Positions 1 through 64,000 of a stretch of 64,000 nt of DNA are shown piece after piece; position 1 is the stretch's first letter; each line of letters starts with the position of its first letter. Where the stretch lies: assembly GCF_000814845.2 (NCBI RefSeq), contig NZ_CP010431.2, positions 992,001 to 1,056,000 on the forward strand, in the 5' to 3' direction. Below the pieces are notes generated by a model. That model was not told the DNA's origin. It saw only the letters and a program-made list of their open reading frames with translations, and did no database searches. A program made the position numbers and the translations under genes. This stretch comes from Pandoraea sputorum (GTDB lineage: Bacteria; Pseudomonadota; Gammaproteobacteria; Burkholderiales; Burkholderiaceae).

Positions 1-1
1 C

Positions 2-901
2 TCGAAAATTGCGTTGGCGATGTGCTGTGTTGGCCTGATGGCAGGTGCTGCTCAGGCTCAGGAAGCCGGTACCCTTAAGAAGATCAAGGACACGGGCATC
101 ATTTCGCTGGGAAACCGCGAATCGTCTATCCCGTTCTCGTTCTATGACAACAACCACAATGTTGTCGGTTACGCCAACGACGTCGCTCAGGCGATCGTTG
201 CTGAAGTCAAGAAAGACCTGAAGCTCGCGAAGCTGGACGTCAAGCAGACGCCGATCACGTCGCAGAACCGCATTCCGCTGGTTCAGAACGGCACGATCGA
301 CATCGAGTGCGGTTCGACCACGAACAACGCCGACCGTCAGAAGCAGGCTGCCTTCTCGAACACGTTCTTCATCATCGGTACGCGTCTGCTGACGAAGACC
401 TCGTCGGGCGTGAAGGATTTCGCTGACCTGAAGGGCAAGAACGTCGTCACGACGGCTGGCACGACGTCTGAGCGTCTGCTGCGCGAGATGAACCAGAAAG
501 ACAACATGGGCATGAACATCATCAGCGCGAAGGATCACGGCGAAGCTGCCATCACGCTGCATCAGGGTCGTGCCGTGGCGTTCATGATGGACGACGCACT
601 GCTCGCAGGCGAACGTGCCAAGTTCAAGGATGCCAAGGACTACAGCATTGTCGGCAAGGCTGCTTCGTACGAAGCCTACGGCTGCATGATGCGCAAGGAC
701 GATCCGGCGTTCAAGAAGGTGGTGGACAAGGCTGTTGCCGACTACCAAAAGTCGGGTCAGGCACAGAAGGACTACGCCAAGTGGTTCCAACAGCCGATCC
801 CGGCACTGGGTGGTGTGAACATGGACTTCGCACCCTCGGCTGAAATGGCTGCCCTGTGGAAGAATCCGAACGACAACGCAGACGTCAACTCTGCAAAGTA
901 A
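2..901 (+). CDS. gltI: Glutamate/aspartate ABC transporter periplasmic binding protein, 5' end cut off
   Basis: Periplasmic solute-binding protein (SBP_bac_3 fold) that delivers acidic amino acids to the GltJK permease. The frame is open from the window edge; the visible N-terminus is the end of a Sec signal peptide (hydrophobic stretch, then GAAQAQEAG with cleavage probably after AQA). The start codon lies just upstream of the window; the TTG and ATG at 14 and 20 are probably internal. The mature domain follows the family from the N-terminal strand (ISLGNRESSIPFSF) through the ligand-binding region (ECGSTTNN) and hinge (AGTTSERLL). It is followed by gltJ, gltK and gltL. The acidic-amino-acid preference is inferred from overall similarity to GltI and the operon order. 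Confidence 0.93.
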   Translation, partial: SKIALAMCCVGLMAGAAQAQEAGTLKKIKDTGIISLGNRESSIPFSFYDNNHNVVGYANDVAQAIVAEVKKDLKLAKLDVKQTPITSQNRIPLVQNGTIDIECGSTTNNADRQKQAAFSNTFFIIGTRLLTKTSSGVKDFADLKGKNVVTTAGTTSERLLREMNQKDNMGMNIISAKDHGEAAITLHQGRAVAFMMDDALLAGERAKFKDAKDYSIVGKAASYEAYGCMMRKDDPAFKKVVDKAVADYQKSGQAQKDYAKWFQQPIPALGGVNMDFAPSAEMAALWKNPNDNADVNSAK

Positions 902-943
902 GCCACAGGCTCACTGATTCGCCAGGCTTAAGCCGGTAATTCC

Positions 944-977
944 GAAGCGGAAGGAGTCAATCCTTCCGCTTCTTTTT
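944..977 (+). terminator. Intrinsic terminator or attenuator between gltI and gltJ
   Basis: An 11-bp perfect stem (arms 944-954 and 962-972, 7-nt loop) is followed by five T residues. It lies between the binding-protein gene and the permease genes. Such hairpins commonly let part of transcription stop, so that the binding protein is made in excess over the membrane subunits; that role is inferred here. Confidence 0.75.
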
Positions 978-1005
978 AAGCAAGACAAGTAGAAGAGGGG
1001 AGATC

Positions 1006-1746
1006 ATGGCTTTCGGTCTCGATTTCAGTTTTTTCTTCCAGCCGGTCGCAACCGGTGAGGACAGCACCTATTTCGGGTGGGTTCTCTCGGGTCTCAAGCT
1101 CACGCTTGAGGTTGGCCTTGGCGGCTGGATTATCGCGCTCGTCATCGGCTCCGTGCTCGGGGTGATGCGCACCATCCCAAACAAATGGATTTCCGGATTC
1201 GCAGCGGCTTACGTCGAACTGTTCCGGAATATCCCGCTGCTCGTGCAGTTGTTCTTCTGGTATTACGTGGCCCCCGACTTCCTGCCGGAAGCGGTTCGCC
1301 AGTGGCTGTTCTCGCTCAACCCCGCTAACGTCTCGCTGCTCACCGGTGTGATCGGCCTGGGGCTGTTCACGGCGGCTCGGGTTTGCGAACAGGTGCGCTC
1401 CGGTATCAATTCGTTGCCGAAAGGCCAGAAGAATGCTGGTCTCGCGATGGGGCTCACGCTCCCGCAGACCTACCGCTTCGTGTTGCTGCCGGTCGCGTTC
1501 CGTGTGGTGATTCCGCCGATTACGTCGGAGTTCGTCAACATCTTCAAGAACTCGGCTGTGATTTCGACGGTGAACCTGCTCGAACTGACGGGCCAGGGCA
1601 AGCAGCTTATCGACTACACGGCGCATAGCTACGAGTCGTTCATCGTTATCACGGTGGCTTACATGATCATCAACATCGCGGTGCTGGTGCTCATGCGCTT
1701 CATCGAAGCCAAGACCCGCCTGCCGGGCTACATCGGGGGCAAATAA
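1006..1746 (+). CDS. gltJ: Glutamate/aspartate ABC transporter permease
   Basis: Inner-membrane permease of the HisM/GltJ family, 246 residues, a normal length. It has several hydrophobic segments and the family cytoplasmic loop that contacts the ATPase (around residues 125-165, [22 protein letters not shown]: the EAA-type region with its conserved G). A purine-rich Shine-Dalgarno (GAGGGGAG) precedes the ATG. Its stop codon shares one base with the gltK start, indicating translational coupling. It works with GltK as a heterodimeric channel. Confidence 0.93.
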
Positions 1747-2426
1747 TGTTCGAGATCTTCGCATGGGGCGGTGTCGTCGACGCTTGGCCTCTGCTCGTCA
1801 AGGGCATGATCACCACGCTGCAGGTCACGGCGCTCGCGGTGGTTGTCGGCATCATCTGGGGCACGCTGCTCGCGATGATGCGTCTGTCGGGCGTGGCACC
1901 GCTGAAGTGGTTCGCGGATCTGTACGTGAACGTGTTCCGCTCGATTCCGCTGCTGATGGTGCTGCTGTGGTTCTTCCTGATCGTGCCGCAGGTGCTGCGT
2001 TCGTTGCTCGACGTGCCGCCGACGTGGGATATCCGGATGGTCTCGGCGCTCGTGGCTTTCTCGCTTTTTGAAGCGGCGTATTATTCGGAAATTATCCGCG
2101 CCGGTATTCAGAGCGTGTCGCGTGGTCAGATGTCCGCCGCTTTCGCGCTGGGCATGTCGTACTGGCAAGCGATGGGTCTCGTGGTGCTGCCGCAGGCGTT
2201 CCGCAACATGGTGCCGCTGCTGCTCACGCAGGGCATTATCCTGTTCCAGGATACCTCGCTCGTGTACGCGATCGCCCTGTCCGACTTCTTCGGCATGGCG
2301 TACTCGGTCGGTCAGCGTGACGGCACGCTGCCTGCCATGATTGTGTTTGCCGGGGCGGTCTACTTTGTGATCTGCTTCACGGTTTCGATGTTGGTTAAAC
2401 GTCTTCAAAAGAGGTTGGCGAAATGA
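1746..2426 (+). CDS. gltK: Glutamate/aspartate ABC transporter permease
   Basis: Second permease subunit, 226 residues, HisM/GltK family. The EAA-type loop is visible as [17 protein letters not shown] followed by an [12 protein letters not shown] helix. Hydrophobic segments span the whole length. The start overlaps the end of gltJ by one base and the stop overlaps the gltL start by four (ATGA), so the three genes are one coupled transcript. Confidence 0.93.
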
Positions 2427-3148
2427 TTACCCTTAAAAACGTCTCCAAGTGGTACGGCCAGTTCCAGGTGCTCACGGACTGCTCCACTGAAGTCAAGAAG
2501 GGTGAAGTCGTGGTGGTGTGCGGCCCGTCGGGTTCGGGCAAGTCCACGCTCATCAAGACCGTCAACGGTCTGGAGCCGATCCAGCAAGGCGAGATCATCG
2601 TCGATGGCACCTCGGTTGCAGATCCGAAGACGAACCTGGCCAAGCTGCGTTCGCGCGTCGGCATGGTGTTCCAGCACTTCGAACTGTTCCCGCACCTGTC
2701 GATCACTGAAAACCTGACGCTCGCACAGGTCAAGGTGCTGGGTCGCAGCAAGGAAGCGGCGCGCGACAAGGGTCTCAAGCTGCTTGAGCGCGTGGGCCTG
2801 AAGGCGCACGCTCACAAGTTCCCGGGCCAGCTCTCGGGCGGTCAGCAGCAGCGTGTCGCTATCGCCCGTGCTCTGTGCATGGACCCGATCGCGATGCTGT
2901 TCGATGAGCCGACCTCGGCGCTCGACCCGGAAATGATTAACGAAGTGCTCGACGTGATGGTCGAACTGGCCCAGGAAGGCATGACCATGATGGTGGTCAC
3001 GCACGAAATGGGCTTCGCCAAGAAGGTCGCCAACCGCGTGATCTTCATGGATCAGGGCATCATCGTGGAAGACGACCAGAAGGACGAGTTCTTCGCGAAT
3101 CCGAAGTCGGACCGCGCCAAGGACTTCCTGGCCAAGATCCTTCACTGA
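2423..3148 (+). CDS. gltL: Glutamate/aspartate ABC transporter ATP-binding protein
   Basis: Cytoplasmic ATPase of the importer, 241 residues as usual for this family. Walker A is GPSGSGKST (residues 34-42), the signature motif is LSGGQQQR, Walker B is [13 protein letters not shown] and the switch histidine is in VTHEMGF. Last gene of the gltIJKL operon, closed by the intrinsic terminator just downstream. Confidence 0.95.
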
Positions 3149-3168
3149 TCGCCGCCAGCGCAGGAATG

Positions 3169-3199
3169 AAAAAAGCGTGCCTTCGGGCACGCTTTTTTT
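3169..3199 (+). terminator. Intrinsic terminator of the gltIJKL operon
   Basis: The stem AAGCGTGCC/GGCACGCTT with a TTCG tetraloop is flanked by A6 upstream and T7 downstream, so it can also work for the convergent gene on the minus strand. Confidence 0.92.
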
Positions 3200-3254
3200 A
3201 TGGGCGACGACGCGAGAGACGCTTTGCGTCGCGGGGCCGCCCGCCGTCACACGA

Positions 3255-4085
3255 TTACTGGCAGGCCGTGTTTTGCGCGTTGCGCAGACGCACCGCTTCC
3301 GGAATCGGCACCACGGTGCGCAGCGTCGGCGCGCCTTTCTCGAACAAAATGAGTTCGCCCGGCTCGAACGTCGTCCAGACTTCGTTGTCGGTAAGCGGTG
3401 CTGTCGCGATCACCGCGACGCGGTCGGCCGGGGTAGTGAACTTGGCGAAATCGATCTCCCAGTCGGCGTCGATCAGGTGCGCCTTCGTGAACGGCCACTG
3501 ACGGGCGATGAAGTGCAGTCGGGTCGAGCAGTGCGCGATCAGGGCCTGACCGTTCGATAGCACGAAGTTGAATACACCGTGGCGCGTGATCGTGCGCGTG
3601 ATGTCTTCCACCGCGTGGAACAACTCGTCGAGCGGCGGTTGCGAGCCGGGGAAGCGCTTGCGCAGGCCCTGCATGATGTCGCAGAAGGCACGCTCGCTGT
3701 CCGTCGTCCCCACCGGTTGATAGACGCCCGAGAGAAACGGGTCGTAATCATGCAGGTCGCCGTTGTGGGCAAAGATCCAGTGGCGTCCCCAAAGCTCGCG
3801 CTGGAACGGATGGCAATTCTCCAGTTCGACGATGCCTTGCGTGGCTTTACGGATGTGCGCGATGACGTTCTTGGACTTGATCGGGTACTTCTTGACCAAT
3901 TCGGCGATGGGTGAGTTGGCCGCTGCCTGATGATCGATGAACAGGCGACAGGCCTTGTCCTCGAAGAATGCGATACCCCAGCCGTCGGCATGGTGATCCG
4001 TGCCGCCCCCACGCGCCGCGAAACCGGTAAATGAGAACGTGATGTCGGTCGGTTCCGCGCAATTCATTGCGAGCAGTTGGCACAT
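3255..4085 (-). CDS. Class II glutamine amidotransferase, YafJ-like
   Basis: Member of the N-terminal-nucleophile glutamine amidotransferase family that includes YafJ. I place the start at 4085 because it puts the catalytic cysteine at position 2 (MCQLLAMN), as these enzymes need; an upstream in-frame start would bury it. Further marks are the HHADGWGIAFF motif and the HIRKATQG and FAHNGDL stretches that form the glutamine pocket. 276 residues. It stands alone between the glt terminator and the divergent pyrC. The substrate receiving ammonia is not known for this subfamily, and no synthetase domain is attached. Confidence 0.88.
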   Translation of the reverse strand: MCQLLAMNCAEPTDITFSFTGFAARGGGTDHHADGWGIAFFEDKACRLFIDHQAAANSPIAELVKKYPIKSKNVIAHIRKATQGIVELENCHPFQRELWGRHWIFAHNGDLHDYDPFLSGVYQPVGTTDSERAFCDIMQGLRKRFPGSQPPLDELFHAVEDITRTITRHGVFNFVLSNGQALIAHCSTRLHFIARQWPFTKAHLIDADWEIDFAKFTTPADRVAVIATAPLTDNEVWTTFEPGELILFEKGAPTLRTVVPIPEAVRLRNAQNTACQ

Positions 4086-4289
4086 GGGACGGGCAAATCG
4101 ATGATTGGCTGCGCACGTCGTGTCTGAGCGCCGCAACCGTTACAATATGGGGTTACAGAAGCATAGCACCGGCCTCTGTGCACGTACATTCCCGCCCAGG
4201 CGGTCCGTCGCGTCGACGCGTCACTCGTTCGCACTTCGCAGCTACGGTCGCATTGGGCTAGACGTCCCTCCTGCCCCCGGAAAACGCCC

Positions 4290-5327
4290 ATGAGCACCGA
4301 ACTGACTATCACCCGTCCCGATGACTGGCACTTGCACGTACGCGATGGCGACGTGCTCAAGAGCGTGTTGCCCGACAGCGCCCGCCAGTTCGGCCGCGCG
4401 ATCATCATGCCGAACCTGAAGCCGCCGGTCACCACGACCGAACACGCGGCGGCGTATCGCGAGCGCATTCTCGCGGCACGCCCGGATGGCAACACGTTCG
4501 AACCGCTCATGACGCTGTACCTCACCGACAACACGCCGGCCGAAGAGATCCGTCGCGCGAAGGCGTCGGGCTTCGTCCATGGCGTGAAGCTCTATCCGGC
4601 CGGTGCAACGACGAATTCGGATGCCGGTGTGACCGATCTGGCCAAGTGCCGCGGCGCGCTCGAAGCCATGCAGGACGTCGGCATGCCGTTGCTCGTGCAC
4701 GGCGAAGTGACGCGTTCGGACATCGACATCTTCGATCGTGAAAAGGTGTTCATCGACAAGGTGATGTCGCCGCTGCGTCGCGATTTTCCGGGGCTGAAGG
4801 TCGTTTTCGAGCACATCACGACGCAAGACGCCGCCGAATACGTCGCGTCTGCCGAAGGCCCGATTGCCGCCACGATTACGCCGCACCACCTGCTGTACAA
4901 CCGCAACGCCATCTTCACCGGCGGTATTCGTCCGCACTATTACTGCCTGCCGGTGCTCAAGCGAGAGACGCATCGCGAAGCCCTCGTGAAGGCCGCAACG
5001 TCGGGCAGCCCGCGCTTTTTCCTCGGCACCGATAGCGCGCCGCACGCCCGTGGCGTGAAGGAAGCCGCATGTGGCTGTGCCGGTTGCTACACGGCACTGC
5101 ACGCCGTGGAACTGTACGCCGAGGCCTTCGACAAAGCGGGCGCCCTCGATAAGCTGGAAGCATTCGCGAGCTTCTACGGCCCGGATTTCTACGAACTGCC
5201 GCGTAACGCAGACAAGGTCACGCTGGTGCGCGAAGACTGGACACTGCCTGCGGAACTGCCGATGGGCGACCAAACGGTCGTGCCGCTGCGTGGTGGTGAA
5301 GTCATCGGCTGGAAGTTCAAGGGCTGA
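4290..5327 (+). CDS. pyrC: Dihydroorotase
   Basis: Catalyses ring closure of carbamoyl aspartate to dihydroorotate in pyrimidine synthesis. 345 residues, typical of the class II (PyrC) form. Metal ligands are visible in the N-terminal DWHLHVRDG motif; the lysine expected to be carbamylated is in [12 protein letters not shown]; further metal histidines are in VHGEV and EHITT; and the aspartate is in LGTDSAPH. The gene is divergent from the amidotransferase and has about 200 bp of upstream region in which I see no clear attenuator. Confidence 0.96.
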
Positions 5328-5355
5328 GGTCGGGCGTCGGTTGGCCGTCGTTTAG

Positions 5356-6282
5356 ATGATGTCGAGACATGAGCGCGTGTCGTCGAGTTCGCCAACCCCG
5401 TTGAGTCCTTCGAGTCCTTTGAGTCCTTTGAGTCCTTTGAGTCCTTTGAGTCTGTTAATTTCGGCGGGCGCACCCGAACTGCCCGAGATCGACTGGCGTG
5501 CGCCATGGTTTAACGCCGTGGCGGCGCCAGGGCTGGCGGCGCTGGCCGCTGACGACTGGCGCGATGCGCTGTCGTTACTGGCCGCGAACGCCGGTCTGGT
5601 CAGTGGGCAGGGGCAGGCACTTCGCTTCGTCGCGCAGGACGATCTGCCTGCCGGTGTCGCCTATGAAGCATTCATTGCGTCCACCGGCGGCGTGCCGACC
5701 CGCCGAAATCTCCACGATTTCTTCAATGCGCTGATCTGGCTGACGTTTCCGCGCGGCAAGGCGGCGCTCAATGCGCGTCAGGCGTCGGCCATTGCGGCTG
5801 ACGGTGTGCAATCCACCCGCGGCGCGACACGCGACGCCGCAACGCTGTTCGACGAGAACGCCGTCGTGTTTGCTTGCAGCGATGCCTCGCTCGGTGCGGT
5901 ATTGCGAGCGTTCGACTGGCAGACGTTGTTCGTGGCGCGTCGTGCCGACTGGGGGCGTGCTTGCGAGGTACAGCCGTTCGGGCACGCTTTGCTGGAAAAG
6001 TTGGTCACGCCCTACAAGTCGGTGACCGCGCACGCGTGGATCGTCGACGTTCCTCGGATTTACTTCGAATGGCCGGACGCGCGACGGCGTGAGTGGCTCG
6101 ACACGCAGATTGCGCCGGCGCTGGCATCCGTCTCCCTCACGACGCGTGATTTCTCGCCGCTGCCGGTCTTAGGTATCCCCGGGTGGTGGCCTGCGAACGA
6201 CGATCCGGTGTTTTATCGGGACGTGTCCGTCTTCCGACCCGGACGCCGGGAGCGGGCGCAGCGTCGACATGACACCCCGTGA
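5356..6282 (+). CDS. DUF3025 domain protein
   Basis: A cytoplasmic protein of unknown function; the body (from about residue 45) matches the DUF3025 family as I know it (IDWRAPWFNAV, NLHDFFNALIWLTFP, and a PYKSVTAHAW stretch). 308 residues from this ATG, but the first 40 are Ser-Pro-Leu repeats encoded by a 9-bp tandem repeat and are unlike the family, so the true start may lie further down, near residue 36. It follows pyrC closely; its stop codon is only a few bases before the -10 region of rnpB. Confidence 0.75.
   Translation: MMSRHERVSSSSPTPLSPSSPLSPLSPLSPLSLLISAGAPELPEIDWRAPWFNAVAAPGLAALAADDWRDALSLLAANAGLVSGQGQALRFVAQDDLPAGVAYEAFIASTGGVPTRRNLHDFFNALIWLTFPRGKAALNARQASAIAADGVQSTRGATRDAATLFDENAVVFACSDASLGAVLRAFDWQTLFVARRADWGRACEVQPFGHALLEKLVTPYKSVTAHAWIVDVPRIYFEWPDARRREWLDTQIAPALASVSLTTRDFSPLPVLGIPGWWPANDDPVFYRDVSVFRPGRRERAQRRHDTP
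5403..5454 (+). repeat. 9-bp tandem repeat (GAGTCCTTT)
   Basis: Five near-perfect copies plus a partial one, period exactly 9 bp, starting at 5403. In the DUF3025 frame it encodes Ser-Pro-Leu units. Copy-number change would add or remove three residues without shifting the frame. Confidence 0.9.
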
Positions 6283-6297
6283 TACACTTCGGCCCGC

Positions 6298-6705
<408 letters not shown>

Positions 6706-6720
6706 AACCCAACACAATGC

Positions 6721-6745
6721 AAAAGGCTCCCCTCGGGAGCCTTTT
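6721..6745 (+). terminator. Intrinsic terminator of rnpB
   Basis: An 11-bp perfect stem (AAAAGGCTCCC with its complement) and a 3-base loop. The T-run is inside the descending arm, so it can also serve the convergent OsmC gene. Confidence 0.88.
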
Positions 6746-6799
6746 GTGTTTCAGCGCTTGCCGTCACCGCGTGTGTCACGCTGGCGCAGACCGTCGCTG

Positions 6800-7222
6800 T
6801 CAGCCTTCCACGATCTCGACGCTGTGCGTGAGCTCCGCCGTCTTCGCGAGCATGATCGACGCCGAGCAGTACTTGTCGTGCGAGAGCGTCACCGCACGCT
6901 CCACGGCGCTCGGGTTCAGATTGCGGCCCGTCACCGTGAAGTGGAAGTGGATCTTCGTGAAGACCTTGGGGTCTTCGCTGGCGCGCTCGGCCTTGAGCGT
7001 TACGCTGCAATCCTTGACGTCCGCGCGGCTCTTCTTGAGGATCATCACCACGTCGTACGCCGTGCAGCCGCCGGTGCCGACCAGCACCATCTCCATCGGA
7101 CGCGGCGCGAGATTGTTGCCGCCGCCTTCCGGTGCGCCGTCCATCGCGACAATGTGTCCGCTACCCGTCTGTGCGACGAAGGACATGCCGCCCGGGCCCA
7201 TCCAGCTAACCTTGCATTCCAT
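6800..7222 (-). CDS. OsmC/Ohr family protein
   Basis: Small cytoplasmic protein of the OsmC superfamily, whose members reduce peroxides with paired cysteines. I start at 7222 (MECKVSW), which gives 140 residues and the normal family N-terminus. The first redox cysteine lies in VGTGGCTAYDVVMILKKSR and the second in HDKYCSASIML, as in the YhfA/OsmC-like branch. Single gene, convergent with rnpB. The substrate is unknown; peroxidase activity is inferred from the two conserved cysteines. Confidence 0.9.
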   Translation of the reverse strand: MECKVSWMGPGGMSFVAQTGSGHIVAMDGAPEGGGNNLAPRPMEMVLVGTGGCTAYDVVMILKKSRADVKDCSVTLKAERASEDPKVFTKIHFHFTVTGRNLNPSAVERAVTLSHDKYCSASIMLAKTAELTHSVEIVEG

Positions 7223-7485
7223 ATTTCGAAACCCCGATATCCCATTCAAGCAAAAATTGTAGCGGCTTCCGAGAACCTGCGTACGACGCCGCCTCAAACC
7301 TGAGTGACCGCGAATCGCGCCTCAGGTTGTTGCATCGCAATATTGGCGCTTTTTTGATCGGGTTTTGAGGGGGATAAACCCTAAATTTAGGTTTTGCCCT
7401 CTAGAGGTCGACGCTATGGAGGGTGACGATAAGTTTTATCTGGTTGATTTTTAATGAATTTTTGTGGTGATGCTTGTTTGTTGTG
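7223..7485. other. AT-rich intergenic stretch with a 20-bp palindrome
   Basis: No gene is seen here. It carries a near-perfect palindrome at 7376-7395 (centre TAAATTTA, one mismatched pair), about 155 bp ahead of the OsmC start on the minus strand and about 165 bp ahead of the small-RNA candidate on the plus strand. It looks like an operator for an unidentified regulator. Confidence 0.45.
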
Positions 7486-7519
7486 CATTTCGCATTATGG
7501 TGTTTCATTTCGCACTATA
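7486..7519 (+). promoter_or_regulatory. Direct-repeat motif upstream of the small-RNA promoter
   Basis: Two copies of a CATTTCGCA(T/C)TAT motif, 20 bp apart (7486 and 7506), end eight bases before the -35 of the promoter at 7527. An 18-base segment here recurs with one mismatch in the hexR-edd intergenic region (22889-22906). The position fits an activator site, but the regulator is unknown. Confidence 0.45.
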
Positions 7520-7526
7520 AATTTTC

Positions 7527-7555
7527 TTGCGTTGCACAATACCGTTTGCTACACT
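7527..7555 (+). promoter_or_regulatory. Sigma-70-like promoter of the candidate small RNA
   Basis: -35 TTGCGT (7527-7532), 17-base spacer, -10 TACACT (7550-7555). The expected transcription start is about 7561-7563, immediately before the first hairpin of the candidate small RNA. Confidence 0.65.
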
Positions 7556-7560
7556 GCAGT

Positions 7561-7659
7561 CATTGGTTGTTGTGCTTCACAGCAACGCTGCAAGTGTCTC
7601 CTCCACCCTCCTCCTTTGGTGGATTTAACCCGGACCCAATGAGGTTCGGGTTTTTTTTT
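7561..7659 (+). ncRNA. Candidate trans-acting small RNA with an anti-Shine-Dalgarno loop
   Basis: About 100 nt between a good promoter and a strong intrinsic terminator, with no convincing reading frame. Three hairpins can be drawn by hand. Hairpin 1 is a 9-bp stem with one G-U pair (7566-7574/7578-7586, 3-base loop). Hairpin 2 is a 6-bp stem (7602-7607/7618-7623) whose 10-base loop is CTCCTCCTTT, complementary to Shine-Dalgarno sequences; a second CTCCTCC lies just 5' of it. Hairpin 3 is a 10-bp stem (7627-7636/7643-7652) followed by T residues to 7659. CCUCC-loop small RNAs that pair with ribosome binding sites are known in other proteobacteria; membership of this one in such a family is inference. 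Confidence 0.6.
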
Positions 7660-7677
7660 GTGCCGCCGGAAACGCCG

Positions 7678-7707
7678 TTTACCGGAGAGGTGTTTTTTCT
7701 GTATAAT
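7678..7707 (+). promoter_or_regulatory. Promoter of rplM-rpsI
   Basis: A consensus -10 TATAAT (7702-7707) with a -35-like TTTACC (7678-7683), spacer 18. It lies downstream of the small-RNA terminator, so the ribosomal protein genes have their own promoter and a leader of roughly 145 bases. Confidence 0.7.
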
Positions 7708-7712
7708 CAACG

Positions 7713-7860
7713 GCTTTTCCGGAAATGCCCACGGAAAAAGCATCAGGGAGAGCCTGCAAGCACAGGACTGCGCCATGCGACCTCGAGTCGCCAGGACGCG
7801 GCCGGCAGACAAGCAGGAAGTTGATGTTAATGGGGCAAACGCATTTTATTTGGATCGATC
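7713..7860 (+). other. 5' leader of rplM-rpsI mRNA
   Basis: The leader starts with a hairpin (GCTTTTCCG at 7713-7721 pairing with CGGAAAAAGC at 7732-7741, one bulged A). The Shine-Dalgarno in front of the rplM ATG is weak (TTGGAT). In other bacteria L13 can control its own mRNA through the leader; a similar role here is only suggested. Confidence 0.4.
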
Positions 7861-8289
7861 ATGAAGACGTTTTCCGCTAAGCCGGCAGAGGTGACGCGCG
7901 AATGGTTTGTGATTGACGCGACGGACAAAGTCCTCGGCCGTGTCGCCAGCGAAGTGGCACGCCGTCTGCGCGGCAAACACAAACCTGAATTCACGCCGCA
8001 CGTTGATACTGGTGACTACATCATCATCGTCAATGCTGCCAAGCTGAAAGTTACGGGCGCAAAGCAAACTGACAAGAAGTACTACCGTCACACCGGTTAT
8101 CCGGGCGGTATCTACGAAACCACGTTCGGCAAGATGCAAGAGCGCTTCCCGGGCCGTGCGCTCGAGAAGGCCGTGAAGGGCATGCTGCCGAAGGGTCCGC
8201 TGGGCTACGCGATGATCAAGAAGCTGAAGGTGTACGCCGACGGCAACCATCCGCACGAAGCGCAGCAACCGAAGTCGCTCGAGATCTAA
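7861..8289 (+). CDS. rplM: Large-subunit ribosomal protein L13
   Basis: Early-assembling 50S protein binding 23S rRNA. 142 residues, as in other proteobacteria. Family blocks are visible: [25 protein letters not shown] at the N-terminus, [26 protein letters not shown] and a C-terminal [17 protein letters not shown]. It is directly followed by rpsI nine bases later, the normal pairing. Confidence 0.98.
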
Positions 8290-8298
8290 GGGCCAGCC

Positions 8299-8694
8299 AT
8301 GTTCAAAAACGATTGGAATTACGGCACCGGCCGTCGCAAGAGCGCAGTTGCTCGTGTGTTCATCAAGGCTGGCAAGGGCGATATCATCGTCAATGGCAAG
8401 CCGATCAAAGAGTACTTTGCTCGTGAAACGTCGCTGATGATCGTTCGTCAGCCGCTCGAGCTGACCAACCACGGCGAAACGTTCGACATCAAAGTCAACG
8501 TTTCGGGCGGCGGTGAAACGGGTCAGGCTGGTGCGGTTCGTCACGGTATCACCCGCGCATTGATCGACTACGACGCGACGCTCAAGCCGACGCTGTCGAC
8601 CGCAGGCTTCGTTACGCGCGATGCCCGTGAAGTCGAACGTAAGAAGGTTGGCTTCCACAAAGCCCGCCGTCGCAAGCAATTCTCGAAGCGTTAA
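8299..8694 (+). CDS. rpsI: Small-subunit ribosomal protein S9
   Basis: 30S protein of 131 residues. The N-terminal [13 protein letters not shown] block and the basic C-terminal tail ending [17 protein letters not shown], which reaches the P-site tRNA, are intact. Co-transcribed with rplM and closed by an intrinsic terminator. Confidence 0.98.
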
Positions 8695-8737
8695 TCGCCA
8701 CGAGTGCTTGTGGGCATCCGCTTCGGTGGATGCAAGG

Positions 8738-8763
8738 AAAGGCCGCCTCGCGCGGCCTTTTTT
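8738..8763 (+). terminator. Intrinsic terminator of rplM-rpsI
   Basis: The stem AAAGGCCGC/GCGGCCTTT with a 5-base loop is followed by T residues. A second hairpin (GCATCC/GGATGC, 8714-8733) lies just before it. Confidence 0.88.
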
Positions 8764-8856
8764 CTTTTGGCGATGCGCGGATGCCGGGGACGTTACCGTC
8801 CCACAAGTGTCGTCGAAGCTTGATAGAATCGCGGTTCCGATTGAAAGGGGTAGGAC

Positions 8857-9900
8857 ATGGTCAAGGTAGGCATCGTAGGCGGCACCGGCTATACCGGTGT
8901 GGAGCTGCTCCGTTTGCTGGCGCAGCACCCGGAAGTGAAGTTGACGGCGATTACCTCGCGCAAGGAAGCGGGTACGCCGGTCGCCGATATGTATCCGAAC
9001 CTGCGAGGCCGTGTCGACCTGGCATTTTGCACGCCTGACGACGCTCGTCTGACGGATTGCGACGTGGTGTTCTTCGCGACGCCGCACGGCGTGGCGATGG
9101 CGCAGGCGCGCGAATTGCTGGCCGCAGGGGTGCGAGTGATCGACCTGGCAGCGGACTTCCGTCTGAAAGACACCGCCACGTTCGAAAAGTGGTACGGCAT
9201 GCCGCATTCGTGCCCGGACATCCTCGAAGAGGCCGTCTACGGCCTGCCCGAGATCAACCGTGACAAGATCAAGAGCGCGCGCGTGATCGGCCTGCCGGGC
9301 TGCTATCCGACGTCCGTGCAACTGGGCTACGCACCGCTGTTCGCGGGTGGCCGCAAGCTGGTTGACCCGAAGCATCTGATCGCCGACGCCAAGTCGGGCG
9401 CAAGCGGCGCCGGCCGTAAGGGGGAAACGTCGCTCATCCTCGCGGAAACGGCTGACAACTTCAAGGCTTATGGCGTGAAGGGGCACCGTCACCATCCGGA
9501 AATCAAACAGGGTCTCGAAGCGATTGCCGGTTACGACGTGGGTCTGACGTTCGTGCCGCATCTGTTGCCGACGATTCGCGGCATCCACTCGACGCTGTAC
9601 GCGACGATTCTGCCCGAAGCGCGCGACACCGACTTCCAGGCGCTGTTCGAAACGTACTATGCCGGGGAGCCGTTCGTGGATGTGCTGCCGGCCGGTTCGA
9701 TGCCGGAAACGCGCTGGGTGCGTGCGTCGAACTATGTGCGCATGGCCGTGCACCGTCCGAACGATGGCGACACGCTGGTGATCCTCGTTGTCGAGGACAA
9801 TCTGGTCAAGGGCGCGTCCGGTCAGGGCGTGCAATGTATGAACCTGATGTTCGGCCTGCCGGAGAACATGGGCCTGACCCATATTCCCGTACTGCCGTAA
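8857..9900 (+). CDS. argC: N-acetyl-gamma-glutamyl-phosphate reductase
   Basis: Third step of arginine synthesis, NADPH-dependent reduction of N-acetylglutamyl phosphate. 347 residues, type 1 ArgC. The nucleotide-binding [14 protein letters not shown] is at the N-terminus; the catalytic cysteine is C149 in GLPGCYPTS; the conserved GHRHHPEI and [12 protein letters not shown] blocks are present. A purine-rich ribosome binding site precedes the ATG. A single gene with its own upstream region. Confidence 0.96.
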
Positions 9901-9997
9901 CGGTATTTATCGTCACTAAGCGCTTGATTTTCCGGCGTTCGGCACGATTTGGGGAATAGGGCTAGAATGACACCAAACCGATTTATGGAGATTTGCG

Positions 9998-10363
9998 ATG
10001 AGCGCACTGCTTGAGGACGCCGTCACGGAAATGCCCGCATTCCTGGTCTTTACCGACAGCGCTGCGGACAAGGTCAAGCAACTGATCGACGAAGAAGGCA
10101 ACCCGGACCTGAAACTGCGCGTTTTCGTGCAAGGTGGCGGTTGCTCGGGCTTCCAGTATGGTTTCACCTTCGACGAAGACGTTAACGAAGACGATACCGT
10201 GCTCGACAAGAACGGCGTATCGCTGCTGATCGACTCGATGAGCTATCAATACCTCGTCGGCGCCGAGATTGACTACAAGGAAGACATCAACGGCGCGCAG
10301 TTCGTGATCAAGAACCCGAACGCATCCACGACGTGTGGCTGCGGTTCCTCGTTCTCGGTCTGA
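9998..10363 (+). CDS. erpA: Iron-sulfur cluster insertion protein
   Basis: A-type carrier that passes [Fe-S] clusters to apo-enzymes, including those of isoprenoid synthesis. 121 residues. The three cluster cysteines are visible: one in [13 protein letters not shown] and two in the C-terminal CGCGSSFSV. The N-terminus [24 protein letters not shown] is typical of ErpA rather than IscA. Its own terminator follows. Confidence 0.95.
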
Positions 10364-10398
10364 GCGACACGACAGTAGTCGTCCTGCCGTAGTAAGAG

Positions 10399-10423
10399 AA
10401 AGGGCCCGGAAGGGCCCTTTTCT
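10399..10423 (+). terminator. Intrinsic terminator of erpA
   Basis: The stem AAAGGGCCC/GGGCCCTTT with a GGAA loop is followed by TTTCT. It can also serve the convergent anmK. Confidence 0.85.
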
Positions 10424-10473
10424 CGTTTACGTCAGGATCAGGTCGCGAACGTTGCAGATATCGTGGATAAGTC

Positions 10474-11646
10474 TCAGCGCGGGTAGATTGCGCCCAGAAT
10501 ACGCAGGCCCTTCGCGCCTGTCACGGACGGTAGATTGCCTGGCTGACGTGTCACGCAACGCTCGGCCAGCCACGCGAACGCGCGGGCTTCGACCTGATGC
10601 GGCGGAACGCCAAGTGCGTCGGTCGTCGCTACCGTGACACCCGGCAGGCGATCGGCAATCGCCTGCATGAGTGCATGGTTGCGCGTGCCACCGCCGCAGG
10701 CATAGAACCCCCGGCAGTCCGGTGCGAAGCGCAGCACGTCGTCTGCAACGCATTGTGCGGTCAGTGCGACGAGCGTCGCCTGAACATCGACCGGCGACAC
10801 CTTCGGGAACGCGGCAAGGTGGGCGTCGAGCCATTTCGCATGGAACAGGTCGCGTCCGGTGCTCTTCGGCGGCGTCTGGCGGAAGTAGGGCTCGCTGAGC
10901 AGTGCAGCGAGCAGGGCCGGGTCGACGTGTCCCGTCGCGCCCCAGGCGCCACCGTCGTCGTAGGACTTGCCGAGATGGCGTGCCGCCCAGCCGTCGAGCA
11001 ACGCATTGCCCGGGCCGCAATCGAAACCGGAGACCGGCAGCGACTGCGCGGCGGCGGGCAGAATCGTCACATTGCTGATACCGCCGAGATTGCATACGAC
11101 GCGTGTCTCGCCAACATCCGAAAACATCGCCTGATGATAGGCGGGCACGAGCGGTGCGCCCTGGCCACCTGCTGCCACGTCGCGACTGCGAATGTCGGCC
11201 ACCACATCGATATGGGTCAACTCGGCGAGCAATGCCGGGGCGTTGAGCTGGCGTGTGTAGCCGACGCCGTCGAACTCGCCGGGGCGATGACGGATCGTCT
11301 GCCCGTGTGCACCGATGGCCGCAATCGCGGATGCAGGCAAGCCCGCCGCAGCGAGTAACTGCGTCACGCACTCGGCATACACGCGCACCAGCGCATTCGC
11401 GGCAAGCGCTTCGCGATGCAGTTCGTTGTCCGAGGGCGCTTGCAGCACCATCAGCGTCTCACGCAGGTCGTTCGGGAACGGCAGATAGGCTTCCGCGACG
11501 ACTTGCCCGTCGGCAGACGAGACAAGCACGCCGTCGACACCATCCAGACTGGTGCCGGACATCAGGCCAATGTAGCAAGCGGGCTTGGCGGAGGCAGCGA
11601 GGGAGGCGGTGGCCGGATCGGCCAGGTGACGAGCGATGTCGTTCAT
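10474..11646 (-). CDS. anmK: Anhydro-N-acetylmuramic acid kinase
   Basis: Phosphorylates and opens 1,6-anhydroMurNAc during cell-wall recycling. The ATP-binding motif [16 protein letters not shown] is near the N-terminus, and the second family block is [13 protein letters not shown] with the downstream [12 protein letters not shown] use the ATG at 11646 (390 residues), which leaves a short lead before the motif; an in-frame GTG at 11691 would add 15 residues. The neighbouring murein peptidase on the same strand fits a cell-wall context. Confidence 0.93.
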
Positions 11647-11750
11647 GTGCGGGCGCGCGCGTGCGATGAGCTTAAGAAGGAAGTCCCGCACTGCGCGCGG
11701 CGCGTCGATGGATCAGACGTCACCCCGCACAGTGCGGACTCCAGCATACC

Positions 11751-13124
11751 TCAATCGCGTTCGGCGACTTGCACGGTGCGCATCAGGTCGATGCGCTTGA
11801 GCAGGTTCTCGGCGTACATGTCGAACAGCTTCAGGCGGTTGCCCGCGAGCGGGGCGACGGCGGCCACGTCCGTCGAGAACGGATTACGCGGCACACCCTT
11901 AAAGCGAAGTTCGTAATGCAGGTGCGGACCGGTCGCCCAGCCCGTCTGACCGACGAAGCCGATGACCTGACCCTGCGTCACACGCGTACCTGCTTTCATA
12001 CCCTGACCGAAGCCGGAGAGATGGGCGTAGCGCGTCTGATAGTTGCCCGCGTGTTCGATTTCGACCAGATTGCCGTAACCGTTCTGCGTGCCGACGAACT
12101 TCACGACACCGTCACCCGCAGCGAACACGCGCGTGCCGACCGGAGCGGCCAGATCCACGCCTTCGTGCTTCTTCCACTTGTGCTGGAACGGATGCTCGCG
12201 ACCGCCGAAAGCCGACGAAATCCGCGAGAACTCGACCGGCGTGCGCAGGAAAGCTTGCTTCAGGTTGCGACCGTCGAAGCCGTAGTACGCGCCGTCGGGC
12301 GAGTTACCCTGCGGATCGGCGTACCAGATGGCCTGGTGCGTCTTGCCCTGATTGATGAACTCGATGGCGAGCACGCGTCCGGTGCGAACGGTGCGGTCCT
12401 GCTGCTTGATCACCTCGTACACGAGGCGGAAACGGTCGCCACGGCGTACGTCGCGCTGAAAGTTGATCACGCCGGAGAAGATGTTCACCATCTGCGCGAC
12501 AACGGCGTCGGGCACGCCCGCGTCGTCCATCGCGGTGAAGAAGTTGCCTGCGATCGCACCGGAGCGCATAGCCCACTCGGTGTCGTTCGCCAACTGCTCC
12601 ATGCGTGCGCGCAAACGGCCTGCATCGTTGCGCTCGATCACCAGTTGCTGTGCGGCGGTGCTGCCGGTCGACAGGACGGTGGAGAGCGTGACGAGCTTGC
12701 CGTCGTCATCGGTTTCGGCCTGAACGACTTGCCCGGCGGGCACGCCGATCAGGCGACGGGCGACGGCATTCTCGCGAATGAACTTCTCGGCGGCGGGGTC
12801 CTGAATCGACAGCCGGGAGAGCATGTCGCCGAGGGTTTCGCCGCGCCGCAGCGCCACTTGATGGATAAAGGTCTGGGATTGCGCGTCGAGCTGCTGGATT
12901 TGTTTGGCCAGATCGGGGAAGGTGAGCGGCAGAGTCACGCTCGCACCGTTGCGTGCCGAATCCGGCACCATCGGTGCCACGCCGAAAGCGGTCACCATTC
13001 CCAACGTCAGGGCCGAACCGACCGTCGCCACGATTTGCACCTTTCTGCGACGGTGCTTCGGCTGCGTGGGATCGATCAGGGTCAGCAGTTCACGCGCAAA
13101 AAAATCACGGAGTTTTGGCCACAT
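11751..13124 (-). CDS. M23 family murein DD-endopeptidase, membrane-anchored
   Basis: Zinc peptidase that cuts peptidoglycan crosslinks, MepM-like. 457 residues. A basic N-terminus is followed by one transmembrane segment (about residues 30-52), an OapA/LysM-like regulatory region, and a C-terminal M23 domain. Zinc ligands are visible in HEGVDLAAP and HLHYELR, with GYGNLVEIEH and YAHLSGF between them. I start at the ATG at 13124; the codon before it is an in-frame GTG. It is divergent from tyrS and upstream of anmK on the same strand. Confidence 0.92.
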   Translation of the reverse strand: MWPKLRDFFARELLTLIDPTQPKHRRRKVQIVATVGSALTLGMVTAFGVAPMVPDSARNGASVTLPLTFPDLAKQIQQLDAQSQTFIHQVALRRGETLGDMLSRLSIQDPAAEKFIRENAVARRLIGVPAGQVVQAETDDDGKLVTLSTVLSTGSTAAQQLVIERNDAGRLRARMEQLANDTEWAMRSGAIAGNFFTAMDDAGVPDAVVAQMVNIFSGVINFQRDVRRGDRFRLVYEVIKQQDRTVRTGRVLAIEFINQGKTHQAIWYADPQGNSPDGAYYGFDGRNLKQAFLRTPVEFSRISSAFGGREHPFQHKWKKHEGVDLAAPVGTRVFAAGDGVVKFVGTQNGYGNLVEIEHAGNYQTRYAHLSGFGQGMKAGTRVTQGQVIGFVGQTGWATGPHLHYELRFKGVPRNPFSTDVAAVAPLAGNRLKLFDMYAENLLKRIDLMRTVQVAERD

Positions 13125-13326
13125 CACGTAAAATTCTGCGCAACTTACGAAAAAAGCCCGGGCGGAGCGACACGCTTCGAGATTGCCTGCCGGAATGTCC
13201 GGGGCAACCCGGCGTCGCTTCGGCCCGAGCCGAGAATTGAGCGGCGATTATAGCAGACCCGCCGCTGCCTCCGCCTTTACTGACTGGATAAGGGGAAACC
13301 CCCGACGCAGTCTGGACAATGATGTT

Positions 13327-14571
13327 ATGACAAGTGAACACGCACTCACCTCGGAAAAGAAGTACCCCGTGACCGATGCCGCGCGCGCTGCGCTGGCCGT
13401 TGCCAAGCGCGGCTGCGACGAACTCCTCGTGGAAGAAGAGTTCCTGCAGAAGCTCGCGCGCAGCGAAGCCACCGGCAAGCCGCTGCGCATCAAGCTGGGT
13501 CTCGATCCGACCGCGCCCGACATTCACATCGGCCACACGGTGGTGCTCAACAAGATGCGTCAGTTGCAGGATCTGGGGCATACCGTCATCTTCCTGATCG
13601 GCGATTTCACCTCGCTGATCGGCGACCCGTCGGGCCGCAACAGCACGCGTCCGCCGCTCACGCGCGAACAGATCGAAACGAACGCGAAGACCTATTTCGA
13701 GCAGGCCGCACTCGTGCTCGACCGCGAAAAGACCGAAATCCGCTACAACAGCGAATGGTCGATGAAGCTGGGCGCCGATGGCATGATCAAGCTCGCGTCG
13801 CGCTACACGATGGCGCGCATGCTTGAGCGCGAAGACTTCACGAAGCGTTTCCAGGGCGGCGTGCCGATCGCCATCCACGAGTTCCTCTACCCGCTGATGC
13901 AGGGCTACGACTCGGTGGCGCTGGAGTCCGATCTGGAGCTCGGTGGCACGGACCAGAAGTTCAACCTGCTCGTGGGCCGCGAATTGCAGAAGCAATACGG
14001 TCAGGAGCCGCAGTGCATTCTCACGATGCCGTTGCTCGAAGGGCTGGATGGCGTCGAGAAGATGTCGAAGTCCAAGAACAACTACATCGGCATCAGCGAG
14101 AAGCCGAGCGACATGTTCGGCAAGTTGATGAGCATCTCCGACACGCTCATGTGGCGCTACTACGAGCTGCTGTCGTTCCGTACGCTCGAAGAGATTGCGC
14201 AACTGCGCCGCGAGGTCGAGGAAGGCCGTAACCCGCGCGACATCAAGGTGCTGCTCGCCCAGGAGATCGTGGCGCGCTTCCATTCGCAGGCCGACGCCGA
14301 GCGCGCGCTCGAAGAGTTCAACGCACGCGCCAAGGGCGCCGTGCCGGACGACATTCCGGAAGTTTCCCTCGATGGCGCCCCGCTGGGCATTGCGCAGCTT
14401 CTCAAGCAGGCCGCGCTCGTGCCGTCGACGTCGGAAGCCAACCGCAACATCGAGCAGGGCGGCGTGCGCATCGATGGCGAAGTGGTGTCCGACAAGGGCG
14501 CGAAGATCGATGCCGGGACTTACGTCGTGCAGGTCGGCAAGCGCCGCTTCGCACGCGTGACGCTCGCCTGA
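13327..14571 (+). CDS. tyrS: Tyrosyl-tRNA synthetase
   Basis: Charges tRNA-Tyr. 414 residues, TyrRS of the TyrZ-like proteobacterial type. The class I signatures are HIGHTVVL and [11 protein letters not shown], and an S4 RNA-binding domain is at the C-terminus ([23 protein letters not shown]). The frame is open upstream to 13183, but that stretch is not conserved and the ATG at 13327 gives the family N-terminus. dtd follows 31 bases downstream. Confidence 0.96.
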
Positions 14572-14602
14572 GCGTCGGCGTCCCTTTGCAGGGCAAACGA
14601 CG

Positions 14603-15082
14603 ATGATCGCGCTCATTCAGCGTGTGCTCGAAGCGGCGGTGACGGTCGACGGTCGCACCGTCGGCGCGATCGGTCCGGGGCTGCTCGCATTGGTATGCGC
14701 CGAGCGCGGCGACACCGAGGCGAGCGCCGACAAGTTACTCGCGAAGTTGCTCGGCTACCGTGTGTTCTCGGACGAGGCGGGCAAGATGAACCGCAGTGTC
14801 TCGAACCTCGACGGCAATCCTGACGGCAACGGGAAGGCGGGCGGCTTGCTGCTCGTCTCGCAGTTCACGCTCGCGGCCGATACGAACAGCGGCACGCGTC
14901 CGAGCTTCACGCCGGCGGCCAGCCCGGCGGACGGCAAGCGTCTGTTCGACTACTTCGTGACGCAGGCGCGTGCTCGCCATCCCATCGTGGAAACCGGCGA
15001 GTTCGGGGCGCACATGCGTGTCTCGCTCGTGAACGACGGTCCCGTCACGTTCTGGTTGCAGACGCGGCCGGAAGCGGCCTGA
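14603..15082 (+). CDS. dtd: D-aminoacyl-tRNA deacylase
   Basis: Removes D-amino acids wrongly attached to tRNA. 159 residues. Both family motifs are visible: [17 protein letters not shown] and the C-terminal [12 protein letters not shown] containing the Gly-cis-Pro dipeptide of the chiral proofreading site. It directly follows tyrS, so charging and proofreading of tyrosyl-tRNA are encoded together. Confidence 0.95.
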
Positions 15083-15244
15083 CGCGCTCCGGCGCAATCT
15101 GCCGCCGCCCTTCCTGTTATCCCGAAAATTACTCGGAATTGTCTGGAATCGTCCGGAAGTGCCGGGGTGAGCGCACGCGATTCGCATCGGTGTGATACCG
15201 TCGTTGGGTTCCGAATTCACGAATTCACAGCTTGGGAGAATCTC

Positions 15245-15871
15245 ATGAAAGTCTGGAGTGACTCGTTTGCCGACAATGCGGCGATGGATGCACAGTTCGC
15301 CTTTGGCAAACCGGACGCGGAGACGCACGTTGCGCTCTCGCAGAACAAGAACCCGCATCTCGCCTGGTCCGATGTCCCCGCCGGTACGCGCTCGTTTGTC
15401 GTGATCTGCACCGACAGCGATGTGCCGAGCCAGGGCGACGACGTGAACAAGGAAGGTCGTGAAGTACCGGCCGATCTGCCGCGCGTCGACTTCTTCCACT
15501 GGGTGCTTGTGGACGTGCCCGCGTCGATCAACGAAATCCCGGCGGCCAGCCACAGCAATCACGTCACGCCGCGTGGCAAGTTCGGCCCCGATGCGCTTGA
15601 CGGCATGCGTCACGGGGTGAACGATTACACCGCGTGGTTCGCCGGTGACGACACCATGAAGGGCGACTACTACGGCTACGACGGCCCGTGCCCGCCGTGG
15701 AACGACACGATCGTCCACCACTATCACTTCACCGTGTATGCGCTCGACGTCGCCCGCGTGCCGCTCGATGGCCGCTTCGACGGCAACGACGTGCTCGCTG
15801 CGATCAAGCCGCATGTCCTGGGCAGCGCCAGCGTGACCGGCACCTACACGCTCAATTCGAAGGCGAAGTAA
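15245..15871 (+). CDS. PEBP-like protein, YbhB/YbcL family
   Basis: Phosphatidylethanolamine-binding-protein fold of unknown bacterial role. The DPDxP-like pocket loop is seen as CTDSDVPSQGDDVNKEGREV, followed by FFHWVLVDVPASI and the GYDGPCPPWND motif. 208 residues from the ATG at 15245, which follows a GGGAGAATCTC stretch. No signal peptide, so probably cytoplasmic. The upstream 160 bases contain only short imperfect repeats. Confidence 0.88.
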   Translation: MKVWSDSFADNAAMDAQFAFGKPDAETHVALSQNKNPHLAWSDVPAGTRSFVVICTDSDVPSQGDDVNKEGREVPADLPRVDFFHWVLVDVPASINEIPAASHSNHVTPRGKFGPDALDGMRHGVNDYTAWFAGDDTMKGDYYGYDGPCPPWNDTIVHHYHFTVYALDVARVPLDGRFDGNDVLAAIKPHVLGSASVTGTYTLNSKAK

Positions 15872-15949
15872 GCACGGCATTACGCGTGCCTCGCACCTGC
15901 TTCATAGCTTGCCCAGCACTCCGCTTAACCTGAATACGCAATTGCATCG

Positions 15950-16657
15950 ATGACCGGCACGACCACGACCCTGACCCTGATTCGCCACGGCGAGACCGAC
16001 TGGAACCGTGTCAAACGGATTCAGGGGCACACGGACATTCCGCTGTCGGCGCAAGGCGAGCGTCAGGCCGTGTTGTTGGGCGCGCGTATTGCACGCGAAA
16101 TGACGGCGAGCGGGAGCGTGTTCGATCACGTGCTGACGAGCGATTTGCAGCGCGCGGTGCAGACGGCGGAGCCTGTTGCGCAGGCGTGTGGATTGCCGCT
16201 GGTGCGCACGGCGAGTCTTCGGGAGCGCCACTATGGCGCTTTCGAGGCGCGCGTGCCGGACGAAATTAAGGCGGACTTTCCGCAGGACTACGTGCGTTGG
16301 CAGAGCCGCGATCCGGACTTCGTGATCCCTGGCGGCGAGTCTACGCGTGGCTTCTATACGCGCATCACCGGTTTCATCGCACAGGTGCTGCGTGATTACG
16401 CGGGCCAGCGCGTGGTGCTCGTGGCGCATGGCGGCGTGCTCGATTGCTGCTATCGGCTAGCGACGGGCCTGGCACTGAACGAACCGCGGTCGTACCCATT
16501 GCTCAACGCCAGCGTGAACCGTCTGTCGTACGACGGGGCGCATTGGAAGGTGCTGAGCTGGGGCGACGTCACGCATCTCGACGACGCCGTGCGCGACGAA
16601 AGCAATGACAAGCCTGCGGATGTCACAGGCGACCGCGTCGATCCGCGTGTGGTGTAA
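15950..16657 (+). CDS. Histidine phosphatase, phosphoglycerate-mutase-like
   Basis: Histidine phosphatase superfamily, GpmB/CobC-like, 235 residues. The catalytic RHG is in LIRHGETDWNRVKRIQGHTD, the partner residues are in SLRERHYGAFE, and the second histidine is in VVLVAHGGVLDCC. It could act on a small phosphorylated metabolite; members of this branch are often misannotated as mutases. The gene ends 12 bases from the end of the convergent MpaB gene. Confidence 0.88.
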   Translation: MTGTTTTLTLIRHGETDWNRVKRIQGHTDIPLSAQGERQAVLLGARIAREMTASGSVFDHVLTSDLQRAVQTAEPVAQACGLPLVRTASLRERHYGAFEARVPDEIKADFPQDYVRWQSRDPDFVIPGGESTRGFYTRITGFIAQVLRDYAGQRVVLVAHGGVLDCCYRLATGLALNEPRSYPLLNASVNRLSYDGAHWKVLSWGDVTHLDDAVRDESNDKPADVTGDRVDPRVV

Positions 16658-16669
16658 CAGGGCGCGCGT

Positions 16670-17656
16670 CTAGCGTTCCAGCGACGGCTCCGTCACCACC
16701 ACGGCCGGTGTCGCCAGTGCCCGGCGACGTGCCCGATGGGCCACACTGTTGCGCATCGACCAGCGTGCGACTTGCGCCATGTGGCGCACAGCAGGGCGCA
16801 CGGTGAGGCGGCGAATCGTTGCCTTTTCGTCGAAGCCGAGCATCGTTTGCGACCAGTCCGGCAGCAGATCGACCCCCGCCCGGAACAACAGTCCACTGAA
16901 CACGCGCGCGCCAGCAAACGGCGCAGGCAGGTTGCGCAACACGCGCACGACTTCTTCCGTGCGGTCGCTGGCGCAGAGTGCGGGGCGCATCGCTGCGAGA
17001 TAGTCGTCGATCTGCGCGACGCTCGTCGGCACGTCGCGTGCACCCAAGGCAATGGCAATGCGTGCGACTTCTGCGTAATAGCGGTCCTGATCGTCTCGCG
17101 AGAACGCGGGGTTCTTGTAGACGAGATAACTGCGCAGGAAGCTCGACGTCTCGGCGACGTGCACCCATGTCAGCAGATCGGGATCGTAGGCGGCGTACGC
17201 CCGACCGTCAGGGGCCGTGCCTTTGACCTGGAGATGGATGCGTCGCACGCGTTCGAGCAGCGCTTCGGCGTCGGCCGTGTTGCCGAAGGTCGTGCCGCCG
17301 ATGAACGTCGCGGTGCGGCGCAGACGACCCATGACATCCTGCCGGAACGTCGAGTGGTCCCAGACACCGGCCATCGCCAGCGGATGCAGCGATTGCAGCA
17401 GCAGCGCGCTTACGCCGCCAATCATCATCGATGTGAAGTCGCCGTGGACGTGCCAGCAGGCGGCGTCCGGACCGAACAGGCCCGGGTCGCCATCCGGCGT
17501 GTCGTAATTCAGACGCGGGGCGCCGGGGCCGGATGTCAGGCTCACAAGCCGCATGGCGATGGCGTGCCGCAAACGCCCCGACACACCCACGACCGGTCCG
17601 GCGGGCCGCAAGGGCGTTGCCGGGGGCGGGGTGGGCAGATCGTCGTGGGAGGCCAT
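16670..17656 (-). CDS. Oxygenase MpaB / rubber oxygenase family (DUF2236)
   Basis: Heme-dependent oxygenase family named after fungal MpaB and the bacterial rubber oxygenase Lcp. 328 residues. Family blocks: GGVSALLLQSLHPLAMAGVWDHS (with the heme-region histidine), RLRRTATFIGGTTFG, and DLLTWVHVAETSSFLRSY. No signal peptide or clear membrane segment is seen. The substrate cannot be told from the sequence. It lies downstream of ruvB on the same strand, with an 80-base gap. Confidence 0.85.
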   Translation of the reverse strand: MASHDDLPTPPPATPLRPAGPVVGVSGRLRHAIAMRLVSLTSGPGAPRLNYDTPDGDPGLFGPDAACWHVHGDFTSMMIGGVSALLLQSLHPLAMAGVWDHSTFRQDVMGRLRRTATFIGGTTFGNTADAEALLERVRRIHLQVKGTAPDGRAYAAYDPDLLTWVHVAETSSFLRSYLVYKNPAFSRDDQDRYYAEVARIAIALGARDVPTSVAQIDDYLAAMRPALCASDRTEEVVRVLRNLPAPFAGARVFSGLLFRAGVDLLPDWSQTMLGFDEKATIRRLTVRPAVRHMAQVARWSMRNSVAHRARRRALATPAVVVTEPSLER

Positions 17657-17736
17657 GTTGTGCCTTGGGGGAGCGTGAACGTCGATTGTCCGACAGGGGG
17701 ATTCGCCGGACCTGCGACCGATCGTCGCTGCCGTCG

Positions 17737-18807
17737 CTATTTGCCCGTCACGTCCGGCGACCAGAGCGAACCGCTTTCCGGCGCGCTGCCGGGCGCTGCC
17801 AGCCCGAAGTGGCGGTACGCGGCGAGTGTGGCGACGCGACCGCGCGGCGTGCGTTGCAGGAAGCCTTGCTGGATCAGGAACGGCTCTATCACGTCTTCGA
17901 TGGTGTCGCGCTCCTCGCCGATGGCTGCGGCAAGGTTGTCGACGCCGACCGGGCCGCCATCGAACTTGTGGAGCACTGCTTCGAGCAGCTTGCGGTCCAT
18001 CACGTCGAAGCCGACTGCATCGACGTCGAGCATCGACAGGGCGGCGTCGGCCACGGCGGCGGTGATGCGGCCGTCGGCCTTCACTTCGGCGTAGTCGCGC
18101 ACACGGCGCAGCAAGCGGTTGGCGATACGCGGCGTGCCGCGCGCGCGGCGTGCGATCTCAAAGGCGCCGTCGTCGGCGATGACCGCGCCAAGCAGGCTCG
18201 CCGAGCGGCGCACGATGCCCGCCAGTTCGTCTGCCGTATAGAACTCCAGACGCGCTACGATCCCGAAGCGATCTCGCAGCGGGTTCGTCAGCATACCGGC
18301 ACGGGTCGTCGCGCCCACCAGCGTGAACGGCTGAAGATCGAGCTTGACGCTACGCGCCGCCGGACCTTCGCCGATCATGATGTCGATCTGATAGTCCTCC
18401 AACGCCGGATACAGAATTTCCTCGACGACCGGCGAGAGCCGGTGAATTTCGTCGATGAACAGCACGTCGTTGGCTTCGAGATTGGTCAGCAGCGCGGCGA
18501 GATCGCCCGGACGTTCCAGCACCGGCCCCGATGTCTGGCGCAGATGCACGCCCATTTCACGGGCGATGATGTGGGCGAGCGTGGTTTTGCCCAGACCCGG
18601 CGGGCCGAAGAGCAGCACGTGGTCGAGCGGTTCCGAGCGCTTGCGGGCCGCCTCGATGAAGATTTCGAGCTGTTCGCGCACCTTGCGCTGGCCGACGTAT
18701 TCGTCGAGCAGCTTGGGGCGCAGTGCGCGCTCAAAGGCTTCTTCGTTGGGCGAGGCCGGTGTGGGCGCAATGATGCGCTCGGCGGCGAGTTTGTCGGTTT
18801 CGATCAT
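17737..18807 (-). CDS. ruvB: Holliday junction branch migration ATPase
   Basis: Hexameric AAA+ motor that drives branch migration with RuvA. 356 residues. Walker [10 protein letters not shown] starts at residue 68; Walker B is [12 protein letters not shown]; sensor 1 is [11 protein letters not shown]; and the C-terminal winged helix ends in [16 protein letters not shown]. It follows ruvC on the same strand with a 55-base gap; ruvA is not between them and is not in the window, which is unusual compared with the ruvCAB order of many relatives. Confidence 0.96.
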
Positions 18808-18862
18808 GGATGCATTGTAGCGCTTCGGACGCCCGCCTTTAGCCCACCATTTGGACCACCGC

Positions 18863-19405
18863 TCAGCCCACCAGTCGACCGCGTTTCACGCGCAGGCCCT
18901 TGGCGGCGAGCGCGGGCGCGACTTCGGTGAGCGCCGCGTAGGTTTCGCCGCTGTGCGCGTGGCAGATGGCGACGCCCAGTGCGTCGGAGGCGTCCTTGCC
19001 CGGCGTGCCGGTGAGGGTCAGCAAACGGGTGACCATCTCCTGCACCTGCTCCTTGCGCGCGCGTCCGTAGCCGACGACCGCCTGCTTCAGTTGCATCGGG
19101 GTGTATTCGAAGACTTCGAGCCCGCCGACGGACAATGCCGTGATGGCCGCACCACGTGCCTGACCGAGCAGCAGTGTGGATTGCGGGTTAACGTTGACGA
19201 ACACTTTTTCGATGGCGGCCTGATCGGGCCGGTAGGTGTCGACCAGTTCGGCCACGCTCTCGAAGATGATGCGCAGCCGGGCGGGCAGGGTGCCGTCGCC
19301 GGTACGGATGACGCCGCTCGTCACATATTGCAGACGGTTGCCGTGCTTTTCGAGCACGCCGAAGCCGGTGACGCGCAAGCCGGGGTCGATACCAAGAATT
19401 CTCAT
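18863..19405 (-). CDS. ruvC: Holliday junction endonuclease
   Basis: Resolves Holliday junctions. 180 residues starting [18 protein letters not shown], where D7 is the first metal ligand; further acidic residues are in [13 protein letters not shown] and [15 protein letters not shown]. Divergent from hemJ across a 210-base gap. Ordered ruvC then ruvB on the minus strand. Confidence 0.96.
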
Positions 19406-19615
19406 GCGGGGGCCGATGACCGGCGTGCTGGGCCGATGTGGGGCAAAAAAGCCAATATGGTCCGTATTCTGGCACAGCCGGGCTGCGTCGCGTCGATTTG
19501 CCGCAGACCCGGCGGCCGTTGGCGGGCGGCGCTGCGCATCGCGATACGGCGGATTGTTGTACATTGCTTGCTGTTCAAAATATTCGACGGCTCGCTGGCG
19601 GGCCGCTTGTCCCCG

Positions 19616-20032
19616 ATGCTCTGGATCAAAGCGCTTCACATCGTTTTCGTCGCCTCGTGGTTTGCCGGTCTGTTTTATCTGCCGCGCATTTTCGTCAACC
19701 TCGCGATGGAGAGCGATCCGGCCGCCACGCAACGTCTGCTGCTCATGGCGCGCAAGCTCTACCGCTTCATGACGATTCTCGCAGTCCCGGCGCTCGCTTT
19801 CGGACTGATCCTCTGGTTGTACTACGGCATCGGACGCTACGGCGGCTGGTTGCACGCCAAGCTGCTGATCGTGGTGCTGCTGCTCGGCTACCACCATGCG
19901 TGCGGCCGTCTGCTGCGCAAGTTCGAAACCGGCCGCAACACGCGCTCGCATCGCTGGTATCGCTACTTCAACGAGGTCCCGGTGCTGGGGCTGCTCGGTG
20001 CGGTGATTCTCGCGGTCGTCAAACCGTTCTGA
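19616..20032 (+). CDS. hemJ: Protoporphyrinogen IX oxidase HemJ
   Basis: Integral membrane protein of the UPF0093/HemJ family that makes protoporphyrin IX in bacteria without HemG or HemY. 138 residues with four hydrophobic segments. The family N-terminus [26 protein letters not shown] carries the essential histidine, and the [12 protein letters not shown] and [22 protein letters not shown] segments match. The ATG at 19616 gives the normal length. Confidence 0.9.
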
Positions 20033-20133
20033 CAGCGCGGGCGACCGTCGCCTGAACAACACACATCGAACACGTCATGCATCAATAGCGCCAGTCATAG
20101 GCGCCCCTTACCGATAGCAAGAGGAGTTTTGCC

Positions 20134-20751
20134 GTGAGTCTGACTTGTGAGTATTTTCTCGCGACGCAGTCGCCCTATGTCTACCTGGGGCATGCCCGTT
20201 TCGTCGAGCTGGCGCGCCGCTACGGCGTACAGATCCAGCTCAAGCCGATGGATCTCGGGCGTGTGTTCAGCGGTTCGGGCGGTCTGCCGCTCGCCAAGCG
20301 CGCGCCGCAGCGTCAGGCGTATCGTCTGGTGGAACTGGCGCGCTGGTCGAAGTATCTTGGCCTGCCACTGAACCTCGAACCGAAGTTCTTCCCCGTCTCG
20401 GGCGATCCGGCGGCAAAGCTCGTGATCGCAACGCAGCTCGCGCACGGTACCGACAAGGCGCTGGAACTCGTCGGCACGGTGTCGAATGCGCTGTGGGTCG
20501 AAGAGCGCAACATTGCCGACGATGCCACGCTGTAAGACCTCGCCGATAGCCTGTCGCTCGATGGCAAGTCGCTGCTCGCCGCGTCGCAGGGCGCGAGCGT
20601 GCAGGCAGCGTATGACGCCAACACCGACGACGCGGCCGCTGCAGGCGTGTATGGTGCGCCGTGGTTCGTTTTCGAAGGCCAGCCGTATTGGGGCCAGGAC
20701 CGCCTGGACTTCCTTGAACGCGCCTTCGCCGAGGCCAGCGCAAAGCGCTGA
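20134..20751 (+). pseudogene. 2-hydroxychromene-2-carboxylate isomerase family, in-frame stop
   Basis: A DsbA-fold isomerase (NahD-like, kappa-class GST relative). The GTG start at 20134 follows AGAGGAG. The protein reads normally (SLTCEYFLATQSPYVYLGHARF, then LKPMDLGRVFSGSGG and PLAKRAPQRQAYRLVELARW) until a TAA at 20533-20535 after 133 codons. The same frame then continues without shift to a natural end (SVQAAYDANTDDAAAAGVYGAPWFVFEGQPYWGQDRLDFLERAF) at 20751, restoring a normal 205-residue length. A CAA-to-TAA change would explain it. It could also be a sequencing error. Confidence 0.82.
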
Positions 20752-20818
20752 GCCTGTCGCAGAATCTCTCGCTCGCTGCCGGGGATGCCGGTGGCGGCAA
20801 CCCCCAGGAGTGGATCGC

Positions 20819-21784
20819 ATGAGTCGTCCGGAAGTTGTGTTGTACAAGAGCGTGCCGCCTGACGTGCGTGCACGATTGGCCGAGCATTTCTCGCTCACAG
20901 AATTCGACGGCGTGAACGACGGCAACCGCGCCGAGTTCGCGGCGGCGATTGGCCGTGCGGACGGTGCCATCGGCGTCGGTGTGAACGCGACGCCCGCGCT
21001 GCTCGACGGCGCATCGAAGCTCAAGGCGTGGGCCACGATCTCCGTGGGCTACGACCAGTTCGATGTGCCCGACCTCACGCGTCGTGGCATCAAGTTGATG
21101 AACACGCCCGACGTGCTGACGGAAACCACCGCCGATACCGTCTTCGCGCTGGTGTTGTCGAGTGCGCGTCGCGTGGTCGAACTTGCCGAACTGGTGAAGG
21201 CGGGCGGCTGGAAGGCGAGCCTCGGCGAGGAGTACTTCGGCACCGACGTGCAGGGCAAGACGTTGGGTATCGTCGGCATGGGACGCATCGGTGGCGCAGT
21301 GGCGCGTCGTGCCGCGCTCGGCTTCGGCATGAAGGTGTTGTACAGCAACCGCTCGCGCAACGAAGCGGCGGAGAAGGCCTACGGCGCGGAACATCGCACG
21401 TTGCCCGAACTGCTCGCGCAATCTGATTTCGTCGTGACGCTGGTGCCGTTGTCGCCCGCCACGGAGCGTCTGATCGGTGCGAAGGAGTTCGCGCAGATGA
21501 AGCGCGGTGCGATCTTCATCAACGCGGCGCGCGGCAAGGTGATCGACGAAGCCGCGCTGGTCGATGCGCTGGCCTCCGGGCATCTGCGTGCTGCCGGTCT
21601 CGATGTCTTCGAACGTGAGCCGGTCTCGGTCGATTCGCCGTTGCTGAAGATGAAGAACGTGGTGGCGTTGCCGCATATCGGCTCGGCCACGCATGAGACG
21701 CGGCACGCGATGGCGTCGTGCGCCGCAGACAATCTGATCGCCGCGCTGACGGGCAAGCCGCTGCAAAACGTAGTGAATCCGTAA
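20819..21784 (+). CDS. ghrB: 2-hydroxyacid dehydrogenase, GhrB-like
   Basis: NAD(P)H-dependent reductase of glyoxylate, hydroxypyruvate and 2-ketogluconate type. 321 residues. The Rossmann motif is GIVGMGRIGGAVARRA; catalytic Arg is in NAARGKVID, Glu in LDVFEREPV, and His in PHIGSATHETR. The start at 20819 follows CCCAGGAG. Its place next to the hexR/edd/eda/gnt genes fits a role in ketogluconate use (inference). The frame is open much further upstream, across the preceding broken gene, but that is not coding for this protein. Confidence 0.92.
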   Translation: MSRPEVVLYKSVPPDVRARLAEHFSLTEFDGVNDGNRAEFAAAIGRADGAIGVGVNATPALLDGASKLKAWATISVGYDQFDVPDLTRRGIKLMNTPDVLTETTADTVFALVLSSARRVVELAELVKAGGWKASLGEEYFGTDVQGKTLGIVGMGRIGGAVARRAALGFGMKVLYSNRSRNEAAEKAYGAEHRTLPELLAQSDFVVTLVPLSPATERLIGAKEFAQMKRGAIFINAARGKVIDEAALVDALASGHLRAAGLDVFEREPVSVDSPLLKMKNVVALPHIGSATHETRHAMASCAADNLIAALTGKPLQNVVNP

Positions 21785-21824
21785 GCAGGGCCTTCACGCG
21801 CAAAACGTTGCGTTGAGAAACGAG

Positions 21825-21863
21825 AAGGGGCGAAGCGCTGTCGTGGCGCTTCGCCCCTTTCTT
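21825..21863. terminator. Bidirectional intrinsic terminator between ghrB and hexR
   Basis: A 14-bp perfect stem (21825-21838/21846-21859) with a 7-base loop, followed on the plus strand by TTTCTTGTT; it sits between convergent genes. Confidence 0.82.
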
Positions 21864-21903
21864 GTTGACGGTGTACGGTGCGTCTGATTTGCACCGCATC
21901 CGG

Positions 21904-22749
21904 CTACTTGCCGTCGTTCGCCGTGCGTCGCCGGTTGATGACTTCCTTGGCCCGCGCCAGTTGCGATGGCAGCCGATCCCCGAGACGCAACGCCATGCCG
22001 ACCGCGAGCACGTCGCCGATAGCGAGATGGGCGATGCGTGAGGTCAGCGGCGAATACACGTCGGTGTCTTCGTCGACGTCGGCGAACAGCGCCACACTGG
22101 CCTGCCGCGCCAGCGGTGAATTGCTGTGCGTGATGGCGATCACACTCGCGCCTGCCGTGCGCGCCAGTTGCGTGGCTTCGAGCAGATCCTGCGTGCGCCC
22201 CGTATTCGAGATCGCCACGACGACGTCCCCTTCCTTGAGGAGTGCCGCCGACATGCCATATACGTGCGGATCGCTGTAAGCGACTGCGGGCACACCGAGG
22301 CGGAAGAACTTGTGCTGCATGTCCTGCGCCGCGATGCCCGACGCGCCTGCGCCGTAGAACTCGATGCGTCGTGCCGAGGCGAGCAGTTCGATCGCCTGGC
22401 CGATGCTGTCGGGCGAGAGATTGTTGCGTACCTGCATAAGGCTGCCGATGGTGCGGTCGAGTACCTTGCTGGCGATGCCCGGCACGGGCTCGTCCGGACG
22501 CACGTCGCGGTGCACGAACGGCACGCCCTGCGCGATGCCTTGCGCCAGACGGATCTTGAATTCGCGGTAGCCGCTGCATCCCACCGCCTGACAGAAGCGG
22601 GCAATCGTCGGCTGGCTGACGTTGGCGCGCTCGGCGAGTTCGTTCATCGACAGATCGACGACTTCGCGCGGGGCGTCCAGCACGTAGGTCGCGAGCTTGC
22701 GCTCGGACGGGCGCAATTGGGTCAGCGTGGCTTCGATTCGGTTAAGCAT
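21904..22749 (-). CDS. hexR: RpiR-family regulator HexR
   Basis: Transcription factor sensing 2-keto-3-deoxy-6-phosphogluconate and controlling Entner-Doudoroff genes. 281 residues from the ATG at 22749 (a TTG five codons upstream is less likely). An N-terminal RpiR helix-turn-helix (SERKLATYVLDAP, then ANVSQPTIARFCQAVGCSGYREFK) is followed by a SIS sugar-phosphate domain (IEFYGAGASGIAAQDMQHKFFRLG; VVAISNTGRT). Divergent from edd, its expected target. Confidence 0.92.
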   Translation of the reverse strand: MLNRIEATLTQLRPSERKLATYVLDAPREVVDLSMNELAERANVSQPTIARFCQAVGCSGYREFKIRLAQGIAQGVPFVHRDVRPDEPVPGIASKVLDRTIGSLMQVRNNLSPDSIGQAIELLASARRIEFYGAGASGIAAQDMQHKFFRLGVPAVAYSDPHVYGMSAALLKEGDVVVAISNTGRTQDLLEATQLARTAGASVIAITHSNSPLARQASVALFADVDEDTDVYSPLTSRIAHLAIGDVLAVGMALRLGDRLPSQLARAKEVINRRRTANDGK

Positions 22750-22864
22750 GGCGGGCAGCGACAAAAGCAGACGTGCGGCAGGGGACGGCGCTCACTATAG
22801 CACCCGCACACCGCATGGCACCGCGCCGGGCGTGGGGGCGAAGATGCCGGAATCATGCGCAAAA

Positions 22865-22879
22865 TGTACAAAAACTACA
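22865..22879. promoter_or_regulatory. Possible HexR operator 1
   Basis: TGTAC-AAAAA-CTACA, a 15-bp imperfect palindrome (TGTA-N7-TACA) in the hexR-edd spacer, nearer hexR. It resembles published HexR boxes (TGTA-AT-rich-TACA type). Autoregulation of hexR is inferred. Confidence 0.5.
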
Positions 22880-22891
22880 AAAATACGACAT

Positions 22892-22909
22892 TTCACATTA
22901 TGGTGTGAA
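22892..22909. promoter_or_regulatory. Inverted repeat TTCACA-N6-TGTGAA
   Basis: A perfect 6-bp inverted repeat with a 6-base spacer in the hexR-edd region. It overlaps an 18-base segment (22889-22906) nearly identical to one at 7486-7503. The half-site orientation is opposite to that of a CRP box. Confidence 0.45.
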
Positions 22910-22993
22910 GTTTCTCAATCCGGCAAAATCTAGCGTAAGTATCGGATATAACTGGGTAAAACCCTGACTGCCGACGGCTTTGGATTGATGGGA

Positions 22994-23008
22994 TGTAGAA
23001 TTTCTACT
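22994..23008. promoter_or_regulatory. Possible HexR operator 2, near edd
   Basis: TGTAG-AATTT-CTACT, a 15-bp palindrome with one mismatch, about 55 bases before the edd start. Same layout as the box at 22865. It is well placed to repress edd. Confidence 0.5.
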
Positions 23009-23063
23009 AAACTCCGCTCCCAATCGCACCTCCCGAGGTGCCTCGCAAGTTCAGTCCCACGAC

Positions 23064-24899
23064 ATGATGTCCGAGCAAAAGAAGCCTCTGCACCCGACCG
23101 TAATGGCCGTCACTGCGCGCATTGCCGCGCGTAGCCGCGACACGCGCGCAGCGTATCTGGCCCGCATCGACGCGAGCGCTGGCCGCTTTCCGCAGCGTGG
23201 CGCGCTCTCTTGCGCGAATCTGGCGCACGGATTCGCGGCCATGCCGGCCAACGACAAGCTGATCCTGCGCGAGCAGCGTCGCCCGAACGTGGGCATCGTC
23301 ACGGCCTACAACGACATGCTCTCGGCGCATCAGCCGTACGAGCAGTACCCGGCGCGTCTGCGTGAAGCGGCCCGGAAGCTGGGTGCGACGGCGCAGGTCG
23401 CAGGCGGCGTGCCCGCCATGTGCGACGGCGTGACGCAAGGCAATGCGGGCATGGAGCTGTCGCTGTTTTCGCGCGAAATCATCGCGATGAGCACGGCCAT
23501 CGCGCTGTCGCACAACATGTTCGACGCCGCGCTGATGCTCGGCGTGTGCGACAAGATCGTGCCGGGTCTCGTGATCGGGGCCTTGCAGTTCGGGCATCTG
23601 CCGACGATCTTCGTGCCCGCTGGCCCGATGGCGAGCGGCCTGTCGAACGACGAGAAGGCGAAGATCCGCCAGTTGTACGCCACCGGCAAAGTGGGCCGCG
23701 ACGCGCTGCTCGAAGCCGAATCGCAGGCGTATCACGGTGCAGGCACGTGCACGTTCTACGGCACGGCCAACAGCAACCAGTTGCTCATGGAAATCATGGG
23801 CCTGCATCTGCCGGGCGCAGCGTTCGTGCACCCGCACACGCCCTTGCGCGATGCGCTCACCGACGCGGCGCTCGCGCGCGTACTGGCCATCGGCGCAGAC
23901 ACCCCCGAATACACCCCCGTTGGCCATGTGGTCGACGAGCGTGCCGTCGTCAACGGCATCGTCGGCTTGCTGGCCACGGGCGGCTCGACCAATCACACGC
24001 TGCACCTCGTGGCGATGGCGCGTGCGGCGGGCGTCATCATCGACTGGGACGATTTCGACGCGCTGTCGGCCATCGTGCCACTCATGGCGCGCGTCTATCC
24101 GAACGGCAAAGCCGACGTGAACCATTTCCACGCCGCGGGCGGCATGGGCTTCCTGATCGGCGAACTGCTCGACGCAGGTCTGCTGCACGATGACGTGAAG
24201 ACCGTCGCCGGTCCGGGCCTCTCACGCTACCGCGCCGAGCCGTGGTTGTCACCCGAAGGGGTGGCGTGGCGCGCAGGGAGCGCCTACAGTGGTGATCGTG
24301 ACGTCCTGCGCGGCCATGCCGAGCCGTTCGCCCCCGATGGCGGATTGCGGCTCATGCACGGCAATCTGGGGCGTGGCGTCATCAAGGTGTCGGCGGTCAA
24401 GCCGGAACATCGGCGCGTGGCCGCAACGGCACGCGTATTTACTTCGCAGGAAGCGGTCCAGGCCGCGTTCGACGCAGGCGAGCTGCGCCGCGACGTGGTC
24501 GTGGTGTTGCGTGGCCAGGGGCCGCGCGCCAATGGCATGCCCGAGTTGCATCGCCTCACGCCGCTGCTCGGTGTCTTGCAGGACGAGGGGTTTGCCGTGG
24601 CGCTGGTGACTGACGGTCGGATGTCCGGTGCGTCGGGCAAGGTGCCTGCGGTGATTCACGTGTCGCCCGAAGCGGCCGGTGGTGGTCCGCTGGCACGCGT
24701 GTGCGACGGCGATCTGATCGTGCTCGACGCCAACACCGGCATGCTGCACGCCGAAGTGTCGCCGCAAGTGTGGGCCGAGCGCGAGAACGCGCCGGTCGAC
24801 ACGTCGGGTGACGACACCGGACGCCTGCTCTTCGGACACATGCGTGCGTCCGTCGGCGCGGCGGAAACGGGCGCTTCCGTGTTCTTCGGTACCGAGTGA
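23064..24899 (+). CDS. edd: 6-phosphogluconate dehydratase
   Basis: First committed enzyme of the Entner-Doudoroff pathway, a [4Fe-4S] dehydratase of the IlvD/Edd family. 611 residues. Cluster cysteines are in [11 protein letters not shown] and in the [10 protein letters not shown] and GAGTCTFYG blocks; the C-terminal [18 protein letters not shown] is family-typical. Two ATG codons in a row (23064 and 23067) can start it. First gene of edd-eda-gntT-gntK. Confidence 0.96.
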
Positions 24900-24933
24900 C
24901 GAGCACTACGTCACTGCATTCAAGGAAAACGTA

Positions 24934-25560
24934 ATGAACATCAATGACATCGTTCGTGCTGGCCCAGTGGTTCCGGTGCTCCAGTTCGATAACGTCGAGC
25001 AGGGCGAGCAGGTTTCGCGGGCATTGCTCGCAGGCGGCGTGCGCGTGCTCGAAATCACACTGCGGACGCCGGCGGCGATGGACGTCATCCGCCATGTGGC
25101 CGGACTGTCGGACGAACTGATCGTTGGCGTGGGCACGCTCACGCGTCCCGAAGAGATGGCGCAGGCCGTGGCCGCCGGTGCGCGCTTCGGCGTGTCGCCC
25201 GGTTACACGCCGGCGCTGGGCGCGGCCGCCAAGGCGGCCGGTCTGCCGCTGCTGCCGGGTGTCGTGACGCCCTCGGACATTCTGACGGCGCTCGCCGACG
25301 GTTACGAGACGGTGAAGTTCTTCCCGGCTGAACCCTCGGGCGGTGTGCCGATGCTCAAGGCGCTGTACGGCCCGTTCCGCGACGTGCGTTTCTGCCCGAC
25401 GGGCGGTATCAGCGCGGAGTCGGCACCGTCGTATCTGGCGCAGCCGAACGTGGTGTGTGTGGGTGGCTCGTGGCTCACGCCCAAGGCGCTCGTCGACGCG
25501 AAGGACTGGGACGGCATCACGCGTCTGGCTCGCGCTGCGAGCGCGCTGCCGCGCGCCTGA
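24934..25560 (+). CDS. eda: KDPG aldolase
   Basis: Splits 2-keto-3-deoxy-6-phosphogluconate into pyruvate and glyceraldehyde 3-phosphate. 208 residues; the Schiff-base lysine is K128 in TVKFFPAEPSGG, and the catalytic glutamate is in VLEITLRTPAA. PTGGI and the C-terminal GGSWLTP phosphate loop are present. Starts 34 bases after edd behind AAGGAAAAC. Confidence 0.95.
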   Translation: MNINDIVRAGPVVPVLQFDNVEQGEQVSRALLAGGVRVLEITLRTPAAMDVIRHVAGLSDELIVGVGTLTRPEEMAQAVAAGARFGVSPGYTPALGAAAKAAGLPLLPGVVTPSDILTALADGYETVKFFPAEPSGGVPMLKALYGPFRDVRFCPTGGISAESAPSYLAQPNVVCVGGSWLTPKALVDAKDWDGITRLARAASALPRA

Positions 25561-25718
25561 CGCGGCGCCAGTGCCGCAAAGCGCAACGTCGAATCTCGCA
25601 ACTGTAGTCACTCGCATCGACGGCGGAACATCGCCGGTTTTACCGAATAACAGGATTTCAATAAACGGGCGCGAGCCCAACGGGCATCCGCCCATCTAGC
25701 CAAACGAGGAGACCCCCC

Positions 25719-27074
25719 ATGGTCGCGGTGCAAGGCAACTTGCTGCTGGTATACGCGCTTATCGCGGTAATCGCGCTGATTCTGCTGATCGCGCGTTTCA
25801 AACTGAATCCGTTCATCACGCTGATCGTCGTCTCGCTCGTGCTCGGGCTGGCGGTGGGCATGCCGATGGGTGGCATCGTCAAGGCATTCGAGACGGGCGT
25901 GGGCAACACGCTGGGGCACATTGCGCTCGTGGTGGGGCTTGGCACGATGCTAGGCAAAATGATGGCCGAGTCGGGCGGCGCGGAGCGTATTGCGCGCACA
26001 CTCATCGGCTTCTTCGGCGAGAAGAACGTGCATTGGGCGATGGTCGTGATCGCGTTTATCGTCGGTCTGCCGGTGTTCTTCGAAGTCGGTTTCGTGCTGC
26101 TGATTCCGATTGCGTTCAACGTCGCCAAGCGCACTGGCACGTCGATGGTGCTCGTGGGCATCCCGATGGTCGCGGGTCTGTCGGTCGTGCACGGCCTGAT
26201 CCCGCCGCATCCGGCGGCGCTGCTGGCTGTGACCGCCTACAACGCGGACATCGGCCACACGATCATGTACGCGCTGATCGTCGGTATTCCGACGGCTGCG
26301 ATTGCCGGTCCGCTCTTCGCCAAGCTGATGGCGCGTCACGTGGTGCCCAATCCGGATAACCCGCTGCTCGCCCAGTTCGTCGAAGCCGACCGTCCGATGG
26401 ACAAGCTGCCGGGCTTCGGCATCACGCTGTTCACGATTCTGTTGCCGGTGATTCTGATGCTCGTCGGCAGCTGGGCCGACCTGTTCTTCGCACCGAAGAC
26501 CTTTGCGAACGACTTCCTGCGCCTGATCGGCAATTCGGTGATGGCGCTGCTCATCGCCACGCTTGTGAGCTTCTTCACGTTCGGCAAGCAACGCGGCTTC
26601 AATCGCGATCAGATTCTGAAGTTCACCAACGAGTGTCTGGCCCCGATTGCCACGATCACGCTGGTGGTGGGTGCCGGTGGCGGTTTCGGGCGTATCCTGA
26701 TGGACAGCGGCGTGTCGAAGGCGATTGTCGACGTCGCGAACAACGCCCATCTCTCGCCGCTGCTGCTCGGCTGGCTGGTGGCGGTGCTGATCCGTATTGC
26801 GACGGGCTCGGCCACGGTGGCCATGACGACCGCCTGCGGTATCGTCGCTCCGATCGCGATGGCTGCCGGCTCGACGGTCAAGCCGGAACTGATGGTGCTG
26901 GCCACGGGCGCAGGCTCGTTGATCCTGTCGCATGTGAACGACGGCGGTTTCTGGCTGGTCAAGGAGTACTTCAACATGACCGTGCCGCAGACCTTCAAGA
27001 CGTGGACGGTGTGCGAGACGATCATTTCGGTCGTCGCGCTGCTGCTCACGCTGGGTCTGGCTGCGGTGGTGTAA
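25719..27074 (+). CDS. gntT: Gluconate permease, GntP family
   Basis: Proton-coupled gluconate importer of the inner membrane. 451 residues with about twelve hydrophobic segments; conserved family stretches include IALVVGLGTMLGKMMAESGGAERIA, HGLIPPHPAALL and the C-terminal SHVNDGGFWLVKEYFNM. An AGGAG ribosome binding site precedes it. It feeds gluconate to the kinase encoded next. Confidence 0.95.
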   Translation: MVAVQGNLLLVYALIAVIALILLIARFKLNPFITLIVVSLVLGLAVGMPMGGIVKAFETGVGNTLGHIALVVGLGTMLGKMMAESGGAERIARTLIGFFGEKNVHWAMVVIAFIVGLPVFFEVGFVLLIPIAFNVAKRTGTSMVLVGIPMVAGLSVVHGLIPPHPAALLAVTAYNADIGHTIMYALIVGIPTAAIAGPLFAKLMARHVVPNPDNPLLAQFVEADRPMDKLPGFGITLFTILLPVILMLVGSWADLFFAPKTFANDFLRLIGNSVMALLIATLVSFFTFGKQRGFNRDQILKFTNECLAPIATITLVVGAGGGFGRILMDSGVSKAIVDVANNAHLSPLLLGWLVAVLIRIATGSATVAMTTACGIVAPIAMAAGSTVKPELMVLATGAGSLILSHVNDGGFWLVKEYFNMTVPQTFKTWTVCETIISVVALLLTLGLAAVV

Positions 27075-27191
27075 TCGGCAATATCGCTGTAACGGGTAAG
27101 CGCGCCGCTCAGGCAGTGAACACGCGCAGAGCGGCGCGAGCAATACGAGTAACACGCTGGCACAGGTCGGCACGGAACAAGGAGACGAGCC

Positions 27192-27725
27192 ATGATCGTC
27201 GTGGTAATGGGCGTATCGGGCAGCGGCAAGAGCACGGTCGGGCAGATGCTTGCCGACCGGCTGGGCTGCGGGTTTTCCGACGCAGATTCGTTTCATAGCG
27301 CCGCGAACATCGAGAAGATGCGTCGCGGCGAAGCGCTTAACGACGCCGACCGTGCGCCGTGGCTTGCGGCGATTCGCGAGGCCATCGTCGCACGCCGGGT
27401 GGCGGGACGTCATCATGTGTTCGCGTGTTCGGCGCTGCGCGCACGGTATCGCGACGTGCTCGGCGAGCACGACGGCGACGTCGTGTTCGTCTACCTGAAG
27501 GGCGCGCCCGAGGTGATCGGGGAGCGTCTGGCCTCGCGCTCGGGGCATTTCTTCGATCCGGCGTTGCTGCAAAGCCAGTTCAATACGCTGGAAGAACCGC
27601 GCGATGCGCTGATCGTCGACATCTGCGATTCCCCCGACGCCATCGTCGAAACCTTGCTTCACAAGCTTGCCGCCTGCCCCGGCGGCGTGCCGCTGACGTC
27701 CGCCGGTTCGGCGCGCGTACAATAG
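27192..27725 (+). CDS. gntK: Gluconokinase
   Basis: Makes 6-phosphogluconate, the Edd substrate. 177 residues with Walker A GVSGSGKST at residues 7-15, then FSDADSFHSAANIEKMRRGEALNDADRAPWL, the substrate-binding block of the family. Last gene of the Entner-Doudoroff/gluconate cluster. A GC-rich hairpin without a T-run lies just past its end (about 27741-27760). Confidence 0.94.
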   Translation: MIVVVMGVSGSGKSTVGQMLADRLGCGFSDADSFHSAANIEKMRRGEALNDADRAPWLAAIREAIVARRVAGRHHVFACSALRARYRDVLGEHDGDVVFVYLKGAPEVIGERLASRSGHFFDPALLQSQFNTLEEPRDALIVDICDSPDAIVETLLHKLAACPGGVPLTSAGSARVQ

Positions 27726-27774
27726 CGGTTTATTCCCTCCGCCGGCGCTTCGCGCGCCGGTCGTACGCACCAAC

Positions 27775-29094
27775 ATGGCTTCCTTCGAATTCTTCGCGCC
27801 CTGTCCCCGTGGACTGGAAGAGGCGCTTGCCGCCGAACTGGCAGAACTGGGGCGTCTCGCCCCGATTTCGGTGGGCAAACAGGTGCCCGGTGGTGTGCAC
27901 TTCGCCGGTCCGTGGGCCGCAGGCATGGCAGCCAACCTGCATTCGCGCATCGCGAGCCGCGTGCTGCTGCGCGTCGCGCAGCAGGGCTACCGCACCGAAC
28001 AGGACATCTACGAATTCGCCCTGCGTCAGCGCTGGGAAGACTGGTTCGGCTATCAGCAGACCCTGCGCGTGGACGTCACCGGTATCAAGGCGCCGGTGCG
28101 CAGCCTCGAATTCGTCACGTTGCGTGTGAAGGACGCTGTGTGCGACCGTCTGCGCGAGAAGTCCGGTGCGCGTCCGAACATCGACACGATGCAGCCCGAC
28201 GTGCGCGTGTTCGCCTTCCTGACGGCGACCGATGTCACGCTCTATCTCGATACCTCCGGCGAGCCGCTGTTCAAGCGCGGCTGGCGTCTGGACAAGGGCG
28301 CAGCGCCACTGCGCGAAAACCTCGCGGCGGGCATTCTGCGACTGGCCGGCTGGCGTACCGATACGGCTGCCGACATGGTGCTGTACGACCCGATGTGCGG
28401 CAGCGGTACGTTCCTCGCGGAAGCCGCGCAGATCGCGCTGGGTGTCCCGGCGGGCGCAGGACGCCGCTTCGGCTTCGAGAAGCTCAAGGGCTACGACATC
28501 ACCGCCTGGCAGGCGCTCAAGGTGCAGGCGGACGAAGCGCAGCGCGACGCCCGCGTGCGTGGCGTGCCCGACAGTATCTTCGGTAGCGACATTTCCGGCG
28601 ACATGCTGGTCAAGTCGCGCGCCAATCTGGAACGCGCCGGTGTGGGTGACATCGGTCTGAAGCAGGTGGATGCACGCGATATGTCGCCGCCGGTGGATCG
28701 TCCGGGGATCATCGTCGCCAATCCGCCGTACGGCGAACGTATCGAAGTGCGCGGCCGCCGTGCCCCGCGCGACGCCGACGACGGTTATTCGCCGGACGTG
28801 CAAGGCAATCGCGGTGGTTTCCAGCGTAATCAGCCGGACGGCGTCGATGCCGAGTTCTTCCGTGCCTTCGGCGACGTGCTCAAGCAACGCTTCACCGGCT
28901 GGAGCGCGTTTCTGCTCACGGCCGACATGAGCCTGCCGGGGCAGATGCGCCTGCGCGAATCGCGTCGTACGCCGTTGTACAACGGTGCGCTGGAATGCCG
29001 CCTGTTCCGATTCGATCTGATCGCTGGTTCTGTGCGCAAGCGCGGCGGCGAGGGTGAGGGCAAGACGGAAAGCGGGCGCGGCACGGCGGAGTAA
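27775..29094 (+). CDS. rlmL: 23S rRNA (guanine-N2) methyltransferase, RlmL-like
   Basis: THUMP-domain RNA methyltransferase acting on 23S rRNA. 439 residues, corresponding to the N-terminal RlmL half of the fused enterobacterial RlmKL. THUMP domain at about residues 45-160; SAM-binding block MCGSGTFLAEAAQIAL; catalytic NPPYGERIEV. The C-terminal 20 residues are charged and variable. Intrinsic terminator downstream. Confidence 0.92.
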   Translation: MASFEFFAPCPRGLEEALAAELAELGRLAPISVGKQVPGGVHFAGPWAAGMAANLHSRIASRVLLRVAQQGYRTEQDIYEFALRQRWEDWFGYQQTLRVDVTGIKAPVRSLEFVTLRVKDAVCDRLREKSGARPNIDTMQPDVRVFAFLTATDVTLYLDTSGEPLFKRGWRLDKGAAPLRENLAAGILRLAGWRTDTAADMVLYDPMCGSGTFLAEAAQIALGVPAGAGRRFGFEKLKGYDITAWQALKVQADEAQRDARVRGVPDSIFGSDISGDMLVKSRANLERAGVGDIGLKQVDARDMSPPVDRPGIIVANPPYGERIEVRGRRAPRDADDGYSPDVQGNRGGFQRNQPDGVDAEFFRAFGDVLKQRFTGWSAFLLTADMSLPGQMRLRESRRTPLYNGALECRLFRFDLIAGSVRKRGGEGEGKTESGRGTAE

Positions 29095-29124
29095 GTGGCA
29101 GCGCCTTGGCGTTCTGCATCATGA

Positions 29125-29153
29125 AAAAGACCGGCCAGTGGCCGGTCTTTTGC
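29125..29153 (+). terminator. Intrinsic terminator of rlmL
   Basis: A 12-bp perfect stem with a 3-base loop; A-run before and T-run inside the arms, so it acts in both directions. Confidence 0.88.
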
Positions 29154-29171
29154 TTTGTGCGAACGACGGCG

Positions 29172-30335
29172 TCAGTCCGGGTTGCCGTTGCGGCCGTCGT
29201 CCGCCTCGGCGCGACGGGCCGCAGGCGGCGCGGAGCGGGGGCGCTCGCCCGACGGTTGCAACGGAGGCGCCGGTGGTGGTGGCAAGGCGGCGCGCTGTGC
29301 GGCACGTCGCTGTGCGGCGACGGTCGTGAGCATTGCGCGACGTTCGCGAAGATCGCTCGGCGCGATACGTTGGCGCCGGGGATCGCATGCTACGTTTTCC
29401 GGATCGGACAGGTCACTCTCGTAATCGGGGCCGGTGCGTGGCGAATAGTCCCGCACATCCAGCACACCGACGACGGTGACGTCCCTGAGCCACCGCTCGG
29501 TGTCGCAAGTGATGGCGTTATGGCTCAGGATGTCGTCGACGATCCCGAGTTCGCGCGGGTCCGGATGAATCTGCCAGATGTCGTGCGTCGCCTCCCAGTG
29601 CGGCCAGATTTGCCCGCCCGCGCCGTAATGGCAGTACGCGATCGCCTGATAGGCTTTGCGGCAGACGTCGCGGGTCGCGTAGCACGGGGGACGATCCAGT
29701 GTCGCGATGTCGATCATCCGCGAGAGGGCGCTCGTCGGGTCGGCTCCGGCGCTGTAGAAATACACCCACTTGTTGGTCGTGTCGAACGACCAGGGCACGG
29801 CGATGTCGTGTCCGAAGGTTTGCAGAATGCGCAGCGTCAGGATGTCGTCTGCAACATGCGTTCCCGGTGCGCGCGAGATCACGGACTGTGCCCATGTTTC
29901 GAGGGTCGGGGTGTGGGCGATGCGCTCGAAGAGCGTCCAGCCGGTGGGGCGCACAAGCAACCGCCGCAGCAGATCGATGGCGATGTCCGTTGGCAGCCCG
30001 GTGTCTCTGAGCGCGTCCAGCGTGACCTCGTGATCTTCCAGGACAGCCAGCCGACGAAGCGCGATGACTTGCTCCGCTGTGCGTGCCGGTTCTCCGACGA
30101 CCGTTTTGCCGATGCACGCCTCAATCTCGCGTCCGAACGTGCTGTCGGGGTGTTCGGCGGCGCGCATCACGGCGGCCTTCGTCGGATTGCATTTCGGGTT
30201 GAGTGACCGGGTGTTGACGACATCCGCCCAACTGAGCGCCCGATAGAGCGCTTCGAGGACGGAGGGGCTTGGATGCTCAGCCTGCGTTGAGGACGCAGAT
30301 GGGGTGGCTGGCGCGCGATGACCGTCTACGTTCAT
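29172..30335 (-). CDS. Protein of unknown function, Ser/Pro-rich N-terminus
   Basis: I do not recognise this 387-residue protein. The ATG at 30335 has a strong Shine-Dalgarno (GGAGGAG, 7-base spacing), which decides the start. Residues 1-25 are rich in Ser, Thr, Pro and Ala; the middle (about 30-330) is a mixed, apparently folded region with many Trp, Tyr and Cys (for example CYATRDVCRKAYQAIAYCHY); the last 60 are Arg/Pro/Ala-rich and probably disordered. No signal peptide or membrane segment. It stands alone between the rlmL terminator and mtnN, 8 kb from the type III secretion genes. A disordered Ser-rich N-terminus is compatible with a type III effector, but nothing proves it. Confidence 0.6.
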   Translation of the reverse strand: MNVDGHRAPATPSASSTQAEHPSPSVLEALYRALSWADVVNTRSLNPKCNPTKAAVMRAAEHPDSTFGREIEACIGKTVVGEPARTAEQVIALRRLAVLEDHEVTLDALRDTGLPTDIAIDLLRRLLVRPTGWTLFERIAHTPTLETWAQSVISRAPGTHVADDILTLRILQTFGHDIAVPWSFDTTNKWVYFYSAGADPTSALSRMIDIATLDRPPCYATRDVCRKAYQAIAYCHYGAGGQIWPHWEATHDIWQIHPDPRELGIVDDILSHNAITCDTERWLRDVTVVGVLDVRDYSPRTGPDYESDLSDPENVACDPRRQRIAPSDLRERRAMLTTVAAQRRAAQRAALPPPPAPPLQPSGERPRSAPPAARRAEADDGRNGNPD

Positions 30336-30345
30336 CGGATGTCTC

Positions 30346-30379
30346 CTCCGGACAATGGACAAGGCGACATTGTCTGGAG
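30346..30379 (-). promoter_or_regulatory. Hairpin covering the ribosome binding site of the unknown gene
   Basis: 12-base arms (30346-30357 and 30368-30379) pair with one mismatch (possible G-U) around a 10-base loop. The GGAG part of the Shine-Dalgarno is inside the stem. It could hold back translation or be a dyad operator. Confidence 0.55.
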
Positions 30380-30454
30380 GGAAGCCGGTACGCGATATCG
30401 AGATCGCCCGCTGGAATGTCCAAACGGGGACGGGGCAGTGACGGTTCGGTGCGC

Positions 30455-31225
30455 TTAGTTGGACGGTGCCGAACGCGCGCACAGGAAGCGACGAAGGATG
30501 CCGTGAGAATAGTGACTCGCGACCTCGCGCAGAAAGCGCGGGAAGTCGACGTGCGCCGTGTCGTCGGCCGCATCGGACAGCGTGCGCATGACGGCGAACG
30601 GAATGCCGTACTCATGGCAGACCTGCGCGACCGCTGCCCCTTCCATTTCGACGGCGAGGGCTTGCGGCAGCGTGCCGCGCAACAGGGTGACTTCGTGGGC
30701 GCTGGAAACGAAGCGGTCGCCGCTGGCGATTTGTCCGACGTGCACGCGCGGCGCGGACATCCGCAATTCGGTACGCAGCGCAGCGCTCACCTGCGCGGCC
30801 ATCTCGTCGGCAAGCCACTCGCGTGCGGCCTGAGCGAGGGCATCGCGCAGTGAGGCTTCGGCATCGAACGCAGCGCGCCCGAGCAGCGGGATTTCGAAGC
30901 GGGGGAAGAGGGGACTGGCGTCCATGTCGTGCTGCGTTAGCGTGTCGGCGATGACGACGTCGCCCACCGACAAGCCGTGCGCGAGTCCGCCCGCCACGCC
31001 GGTGAAGACGATTTCCCGAACGTCGAAGCGATGGATCAGCGCAGCCGTCGTGGCGGCCGCCGCCACTTTGCCGATGCGGGCGAGCACGATGACGCAGTCA
31101 TGGCCGTGCAGTTTGCCCACGTGATAGTCGCGCATGCCGATGTGTTCGACGTGTGCCCCGGGGGCCATCTCCGCGAGCAGATCGGCGATTTCTTCGTGAA
31201 GGGCAGCGACGATGCCTAGCGTCAT
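30455..31225 (-). CDS. mtnN: 5'-methylthioadenosine/S-adenosylhomocysteine nucleosidase
   Basis: Removes adenine from MTA and SAH, recycling SAM by-products; through SAH it also feeds autoinducer synthesis in some species. 256 residues, slightly longer than E. coli Pfs. Visible blocks: GIVAALHEEIADL, FTGVAGGLAHGLSVGDVVIAD, GQIASGDRFV and the catalytic VEMEGAAVAQVC, SDAADD. Transcribed alone; a TACAAT -10-like element (minus strand, 31279-31284) lies about 55 bases upstream. Confidence 0.93.
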   Translation of the reverse strand: MTLGIVAALHEEIADLLAEMAPGAHVEHIGMRDYHVGKLHGHDCVIVLARIGKVAAAATTAALIHRFDVREIVFTGVAGGLAHGLSVGDVVIADTLTQHDMDASPLFPRFEIPLLGRAAFDAEASLRDALAQAAREWLADEMAAQVSAALRTELRMSAPRVHVGQIASGDRFVSSAHEVTLLRGTLPQALAVEMEGAAVAQVCHEYGIPFAVMRTLSDAADDTAHVDFPRFLREVASHYSHGILRRFLCARSAPSN

Positions 31226-31288
31226 GATGCGAGACTCTTTCGCGCGCGGTGGCGCGCTAATGCGTGGTTCGAGCGCGCATTGTAGCGC

Positions 31289-31318
31289 GGGGCTGCACCC
31301 GATGTTGGCGTGCAGCCC
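31289..31318. terminator. GC-rich hairpin downstream of pntB
   Basis: GGGGCTGCAC pairs perfectly with GTGCAGCCCC around an 11-base loop. There is no T-run, so termination of the pnt transcript here is only possible, not certain. Confidence 0.4.
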
Positions 31319-31347
31319 CGTGCAAAGATCCAGCGAAAGGGTCCGGC

Positions 31348-32790
31348 TTACTCGACCGCTTTCACCATCTCTTCGATCACCTTCTTGGCGTCGCCGAAGA
31401 CCATCATGGTCTTGTCGAGATAGAAGAGTTCGTTATCGAGTCCGGCGTAACCGGCGGCCATCGAACGCTTGTTGACGATGATCGTCTTGGCTTTGTAAGC
31501 CTCGATGATCGGCATGCCTGCGATCGGCGAACCCGGATCGTTCTTCGCGGCGGGGTTCACCACGTCGTTCGCACCGAGCACCAGCACCACGTCCGTCTGA
31601 CCGAATTCGCCGTTGATTTCGTCCATCTCCAGCACCTGATCGTACGGGACTTCGGCTTCGGCCAGCAGCACGTTCATGTGACCCGGCATACGGCCTGCGA
31701 CCGGGTGAATCGCGTAGCGCACGTTCACGCCCTTTTCCGAGAGCTTGTCGGTCAGTTCCTTGAGCGCGTGCTGCGCGCGGGCGACTGCCAGACCGTAACC
31801 CGGCACGATCACCAGCGATTCGGCGTTGCTCATGAGGAACGCGGCGTCGTCGGGCGACCCCGATTTCACCGGACGCTGCTGCTGTTCGCCCCCCGCTGCG
31901 GCCGTTCCCGGCGTCGCACCGAAGCCGCCGAGAATCACGTTGAAGAACGAGCGGTTCATCGCCTTGCACATGATGTACGACAGAATCGCGCCGGACGAAC
32001 CGACCAGCGAGCCCGCGATAATCAGCATCGGGTTGTTCAGCGAGAAGCCGATGCCTGCGGCCGCCCAGCCCGAGTACGAGTTCAGCATCGAGACCACGAC
32101 CGGCATATCCGCACCGCCAATCGGGATGATGATGAGCACGCCGAGTACGAACGCGATGGCCGTCATCAGAATGAACGGCAGCCAGCTTTGCGACAGGAAG
32201 AAGATGACGCCGAAGCCGAGCATCGCGATGGCGAGCAGCAGATTGATCGTATGCTGTCCGGTGAACTGCACCGGCGCGCCCTGGAACAGACGGAACTTGT
32301 ACTTGCCCGAGAGCTTGCCGAACGCAATAACCGACCCCGAGAAGGTGATCGCCCCGACGAACGTACCGATGAACAGTTCGATCCGGTTGCCCGGCGGCAG
32401 GAAGGTTTCGCCCGCAGGCACGATACCGAATGCCGCAGGCTCAGCGACGGCCGCAACAGCGATGCACACCGCGGCCAGACCGATCAGCGAGTGCATGGCG
32501 GCCACGAGTTCCGGCATCTTCGTCATCTCGACCTTACGGGCGACGAAGGCACCGATGCCGCCGCCGACCACCAGACCCGCGAGGATCAGCGCGAGACCCG
32601 AGTAGTTGCCCCCCATCAGACGACGCAACTCGTAAATCAGCGCAATCGTGGTAACGGCCGCAATCGCCATGCCGATCATGCCGAACGCGTTGCCGCGTCG
32701 CGCCATCTTCGGATTCGACAGGCCCTTGAGTGCCTGAATGAAACAGATCGACGCGACCAGATACAGCAGCGTGACGAGATTCATGCTCAT
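31348..32790 (-). CDS. pntB: NAD(P) transhydrogenase subunit beta
   Basis: Membrane and NADP(H)-binding subunit of the proton-translocating transhydrogenase, which makes NADPH from NADH at the cost of proton motive force. 480 residues: about nine membrane segments (residues 1-270) and the C-terminal NADP domain with [41 protein letters not shown] and [10 protein letters not shown]. It overlaps pntAB by four bases. Confidence 0.95.
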
Positions 32791-33110
32791 TGCTTGTCCC
32801 CCTCGATGGCCTTTGCGGGCTTATCTTTCTTCTTGAACATCTCCAGCATTCGCTGGGTGACGAGGAAGCCCCCGAACACATTCACCGCTGCGAGCGCCAC
32901 CGCCACAACACCCATCGTCTTGCCGAGGTTGCCTTCGGTGAGGCCTGCGGCCAGCATGGCCCCCACGATCACGATGGCCGAGATCGCGTTCGTCACCGCC
33001 ATGAGCGGCGTATGCAGCGCAGGTGTGACGTTCCATACCACGTGATAGCCGACGTACACCGCCAGCACGAAGATGATCAGATTGATCACCGTGTGATTGA
33101 TCATTTCCAT
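32787..33110 (-). CDS. pntAB: NAD(P) transhydrogenase subunit alpha, membrane part
   Basis: The small membrane segment that in E. coli is fused to the C-terminus of PntA. 107 residues, three or four hydrophobic segments, with the conserved [27 protein letters not shown] stretch. Its ATGA overlap with pntB and the 19-base gap to pntAA show a three-gene operon, the split form seen in alpha- and betaproteobacteria. Confidence 0.93.
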
Positions 33111-33129
33111 AACGTTCCCCTTGTTTTTC

Positions 33130-34260
33130 TCAGGCGGCGCGCAGCACCTGACCGTCGCGGCACATCAGACAGGCGGCGACGATGTCGTCGTTCGTGTCGA
33201 TGACGAGCTTGCCTTCCTTGTCGATCACCAGCTTGAGGAAGTCGAGCACGTTGCGTGCGTAGAGTGCGGAAGCGTCCGCAGCCACCATGCCTGCAAGGTT
33301 GGTGTAGCCCGCGATAGTGATGCCGTGGACTTTGACGACTTCGTCGGCGACCGACAGCGGGCAGTTGCCGCCGCCGTTGGCACCGCGTCCGGCGGCCAGA
33401 TCGATGATCACCGAGCCGGGCTTCATGGCCTTGACGGTGTCTTCGCTGATGAGCGTCGGGGCAGCACGCCCCGGGATCAGGGCGGTGGAGATGACGATGT
33501 CGGCCTGCGTCAGACGCGTGTGCACCAGTTGTGCCTGACGAGCGAGCCATGCCGCGGGCATCGGACGCGCATAGCCGCCCACGCCCTTGGCGATCTCGCG
33601 TTCTTCGTCGGTCTCGAACGGCACGTCGATGAATTTCGCGCCGAGCGATTCGATCTGCTCACGCACGGCCGGACGCACGTCCGACGCTTCGATCACCGCG
33701 CCCAGACGCTTGGCCGTCGCGATGGCTTGCAAGCCCGCAACGCCAGCGCCGAGCACGACCAGACGCGCAGCCTTCACCGTACCGGCCGCCGTCATCAGCA
33801 TCGGCATGAAGCGTTGATAGAGATTCGCGGCGAGCATCACGGCCTTGTAGCCCGCGATGTTGGCCTGCGAGGAGAGCACGTCCATGCTTTGCGCACGTGT
33901 GGTGCGCGGCGCGGCTTCGAGCGCGAAGGCGGTGACGCCTGCGGCGGCCATGCGTGCGTTGTTCTCGGCATCGAACGGATTGAGCATGCCGACGACCACA
34001 CTGCCGCGCGACATCTGGGCGAGTTCTTCGGGAGAGGGGGCGCGAACCTTGAGGACGAGTTCTGCGCCGAGCGCGTCAGCCGCGCTGCCGAGGGTGGCCC
34101 CGGCCGCTTCGAAGGCGGCGTCGGGCACGCTGGCAGCGTCTCCTGCACCGCGGCCGATCACGATCTGATGTCCTGACGCGACCAGCTTCTTCACCGTCTC
34201 GGGCGTGGCCGCGACACGGGATTCGCCGGAAAGCGTTTCGGCGGGAATGCCGATTTTCAT
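33130..34260 (-). CDS. pntAA: NAD(P) transhydrogenase subunit alpha, NAD-binding part
   Basis: Soluble domain I, binds NAD(H). 376 residues, alanine-dehydrogenase-like fold. N-terminus [23 protein letters not shown]; nucleotide-binding [21 protein letters not shown]; the GGYARPMP mobile loop region and the catalytic-site block [15 protein letters not shown]. First gene of the pnt operon; the 5' region carries nested inverted repeats. Confidence 0.95.
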
Positions 34261-34290
34261 TGCGTATCTCCTTGGGTTTGTGAACTGATC

Positions 34291-34368
34291 TCATCAGCGG
34301 CCAAAAACCAAGGAGCCGCAGCGCGCGCGCTGCCGGGGCAGACGCGTTACCTGTTTCGCCGCTGATGA
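34291..34368. promoter_or_regulatory. Nested inverted repeats in the pnt 5' region
   Basis: TCATCAGCGGC (34291-34301) has its exact complement at 34358-34368, enclosing a perfect 16-bp palindrome GCAGCGCGCGCGCTGC (34318-34333). Read from the minus strand, this would put a long stem-loop some 30 bases before the pntAA start codon. The remaining upstream spacer to 34667 is relatively AT-rich and holds a 16-bp palindrome (34555-34570) but no gene. Confidence 0.5.
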
Positions 34369-34667
34369 CATTAGTCCTGCACAAACCACTGCGTTCGAAC
34401 TACTGCAAAAACCGGTGATGCGGTACTGCAACTGCACATTGCACTTTGCTGGTGCTGGAAGCTTACATGAACATTACAAATGCGCCTATTGCATGGAATG
34501 ACATATCAATATTAACTATCGGTAATGAATGTGACGGGATCTGCATGGGACTCGCCGACCGGCCGGTCGGTCTTGAAACCGCCCCGTCTTCTGCGCCAAA
34601 CCCCGCCAGACGGTAAAATGTCGCTTTTATCGGGGTATCGTGTCCCCGCGTCCCGCAAGGATGTGCC

Positions 34668-35144
34668 ATGAATGCACGCTGGAAGCCCAACGTGACGGTT
34701 GCTGCGGTCGTCGAACGTGACGGCCGTTTTCTGTTTGTCGAAGAGCAAAAGCGTGCCGGTCTGCTGATTAACCAACCGGCCGGTCATCTGGAGCCGGGCG
34801 AGTCGATCCTCGACGCCGTGCGCCGTGAGGTGCTGGAAGAGACCGCGCATACGTTCGAGCCGAAGCACCTGCTGGGCATCTATCTTGCGCCGGGGCCCGA
34901 GGACATCGCCTATCTGCGCTTCACCTTCAGCGGCACGCTGGGCGAGTTCGATGCGACGCGTACGCTCGACGACGGCATCGTCGGCACGCTCTGGCTCACG
35001 CCGGACGAGGTGCGCGCGCAGCGGGCACGGCACCGCTCGCCCATTCTCGAGCAGTGCATGGACGATTACCTGCGAGGCGTTCGGTACGACCTCGGCATAC
35101 TTCAGACCCATCCGGCACTGACCGGCGGGCAAGGCAACACATGA
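34668..35144 (+). CDS. nudJ: Nudix hydrolase, NudJ-like
   Basis: Nudix pyrophosphohydrolase, 158 residues. The Nudix box is [23 protein letters not shown], fitting the G-x5-E-x7-RE-x2-EE-x-G pattern except that the last glycine position is altered. NudJ of E. coli releases phosphate from nucleoside di- and triphosphates and thiamine pyrimidine pyrophosphate. Its stop overlaps the mnmA start (ATGA), the same pairing as in enterobacteria, which supports the name. Confidence 0.86.
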
Positions 35145-36307
35145 GTCAAAAACGCGTAGTAGTGGGCATGTCGGGCGGCGTCGATTCGTCGGTCACGGCA
35201 TGGCTGCTCAAACAACAAGGCTACGACGTCGTCGGTCTGTTCATGAAGAACTGGGAAGACGATGACGACAGCGAATACTGTTCGACCCGGCAAGACTGGA
35301 TCGACGTGGTGTCGGTCGCCGATCTGATCGGCATCGACGTCGAAGCGGTGAACTTCGCCGCCGAGTACAAGGACCGCGTCTTTGCGGAATTCCTGCGCGA
35401 ATACTCGGCCGGGCGCACGCCGAACCCGGACGTGCTGTGCAACGCCGAGATCAAGTTCAAGGCCTTCCTCGATCACGCCGTGGCGCTGGGCGGCGAGACC
35501 ATCGCCACCGGCCACTACGCCCGTGTGCGCGAGCGCGACGGGCGCTTCGAACTGCTCAAGGCGTTCGATCACACCAAAGATCAGAGCTACTTTCTGCACC
35601 GGCTGAACCAGCAGCAGCTCTCGCGCACGATGTTCCCGCTCGGCGAAATGCCGAAGACGAAGGTGCGCGAGATCGCCGCGCAGATCGGCCTGCCGAACGC
35701 AAAGAAGAAGGATTCGACTGGGATCTGCTTCATCGGGGAGCGGCCGTTTCGCGACTTCCTTAATCGCTATCTGCCGACCAAGCCGGGGCCGATGAAGACA
35801 CCGGACGGCACGATCGTCGGCGAGCACGTGGGGCTGGCGTTCTACACGCTGGGGCAGCGCAAGGGGATCGGTCTGGGCGGCAGCCGCGAAGGCTCGGGCG
35901 AGCCGTGGTTCGTCGCGCGCAAAGACATGGCCAGCAACACGCTGTATGTCGTTCAGGGTCACGATCATCCGTGGCTGCTCTCGGGCACGCTCGATGCCGA
36001 GGACCTCTCGTGGGTCGCCGGCGTAGCACCGGCCGAAGGCACGCGCTGCGGTGCGAAGACCCGCTACCGTCAGGCAGACGCCGCCTGCGAAGTCGTGCGT
36101 GCCGACGCCGGTGGCCTCTCGCTGTCGTTCTCGGACGCGCAATGGGCCGTGACGCCCGGTCAGTCCGCCGTGCTGTACGACGGCGAGGTGTGTCTGGGCG
36201 GTGGCATCATCGCGTCCACGACACCTGCTGTCGCAGCAACGGACGCGGCGGCTGACGCAGGCGTCAAGTCCGCAGCATCGAAACACATCATCCTCAATAC
36301 GCATTGA
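35141..36307 (+). CDS. mnmA: tRNA 2-thiouridylase MnmA
   Basis: Thiolates U34 of tRNA-Lys, -Glu and -Gln. 388 residues; the P-loop GMSGGVDSS lies at residues 9-17; catalytic cysteines are C100 ([12 protein letters not shown]) and C196 ([10 protein letters not shown]). The C-terminus carries about 30 extra residues (Ala/Thr/Asp-rich) beyond the usual end. Translationally coupled to nudJ. Confidence 0.95.
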
Positions 36308-36390
36308 AGCCACCGGCGCTCGCCGGGGGACACCCGGCAGCGTGCCGGTGACCGTCTTGCTGCTCCCCCCGCAAAAGCCTAGGAGGTTTC

Positions 36391-37992
36391 ATGTTTTCGC
36401 GCCGATTTCTGGCTCTCTGGATCGCCGTGGCGTTGCTTGTTGCAACGCTCGTGCTGGTGCTCGTCGACGGATGGAATCCGCTCTGGCCCATACCGTTTGC
36501 CGCGTTGGTCGTCCTCGGGGTCTGGGACGTCGTTCAGCAGCGTCACGCCGTACTGCGCAACTACCCGCTGTGGGGACACTTCCGGTTTCTGTTCGAATTC
36601 ATCCGCCCGGAAATCCGTCAGTACTTTGTGGAAGACGACACCTCCGAGACACCGTTCTCGCGCGCTCAGCGCAGCATCGTCTATCAGCGCGCCAAAGGGG
36701 ACGTCGACAGCCGACCGTTCGGCACGGAGCTGGACGTCAAGGCGACCGGCTACGAGTGGATTGCTCACTCGCTTGCGCCGACCGTCCTGAAGGATCACGA
36801 CTTTCGCATCACCATCGGCGCGGATCGCGCGCAGCCGTATTCGGCCTCAATCTTCAACGTCTCGGCGATGAGCTTCGGTGCGTTGTCGGCCAACGCCATC
36901 CGCGCGCTCAATCGCGGGGCCAAGCTCGGCAATTTCATCCACGACACCGGCGAAGGATCCATCTCGCCGCATCACCGTGAGCAGGGTGGTGATCTGATCT
37001 GGGAAGTGGCGTCGGGGTACTTCGGGTGCCGCAACGACGACGGCACGTTCAACGCCGAGAAGTTCACCGCGCAGGCCACCACGCCGCAGGTGAAGATGAT
37101 CGAAGTCAAGCTCTCGCAAGGCGCGAAGCCGGGCCATGGGGGGGTGTTGCCAGCTGCGAAGATCACCCCGGAGATCTCCGCAACGCGCGGCGTGCCGATG
37201 GGGCAGGACTGCATCTCGCCGTCGCGCCACAGCGAGTTTTCGACGCCGCTGGGTCTGCTGCAATTCGTCGACCGGTTGCGCACGCTCTCAGGCGGCAAAC
37301 CGACGGGTTTCAAGCTTTGCATCGGTCATCCGTGGGAATTCTTCGGCATCGTGAAGGCGATGCTCGAAAGTGGCATCCTCCCCGACTTCATCGTGGTGGA
37401 CGGCTCCGAAGGCGGCACCGGCGCTGCACCGCTGGAGTTCACCGACCACGTGGGCGCGCCGTTGCAGGAGGGGTTGCTGCTGGTACACAACACACTCGTG
37501 GGCGCGGGATTGCGTGACAAGATTCGCATTGGCGCGTCGGGCAAGATCGTGACGGCGTTCGATATTGCACGCACGCTCGCCATTGGCGCCGACTGGTGTA
37601 ATTCGGCGCGCGGCTTCATGTTCGCCATCGGGTGCATCCAGTCGCAGAAGTGCCACACGGACCGCTGTCCTACCGGTGTGGCCACGCAGGATACGTTGCG
37701 TCAACGGGCGCTCGTGGTGCCGGACAAGGCGCAGCGTGTGCATCAGTTCCACGCGCAGACGCTGCACGCGTTGCAGGAACTGATTCAGGCCGCAGGGTTG
37801 GCGCATCCGTCGGACCTGCGCGCGCATCACATCGTCAAGCGCGTGTCGTCCAATGAGATTCGTCTCATGTCCGAATCGCTGAAGTATCTGGAGCCGGGCG
37901 ATTTGCTGCGCGGTCAGTTCCGCTATCAGCTCTACGAGAAGTACTGGCCGATGGCGCGAGCCGACAGTTTCTCGCCTGCGGCCGTCGCCTGA
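36391..37992 (+). CDS. Membrane-anchored FMN-binding glutamate synthase domain protein
   Basis: Stand-alone version of the FMN/synthase domain of glutamate synthase (GltB domain 2). 533 residues. Two N-terminal membrane segments (about 4-24 and 29-47) precede the barrel. Family marks: SAMSFGALSANAIRALNRGA, NFIHDTGEGSISPHH, GAKPGHGGVLPAAK, IVVDGSEGGTGAAPLEF and the [Fe-S]-type cysteine cluster CIQSQKCHTDRCPTGVATQD. There is no amidotransferase domain and no small subunit nearby, so the ammonia source and the electron donor are unknown. An intrinsic terminator follows, then the secretion cluster. Confidence 0.88.
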   Translation: MFSRRFLALWIAVALLVATLVLVLVDGWNPLWPIPFAALVVLGVWDVVQQRHAVLRNYPLWGHFRFLFEFIRPEIRQYFVEDDTSETPFSRAQRSIVYQRAKGDVDSRPFGTELDVKATGYEWIAHSLAPTVLKDHDFRITIGADRAQPYSASIFNVSAMSFGALSANAIRALNRGAKLGNFIHDTGEGSISPHHREQGGDLIWEVASGYFGCRNDDGTFNAEKFTAQATTPQVKMIEVKLSQGAKPGHGGVLPAAKITPEISATRGVPMGQDCISPSRHSEFSTPLGLLQFVDRLRTLSGGKPTGFKLCIGHPWEFFGIVKAMLESGILPDFIVVDGSEGGTGAAPLEFTDHVGAPLQEGLLLVHNTLVGAGLRDKIRIGASGKIVTAFDIARTLAIGADWCNSARGFMFAIGCIQSQKCHTDRCPTGVATQDTLRQRALVVPDKAQRVHQFHAQTLHALQELIQAAGLAHPSDLRAHHIVKRVSSNEIRLMSESLKYLEPGDLLRGQFRYQLYEKYWPMARADSFSPAAVA

Positions 37993-38035
37993 CGATATCG
38001 CGCTAAAGCGATCCGAAGCACTCGCTGCAAAACAG

Positions 38036-38066
38036 ACCCGACGCGTGGTGGCGTCGGGTTTTTTTA
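38036..38066 (+). terminator. Intrinsic terminator before the type III secretion cluster
   Basis: The stem ACCCGACGC/GCGTCGGGT with a 6-base loop is followed by T7. It separates the housekeeping transcript from the araC gene. Confidence 0.9.
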
Positions 38067-38221
38067 TGCTTCCCGATAGTTTTATTCCCAAAAGCCAAAA
38101 GCGCCGGACGTGGTGACTCACATTAAGGTCTCCACCGGATGATGCTCGCGCGCGTACTCGCCTATCGTGTGGCCTTCGACTTTGTCATCCCGCCGACGGA
38201 TTGTCGTCAGAGGAGGAGCCT

Positions 38222-39022
38222 ATGAGTACGGTGCGATTTCTGATCAGCCGCCACGACGTCAAACTCATCGTGAACGGCCTGGTGCACACGTTGCCTGCGG
38301 GGAGCATGACCGCGACCAGTTCGGATGCGACGATCGATGCCCCAGGGCCAGTGGTGTCGCACGATTTTCATGCGTGCGATTTGCAGGCGCTGTATCCGGA
38401 CGTCGTCGATCTGCTCGACCGTCGCCCGCTCGGCGTGTTCCACCGGCAGGCAGCGCGCACGCTGATCCTCGAACCCAGCATGGTCGATGTGGCGATGACG
38501 TTGCAGAACGTCGACCGCATGGCGATGCTGCGCTTCTTTTACGTCTACTGCCTGTGCCGCGATCAGCGCTACTTTTCCGCGATGTTGCGCCAGACGATTG
38601 CAGGCAGTCACTCACTGTTCGACTTCGTCGAAGCGAATTTCCATCGACCCTGGCCGGTGGCGCGTCTGGCTGAAGAGTTCGGGATGCCGCTGAGGAAGTT
38701 CCGGTATCTGTTTCAGCAGACATATGGCATGCCCGCCAAGCAATGGTTGCTCGAACGCCGACTGCGACTCGCGCGCGACCTGCTGCTCTCGACCCGTCAC
38801 AAGGTGCTCGATATTGCACTGGAATGCGGCTTCACCAATCACGCTCACTTTACCGATACGTTTCGCAAGCGCTTCGATTGTGCGCCGACGGAGATTCGTC
38901 TGGGCACGCCACCACAGCGCGGTGGCCGACGTGTCGCGATGCCGCGCGCGGACGCCTATGCTGCCATGCGCGCCGATCTCGTCGCGGGACACGGCGCAGC
39001 GACCGATGCAGGCGTGCTATGA
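38222..39022 (+). CDS. AraC-family activator of the type III secretion cluster
   Basis: 266 residues, starting after a GAGGAGG ribosome binding site. The C-terminal half (about 150-240) holds two helix-turn-helix units: WPVARLAEEFGMPLRKFRYLFQQTYGMPAKQW and VLDIALECGFTNHAHFTDTFRKRFDCAP. The N-terminal part resembles regulators of the InvF/ExsA type rather than sugar-binding AraC proteins. Its stop codon overlaps the sctF start, so the activator and the needle operon are coupled. Activation of the cluster is inferred from position. Confidence 0.85.
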   Translation: MSTVRFLISRHDVKLIVNGLVHTLPAGSMTATSSDATIDAPGPVVSHDFHACDLQALYPDVVDLLDRRPLGVFHRQAARTLILEPSMVDVAMTLQNVDRMAMLRFFYVYCLCRDQRYFSAMLRQTIAGSHSLFDFVEANFHRPWPVARLAEEFGMPLRKFRYLFQQTYGMPAKQWLLERRLRLARDLLLSTRHKVLDIALECGFTNHAHFTDTFRKRFDCAPTEIRLGTPPQRGGRRVAMPRADAYAAMRADLVAGHGAATDAGVL

Positions 39023-39237
39023 ATGTCGAGGAAATCCATCGCAGCATGTCGGAAGGCGTGCGACGAATGTCCGACGATGCGACGCAGGCCGTGCGTACGC
39101 AGGAGGTCAACGATCCCCGTAAGATGCTCGACGTCCAGTTCAAGCTGCAGCAGTTCGCAACCGGCGTCGGCTTGCACAGTGCGGCCATCAAGCTCATCAA
39201 GGATACGGTGATGGGCATCATCGCCAAGATTGCATGA
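39019..39237 (+). CDS. sctF: Type III secretion needle protein, SsaG-like
   Basis: Polymerises into the needle. 72 residues, normal for the family. The second half, with MLDVQFKLQQFATGVGLHSA and then IKLIKDTVMGIIAKIA, aligns closely with SPI-2 SsaG (LQQYSTFINYES, IKMIKDMLSGIIAKI), which identifies the SPI-2/LEE branch. Overlaps both the araC stop and the next start by four bases. Confidence 0.9.
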   Translation: MNVEEIHRSMSEGVRRMSDDATQAVRTQEVNDPRKMLDVQFKLQQFATGVGLHSAAIKLIKDTVMGIIAKIA

Positions 39238-39608
39238 TGACGACGTCGTCCGTAACCAATGATGTCACGGCGGCGTGGCTGGACGCGTCGGTCCGGCAGC
39301 AAATCGTCGAATTGGCGCTGGCCGGGGCGCAACATGGTTTGGAGACGGAAGCGCGGACGATTCTGCGAGCGTTGCCGTTGCTCGTGCCTCAGGTTCAGGC
39401 GCGTCAATGTCTGCATGCCGCATTGCTCATCGCGCTGGGCGACACGGCGCAAGCAAGCGCCTGCCTTGCGCGTTTGACGGCCGAAGGTGGGACGGACGAG
39501 GCAGACGTCAGCGCCGCGCGTGTGTTGCAGCACTGGCTCGATGCGACGGTTTCCTCATCGGCACCATCTCCTCCTCTTGCTTCTTCTTTTCCTGAAGTTC
39601 TCCCTTAG
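39234..39608 (+). CDS. sctG: SsaH-like needle co-chaperone
   Basis: 124 residues. The core (GAQHGLETEARTILRALPLLVPQ, then ARQCLHAALLIALGDTAQASACL) follows the pattern of SPI-2 SsaH, a short TPR-like partner that keeps the needle protein soluble. It is about 50 residues longer than SsaH, with a Ser/Pro-rich C-terminal tail. Its place between sctF and sctI is that of ssaH in SPI-2. Confidence 0.72.
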   Translation: MMTTSSVTNDVTAAWLDASVRQQIVELALAGAQHGLETEARTILRALPLLVPQVQARQCLHAALLIALGDTAQASACLARLTAEGGTDEADVSAARVLQHWLDATVSSSAPSPPLASSFPEVLP

Positions 39609-39610
39609 CC

Positions 39611-39988
39611 ATGACGACATTCTCATCCCCTGCGCTTTCGGCGGCTGTTGCGCAAACGTCGGCCGTCGATGCGTCGATGAAACCGTCTTCTGCATTCCCT
39701 GCCGCATTCTCGACGGCTGAGAAGGCCGATGCGGTGCGATTCAATCTCGCGTTGGCGAACGCTGCGCCGTTGCCTGAGCATCATTTGCTGAGTGCTGCGA
39801 ACAAGTTGGCGGGCGACACCGAATATCTGGCGCAGCGCGTGATGTTGGACGAGCGATCTCTGGACGATCCGGCGCGTCTGCTTGCCACGCAGCTCGACAT
39901 GACCGAGCGAGTGCTGGCGCTGGAGTTTGTCGCGAAGGCGGCCGGTGCCACGACGCAGGGCGTCAACAAGCTGGTTCACATGCAATGA
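39611..39988 (+). CDS. sctI: Type III secretion inner rod protein, SsaI-like
   Basis: Forms the inner adaptor between the export gate and the needle. 125 residues, longer than SsaI because of a Ser/Ala-rich N-terminus. The C-terminal helix, with LLATQLDMTERVLALEFVAK and then AAGATTQGVNKLVHMQ, matches the SsaI end (VDYLARISGAASQALNKLDNM). Its stop overlaps the sctJ start (ATGA). Confidence 0.82.
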   Translation: MTTFSSPALSAAVAQTSAVDASMKPSSAFPAAFSTAEKADAVRFNLALANAAPLPEHHLLSAANKLAGDTEYLAQRVMLDERSLDDPARLLATQLDMTERVLALEFVAKAAGATTQGVNKLVHMQ

Positions 39989-40800
39989 CGCGTTGCGGCC
40001 GTGTTGTGAAAGGCGTCGTACCGATCGTTGCGGGTATCGCATCGGGGCGGATCCTGCTCGTCTTCTTGCTCTTGCTGACGCTCGGTGGCTGCAAAGTCGA
40101 GTTGCATCGCGCGCTGAGCGAGACCGAAGCGAATCAGATGCTCGCGCTGCTGCTGGTCTCCGGACTTCAGGCTGACAAGCGCGCGGACACGACAGGCATG
40201 ACCGTCCGGATCGAACGCAGCGATTTCGTGCGTGGCGTCGAAGTGCTTCGTCAGCATGGGTTGCCACACCAGAAACGGGCATCGGTCGAGGACGTATTTC
40301 CGCCGGGACAACTCGTCAGTTCGCCGGTGCAGGAGCAGGCGAAACTCATCTATCTCAAGGAGCAACGGCTGGAGCGCATGCTGGCGGCGCTCGACGGCGT
40401 GATGGTGGCGGAGGTGTCCATTGCACAGGTGCCGACGGACTCGGCCGGACGTGCGACCTTGCCGCCGGGCGTGGCCGTCTTTGTGAAGTACAGCCCCGAA
40501 ATCAACATGACGCAACGCATGACCGACATTCGCAGTCTGGTCCACGACAGCGTGCCGGGGGTATCGCCGGAGCGCATCAGCATCGTGCTGCAACCGGCGG
40601 ACTATGGATTGCCTCGGGCGGCCATCGAGGCGGTCGCAGTGCCAGCGAACGGGGGAGGCGAGATGGCTTGGCGTCCGTGGCTGGGATGGGGAATGTTACT
40701 GACGGCAGCGATGGTGCTTGCCGCGGCCGGGGCGATGGCCTGGCGTCGACGGGGCGAATGGGTCGTCCGGTTACGGCAGCGCGTGGCGAGAGCGACGTGA
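39985..40800 (+). CDS. sctJ: Type III secretion inner membrane ring lipoprotein
   Basis: MS-ring protein of the YscJ/SsaJ family, 271 residues. A hydrophobic signal peptide ends in a lipobox (LTLGGC) at about residue 36, followed by ELHRALSETEANQMLALLL, the ring-building motif 1 and 2 region (QQ-like EQRLERMLAALDGVMVAEVSIA), KYSPEIN and a C-terminal membrane anchor (about 228-252). The ATG gives a long basic lead before the signal core, so a later start is possible. Confidence 0.93.
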   Translation: MTRCGRVVKGVVPIVAGIASGRILLVFLLLLTLGGCKVELHRALSETEANQMLALLLVSGLQADKRADTTGMTVRIERSDFVRGVEVLRQHGLPHQKRASVEDVFPPGQLVSSPVQEQAKLIYLKEQRLERMLAALDGVMVAEVSIAQVPTDSAGRATLPPGVAVFVKYSPEINMTQRMTDIRSLVHDSVPGVSPERISIVLQPADYGLPRAAIEAVAVPANGGGEMAWRPWLGWGMLLTAAMVLAAAGAMAWRRRGEWVVRLRQRVARAT

Positions 40801-41471
40801 CGGCGTGTGCCCGACTCGCGCGCCTGATCTGGCAACCAGGATTGCATATGGATGCCGGATGGTGGACCACGTTCGAGATGTCGGGGTGGCGTGCCCCTTA
40901 CCTCAGACATGCGGCATGTCGTCCACCTGTCGACCGGTTATTGGTCGAACGACGCGGATGGCCGCTGGCCGGACGAACGAACTGCACGCTTGCCCGGAGC
41001 GAGGCTGCGCTGGTCATGCTGCATCTGATACCGAATCTGCGCCGCGTCGCACTGGCTTACGGTTTGCGCGTGCTGGGCTGTCCCGACTATCTGCTGCTCG
41101 GCACATTTCGTCGCGCGCTCTCGCCGTGGCTGGACGCATGGCAATGTGACCGTTTGCTCCTCACGCGGCAGGAGTGGCCGTCGCACCGTGCGTTCGAAGC
41201 GGACGAGCTTGCGACGGCGGCGATGGCGACGACGGGTGAGCAGCTTGACGCAATCTGCACCGCTCGCACATCACCGGACACCTCGGGCGTGCCAGACGAT
41301 CCCGTCGCGACAATCGACGACGTCGCCACCGTACACATGGCTATGCGGATCTTGCTCCCACCGCCTGGGCTGACGGCGGCGGCGGCAGGAGGCAATCCGG
41401 TCATGGACGATATCTGGCCGCGGCTCGCGGCGCTGGAGAAAATGCTATGTATGTCATCGACTACGCATTGA
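40797..41471 (+). CDS. sctK: Type III secretion sorting platform protein, SctK-like
   Basis: Links the SctQ pods to the inner ring. 224 residues from a GTG overlapping the sctJ stop (GTGA); the frame is open further upstream but inside sctJ. The stretch LRVLGCPDYLLLGTFRRALSPWLDAWQCDRLL is the most family-like part. SPI-2 has a poorly conserved SctK (STM1410) at this same place, between ssaJ and ssaK. The assignment rests on position and this block. Confidence 0.72.
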   Translation: MTACARLARLIWQPGLHMDAGWWTTFEMSGWRAPYLRHAACRPPVDRLLVERRGWPLAGRTNCTLARSEAALVMLHLIPNLRRVALAYGLRVLGCPDYLLLGTFRRALSPWLDAWQCDRLLLTRQEWPSHRAFEADELATAAMATTGEQLDAICTARTSPDTSGVPDDPVATIDDVATVHMAMRILLPPPGLTAAAAGGNPVMDDIWPRLAALEKMLCMSSTTH

Positions 41472-42136
41472 CCCCCATCGAGACGATTGACGGCCCCGCT
41501 CCGGCGGGGCCGGTGATTTCCACCGAGGCCATCGTCAGGCTGCGTGACGACGCCAGTCGGCGGGAACGTTGGATGAACGAGGCGCGTGCCGAGCGCGACG
41601 CTGCGCAAGTGGAGCGCGAGCGGGCGAGAAAGGACGCGGAGGTGCAGCGCAATGCATGGGAGGAAGCGGCGCAGACGCGTGCCAGGCAAGAGGCCGCGAC
41701 ACAGGCGGAAGCCGCACGGCAAGCGGCCGTCGCGCAGACCGTGGACTGGCTTGTCGACGAGGCGTCGATGGAACGCGAGATTGTGCGCTCGCTGGAGCGC
41801 AGGGTCGCCGATGCGATGACGGGCGCGCTGTCCAACTTCGTGGGCAAACTCGATGTCGGCGAGCGCTTCGCGCATCGCGTCGGGCAGACGCTGCCGGGTC
41901 TCGTGCGCGAAGGTGTCCTCGTCCTGCGCGTGCCGACGGCGCACCACGCTGCCGTCGCGGGCGCATTGCGCGATGCCGACATTGTGCTCGCGTGTACGCC
42001 GGATGCGACGCTCTCAGGCCGTCAGGCGCGCATCGAAAGCGAGTGGGTCACCGTGTGTCTGGATCTCGATGCGGATCTGGCGGCAGTCATCAAACGTTTG
42101 CGCGCCGTGCCGAATCTGGAGGTCGCGTATGGTTGA
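41447..42136 (+). CDS. sctL: Type III secretion stator protein, SctL (SsaK-like)
   Basis: FliH/YscL-type regulator of the ATPase. 229 residues: a short N-terminal motif, a long charged coiled coil (about 35-100, many Arg/Glu/Ala) and a C-terminal globular domain (VDEASMEREIVRSLERRVADAM, then LDLDADLAAVIKRLRA). It overlaps sctK by 25 bases and sctW by 8. Confidence 0.85.
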   Translation: MYVIDYALTPIETIDGPAPAGPVISTEAIVRLRDDASRRERWMNEARAERDAAQVERERARKDAEVQRNAWEEAAQTRARQEAATQAEAARQAAVAQTVDWLVDEASMEREIVRSLERRVADAMTGALSNFVGKLDVGERFAHRVGQTLPGLVREGVLVLRVPTAHHAAVAGALRDADIVLACTPDATLSGRQARIESEWVTVCLDLDADLAAVIKRLRAVPNLEVAYG

Positions 42137-43265
42137 GCGTCTCCCCACGTCTGCCAATCCGAGCGTTCGTACGCCGCAGGAAGCCAAGGCGCTTGAGCGC
42201 GTATCGACGGGCGAATGGCAGGCGCTTGAAGCCGACGGTCTGTCGTCTCGCGCAACGCTGACGGACGTGCCAGGTCATGTGGCGCTGATCGAAGCGACCA
42301 TTGCACAGAACGAGGAGGCAGCTTTCTCCGAGTCGCAGGAAAATCTGAGCTTCGCGCTGGGCGTTCGTTTTAGGCGCACGGGCGAGCGAGATGTCCGAGA
42401 CGACAAGCAACGCGCGCGTGCGTTGTTCGAACAGCAGATGCAACGATTCGCGCGCGTGAACGGTGCGCAGTTCGAGCGGCTGCGTAGTCAATTGCGCGAT
42501 TTGCCGTTTGTCCCCGATCCTCATCAACTGATCCGGCAGGCGCAGATGTCTGGCGGGCACGCTGCACTGGTTGTTGCTGCGTGGTTGGCCGACAACGGGC
42601 TCGATGCGCAAACGCGCACGCGACTGCGGCGCGCGTTCGATGCCTTGACGGCCTCGGACACATGGGCCATCGAGGCATTTGCGGCACTCGAATGCAGCGA
42701 CGGAAAGTCGCCTGACCTCGCGCTGATGCAACAGCTCAAATCACTGTTTCGTCAATCGCAAGGAACGCAACGCTCGCTGACACAATGGTTCGACGAGTGC
42801 CGTCGCTTCTCGCAACGGCGCGAGCGACTTCGCGCACTCATGCAGGCGCTCGGCCTGGAGTTGGGCGCGCAGCACGCCGACGCCGATACCCAGCGGTTGT
42901 CGGCCGTCGTAGACGATCTCCGTCGCGTAGTGTTGTTTCTCACAATGGAATCGATGTGCGAACGCGTGGCGAACGCGATGCGCGAGGCGGGAGGCCGTGC
43001 GTTTGCGACCGACACCATGATCGCGGAGACGCTGACGTTACTCGATCAGCCTTGGGCGGGCGCCGAATGGCTGACGCAACGCGCCGCGTATCTGGGCCTG
43101 ACGACGGTCGATGTCCGATACGCCTTCGCGCGAGGGCTTTCTCAACTCATCAAGTCAGCGCATGACGGATGTTTTCGGGACGAGACGCAACGCGAAACGC
43201 TCGAAGAAGCACTGAGTGTCTGGCGAACGGAGATTGCGCACGAGGCCGATGCGACGAACCACTGA
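42129..43265 (+). CDS. sctW: Type III secretion gatekeeper, SctW (SsaL/InvE-like)
   Basis: HrpJ/YopN-family switch that orders translocator before effector export. 378 residues, single-chain form with the TyeA-like domain fused at the C-terminus. Family features: an N-terminal disordered secretion region, ESQENLSFALGVRFRR, the helical repeats, and the tail with LLDQPWAGAEWLTQRAAYLG and IYRYAFARGL-like VRYAFARGLSQL. Last gene of the first plus-strand block. Confidence 0.85.
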   Translation: MVERLPTSANPSVRTPQEAKALERVSTGEWQALEADGLSSRATLTDVPGHVALIEATIAQNEEAAFSESQENLSFALGVRFRRTGERDVRDDKQRARALFEQQMQRFARVNGAQFERLRSQLRDLPFVPDPHQLIRQAQMSGGHAALVVAAWLADNGLDAQTRTRLRRAFDALTASDTWAIEAFAALECSDGKSPDLALMQQLKSLFRQSQGTQRSLTQWFDECRRFSQRRERLRALMQALGLELGAQHADADTQRLSAVVDDLRRVVLFLTMESMCERVANAMREAGGRAFATDTMIAETLTLLDQPWAGAEWLTQRAAYLGLTTVDVRYAFARGLSQLIKSAHDGCFRDETQRETLEEALSVWRTEIAHEADATNH

Positions 43266-43279
43266 CGTTTGAGCGGAGG

Positions 43280-43321
43280 TCCATCCGGCGGCACATGATA
43301 CATGCGCCGAAGCGGGATGGA
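43280..43321. other. Hairpin between convergent sctW and the chaperone gene
   Basis: The outer arms TCCATCC/GGATGGA enclose a GC-rich inner stem with a 3-base ATA loop. It has no T-run; it may separate the convergent transcripts. Confidence 0.35.
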
Positions 43322-43361
43322 AGGTGACGAGCGGGGATGCCGGACGTATCGATGCCGTCTG

Positions 43362-43775
43362 TCAGGCGCGCAGATGCTCGCGGCAGAGCTTGATGCGGTC
43401 GTAGAAATCGGTGAGCGCCTGGGCGAACGGCTCCGCTTCTGCGGCGGCGTCGTCTTTGACTTGCGCGTGAAGAATCAGACGGTTGTCGCTTTCGCGTAGC
43501 TGAACATGCCCGGTGACGGCCCAATCGGCGGGTTCGATCAGAAACTGAAGCAACCGCTCGCTGTTGGCTCGATGCAGCCGGGCGGCTTCGTCCGTCGCCA
43601 CGACGGCATGAATGCTGCACACCTGATTGTCCAGCGTTTCCACAATGATGCTCGGCGAAGCGTTGAACGTTAGCTCGATGGGCGAATGATTGTCGACGGC
43701 GTCGATCTTGCTGGGGTCGCAACCGATCAGCTTCAGGGCTTCGACGAGAGTTTGCGCTAAATCGTAACTGGGCAT
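43362..43775 (-). CDS. Type III secretion chaperone, InvB/SpaK-like (class IB)
   Basis: Small acidic effector chaperone. 137 residues from the ATG at 43775, the length of InvB (135). The N-terminal half (LVEALKLIGCDPSKIDAVDNHSPIELTF) lines up with InvB (SALEVSGCDPSLIGGIDSHSTIVLDL), and LQFLIEPADWAVTGHVQLRESDNRLILHA and FYDRIKLCREHLR match its second half. An in-frame ATG at 43868 would add 31 residues. InvB-type chaperones belong to SPI-1-family systems, so this is an odd partner for an SPI-2-type machine. No effector gene is adjacent. Confidence 0.82.
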   Translation of the reverse strand: MPSYDLAQTLVEALKLIGCDPSKIDAVDNHSPIELTFNASPSIIVETLDNQVCSIHAVVATDEAARLHRANSERLLQFLIEPADWAVTGHVQLRESDNRLILHAQVKDDAAAEAEPFAQALTDFYDRIKLCREHLRA

Positions 43776-43842
43776 GGTGGGCGTGGAAGTGAACGTGGAG
43801 GGTGGGACGGCATTGATGACGCGCCCCATGTCGGCGTCAAAC

Positions 43843-43870
43843 ATCGTTCGACATGAATCGTTCGACATGA
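43843..43870 (-). repeat. 14-bp perfect tandem duplication upstream of the chaperone
   Basis: ATCGTTCGACATGA occurs twice head to tail. The ATG of the longer chaperone reading lies within it. Probably a recent slippage event; effect unknown. Confidence 0.7.
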
Positions 43871-44024
43871 TCGGAAGTGCGTGCCACGCGACCGGGGAGC
43901 GATAGCGAAGGTTCCCACGTTAGGTCGACGATAACTTTGGTGGTGCGAACCGCGTTGTCGCTTATGAGCATGTTGCTACCGCGACATCGTGCATCCCCCA
44001 TCGCGACCTGCGTCATCGCGTTGA

Positions 44025-44306
44025 CTACGCGTTTTGACTGCGCCGATCGCCACGGCCGTTACCGGCGGCGGTCGGTTTTCCATACGATGTGCTGTAGCGA
44101 CGTGCGATGCTTTCGAGAATCGCCTCCGCAGCCTGAACCGCCTGCATCAGCGATTGCGTCTGTGCGTGTTGTGCGGGGGGGAGCGGCATGCGAAGCGATC
44201 CTTCGAGCGTTGCGCGCGCAGCAACGAGTGCCGCCCCGACATTGCGCGACACAGGGCCGGGGGAATCCGCGAGGGCGTCTTCAAGGCGGGTCAGACGGAT
44301 CGTCAT
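44025..44306 (-). CDS. ssaE: SsaE-like type III secretion chaperone
   Basis: 93 residues. The N-terminus IRLTRLEDALADS and the core ALVAARATLEGSLRMPLPPAQ, then LMQAVQAAEAILESIARRYS, follow SPI-2 SsaE (TLTRLEDLLLHS; LRAARKQLEE; LLEAIEQAENIINIIYYRY). SsaE assists secretion of the translocator SseB in Salmonella. Position after sctD, which it overlaps by 26 bases, is the same as in SPI-2. Confidence 0.8.
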   Translation of the reverse strand: MTIRLTRLEDALADSPGPVSRNVGAALVAARATLEGSLRMPLPPAQHAQTQSLMQAVQAAEAILESIARRYSTSYGKPTAAGNGRGDRRSQNA

Positions 44307-45609
44307 GTTGGGTCTCCGGGGTAGTGGGTGTCAGGGGAAGGTAAAAGAGGCGGTCGTAGGCACCGATCGACACGCCGTCGGCATGAATGGCAACGATGCG
44401 CGTGCCGCCAGGCAGGCGGACGCCCTGCGCAAGACGGGTGCCGTCGGCAAGCGTGAGCTGCGGTGCACCCGGCGAGCCGCCAATGCTGACGAGCGGCGCG
44501 GAGAAGCCCGTCTCGGCCAGTGTCGGAATGCGCGGCGGCAGGGGGTCGATGCGTAGCGGCATGGCGTCGGCCGAACGATTCCACGTGTTGGCGAGGCCCT
44601 TGAGCGACGCTTGCCGTCCGTCAGACAACGCACCGGTAATCCGCCACCCGTTACGGTCGCGCGAGATGTCGACTCCGTGCAGTTGACCTGCCTCGCGCAA
44701 TGTTTTCACCAACTGGTCGAAGCTATGGGCGGTGCCGTTCGCCACGCGCCATCCATGAGGCAACGCGAGTGTGTCCAGCGCATCCGACGCAGCGCGCCAA
44801 CGGGCATCGGCAACGAGCGGGCCACCGACGACCATCGCACCGTCTGCAGCCACGTTGACATGTGCATTGACGAAACCATGCAGCCGCAGCAGCGTGCTCA
44901 CCGTCTGTATGGCATTCGCGGTGCACCAGGTGTCGTCGCTCAACGCTTTACCGAGCCAGCGTGCTTCGGCACGTAAGCGGGCGCGCGTGTCGTCGTCGAT
45001 ACAACCGCCCGACAGCCGCACGGCGTCACCTGCAGTATTGATCGAGACATTGGGCGCGATGCGGGCGGCCAGCGCCCGGAACGCATCGGGTTGCGGGGGA
45101 CGGGAGATGACGTTGGCGGTGCCGGTGCGCCACATAGCGACACCCGCGCCAGCCATCAGCAGCGACAGACCCGAAATTGCCAGCCAGGCGGCAGGCGAGC
45201 GGCGTTGTCTGGGGGTGCCCCTTGAGGCGGCAACGTCCGGAACGTCTGCGGCTTCCACCGTTGTGGACGGAGGGAGGCAGCGCGCGGGACGCTTCGGCAG
45301 TGGCGTGGGTAACGGCTGGGTGTCGTCGCCGAGCCACACGCCGAGGCCCGCAAGATCGATCACGGTATGAAGGGGAAGTGGGCGGGCGTCGGACGCGTCG
45401 TCGGTCGCCGTGACCGGCATGCCGTCGACCCAGACGGGAGTGTGCGAGATCAAACTGACGCGATCTTCCTCGACATGCAGGGTGACGTCGACTTCGTCGT
45501 CGAGCGTCATCGCAATGTCGGCCTCGCCACTTCCGATGGTGAGCGGTCCGGCCGGAAGCGGCATGGGACGCCCGGCGAGTGGGCCGTCGAGGAGCGTTAG
45601 GGTTGGCAT
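44281..45609 (-). CDS. sctD: Type III secretion outer ring protein of the inner membrane, SctD (SsaD-like)
   Basis: 442 residues. A degenerate N-terminal FHA-like cytoplasmic domain (1-100) is followed by a basic linker, one membrane segment (about 144-160, AWLAISGLSLLMAGAGVAMW) and a periplasmic region with ring-building/BON-like repeats (VSTLLRLHGFVNAHVNVAADGAMVVGG, WRITGALSDGRQAS). Comparable in length to SsaD. The gene order sctC-sctD-ssaE equals ssaC-ssaD-ssaE. Confidence 0.87.
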   Translation of the reverse strand: MPTLTLLDGPLAGRPMPLPAGPLTIGSGEADIAMTLDDEVDVTLHVEEDRVSLISHTPVWVDGMPVTATDDASDARPLPLHTVIDLAGLGVWLGDDTQPLPTPLPKRPARCLPPSTTVEAADVPDVAASRGTPRQRRSPAAWLAISGLSLLMAGAGVAMWRTGTANVISRPPQPDAFRALAARIAPNVSINTAGDAVRLSGGCIDDDTRARLRAEARWLGKALSDDTWCTANAIQTVSTLLRLHGFVNAHVNVAADGAMVVGGPLVADARWRAASDALDTLALPHGWRVANGTAHSFDQLVKTLREAGQLHGVDISRDRNGWRITGALSDGRQASLKGLANTWNRSADAMPLRIDPLPPRIPTLAETGFSAPLVSIGGSPGAPQLTLADGTRLAQGVRLPGGTRIVAIHADGVSIGAYDRLFYLPLTPTTPETQHDDPSDPP

Positions 45610-45611
45610 CG

Positions 45612-47288
45612 TCAGGCGTTCGGCAATACGGCCGCAGGCTCGGCCTTGATGAGAAACAAGCGCATGACGCTGTCGTTGCGATTGCTCGTGGAGCTGAACA
45701 GACGACCGACGAGCGGCAGGTCGCCGAGCAACGGGATCTTGCGTTCATGTTCGTGTTGCGCGTCTTGCACGAATCCGCCGAGTAGTAGCGACTGTCCGGC
45801 TTGAAGCGTCGCGTGTGTGGAGATCGACGAGTTGCGTATGGTCGGCACCTCGTTCCGCAAATTGCGGTCGCTGCGAACTTCACCGCCGTCTTCGATGTTC
45901 AGGGTGAGCATGACCTGTTCACTGCCGATGCCCCCATGTCCGGGACTTTCGTCGACCGCGCTGCCCGTCGGCTCGCTCGGCACGAGGCGCGGCGTGACGC
46001 GCAGAAGCGACCCCGACGTCACACTCTCCAGCTTCGCCACCTTCTCGCCAGAGACCTTCGTGTAAAAGGTCACGCTGCGATCCAGCACCGCCTGCATGTT
46101 GTCCAGCGTGACGATAGACGGCCGTGATAGCACGCGTGCTTTGGAGTTTCGCTCAAGGGCGCTCAGATTGAGCATGAACTTATTGGTATCGCCGACCAGC
46201 GTGGTGAACGTGCCCGCGTCGCCGTCGCTGGACGGCCCATTGAGCGAGACGGTTCCGAAGCCGCCGAGCCGGGCGCTGCCGGAGATGTCGACGCCAAGCT
46301 CGGCGATATCGCTGGCATTCACATCGATGATGGCGACCGATATGTCGACCAGACGAGGGCGCACGTCGAGTTGCGCGATGAGATCGCCGTAGATGGGAAT
46401 GTTGCGGCGGCGCTCTCGCACGATGACGGCATTGCGACGTGGGTCGGCGGAAAAACGCGGTGTCCCGGTCGGCGATGGGGGGGCGATCCCGACATCGGTC
46501 GACGTTCGGGAACGGGTGATCGCACCGGTCGTGTCCGTAGTCGAGGACGTGGCGATCAGCGGCCCTGCCCCTTGAATCAGATCCTTTAGTACGCTGACTA
46601 CGCCCGGCACGACCACTTCCTGCCCGCGATAAAAGTACCTTGTGTCGTCCGCCGTCGCGAATTTCAGGGGAAATATCTTGATGGTCTCCTCGCTCGCCTG
46701 TTGATCGCGCGCGTCTCGTTCGACGTAGTCGGCCAGCATGGAAACCGTTTCGAGGCATGCCGGAACGCCCGCGATTTCGAGTGCGTGTGTCGCCGGAATC
46801 GCCCGTGCCACGCAGTGTCGCGGGTGGAGGACGCCGACGTCGCGCAGATGCGAGAGGAGGTCGCGAGGCGACGCGTAACGCAGCGGCAACACACGGCGCG
46901 TGGCTTCGCTGGCCTTATAGATGTTGAGCGTCTGGCCGTTGAAGTACCACGAAAGCCGATAACGTTCAGCCAGTGTGTCGAGTGTCGTCTGTGCGGCACC
47001 TGGGGGGAGCATGCCGATGAAGCGGTCGTCGACCTGTGCGCTGACGACCGTCGGTATGCCGTGATGCGCACCGAAGTCGCGTAGCAACTCCGCAAGCGGC
47101 GTTCCGGCGCTTTGAAAAGCGAATGGCCCGCCGCGCCAGACGGGCGACGTCCCGTTGCCCGATTTGTCGCCTGTCGAGCCGTACGCGCTCAACAACGCAG
47201 CGCTCGCCGGGACTATCGTCAGCACGGCGACCAGCAAGGTCAGGGGTAGGAGATGTCGCAATGCGCGACACAGGAGACGGCAACGCAT
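45612..47288 (-). CDS. sctC: Type III secretion outer membrane secretin, SctC (SsaC-like)
   Basis: Forms the outer-membrane channel. 558 residues from the ATG at 47288, which directly precedes a signal peptide (hydrophobic core to VPASA). N0/N1/N3 domains lie in the first 330 residues; the secretin domain contains VDISVAIIDVNASDIAELGVDISGS, LERNSKARVLSRPSIVTLDN, and LQAGQSLLLGGFVQD...KIPLLGDLPLVGRLFSS in parts. The frame stays open to 47921, but that lead would run over the upstream gene and is not secretin-like. Confidence 0.93.
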   Translation of the reverse strand: MRCRLLCRALRHLLPLTLLVAVLTIVPASAALLSAYGSTGDKSGNGTSPVWRGGPFAFQSAGTPLAELLRDFGAHHGIPTVVSAQVDDRFIGMLPPGAAQTTLDTLAERYRLSWYFNGQTLNIYKASEATRRVLPLRYASPRDLLSHLRDVGVLHPRHCVARAIPATHALEIAGVPACLETVSMLADYVERDARDQQASEETIKIFPLKFATADDTRYFYRGQEVVVPGVVSVLKDLIQGAGPLIATSSTTDTTGAITRSRTSTDVGIAPPSPTGTPRFSADPRRNAVIVRERRRNIPIYGDLIAQLDVRPRLVDISVAIIDVNASDIAELGVDISGSARLGGFGTVSLNGPSSDGDAGTFTTLVGDTNKFMLNLSALERNSKARVLSRPSIVTLDNMQAVLDRSVTFYTKVSGEKVAKLESVTSGSLLRVTPRLVPSEPTGSAVDESPGHGGIGSEQVMLTLNIEDGGEVRSDRNLRNEVPTIRNSSISTHATLQAGQSLLLGGFVQDAQHEHERKIPLLGDLPLVGRLFSSTSNRNDSVMRLFLIKAEPAAVLPNA

Positions 47289-47290
47289 GA

Positions 47291-47770
47291 TCACCTGTGG
47301 CGAACGACTTGCAATCGCCGGGCGACGCCGGCGGGCGTGTTCTGCGTGAGCGCGTATTGGGACGAGAGCATTTGAGAGGCAAGCATTTCGCCTGCAAGCA
47401 GTTGACGACGGAGTTGCGCCTCCACCTGCGCTGGTGAGGCGTGCGCGTCGAATCGATGTACCCACCAGACGACGTCGTTCGCCACGCACAGACTGTCGTC
47501 GCGCAACGCCGGCTGCCCGGCCAGCACGAGCGAACTGCGCGCCAGCCAGCGCGAGCGTGCCGAGTCGTCGATGTCGTCGATGTCGTCCGGGCGTCCGGGG
47601 GTGCGCAACGAATGGCGTGCTCGCGGATTCACTGCGGTTGCGACACAGTAGCCGCCGGCTGCGGGACAGGTCCAGCCTGGGTGGCCGTCGATATCGAGCA
47701 CGATGCGCGCGCCTTGAACGTCGCATGGAGCAATCCAGTCGAGCGCGGAGAGCGCAAATGGCAAACGCAT
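47291..47770 (-). CDS. Probable SsaB/SpiC-like protein
   Basis: 159 residues if started at 47770; in-frame starts at 47818, 47845 and 47866 are also possible and none has a strong ribosome binding site. I see a distant likeness to SPI-2 SsaB (SpiC): ARIVLDIDGHPG versus SWIMTIDGHPA, and WVHRFDAHASPAQVEAQLRRQLLAGEML versus a similar C-terminal helix. SsaB also precedes ssaC in SPI-2, where it acts with SsaL and SsaM in controlling secretion order. Position supports the guess more than sequence does. Confidence 0.6.
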   Translation of the reverse strand: MRLPFALSALDWIAPCDVQGARIVLDIDGHPGWTCPAAGGYCVATAVNPRARHSLRTPGRPDDIDDIDDSARSRWLARSSLVLAGQPALRDDSLCVANDVVWWVHRFDAHASPAQVEAQLRRQLLAGEMLASQMLSSQYALTQNTPAGVARRLQVVRHR

Positions 47771-48007
47771 AGAAGTCTGTTGGGGTGAGTGCCCGACACT
47801 GCGAACAGGGACGGTCATTATCGAGCGCTGTGTTACGTACGCCATCCGGCGCAGACCTGAAGTCACCGCTTAACCTGGAGATTTGCGGCATCTTCCTATG
47901 CGTGCAGTCAGGCGAAGGCACAAGATTCGTGCCCGTTGGCCCGAAGTCGAAAGAGATGGAACAAAAATCCGCATGAATGCTAATGACTCACTGTTGAGGA
48001 GCTGCGA

Positions 48008-48667
48008 ATGACGGGTCGTACCGGTGTCATCGTTGTGGAAGACCACGAATTGCTGGCCGACGGGCTTTGTCGCCTGATCGAGGACGAACTCGGGTGGCGC
48101 GTGCTGGCGAGGGTCGTCAATGGACTGGACGTTTACCGCGCCTGCGTGGTGCATCGTCCCGCGTTGATCGTGCTGGATCTGGGGCTACCCGGTATGGACG
48201 GCGTGGATGTCATCCGTCAATGCGTTCAGCGTTGGCCGGAGCTGCGGGTCGTCGTTCATTCGGCGAGCGACGACGGCGAACGCGCGCGGCAATCGCTGGA
48301 AGCTGGCGCGGGCGCCTTTGTGCTCAAAAGTAGTTCACGGGCCACGTTGATCAACGCAGTGAGCGCTGTTATGCGAGGTGATCGTTTCATCGATCCGGCG
48401 GTGTTCGGCATCGTTCACGACCCGACGGGCATGCCGCTGACGTCGAAGCCCGGTGTAGCGGAGTTGCCCGAACGGCTGCTGACGCTGCGCGAACGGCAGG
48501 TGCTCAAACTCGCAGCGGAAGGGCAACGCAATCGCGACATCGCCCAACTGCTGTCGATCAGCGTTAAGACGGTGGAGACGCACCGTCTTAACATGATGCG
48601 CAAGCTTGATGCGCACAACGTTGCCGATATCGTGAGGTGGGCACATCGCTTGCGCATGCTGCTTTGA
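48008..48667 (+). CDS. LuxR-type response regulator, SsrB/NarL-like
   Basis: 219 residues. Receiver domain: acidic pocket VVEDHE, phosphorylatable Asp in LIVLDLGLPGMDG (about residue 59), Lys in FVLKSSS. A NarL-type helix-turn-helix follows at the C-terminus (LTLRERQVLKLAAEGQRNRDIAQLLSISVKTVETHRLNMMRKL in parts). SPI-2 is controlled by SsrB, a protein of the same type. No histidine kinase is present in the window. It is divergent from the sctC block across about 240 bases. Confidence 0.9.
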   Translation: MTGRTGVIVVEDHELLADGLCRLIEDELGWRVLARVVNGLDVYRACVVHRPALIVLDLGLPGMDGVDVIRQCVQRWPELRVVVHSASDDGERARQSLEAGAGAFVLKSSSRATLINAVSAVMRGDRFIDPAVFGIVHDPTGMPLTSKPGVAELPERLLTLRERQVLKLAAEGQRNRDIAQLLSISVKTVETHRLNMMRKLDAHNVADIVRWAHRLRMLL

Positions 48668-48908
48668 ACCGTGACGTTGGCATGGCGTGTCGACACGAGC
48701 GGCACGAACGATTTACGCGAGGTTCGTAACGTGAGTCTGTTGCGGGCGGTGTGGAGCGGAGAAATTCAGGTCCGCGCCGGATAGCCGCCGCCACCCTGAT
48801 TGCGCGACCATCGTCGCTGCTCATTTTCGAATGCTCTACGAGTGTTGCGTACTGCGTGCCACTCACCGCAAGCGTTTTCCTTCATGCGCAAGCCTCCCGG
48901 TGTTCCCA

Positions 48909-49307
48909 ATGCTCCAGATGGATACTCAGACTGAGCGCAAGCTCGAACACCTCTTCGAACTACTGGCGTTGCCGCCGCAACGCATTGAACCGCGCATGCG
49001 CGTAGCGCTCGTGCCGTGCGTGCTGATGACGGAGGTCGAAGCGCAGGGGGTGACGCTCGCCCTGACGTTACTCCATCGTGTCACATGCGCGGAGCGTTGG
49101 CTGCCGCGAATCATGCAAACGTGCGCGCCTGAGTGGAGTTTCGGCATTCCCGTGCGCGCCTGCGTTGCGCAGGGCCGTCCCATGCTCATTGCGACGCCGC
49201 CATCCAGCGCCAACTTACAGGCCGTCGACTGGTTTGCCTGTCTTGCGCGTATGCGCCGCCTGCTCGAACGGATCGACGCCGGGCAGCAACGGGAGGGCCG
49301 TCAATGA
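48909..49307 (+). CDS. ssaM: SsaM-like type III secretion protein
   Basis: 132 residues (ATG at 48909; a second ATG at 48918). TERKLEHLFELLALPPQRIEPRM and WSFGIPVRACVAQGRPMLIATPPSSANLQ follow the layout of SPI-2 SsaM (TERNIQLFIQLAGLAERPL; IPQRLFLLRDGLAMSCSPPLSSSAELW). SsaM binds SpiC and works with the gatekeeper. It lies directly before sctV, as ssaM does before ssaV, with an ATGA overlap. The 240 bases before it hold no evident gene. Confidence 0.78.
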   Translation: MLQMDTQTERKLEHLFELLALPPQRIEPRMRVALVPCVLMTEVEAQGVTLALTLLHRVTCAERWLPRIMQTCAPEWSFGIPVRACVAQGRPMLIATPPSSANLQAVDWFACLARMRRLLERIDAGQQREGRQ

Positions 49308-51382
49308 CGCGTGTGTTGATCTGGTTGCGGGCGGCAGCGGGACGTCAGGACATCGTCCTGGCGGCGTTGTTGCTTGTGACCGTGCTGATGATCATCATCC
49401 CGATGCCCCCGTCGGTAATGGATCTGCTCATTGCACTCAATCTGGGCGTTTCGCTGTTGCTGCTGATGGTGGCGCTGTACATCAACGAGCCTCTGGACTT
49501 CTCTGCGTTTCCTTCCGTTCTTTTGATGACGACGCTGTTCCGGCTCGGACTGACCATCAGTACCAGCCGACTGATTCTGCTGCACGCCGACGCGGGCGAC
49601 ATCGTGTATACGTTCGGCGACTTTGCTGCAGGTGGGAACATTGTCGTCGGCATGATCGTGTTTCTCATCATCACCATCGTCAACTTCATCGTGATCACGA
49701 AAGGCTCGGAGCGGGTGGCCGAAGTCGGCGCGCGTTTTTCGCTCGACGGTATGCCCGGCAAGCAGATGAGCATCGACGGGGATCTTCGTGCGGGCACGAT
49801 CGATGCGGCCGAAGCCAAGCGACTTCGCCGGATCGTACAGAAGGAAAGTCAGTTTTATGGCGCGATGGATGGCGCGATGAAATTCGTCAAGGGCGACGCG
49901 ATTGCCGGATTGGTCATCATCGTGGTCAATTTGCTCGGCGGCATCGGCGTCGGCGTGTTCATGCGGGGAATGAGCGCGGGGGACGCGGCGGCGATCTACG
50001 CCATTCTCTCCATCGGCGATGGGCTCGTGTCGCAGATTCCCGCACTGCTGATCTCGGTCACCGCGGGCATTATCGTGACGCGCGTCCCCGGAGAGCAGCG
50101 ACGCAATCTGGCGCGAGAACTCACTGACCAGCTCGCAGCACAACCGCGTTCGTTGACGCTGGCGGCCGTCGTCCTGGTGCTGTTCGGTCTGATTCCCGGC
50201 TTTCCTATGCACTACTTTCTGCTGCTCGCTGCGTTGGCGGGCGGCGCGGCGTGGTGGATAAAGCGGGGTGCAAAGCACGGCGCGCTCGCCACGGAAGCCG
50301 ACACCGTAGCCGGTGCTGACGGCGCACCAGCGAAACCCGGACGCCCCGGCGCGCAGCCTTTGCTGGCAAGGGTCGGCGTGACGTTGGCCGAGTCGTGCGG
50401 GGGGATCGCGGCCGTGTCCGGACGCATCGATGCCCTGCGGCATCAGAAGTTCGAGCAATTCGGCGTGCCGATGCCGGAAGTGCAGGTGACGACCGATGCC
50501 ACGTTGCCGGGCGACAGACTGGACATTCAGCTTTATCACGAGAGCGTGATGACGATCGACGTGGTGCCGGAGGCCGCGCTGGCGCGCTACGACGCCACAC
50601 ATCCTATCCCCGCGTTGCGTGCACTCGAAGGTGGTGCGCCGCGTGAGACGCCGCTGCCGTTCGGTGGACAGACGCTCTTCTGGCTTGACGATGCACAGCG
50701 CGTGGCGTGGCTCGCGAACGGTGGCACTGTGATCGATGGTGCTGAGCGCGTGGCGCATTGCGTCTCGCTGGTCATCGACGCGCATGCTGCCGATTTCCTG
50801 GGCGTGCAGGAGGCGCGCTTCCTGATGGACGCAATGGAGGATCGCTACGGTGAACTCGTCAAGGAGTTGCAGCGCCAATTACCGATCAGCCGAACGGCGG
50901 AGGTGCTGCAACGATTGGTTGCCGAAGGGGTGTCGATCCGCGACTTGCGGCGTGTGTTCGAAGCGCTGATCGAGTGGGCCCCTAAGGAGCGAGACCAGAT
51001 CATGCTCACGGAGTATGTGCGGCTGAGTCTGCGCCGTCACATCACCCGTCGCTTTCGCCGGGGCACCGAACACATCACCGGTTGGAACGTCGGTCGCGGT
51101 ATCGAAGACGTCGTGCGGGCGGCGGTTCGGCAAACGGCCTCCGGTTCGTATGCCGACCTGAATCCGGCTCAGACGGACGCGATTCTTGGCGCGATCGATG
51201 GGGCGGTGAATGCGCACGATGGAACTCCCGCCGTGCTGTTTACGGCGATGGACGTGCGGCGCTTTGTGCGCAAGCTGATCGAGCGGGAGCGTGCCGACTT
51301 ACCGGTGCTGTCGTTCCAGGAAGTTGCCGACGAGCCGCATGTTCGCGTGCTTGGGACGATCGATGTGCGGGGAGCGTTCTGA
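49304..51382 (+). CDS. sctV: Type III secretion export gate protein SctV
   Basis: FlhA/SsaV-family gate component. 692 residues: seven or eight membrane segments in the first 320, with the strongly conserved FPSVLLMTTLFRLGLTISTSRLIL and KGSERVAEVGARFSLDGMPGKQMSIDGDLRAG, and a cytoplasmic nonamer-forming domain with IRDLRRVFEALIEWAP. Full length and intact. Confidence 0.96.
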   Translation: MTRVLIWLRAAAGRQDIVLAALLLVTVLMIIIPMPPSVMDLLIALNLGVSLLLLMVALYINEPLDFSAFPSVLLMTTLFRLGLTISTSRLILLHADAGDIVYTFGDFAAGGNIVVGMIVFLIITIVNFIVITKGSERVAEVGARFSLDGMPGKQMSIDGDLRAGTIDAAEAKRLRRIVQKESQFYGAMDGAMKFVKGDAIAGLVIIVVNLLGGIGVGVFMRGMSAGDAAAIYAILSIGDGLVSQIPALLISVTAGIIVTRVPGEQRRNLARELTDQLAAQPRSLTLAAVVLVLFGLIPGFPMHYFLLLAALAGGAAWWIKRGAKHGALATEADTVAGADGAPAKPGRPGAQPLLARVGVTLAESCGGIAAVSGRIDALRHQKFEQFGVPMPEVQVTTDATLPGDRLDIQLYHESVMTIDVVPEAALARYDATHPIPALRALEGGAPRETPLPFGGQTLFWLDDAQRVAWLANGGTVIDGAERVAHCVSLVIDAHAADFLGVQEARFLMDAMEDRYGELVKELQRQLPISRTAEVLQRLVAEGVSIRDLRRVFEALIEWAPKERDQIMLTEYVRLSLRRHITRRFRRGTEHITGWNVGRGIEDVVRAAVRQTASGSYADLNPAQTDAILGAIDGAVNAHDGTPAVLFTAMDVRRFVRKLIERERADLPVLSFQEVADEPHVRVLGTIDVRGAF

Positions 51383-51383
51383 C

Positions 51384-52739
51384 ATGCGCCGCCCCGATGC
51401 AGCACGAATCGCCAATGGACTGCGTCGCACGCTGGACGCGCAGCGCAAGGCATGCGAGGACTTGCGCAAGGGCGCGCCACGCGAAGTGCGCTACGGTCGT
51501 ATCGACAAGATCACGTCGAACGCCATGCGAGCCCGGTTGCCCGGCGCTGCACTCGGAGAGCAGTGCCGGGTGATGTCTCCGGCGCTCGATGCGGAGGTTA
51601 TTGCGGTGGAAGGGAGGCACGTCTGGCTGGCGCCCTATGCCGAGCCGACGGGGGTGGCTAATGGCGCGCTGGTGCAGGCGCTGGGGGCGTCGGCGCGTGT
51701 GGCGGTGGGCGAGCATCTGGTCGGTGAAGTGCTCGATGGCCTCGGACGGTCGCTGGCCACCGAGTCCGGTGCAAGCCGCGCCGATGTCGAGTGGCGCGCG
51801 CTGGACGCCGAACCACCGCCGCCTCTGCGACGCGCGCTCGTCTCCACGCATCTTCCCATTGGCATTCGAGCCATCGACGGCATGCTGACGTGCGGTCGTG
51901 GCCAGCGTCTGGGCATATTCGCGGCGGCGGGAGGCGGGAAGAGTACGTTGCTCGCGATGATGTGTCAGGGGGCAGCGGCGGATGTCATCGTGCTGGCGCT
52001 GATCGGCGAGCGTGGCCGGGAGGTGCGTGAATTCATTGAGCAGGGGCTGACACCTCAAGCGCGCGCACGAACGGTGTGCGTGGTGGCCACGTCCGACCGT
52101 CCCGCGTTGGAACGGATGAAGGCTGCGTATACCGCAACGGCGATCGCCGAAGCGTTTCGTGACGAAGGAAAGAACGTGCTGCTGCTCATGGATTCGCTCA
52201 CCCGGTTCGGCCGCGCGGTGCGGGATATCGGCATGGCAGCAGGTGAGCCACTTGGGGCGACGAGCGGCTTGCCGCCGAGTTTCTATGCGCGGTTGCCGCG
52301 TCTTCTGGAGCGCGCCGGGACAGGTGAGCGCGGCAGCATCACAGCGTTCTATACGGTGCTGGTCGAGGGGGACAATCTGGACGAGCCGCTCGCCGACGAA
52401 GTTCGTTCGATTGTCGACGGTCACATCGTGTTGTCGCGGCGGTTGGCTCAGGAGAATCACTACCCCGCCATCGACGTGCCGAAGAGCCTGTCGCGCGTGA
52501 TGACGCAAGTCGCAAGTGTGAAGCATAGAGAAAGCGCCGCTCGCGTGCGGCGCGCGATGGCGCTTGCGGCCGACGTCGAACTGCTCGTTCGCGTCGGCGA
52601 GTATCAGGCAGGCAACGATCCCGATACGGATGAAGCGCTGGCGCGCGCGCCGGACATCCGTGCTTTCCTTTGTCAGGCCCAGCACGAGGTGGCCACGTTC
52701 GACGACACCCTCGCATGGCTCGAGCATCTCGCGAACTGA
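51384..52739 (+). CDS. sctN: Type III secretion ATPase SctN
   Basis: Hexameric ATPase that unfolds substrates and releases chaperones. 451 residues. Walker A is AAAGGGKST (residues 180-188), Walker B VLLLMDSLTRFGRAVRDIG, and the family block GERGREVREFIE and SGLPPSFYARLPRLLERAG follow. An N-terminal beta-barrel and a C-terminal helical domain are present. It starts one base after the sctV stop. Confidence 0.96.
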   Translation: MRRPDAARIANGLRRTLDAQRKACEDLRKGAPREVRYGRIDKITSNAMRARLPGAALGEQCRVMSPALDAEVIAVEGRHVWLAPYAEPTGVANGALVQALGASARVAVGEHLVGEVLDGLGRSLATESGASRADVEWRALDAEPPPPLRRALVSTHLPIGIRAIDGMLTCGRGQRLGIFAAAGGGKSTLLAMMCQGAAADVIVLALIGERGREVREFIEQGLTPQARARTVCVVATSDRPALERMKAAYTATAIAEAFRDEGKNVLLLMDSLTRFGRAVRDIGMAAGEPLGATSGLPPSFYARLPRLLERAGTGERGSITAFYTVLVEGDNLDEPLADEVRSIVDGHIVLSRRLAQENHYPAIDVPKSLSRVMTQVASVKHRESAARVRRAMALAADVELLVRVGEYQAGNDPDTDEALARAPDIRAFLCQAQHEVATFDDTLAWLEHLAN

Positions 52740-53125
52740 AAGACCGCGACGGCATCGCCGCGTTGGCGATGCTGGCGCAACGCCGGGAAGCCGGCTTACG
52801 TGCTGCATTGGTACGCCTCATGTCGGCGGCAAGGGAGGCCGACGATAACGTCGTTATGTGTGAACGCGCTTGCGATGCTCAACGTGATGTATGGCAGAGG
52901 GCGTTGTCGCGCGGCGGCGTGTATGGGCCGCGCGAGGCGGCAGGCGCGGCGCGTCTCGTGGAGGAGGAGCGCACTTCGCTGGTCGACGCCAAAGCCCGGC
53001 ACAGCAGGGCAATCGACATCGCACGGCAAGCGCAAGCCAATGTGCGTGAGCAGCGCGAACGCCTTCAGAGCAACGCCAGGAAACAGGAGAAATTGCGTGA
53101 GTTGTTGAAGTTCTGCCGGACTTGA
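52715..53125 (+). CDS. sctO: Type III secretion central stalk protein SctO
   Basis: YscO/FliJ-like coiled coil, 136 residues, very rich in Arg, Ala, Glu and Gln with heptads over most of its length. It overlaps the sctN end by 25 bases, as is usual for this gene. Sequence conservation in the family is low, so the assignment rests on the coiled coil and on position between sctN and sctP. Confidence 0.8.
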   Translation: MARASRELKDRDGIAALAMLAQRREAGLRAALVRLMSAAREADDNVVMCERACDAQRDVWQRALSRGGVYGPREAAGAARLVEEERTSLVDAKARHSRAIDIARQAQANVREQRERLQSNARKQEKLRELLKFCRT

Positions 53126-53181
53126 GTCGACTCCCGGCGCTGATCAGTTTCCATTCCAACCGCCATTTCGAGGACTTCACA

Positions 53182-53646
53182 ATGAATACCATCCGCCGCA
53201 GTGGCTTGTCCGCCGATGCGTTCGGCAGTCTGTCGGAACGATCGACTTCGTACCAGCGCGACACGGCAGCGGTTTCACAAGCAAGAAACAACGGCCGGGC
53301 CGACTGCGACGACCGAGACGAGCGAGCATTCGCGTTAGCGGGCGAACCAGCAGCCTGCGTGACCGGTCCCGCCGATGTCCTTCGCTGGTTGCGTGTCTGG
53401 CATACCCGTCAGGATGCGAACTGGGACAGCGCAAGCGCACTGCGCGTCGTCGTGCATGGCGGTGCGCTGGACACACTGGTTGTGGAAGCCCGTCGCGGAC
53501 GGCAGGGGATTACCGTGAGTCTGCTGTGCGCGCGTCTGACGATGTATCGCCGACTGCTGGCACATCGCGGGCAACTCTCGCGGACGTTGACGTCACGCTT
53601 CGCGCTGCCCGTCACTGTCGAAGTCGAGGCGCGTTATGCGCCATGA
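53182..53646 (+). CDS. sctP: Type III secretion needle-length/switch protein, SctP-like (SsaP)
   Basis: 154 residues from the ATG at 53182; a TTG at 53122 could add 20. The C-terminal part (LRVVVHGGALDTLVVEARRGRQGITVSLLCARLTMYRRLLAHRGQLSRTL in parts) resembles the substrate-switch domain end of SctP proteins. It is short, close to SsaP, and lacks a long Pro/Gln-rich ruler. Position between sctO and sctQ supports it. Confidence 0.68.
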   Translation: MNTIRRSGLSADAFGSLSERSTSYQRDTAAVSQARNNGRADCDDRDERAFALAGEPAACVTGPADVLRWLRVWHTRQDANWDSASALRVVVHGGALDTLVVEARRGRQGITVSLLCARLTMYRRLLAHRGQLSRTLTSRFALPVTVEVEARYAP

Positions 53647-54717
53647 GACCGGGGCGGTGTCGGATCATCCGCTGACGCGCGATGTCGGCGTTGCGTTGGA
53701 GGGGGTACTCGCGGGCACGGGCTGCGTGCGCTTCATCGAAGGCGGGACGGAGGTGCGCGTCGGATGGCTTCGCGCAGGGGGGACGGGCTCATTGCGACCG
53801 CACGGGTCGATGAAGGCGTCGTGGGCCAGACGCACTTCTGGTGCGACGCCGGACAATGGGCGGAGTGGCTCGGCGACCGACTTCCTGTTCCGTCGTGGGA
53901 GGCTTTGCCGCCGGACTGGCAGGCGAGCGCCGCGTCGCTGACCCTTGCAACGGAGGGCGCGGACTTCGAGGGCGACGAAGACCCGGAGCGCGAGGCGATG
54001 GCGGGGATCGCCCCGGACACTGAGCGGCCAGTTGCCGCGATGCGCCGGGCGCGCGAGGACACATTCGCTGCGCCGACTTCCTGGCCGCAGGTGACGGTGA
54101 TCACACGCGAGTCCGTCGAGACGACATGGCGCATCGGCATCGTGTTGCAGCGCGGGGCGCGTCGGTTGGCGTTAATGCATCTCGATGGTGTGACGACGTG
54201 GCTCACGGACCGTTGCCAGCGCGCGATCCCGTGCGACGCGCCACTGGACCCGTCCGGCTTGCCGACGCGTCGGTGCCTCCTCGCGGTGGGCTGGGGCGAT
54301 CTCCCAGCGTCGCTTTGTGAACGTCTGCGCGAGGGCGGCGCGGTACTGCTAGACGTGGCGGCCGACGTTGCGTCCGGCGAGTACTGGCTGCTCGACGGTG
54401 AGCGAGGCATTGCGATGTGCGACGGACAACCTACGGAGCGACACGTCGTGTTGCCCTTTCTCCCGACACCGGGCACCGTGGAAGGCGGCGCGGCGTCATG
54501 TACCCGTCTGGTCGCGGTCATTGCCGAAAGGGCGTTGCCCGTTCCGAGTCTGGCGGCGTGGCATCTCGGGCGCGCGACGTCACATGAGCGCGCGCCGCCA
54601 GACGTTTTGAGCGCCGCACGTATCTCGCTCTGGCGCGACGGTACGCCATGGGCCAACGGACGTCTTTTGCGCTTCGGCGATGGGCGTCTTGCGGTGCAAA
54701 TCGATCCGGTGCCCTGA
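53636..54717 (+). pseudogene. sctQ: Type III secretion C-ring protein SctQ, frame interrupted at a G6 run
   Basis: Sorting-platform pod protein (FliN/SpoA family). The N-terminus starts at 53636, overlapping the sctP end by 11 bases, and reads DHPLTRDVGVALEGVLAGTG, then RVGWLRAGG up to G6 at 53777-53782. The rest (DGLIATARVDEGVVGQTHFW through the SpoA domain ALPVPSLAAWHLGRA and GRLLRFGDGRLAVQI) is in another frame; one extra G would join them into about 360 residues. Without the join, translation could start only at an ATG at 53764, losing about 45 residues. Transcript slippage at the run, true mutation, or a sequence error are all possible. Confidence 0.75.
54415..54717 (+). other. Possible internal start producing a short SctQ-C form
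   Basis: An in-frame ATG at 54415, seven bases after a GAGG Shine-Dalgarno, would yield 100 residues containing the C-terminal SpoA domain. SctQ proteins of Salmonella SPI-2, Yersinia and Shigella make such short products from internal starts; that it happens here is inferred from the site alone. Confidence 0.5.
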
Positions 54718-54810
54718 TTTCGGGTCGTGACCCGATGGGCGTGCATTCGGTCACGTCCTACCATTTGCCGATCGACGACCTCTGCGTCGTGCCTCGTCAG
54801 CATGCGGCTG

Positions 54811-54876
54811 TGTCTTGGCTGTGTTTCGGCTGTGTTTCGGCCGTATCACGGCTATGTTCCGGCCGTGTCGCTGCCA
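54811..54876 (+). repeat. Degenerate 11-bp tandem repeat between sctQ and sctR
   Basis: Six units of a TGTTTCGGCTG-like 11-mer starting at 54811, 54822, 54833, 54844, 54855 and 54866. They lie in the 248-base sctQ-sctR gap, the largest gap in the otherwise tightly packed second plus-strand block. No protein is recognised there. Confidence 0.7.
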
Positions 54877-54965
54877 CGTTGTTTCGCCTCGTCCCGCTGT
54901 CTCTTCCTTCGTCTTCGCAGGCTGGCGTGCTTGTCCGGCGGACGAAGGCGTTCATTGGAGTTCGT

Positions 54966-55616
54966 ATGTCCTTGCTCGACCATCCGGTGCAGCTTGTCGT
55001 TCTGCTATCGCTGCTCTCGATCATGCCGTTGCTGGTGGTGCTGGGGACTGCTTTCCTGAAACTGGCGGTCGTCTTCGCGCTTCTGCGCAATGCGCTGGGG
55101 ACGCAGCAGATCCCGCCCAACATCGCGATCTACGGTCTGTCGCTCGTTCTCACGTGTTTCATCATGGCGCCGGTCGCCTTCGACATCGAAGCCAACGTCG
55201 GCGCCCGGCCGGTGTCGCTCTCATCGAAAAGCTTCGTAGCCGACGTAGACGCCACTGTGCTCTCGCCGTACCGCGCGTTTCTCACCCGTCACACCGACGC
55301 CAGACAACGCGACTTCTTCGCCGGGCTGGGAAGTGAGACGTGGCCGGAAGCGCATCGCGACCGGCTGGGTGCTGACTCGCTGCTCGTGCTGATGCCTGCC
55401 TTCGCGCTGAGTCAGTTGGCCGAGGCCTTCAAGATCGGTTTGCTGCTCTATCTTCCGTTCATCGTGATCGATCTGGTGATCTCGAACATCCTGCTCGCGA
55501 TGGGGATGATGATGGTCTCGCCCATGACCATCGCCCTGCCGTTCAAGCTGCTCATCTTCGTGATGATGAACGGTTGGGAGCAACTGGTGCGGCAGTTGAT
55601 GCTCTCGTACGCATGA
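54966..55616 (+). CDS. sctR: Type III secretion export gate protein SctR
   Basis: FliP/SsaR family, 216 residues, four membrane segments. Conserved stretches: LGTAFLKLAVVFALLRNALGTQQIPPN in parts, LMPAFALSQLAEAFKIGLLLYLPFIVIDLVISNILLAMGMMMVSP in parts, and the C-terminal PFKLLIFVMMNGWEQL. The frame is open upstream but the ATG at 54966 gives the family start MSLLDHPVQLVVLLS. Confidence 0.96.
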   Translation: MSLLDHPVQLVVLLSLLSIMPLLVVLGTAFLKLAVVFALLRNALGTQQIPPNIAIYGLSLVLTCFIMAPVAFDIEANVGARPVSLSSKSFVADVDATVLSPYRAFLTRHTDARQRDFFAGLGSETWPEAHRDRLGADSLLVLMPAFALSQLAEAFKIGLLLYLPFIVIDLVISNILLAMGMMMVSPMTIALPFKLLIFVMMNGWEQLVRQLMLSYA

Positions 55617-55635
55617 CGCCGCCGGGAGCCTGCTC

Positions 55636-55902
55636 ATGAGCGAAGCCATCGTCGTCAATCTCACCAGTGAAATGCTCTGGCTCACGTTGCTGATGTCACT
55701 GCCGACGGTCGTCGTCGCGTCCGCCGTCGGCGTACTGGTGTCGCTGGTGCAGGCCCTCACGCAGGTGCAGGATCAGACGGTTCAGTTCCTCATCAAGCTC
55801 ATTGCCGTGTCGGTCACGCTGGCCGCGACCTATGCATGGATGGGCCATGTGTTGCTCAACTACGCGGGCAGCGCGTTCGAGCAAATCAGCAGGATGGGGT
55901 GA
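55636..55902 (+). CDS. sctS: Type III secretion export gate protein SctS
   Basis: FliQ/SsaS family, 88 residues, two membrane hairpins. Conserved: LWLTLLMSLPTVVVASAVGVLVSLVQALTQVQDQT in parts. Starts 19 bases after sctR and ends five bases before sctT. Confidence 0.95.
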   Translation: MSEAIVVNLTSEMLWLTLLMSLPTVVVASAVGVLVSLVQALTQVQDQTVQFLIKLIAVSVTLAATYAWMGHVLLNYAGSAFEQISRMG

Positions 55903-55907
55903 GCGCG

Positions 55908-56780
55908 ATGTTCGATATGGTCGAGATGGTCGAGATGGTCGATGTGCCGAAGATCGCCACCCTGAGCGCGTCGTCCGATATGGTGATTGCGCCACTGTGG
56001 GCCGACCTGTTCGGCTGGACGCAGGCGTGGGGCGTGGCGATGTTGCGCCCGCTAGGCATTGCGATGTTGCTGCCGGTACTGTCGGTCGGCATGCTCGGCG
56101 CAGGCATGTTGCGCAACGCGCTGGTGCTCGCGCTCGCGTTGCCGGTCGTCGCGCTCGTGCATCAGACGATAAATATGCCAACGCAGTGGAGCGCGTGGGG
56201 CATGTTGATCATGCGAGAGCTTTTCATCGGTGGTCTCGTTGGATTCGTGGCGACGCTACCGTTCTGGGCCGTCGACATGACGGGGTACGTGATCGACACC
56301 ATGCGCGGTGCGTCGATGGCCAGCGTGCTCAATCCGCTCATGAGCGCGCAATCGTCGATCTTCGGCATTGCGTTGACGCAGATGCTCTGCGTGCTCTTCT
56401 TCGTCACACCGGCGGCACATGCGGTGCTGAGCGCGCTGTACGACTCGTACGTGGCGGTGCCGATAGGGCAGCCTTTGCGATGGGAGGACGCGTCCGTCGC
56501 CTGGCTGCTATCGCTCTGGCAGGCGATGCAGGTCATGTGCGTGGCGGTGGCGTTGCCTGCGATGGTCGTGATGGTGCTCGTCGATATGTCGATGGGCTTC
56601 GTGAACCGCGCGGCGCAGCAACTCAACGTGTTCTTCCTCGCCATGCCGGTCAAAAGCGCGATGGCGCTGCTCGTGACGGTCGCCAGTCTGCCGTTCGCCA
56701 TTGCCGTGCCGCTCGCGCACTGGTATCGCCTGCCCGAGGTGCTTCGCACGTGGGTGGTCGTGACGCTTCCTGCTTCGTGA
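55908..56780 (+). CDS. sctT: Type III secretion export gate protein SctT
   Basis: FliR/SsaT family, 290 residues, about six membrane segments; conserved LIMRELFIGGLVGFVATLPFWAVDMTGYVIDTMRGASM in parts and MPVKSAMALLV near the end. The first codons include a 9-bp tandem repeat (55914-55940) encoding a Met-Val-Glu stretch not typical of the family. Closely follows sctS. Confidence 0.94.
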   Translation: MFDMVEMVEMVDVPKIATLSASSDMVIAPLWADLFGWTQAWGVAMLRPLGIAMLLPVLSVGMLGAGMLRNALVLALALPVVALVHQTINMPTQWSAWGMLIMRELFIGGLVGFVATLPFWAVDMTGYVIDTMRGASMASVLNPLMSAQSSIFGIALTQMLCVLFFVTPAAHAVLSALYDSYVAVPIGQPLRWEDASVAWLLSLWQAMQVMCVAVALPAMVVMVLVDMSMGFVNRAAQQLNVFFLAMPVKSAMALLVTVASLPFAIAVPLAHWYRLPEVLRTWVVVTLPAS

Positions 56781-56787
56781 GGCGCGC

Positions 56788-57903
56788 GTGAGCGAGAAGA
56801 ACCTTCCCCCTACCCCCAAGAAGATTCAGGACGAGCGCAAGAAGGGGCGTGTCGCCAAGAGCGCCGATCTTGCCGTGTGCATGCAACTTGGCGCGACGCT
56901 CGCGTGGCTGATGTTCGAGGGGCCAGCCCTCTACGACGCGCTGCAAGCGCTGATTGCCCGCATGCTCCTCGTGCTGAGAGATCCGGTGGCGGAAGCTGTG
57001 CAGGGCATGCTCGGCCCGTCGCTGTTGATCTTCGTGCGCTTCGCAGGCGGCCTCGCCGTGCTGCTGATCGTGACGACGTGGCTCGCGATGGTCCTGCAAG
57101 TGGGGGCGCTGGTCGCGCCTGAGGTGATTCGTCCGAAGTATGAGCGCATCGATCCCGTCGCCAAAGCCAAGCAACTGTTCTCGATGCAGTCGCTTTTCGA
57201 GTTTGGCAAGTCACTCGTCAAGGTCGTCGTGCTGGGACTGGTCTTTTTCTATCTGATCCGGCAGTACACGCCGTCGCTGGCCGTGCTTGCGCAGTGCGGC
57301 CCGTCCTGCGGGCTGGCGCTCACCGTGCGGTTGATGTTCTGGTTAATGGCGGTGCTGGTGATCGCTTATGTCGTGTTCGGTGGTCTGGACTTCGCGTACC
57401 AGAAGTATCAGTTGCGCAAGCAGCTCATGATGTCTCACGACGAAATCAAGCGTGAGTCCAAGGAGGTGGAGGGCAACCGCGAGATCAAGAACAAGCGGCG
57501 CGAGATCCACCGTGAGACGATCGAGAGCGGCAGCCTGTCGGACAACGTCAAGCGGTCGACGGCCGTGGTGCGCAACCCTACGCGCCTCGCCATTTGCCTG
57601 CGTTACGTGCCGGGCGAGACGGCTGTGCCGCTGGTGATCGAAAAAGGCCGCCACGCGCGTGCGCGCACCATTGTGCGAATTGCGGAGCGCGAGGGCGTTC
57701 CGGTCGTCGAGCACGTTCCCGTGGCGCGGCGGCTGATGGACGACGTCGAAATCGATGCACCGATCCCGCCGGACCTCTTTGACGCAGTGGCTGCGATTCT
57801 GCGGCTCGCACTGGATTTGCCTTATGAGGTGCAGACGTCCTCGGCCGAGGACGAAGCGCAGGCAGGCCCGGCGACGCGGACTCCCGATGGGGAGGGCGCA
57901 TGA
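56788..57903 (+). CDS. sctU: Type III secretion switch protein SctU with NPTR cleavage motif
   Basis: FlhB/SsaU family, 371 residues: MSEKNLPPTPKKIQDERKKGRVAKS N-terminus, four membrane segments, linker helix with MMSHDEIKRESKEVEGN, and the cytoplasmic autocleaving domain. The motif expected to be NPTH, cut between Asn and Pro, is N263-P-T-R266 (AAC CCT ACG CGC at 57574-57585), in the context VVRNPTRLAICLRY. The Asn-Pro bond is kept, the His is lost. Overlaps the next gene by four bases. Confidence 0.93.
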   Translation: MSEKNLPPTPKKIQDERKKGRVAKSADLAVCMQLGATLAWLMFEGPALYDALQALIARMLLVLRDPVAEAVQGMLGPSLLIFVRFAGGLAVLLIVTTWLAMVLQVGALVAPEVIRPKYERIDPVAKAKQLFSMQSLFEFGKSLVKVVVLGLVFFYLIRQYTPSLAVLAQCGPSCGLALTVRLMFWLMAVLVIAYVVFGGLDFAYQKYQLRKQLMMSHDEIKRESKEVEGNREIKNKRREIHRETIESGSLSDNVKRSTAVVRNPTRLAICLRYVPGETAVPLVIEKGRHARARTIVRIAEREGVPVVEHVPVARRLMDDVEIDAPIPPDLFDAVAAILRLALDLPYEVQTSSAEDEAQAGPATRTPDGEGA

Positions 57904-59180
57904 GCGGGCGACCGACGAATCGGGGGCGGCAGCGTTGGCGTCACGTGTTGCTGATGTCCGGCGCGCTGTGGCTGGGCGGCCTGCCGTCGTTGGCGGCGGA
58001 TCGGGGGTTGCTGCCGCAGCATCCCAGGGTCACGGATGCGCAGATCGCGGTGCCGACGGCGGGACGTGTCGCCAATCGGTCGGGTGGGGCCGGTGGAAGC
58101 GGCGCCGGGTCGCGCGGGGCGCGTGAGACGTCGGACCCACCCGATGCGATCATTGCGACCGATGCGGTGAGCACGCGCGATGCCGCGAGACGCCTCGTCT
58201 CGTCGTTACGGGAGGCCCCGGCACCGGCGCCACCGTCCATCGCGTCGGCGAGGACGGCGAGAACGGAAACGCCGCCCGCGGGACGGAACCTGGAGGCTGA
58301 CCCGAGCGTTGCGCCCGGTCTGGGCAACCATCCCGATCTCGCTGGTCCGGCAACGTTGGCGAGCCGCACACCCGCCAACCCCGGCGCTGTCGCCACTGCG
58401 GCGCCTGCAAATCTCCCCTTCGACGCGCTCGTGCGTCGCGCGGCCCAGGCGACCTCCGTCGATGCGGCCTTGTTGCACGCGATCATCGACACCGAGTCGG
58501 GATACGACCCGCAGGCGGTCTCGGAGCGCGGCGCCATCGGGCTGATGCAGATCCTGCCACGCACCGGGCAGCGTTTTGGTGTTCGCCGTCTGGAAGACCC
58601 TGCCGAGAACCTGCGCGCAGGCGCGTCGTATCTGCGCTGGCTGCTCTCGCGGTTCGATGACGATGTCAGTCTGGCGCTCGCGGCCTACAACGCCGGGGAG
58701 GGGGCGGTATTGCGGTATGGCCGTCAGGTGCCGCCGTTCCCCGAGACGCAGAACTACGTACGTAAGGTCATGGCGAGTTACTCGCGTCTGCGCGCCCCCG
58801 CAGGAGCAGACGCTGTTGTGCCGCCGCAGGCATCAAGGGGCGCTGCTTCGCCGTCTGCCGCGCAGGCACTCGTCCAGACGGATGACCTGGGGCGCAACGA
58901 CATGCGGGACACGATCGCGAACGTGGGCAAGGTGGCGAGAGCCGGGAGTGCAGAAAGGGCCGACAGGGCCGATGTCCCGGACGACAAGAACGCCCGCGCG
59001 TGGCGTTTGCTGCAGGGGCTCGGAGAACTGATCACGCGCAGCCCATCGGCCGACGCCGCACGTCGTGCGGGCAACGCCGATGCCCGCAGGCGCGATCAAC
59101 CAGCGGTTGTCATGCCGTCACGCGTGCGGGAGCGCACCGCCGGCGCGGCGCTTCGGCCTGCCGGGCACGGAGACGGGTGA
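57900..59180 (+). CDS. Type III secretion-associated lytic transglycosylase
   Basis: Peptidoglycan-cutting enzyme that opens the wall for the injectisome, in the role of IpgF/EtgA. 426 residues: signal peptide (about 1-33), a long low-complexity Ala/Pro/Gly/Ser/Thr linker (35-170), and an SLT domain with the catalytic glutamate E199 in HAIIDTESGYDPQAVSERGAIGLMQILP in parts and AAYNAGEGAVLRYG. A further disordered C-terminal tail follows. Coupled to sctU by an ATGA overlap, so it belongs to the secretion operon. Confidence 0.88.
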   Translation: MSGRPTNRGRQRWRHVLLMSGALWLGGLPSLAADRGLLPQHPRVTDAQIAVPTAGRVANRSGGAGGSGAGSRGARETSDPPDAIIATDAVSTRDAARRLVSSLREAPAPAPPSIASARTARTETPPAGRNLEADPSVAPGLGNHPDLAGPATLASRTPANPGAVATAAPANLPFDALVRRAAQATSVDAALLHAIIDTESGYDPQAVSERGAIGLMQILPRTGQRFGVRRLEDPAENLRAGASYLRWLLSRFDDDVSLALAAYNAGEGAVLRYGRQVPPFPETQNYVRKVMASYSRLRAPAGADAVVPPQASRGAASPSAAQALVQTDDLGRNDMRDTIANVGKVARAGSAERADRADVPDDKNARAWRLLQGLGELITRSPSADAARRAGNADARRRDQPAVVMPSRVRERTAGAALRPAGHGDG

Positions 59181-59283
59181 GACTGAGGAAGATATCCCGA
59201 GGCGCAGAACGGCCCCGGAGCGGGACATTGGGGACATTGGGGGCGGTGCTGGCGCTGCGAAGCGTTACCCGCCCCGTGTCGCA

Positions 59284-59910
59284 TCAAAGTGCCGGCACGA
59301 CGTCCGTCGGCACCGTATCCGCGACCGACGGGCGGGCGGACATGCGCTCGAAGTGGCGCGCCAGGTTCGGATGGGCGGCGCGCCAATCGATTTCCTGATA
59401 GCGGAAGTCGAGATAGCCGAGCGCACAGACGACGGCCACGTCGGCCAGCGTGAGGCGGTTGCCCGCGCACCACTGGCGCTCGTCGAGCCCGCGTGCCATC
59501 GCCCGCAGGCTTTCCTCGATCTTGCCGACCTGACGCGCGATGAACACCTGCGAGCGCGAGGCCTCGTCGTGGAACATCTTTTCGACGCGAATCTGGACGG
59601 CGGCGTCCGTCACGCCATCGGCGAGGGCTTCCCAGCAACGCACTTCGGCGCGTTCACGACCCGATGGGGGAATGAGCTTGCCGACCGGGGACAGGGTGTC
59701 GAGGTACTCGCAGATCACCCGGGAATCGAACACGGCTTCGCCGTCTTCCATCACCAGACACGGCACTTTGCCGATCGGGTTCGACTGCTGGATACGGGTG
59801 TCGTCGGCCCAGACGTTCTCCAGCTCGAGCTTGTAATCGAGCTTTTTCTCAGCCAGCACGATGCGGACTTTACGAACGTAGGGACTGGCGAGGGCACCGA
59901 TCAACTTCAT
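59284..59910 (-). CDS. Glutathione S-transferase
   Basis: 208 residues starting MKLIGALASPYVRKVRIVLAEKKL. The thioredoxin-fold half has the cis-Pro in IGKVPCLVMEDGEAVFDSRVICEYLD in parts, and the helical half has LTLADVAVVCALGYLDFRY. Close to the YibF-like bacterial GSTs often found beside purB. Divergent from purB. Confidence 0.92.
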   Translation of the reverse strand: MKLIGALASPYVRKVRIVLAEKKLDYKLELENVWADDTRIQQSNPIGKVPCLVMEDGEAVFDSRVICEYLDTLSPVGKLIPPSGRERAEVRCWEALADGVTDAAVQIRVEKMFHDEASRSQVFIARQVGKIEESLRAMARGLDERQWCAGNRLTLADVAVVCALGYLDFRYQEIDWRAAHPNLARHFERMSARPSVADTVPTDVVPAL

Positions 59911-59984
59911 GTGAATCCTTGATAAATCGCTGTAGCGCGGAGCAGAGTATAACGTGTGAGATGGCCGGGGCCGGGGAATGGTAA

Positions 59985-61424
<1,440 letters not shown>

Positions 61425-61460
61425 GCTCGCGACGCTTCATCTGCATCATCCGTATGACCG

Positions 61461-61487
61461 AAACGGGCCGCTTCTGCGGCCCGTTTT
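61461..61487 (+). terminator. Intrinsic terminator of purB
   Basis: The stem AAACGGGCCGC/GCGGCCCGTTT with a TTCT loop is followed by one more T. Confidence 0.85.
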
Positions 61488-61618
61488 GCATGGTTCTTCG
61501 TTTTTCGTCTTTGTTCGTCGACCTTATGGCTGGCTTCTGTACATATGACCATCGTGTCATACGGGTACGCAGGTTGGTGTGTATCATAGCCGCACAAACC
61601 ATAAGGAGAACCCCACAG

Positions 61619-62071
61619 ATGAAGTTCACTCTCGCAGTGGCTGCGCTCGCCGCCGCCGTCCTCACGCCGACCCTCGCTCAAGCCCAGTTCGCCAAAGCCG
61701 ACGACGCCGTCGAGTACCGTCAGTCGGCGCTGTTCCTGATGGGCAACCACTTCGGCCGCATTGGTGCCGTGGTCAAGGGAGACGCGCCGTTCAACAAGGA
61801 CGAAGTGGCAAAGAACGCCGAACTCGTCGCCACGCTCTCGAAGCTGCCGTGGCCCGCCTTTGAAGGCGGCCAGACGAACGGCAAGAGCAAAGCCAAGCCG
61901 GAAGTCTTCTCCGACAAGGCGAAGTTCCAGCAAGCGGCCGAGAAGATGGAAACTGCTGTGGCCAAGCTCAACACGGTGGCCAAGGGTGGCGACCTCGCGT
62001 CGATCAAGACCGCTTTCGGCGACGCTGCGCAGACCTGCAAGAGCTGCCACGACAGTTTCCGCGCGAAGTAA
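61619..62071 (+). CDS. Cytochrome c' (class II c-type cytochrome)
   Basis: Periplasmic four-helix heme protein. 150 residues with a signal peptide (cleavage likely after LAQAQ) and the heme motif CKSCH at the C-terminus starting at residue 140, the class II arrangement. A strong AAGGAGA ribosome binding site precedes the ATG. It faces the b-type cytochrome gene convergently and may exchange electrons with it or bind NO (inference). Confidence 0.92.
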   Translation: MKFTLAVAALAAAVLTPTLAQAQFAKADDAVEYRQSALFLMGNHFGRIGAVVKGDAPFNKDEVAKNAELVATLSKLPWPAFEGGQTNGKSKAKPEVFSDKAKFQQAAEKMETAVAKLNTVAKGGDLASIKTAFGDAAQTCKSCHDSFRAK

Positions 62072-62107
62072 GCTGTCTGGCATGTCTGGCGTGTTCTACG
62101 CGCCAAC

Positions 62108-62142
62108 AAAAAAGCCGGTCGTTTTAAGCGACCGGCTTTTTT
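62108..62142. terminator. Bidirectional intrinsic terminator
   Basis: A 14-bp perfect stem (AAAAAAGCCGGTCG with its complement), 7-base loop; A-run and T-run in the arms let it end both the cytochrome c' and the convergent cytochrome b transcripts. Confidence 0.9.
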
Positions 62143-62183
62143 CATTGGGGCGACGCCGACATCGGTCGGCCCTTGGTGCGTCG

Positions 62184-62879
62184 TCAATATGACGGCAACG
62201 CCGCCACCGCCGGTGTGAGATGCACGATGCGGTACACGAGTGCCGACGCCAGCACGATCAGCACCAGCGCGCCCGCGCGCACCCGCCAGTCGTCACGTGC
62301 CGGATGCACGGGGCCGGGCAGCGTCTTGTCGCCGAGAATCATCGGCCGCACCAGATCCTTCTTGCGTGCGATGCGGTAATACACAATCGCCAGCACATGC
62401 AATGCCACCAGCGCGATCAGCACCCACTGATTACGCAGATGCCAGCCGGTGAGCATGTCGCTCGTATCCTTGTCGATGAACTTGACGAGCGGTCCGTCGT
62501 TGAAGATATCGTCGTTCGAGAACAGGCCCAGCGCGACCTGAATGCCGAAGAACAACAGCATGGCGATGACCGAGAGGCCGCCGAGCGGCGTGTGTCCCGC
62601 GAAGCGCGCCTGCATGTCCGACGCTTCCGACGTGCTGCGCAGCGAGCGGACGAACGTGCGCGGCCCGGTCATGAACGCAGAGAAACGCGCATAGCGCGGA
62701 CCGGCGATGCCCCAGATCAAGCGGAAGATCAGCAACGCGAGCACGGCGTAGCCGCACCAGAAGTGATAGATCATCGCGTTGCCACCAGTCTTGGCGGTGA
62801 CGTAGGCGGCGACGGCCAGTACCACGAACGACCAGTGGAACAAACGTGTCGGCAAGTCCCAGATGCGTATCGGCTTCAT
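62184..62879 (-). CDS. Cytochrome b561-type membrane protein
   Basis: 231 residues, four to five membrane segments. N-terminus IRIWDLPTRLFHWSFVVLAV with the first heme histidine; further histidines in IYHFWCGYAVL, LTGWHLRNQWVLIALVALHVLAIVYY. Typical of the soluble-cytochrome-linked b/b6 family that accepts or donates electrons to small c-type cytochromes, in agreement with the neighbour. Confidence 0.92.
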   Translation of the reverse strand: MKPIRIWDLPTRLFHWSFVVLAVAAYVTAKTGGNAMIYHFWCGYAVLALLIFRLIWGIAGPRYARFSAFMTGPRTFVRSLRSTSEASDMQARFAGHTPLGGLSVIAMLLFFGIQVALGLFSNDDIFNDGPLVKFIDKDTSDMLTGWHLRNQWVLIALVALHVLAIVYYRIARKKDLVRPMILGDKTLPGPVHPARDDWRVRAGALVLIVLASALVYRIVHLTPAVAALPSY

Positions 62880-63061
62880 CGGCGTGAAAATTCGTAAATT
62901 GCGAATTCCGCGAGATTACCGCAAGCCCGTGGCGCGTGCACGTTCGGCAGGGGGCATCCACGTTGTGAAACCACCCGCATCGGGAGTCGGACATTCGCTG
63001 TCAGGCTGGCAGCCATTTCCACGCAGGTCTCGTTTGCGCCCGCGCAACGGGCCGTCCAGCC

Positions 63062-64000
63062 ATGACTCGCACGTCTGCCGATATCCCGGCGGCGACGCTC
63101 GCCTCGCCAGCCGATCCCCGACTCCCTTGCTTGCTGCGCCTATGTGCGGTCGTCATGCTCGCGACGTGGCTTGGCAATCTGCTGATCCGTGGCTTCGGCG
63201 TCATGGCGCTTACGCCCGACGCGCACTACGTTGCTGTCACCACGAGTGCGCGTGAATGGATGCTCTGGCTCTGGTACGGCATGCGCTATGACGTCTTGCT
63301 AAGCAGTTGGGGAGTGTTGGCATGGCTGCTGCCGTTGGCGATCGGGCGGGCGATGTTCGCGTCGACACCTGCCATGCGGGCGACTTTCGTCGCGGGGGTC
63401 GTGCTCTGGTTTGTCACCGTGAACGCAGCGGGACTGGTCGAACACTTCTACCTGCGATACTTCGGTGTGCCGTTCGGCCCTCAGATCTTCAGCATTTTTG
63501 ACGACGATGTCGGCGTCGCCATGGACGCCGCAGCCCATCTGCTCCCCGTAGGCACGGCGTTGCTGTGCGCGTTGGGGCTGGCGCTTATGCAGACGTGGTG
63601 CACGCTGCGCCTGACGCTGGTCCCGCAGCGACGGGCAACATGGCGCGACGCCATCGTGCAGATCGCGGTGATCACGATGCTTTGGATGGCTGCCTGTGGC
63701 GAGCCTGCGGCGCGGCTGACGGCGCAGGAGGGTGTCAGCGTGGCGCGGCGTCCGCTGCTCGACGAGTTGCTCGTCAACACGCCTGTGCGGCTTTACCTCG
63801 CGCTGCGGCAAAGCCGGGAAGCCCCCGGGCGGGCCGACAGCCCGAATCGTGCGCTGAAGTCGCATGGTTTCGAAAATGCCGCTGCGCTCGCCCAGGCCTT
63901 GCGTGTCGCTGGCCGGAGCAGCAAAGGAGACGAAGGAGACGATGGTGGCGAGGGGCATGCGTACGATCCGACAGCGGCGCTTCAGCGCGCGGCGTGGCAT
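63062..64000 (+). CDS. LTA-synthase-like (sulfatase family) membrane protein, 3' end cut off
   Basis: Open from the ATG at 63062 to the window edge, 313 codons. Four or five membrane segments are seen (for example LCAVVMLATWLGNLLI, VLAWLLPLAIG, AGVVLWFVTVNAAGLVEHFY), then YLRYFGVPFGPQIFSIFDDD, which matches the membrane part of LtaS/MdoB-like proteins, and then the start of the extracellular linker. The catalytic sulfatase domain would lie outside the window, so the substrate cannot be judged; in Gram-negatives this family includes phosphoglycerol transferases. Confidence 0.72.
   Translation, partial: MTRTSADIPAATLASPADPRLPCLLRLCAVVMLATWLGNLLIRGFGVMALTPDAHYVAVTTSAREWMLWLWYGMRYDVLLSSWGVLAWLLPLAIGRAMFASTPAMRATFVAGVVLWFVTVNAAGLVEHFYLRYFGVPFGPQIFSIFDDDVGVAMDAAAHLLPVGTALLCALGLALMQTWCTLRLTLVPQRRATWRDAIVQIAVITMLWMAACGEPAARLTAQEGVSVARRPLLDELLVNTPVRLYLALRQSREAPGRADSPNRALKSHGFENAAALAQALRVAGRSSKGDEGDDGGEGHAYDPTAALQRAAWH

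What the first reader, a model, noticed from the sequence alone, without database searches (positions are those of the whole stretch)
38222..59180. Complete SPI-2-family type III secretion apparatus in a Burkholderiales chromosome
All core parts (SctC, D, F, I, J, K, L, N, O, P, Q, R, S, T, U, V, W) are encoded, together with proteins special to the SPI-2 branch: SsaG-like needle, SsaH, SsaI, SsaE, SsaM and a probable SsaB. The better studied systems of Burkholderia belong to the Inv/Mxi and Hrp branches, so an Ssa/Esc-type machine here suggests a separate acquisition and perhaps an intracellular or eukaryote-associated life style.
Basis: partly seen in the sequence, partly recalled or inferred. 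Interest (0 to 1): 0.8.

Follow-up and report, generated by a model that had tools for sequence, protein, structure and literature searches.

The report
Split SPI-2-type secretion machine in Pandoraea
This Pandoraea bacterium carries a Salmonella-SPI-2-like protein-injection machine whose base genes are inherited within the genus, while the genes for the host-membrane pore sit over a million bases away and appear to have been exchanged between species.

Summary
In detail: window 38222-59180 encodes an Ssa/Esc (SPI-2-family) type III secretion base (SctV tree; models). The organism is a Pandoraea near P. sputorum/commovens. A chromosomal Ssa-Esc system in Pandoraea is already in print (PMC9967039). 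What I found in no paper searched: (1) the cluster has no translocon gene that I could find; an SPI-2-type operon (two SseB-like, SscA, SseC, SseD, SseE-like, one unknown) lies over 1 Mb away, beside an oxoprolinase gene in 28 of 28 genomes tabulated; (2) the base follows flank phylogeny on the branch in question, the translocon does not: the window's group carries the allele of more distant species (AU p=2.6e-67; third codon positions agree), and two species carry divergent operons at that site; (3) three SsrB-like boxes mark base promoters, none the translocon, whose leader folds into a hairpin pairing the ribosome-binding site in 26 of 26 type A/B genomes; (4) no SsrA was detected for SsrB. 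Secretion, host and effectors are untested. A new variant of a known kind.

The parts
38123..38142 (+). SsrB-like box before the AraC-SctF operon
   Evidence: pattern TTMAGGTCYSCRCCGGATRR (made from these promoters), exact; 3 in window vs 0.19 expected
38222..39022 (+). AraC-family regulator
   Evidence: PF12833 81.2 bits; 88-99% in the 26 other genomes where seen
39019..39237 (+). SctF needle (SsaG-like)
   Evidence: PF09392 52.2, TIGR02105 44.2 > 41.7
39234..39608 (+). SsaH-like needle co-chaperone
   Evidence: TIGR02498 52.6 (cut-off 56.15), DUF1039 42.8 > 25
39611..39988 (+). SctI inner rod (SsaI-like)
   Evidence: TIGR02497 30.5 > 23.45
39985..40800 (+). SctJ lipoprotein ring
   Evidence: TIGR02544 199 > 162
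40797..41471 (+). SctK
   Evidence: PF13327 80.9 > 25; GTG start
41447..42136 (+). SctL stator
   Evidence: TIGR02499 42.4 (under cut-off 78.7)
42129..43265 (+). SctW gatekeeper (SsaL-like)
   Evidence: NF011872 104.8 (cut-off 435), TIGR02511 34.6 > 25.9
43362..43868 (-). InvB/SpaK-family class-I chaperone, conserved in Pandoraea, no hit in the P. farris cluster
   Evidence: PF03519 48 > 25; 75-96% in 26 of the 27 other genomes tabulated, missing in the deleted G004
44025..44306 (-). SsaE needle co-chaperone
   Evidence: TIGR02501 44.8 > 38.25; profile hits EscE/AscE/PscE chains, E 0.001-0.003
44281..45609 (-). SctD
   Evidence: TIGR02500 151 > 86
45612..47288 (-). SctC secretin
   Evidence: NF011873 578 > 524
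47291..47770 (-). SsaB/SpiC-position protein, perhaps class-I chaperone fold
   Evidence: 33% to a P. farris protein that hits SpiC 19.2 bits; low-confidence model
47842..47861 (-). SsrB-like box in the SsaB/SsrB divergent promoter
48008..48667 (+). SsrB-like response regulator without detected SsrA
   Evidence: NF011896 245.3 > 242
48765..48784 (+). SsrB-like box before the SsaM-SctU operon
48918..49307 (+). SsaM/SycN-like chaperone
   Evidence: own hit SycN 16.6 bits E 0.005; bridge through P. farris homologue (SycN 76.1, NF011880 51.7)
49304..51382 (+). SctV (SsaV-like)
   Evidence: NF009363 941.6 (cut-off 993), TIGR01399 840.7 > 692; tree
51384..52739 (+). SctN ATPase
   Evidence: NF005295 608 (cut-off 690); best PDB EscN
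52715..53125 (+). SctO by position
   Evidence: no secretion-family match
53182..53646 (+). SctP by position
   Evidence: no family match
53764..54717 (+). SctQ, very divergent
   Evidence: model matches FliM SPOA::FliN E 3e-5
54735..55616 (+). SctR
   Evidence: TIGR01102 277 > 208.6
55636..55902 (+). SctS
   Evidence: TIGR01403 102.7 > 76.5
55908..56780 (+). SctT
   Evidence: TIGR01401 198 > 163
56788..57903 (+). SctU
   Evidence: NF009364 412.5 > 381
57900..59180 (+). lytic transglycosylase joined to the operon
   Evidence: PF01464 100 bits > 21.3

Best explanation
An Ssa/Esc (SPI-2-family) injectisome kept under purifying selection in Pandoraea, built from two separate chromosomal modules. 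The base, needle, export gate and gatekeeper are made from the window, whose three promoters carry SsrB-like boxes presumably read by the SsrB orthologue (inferred; a cognate SsrA was not found). The tip and pore (SseB-like, SseC, SseD with chaperone SscA) are made from an operon beside an oxoprolinase gene, controlled separately, with a leader hairpin that pairs with the ribosome-binding site (structure predicted, regulation inferred). The needle should take the SseB tip and SseC/SseD pore and inject unknown effectors into a eukaryotic cell (inferred from the family). The base is inherited vertically in the sampled genomes; the translocon operon has been replaced at its fixed site by alleles from other Pandoraea, and in two species much more divergent operons stand there (topology conflict shown; adaptive reason inferred).
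For: Family models and SctV tree. Translocon operon in own genome: SseC (PF04888 127.5 > 30.2; NF011889 310 bits, cut-off 540), SseB (PF03433 39.9 > 23.4; NF052422 61.9, and 31.2 for the second copy, cut-off 155), SseD (NF052420 61.9, cut-off 130), SscA (NF011890 96.9, cut-off 163), SseE-like (34% to the G020 protein, E 3e-18). Taking SctC and SseC as markers, both are in 25 of 32 genomes, base only 2, translocon only 1, neither 4 (Fisher p 0.002, not corrected for kinship). Translocon locus beside the oxoprolinase in 28 of 28 tabulated genomes. Translocon conflicts with base and flanks: AU p 2.6e-67 (translocon against the nine-species clade), 1e-34 (base against type A as a clade), 3.6e-5 (flanks against it); third codon positions give the same (base nine-clade 100/100, type A rejected p 0.0004; translocon type-A clade 100/100, nine rejected p 6e-86). 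Boxes: three exact in 5.74 Mb, no other site of the 20-base pattern with one mismatch or fewer. Leader hairpin in 26 of 26 type A/B genomes, z -6.5 in the own genome, 90.6% of cells paired against 26-53% when slid.
Against: No secretion, expression or host data. SctO and SctP unverified, SctQ highly diverged. The translocon proteins lie under the curated NCBIfam cut-offs. G004 has lost about half of the base cluster, and SctC in G002 and G021 matched in two pieces, so the system is dispensable in some lineages. The nine-species and type-A groups were named after seeing trees and identities, which weakens the AU p-values as tests; the third-position trees carry warnings of uneven composition and, for the translocon, of long branches meeting. 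Base and flank trees differ in lesser branches (G013, G003/G025, G021). Long-kept old alleles could mimic exchange. The box pattern was made from the sites it finds; a looser palindrome gives seven more one-mismatch sites in the genome against one in the control, of which I looked at one. Covariation of the hairpin is modest: a version slid by +2 gives 3 pairs and 9 cells changed on both sides against 3 and 10. No box at the translocon means that co-expression of the two modules is assumed, not shown.
Confidence: 0.75

Rival explanations
1. The remote SseBCD operon serves the second, Inv/Mxi-type machine of the same genome, and the SPI-2 base lacks a translocon.
For: The genome also carries an Inv/Mxi system; no shared cis box links base and operon.
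Against: The Inv/Mxi cluster has its own SipB-, SipC- and SipD-like proteins (PF16535 68.1 > 31, PF09599 53.1 > 25, PF06511 198.5 > 25). The remote operon's best models are SPI-2-type and its order is SseB-SscA-SseC-SseD-SseE; presence agrees with that of the SPI-2 base in 29 of 32 genomes (25 both, 4 neither).
Confidence: 0.08
2. The translocon/species conflict reflects old alleles kept for a long time and sorted by lineage (or reciprocal loss of paralogues), not transfer between species.
For: Synonymous divergence is near saturation in both comparisons (SseD dS 0.96 against G006 and 1.00 against G022), so dates cannot be told.
Against: Apart from G012, G019 and G020, no genome of 32 has more than one SseC match; the further matches of G012 and G019 are distant and on other contigs, and G020's two are pieces of one ORF. 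The site is fixed. G020 carries a deeply divergent operon there while its nearest relatives G015, G016 and G023 do not, which is easiest to read as replacement.
Confidence: 0.15
3. A decaying, non-functional system kept by linkage.
For: G004 has a large internal deletion; SctC in two pieces in G002 and G021; SctQ dN/dS 0.26-0.32.
Against: The window genes are open reading frames; low dN/dS; conserved boxes and hairpin; SctC orthologue in 27 of 32 genomes.
Confidence: 0.1
4. One reading: a recent separate acquisition by this strain signalling an intracellular life style.
For: Not detected in most sampled Burkholderiales: 3 of 399 genomes at E 1e-90, one of them the own genome (strict limit, few candidates scored per genome).
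Against: Genus-wide base at one site, vertical by tree; composition like the surroundings.
Confidence: 0.05

Closest known systems
Salmonella SPI-2 (Ssa) T3SS
   Same: SsaG/H/I/J, SsaE, SsaV/N/Q-U set, SsaM- and SpiC-position chaperones, SsrB, boxes before the ssaG, ssaB and ssaM counterparts (box sites from PMC2837388), sseB-sscA-sseC-sseD-sseE order of the translocon (SPI-2 gene order recalled)
   Different: translocon operon more than 1 Mb away; D-C-SsaB-SsaE block on the opposite strand; no SsrA found; AraC regulator and InvB-type chaperone in the cluster; two SseB-like proteins; no box found at the translocon
Pseudomonas farris / P. chlororaphis SPI-2-like clusters
   Same: 60-61% SctV; in P. 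farris the same inverted SctD-SctC-SsaB block and AraC-SctF start
   Different: in P. farris the translocon lies beside the base on one contig and a hybrid kinase sits next to ssrB
Chromosomal Ssa-Esc cluster of Pandoraea faecigallinarum DSM 23572 (PMC9967039)
   Different: that paper says the cluster did not share Salmonella translocons; here G012 shows the SseC operon at C1:4.95 Mb
Second SPI-2-like system in some Pandoraea (P. sputorum P0082, P. oxalativorans P0086; plasmid NZ_CP011808.2 of P. faecigallinarum)
   Same: Ssa/Esc-like SctV in the same genus
   Different: 57-59% SctV; P0082 and P0086 group with Chromobacterium amazonense and Aeromonas; on the plasmid an SseC-like gene (24%) lies about 3 kb from SctN

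Membership tests
Ssa/Esc (SPI-2) T3SS | SctV groups with SsaV/EscV-type proteins, not with Ysc, Inv/Mxi, Rhc or Chlamydia | tested here: met
   39-row clade, SH-aLRT 99, quick tree with long branches; labels of the reference groups are recalled (Photorhabdus and Bordetella Ysc, Bradyrhizobium Rhc); best PDB relative SsaV; no Hrp reference with a certain label was in the tree
Ssa/Esc (SPI-2) T3SS | SPI-2-type secretin SctC | tested here: met
   NF011873 578 > 524; TIGR02516 450.5 > 238; that NF011873 is the SPI-2 type is recalled
Ssa/Esc (SPI-2) T3SS | curated cut-offs of the best SctV and SctN models (NF009363, NF005295; SsaV/SsaN-type by recall) | tested here: not met
   941.6 < 993 and 608 < 690; they are the best-scoring models but narrower than the family
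Ssa/Esc (SPI-2) T3SS | SsaE/SsaH needle co-chaperones | tested here: met
   SsaE above cut-off; SsaH 52.6 against 56.15, Pfam DUF1039 above cut-off
Ssa/Esc (SPI-2) T3SS | SsaB/SpiC and SsaM | tested here: inconclusive
   only through P. farris homologues and a low-confidence model
Ssa/Esc (SPI-2) T3SS | SPI-2-type translocon SseB/SseC/SseD encoded in the genome | tested here: met
   (Pfam above cut-off for SseC and one SseB; NCBIfam models best but under cut-off); located outside the cluster
SsrAB regulation | SsrB with cognate SsrA | tested here: not met
   SsrB NF011896 245.3 > 242; with the P. farris kinase as query no hit covers residues 1-392 of 1046
SsrAB regulation | 7-4-7 palindromic boxes at ssaB, ssaG, ssaM promoters | tested here: met
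   against the description in PMC2837388 (passages); binding not tested
Ssa/Esc (SPI-2) T3SS | effector delivery into host cells | not testable with these tools
   needs experiment

The most novel reading that the evidence does not exclude
In Pandoraea the SPI-2-type injectisome is a two-part machine: a fixed, vertically inherited base, and a free-standing translocon cassette at its own chromosomal address, with its own RNA-level control, that is swapped between species and even replaced by far divergent versions, so the host-facing tip evolves by exchange independently of the base.
Probability: 0.6. Interest if true: 0.65.

Novelty: new variant of a known kind. Interest (0 to 1): 0.52.

Why it matters
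Translocons meet the host membrane, so their independent exchange would be a direct route by which injectisomes retune to hosts. One survey that compared gene neighbourhoods reported this kind of cluster without a translocon (PMC9967039, passages); this case shows why genome-wide searches are needed. The SsrB without a found SsrA and the leader hairpin give testable control points in a genus reported from cystic fibrosis lungs (PMC5635052, start of abstract in a search listing) and as a fungal endosymbiont (PMC10939042, passages).

Tried and rejected
Tried and dropped: (a) Box-like sites elsewhere as a wider regulon: the 2-mismatch site at 1,497,805 lies inside ORFs and the near-palindrome at 4,246,327 at the ends of two convergent ORFs, so neither looks like a promoter; of the seven 3-mismatch sites only that at 4,246,327 was looked at, and the other six 1-mismatch sites were not. 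(b) An empty translocon site in the genomes without T3SS: the flank gene was found in 0 of 4 (G018, G024, G026, G030) at E 1e-50, so the question stays open. (c) Rfam for the translocon leader: no match up to E 1. (d) Homologues of the divergent G020 SseC: only itself (P. pneumonica) and one more among 7994 candidates scored, so donor unknown. (e) SseC tree across genera: long branches, so the G020+G028 join and the outer branching are not trusted; G016 filled only 12% of the columns there, cause not looked into. (f) AlphaFold models are of low confidence. (g) Selection-driven protein convergence as cause of the translocon conflict was rejected by third codon positions. (h) G004, G020 and G028 were left out of the 25-genome trees; G020 and G028 were added, where G004 is in the flank tree only.

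Paper searches behind 'in no paper searched': Pandoraea with type III secretion (45 papers, 20 listed), translocon (2), T3SS (22), SPI-2 (3); SPI-2/type III secretion/Burkholderiales/Chromobacterium (45, 25 listed); translocon/unlinked/type III secretion/SseC (59, 20 listed); SsrB/palindrome/heptamer (48, 12 listed); type III secretion/translocon/recombination/allele/needle tip (10); type III secretion/RNA thermometer/Shine-Dalgarno/translocon (1). The library is open-access only. I saw passages of PMC9967039, PMC8565462, PMC10939042, PMC5064223, PMC2837388, PMC5836817, PMC5632650, PMC8490769 and PMC6266680; no paper was read whole; of the others I saw only search listings.


Full report
What is there. 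The window is positions 992,001-1,056,000 of a single 5.74-Mb contig of a Pandoraea: its SctV is 97-98% identical to P. sputorum and P. commovens. The cluster reads AraC-F-H-I-J-K-L-W on the plus strand, then (minus strand) InvB-type chaperone, SsaE, D, C and the SsaB-position protein, then on the plus strand SsrB, SsaM, V, N, O, P, Q, R, S, T, U and a lytic transglycosylase. G+C of 0.61-0.68 is like the surroundings. SctO and SctP are named by position only, SctQ by fold of a low-confidence model.

Family. The SctV tree of 60 rows puts the window in a 39-row clade (SH-aLRT 99) with Chromobacterium, Pseudomonas, Burkholderia, Aeromonas, Yersinia, Shewanella and other rows, apart from the rows that I label (from memory) Ysc, Rhc and Chlamydia, and from the Inv/Mxi SctV of the same genome (quick method, one support measure, long branches, no sure Hrp row). 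PDB names agree: SsaV 638 bits, YscV-type 600, and for cytosolic-domain chains SsaV 230 > EscV 211 > LcrD 179 > InvA 147 > MxiA 122. The best SctV and SctN models are under their curated cut-offs.

The missing translocon. None of the cluster's genes matched a translocon family. A genome-wide SseC search gave two loci: one in the Inv/Mxi cluster at 203 kb, which has its own SipB-, SipC- and SipD-like proteins, and one at 5.48 Mb. The latter is an operon on the minus strand: unknown 147-aa protein (no Pfam or NCBIfam match that reaches a cut-off), two SseB-like proteins, SscA chaperone, SseC, SseD, and an SseE-like protein. As I recall SPI-2, this is its sseA-E order with an extra SseB and no recognisable SseA. 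In the 11 genomes where both loci lie on one contig (G000, G003, G010, G012, G013, G016, G019, G020, G021, G022, G031) they are 1.1-1.4 Mb apart, counting the shorter way round for the nine near-complete ones if circular (from positions and lengths). In P. farris, Yersinia thracica and rohdei, Lonsdalea, Shewanella and Cupriavidus the SseC gene is in or beside the cluster.

Distribution. Of 32 Pandoraea genomes, 27 have an SctC orthologue (26 at 76% or more, G028 at 64%) and 26 an SseC orthologue (58-100%); 25 have both, G020 and G028 only the base, G004 only the translocon, and G018 (1.2 Mb), G024, G026 and G030 neither. G020 and G028 have SseC-type operons at 26-28% identity. In G024, G026 and G030 the glutamate-synthase-like gene, GST and purB are adjacent, an empty site. 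G004, whose flank proteins are 98-100% identical to the window's, has no match from the middle of SctW to the middle of SctP but keeps its translocon operon. In a sample of 399 Burkholderiales genomes three pass the NF011873 model at E 1e-90, one of them the own genome and two of one other genus (a strict limit, with few candidates scored per genome).

Exchange of the translocon. The oxoprolinase gene flanks the translocon in 28 of 28 genomes tabulated, and the gene on the other side was seen in 26 of 28. By sequence there are type A (8 genomes, the window's included), type B (18), and two divergent operons (G020, G028). Base proteins (10 proteins, 25 genomes) and flank proteins both join the window's group (G000, G001, G009, G019) with G002, G006, G007, G012 and G031; the translocon instead joins it with G017, G021 and G022. 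Base and flank trees differ in lesser branches. Each data set rejects the other's grouping, third codon positions agree, and G020 sits with G015, G016 and G023 by base and flanks although those carry type B. So the operon between two constant neighbours has been replaced. Limits: groups were chosen after seeing the data; synonymous sites are near saturation; the third-position trees carry composition and long-branch warnings; long-kept old alleles are not fully excluded. Between types the translocon proteins differ more than the base: dN/dS of SseC, SseD and SseB against G006 is 0.33, 0.48 and 0.45, against 0.10, 0.20 and 0.14 with G009.

Regulation. Alignment of promoter regions showed a shared block; the pattern made from it is found three times exactly in the window (0.19 expected) and, in the whole genome, nowhere else with one mismatch or fewer (11 sites up to three mismatches, 4 for the reversed control). 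The looser palindrome gives the same three exact sites and seven with one mismatch (control 1). All three boxes are present with up to four mismatches in 26 of 26 genomes with all three promoters fetched and undeleted; G004 keeps one, and G028 shows the two whose promoters were fetched. Of 12 stretches of other genera scanned, 11 have at least one site with up to four mismatches, and most sites stand shortly before the AraC, SsaM, SctR or SsaB counterpart; four sites stand elsewhere (L014:19609, L016:16804, L020:14803, L022:12428). The layout matches the 7-4-7 SsrB palindrome described for Salmonella and Sodalis (hexamer ACmTTA; footprints at ssaB, sseA, ssaG, ssaM and others; PMC2837388, passages). 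The own translocon stretch has no site up to three mismatches; up to four, 6 of 28 translocon stretches have one or two, none of them between the oxoprolinase gene and the first translocon gene by the coordinates; and 17 of 26 genomes lack even a half site upstream. P. farris has a hybrid kinase beside ssrB; in the own genome no hit to it covers residues 1-392, so SsrB looks orphaned. Its likely receiver aspartate (D57, read from the sequence) is present.

Leader hairpin. In 26 of 26 type A/B genomes the sequence before the first translocon gene folds so that the GGAGG of the ribosome-binding site is paired, wholly or, in G027, all but one base (-22.8 to -35.8 kcal/mol). In the own genome -30.2 kcal/mol, z -6.5, none of 200 shuffles as low. 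On 23 distinct rows, 90.6% of cells pair against 26-53% for slid versions. Three pairs and ten cells change on both sides (0 of 500 shuffles reach the cells, 161 of 500 the pairs), but the version slid by +2 reaches 3 pairs and 9 cells, so covariation is modest; two core pairs vary C-G to U-G in 8 and 10 rows. The stretches before SseB2, SseD and the transglycosylase gene fold about as strongly in the own genome (-31 to -33), so strong folding alone is not special; conservation and pairing of the ribosome-binding site are the argument. How it opens is unknown.

Prior art. PMC8565462 describes SPI-2 as sporadic in Burkholderia s.l. with several effector and chaperone genes lacking; PMC5064223 reports ssaJ, escN and other T3SS-related genes on Pandoraea plasmids.

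Verdict. A true, already reported Ssa/Esc system, here shown to be two-part with an exchanging translocon and apparently separate control. Function, host and effectors remain inference.

Noticed in passing
own genome C1:184-206 kb (L007, L008): A second, Inv/Mxi-type T3SS with SipB-, SipC- and SipD-like proteins; the organism has two injectisomes.
   Followed up: partly
window 43362-43868: InvB/SpaK-family chaperone in an SPI-2-type cluster, conserved in Pandoraea (75-96%); I recognised no effector gene beside it, so its cargo may be elsewhere.
   Followed up: no
L139:6440-10691 and L138:7305-11202: Divergent SPI-2-type translocon operons (with SseE in G020, 88.8 bits, cut-off 110) at the same chromosomal site; donors unknown.
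   Followed up: partly
L129, L146: Close relative G004 lacks the middle of the base cluster but keeps the translocon operon.
   Followed up: partly
window 53764-54717: SctQ is so diverged that no curated model reaches its cut-off, with dN/dS 0.26-0.32 among relatives.
   Followed up: partly
window 6298-6707 and 7595-7659: RNase P RNA (RF00010) and a Betaproteobacteria toxic small RNA match (RF02278, 69.3 bits).
   Followed up: no
P0082, P0086, L174: A second SPI-2-like system in some Pandoraea, on a plasmid in P. faecigallinarum; P0082 and P0086 are of separate origin by tree.
   Followed up: partly
L142 (G021), L196 (G002): SctC matches in two pieces, and SsrB and SsaM in G021 are only partly matched; decay or sequencing error.
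   Followed up: no
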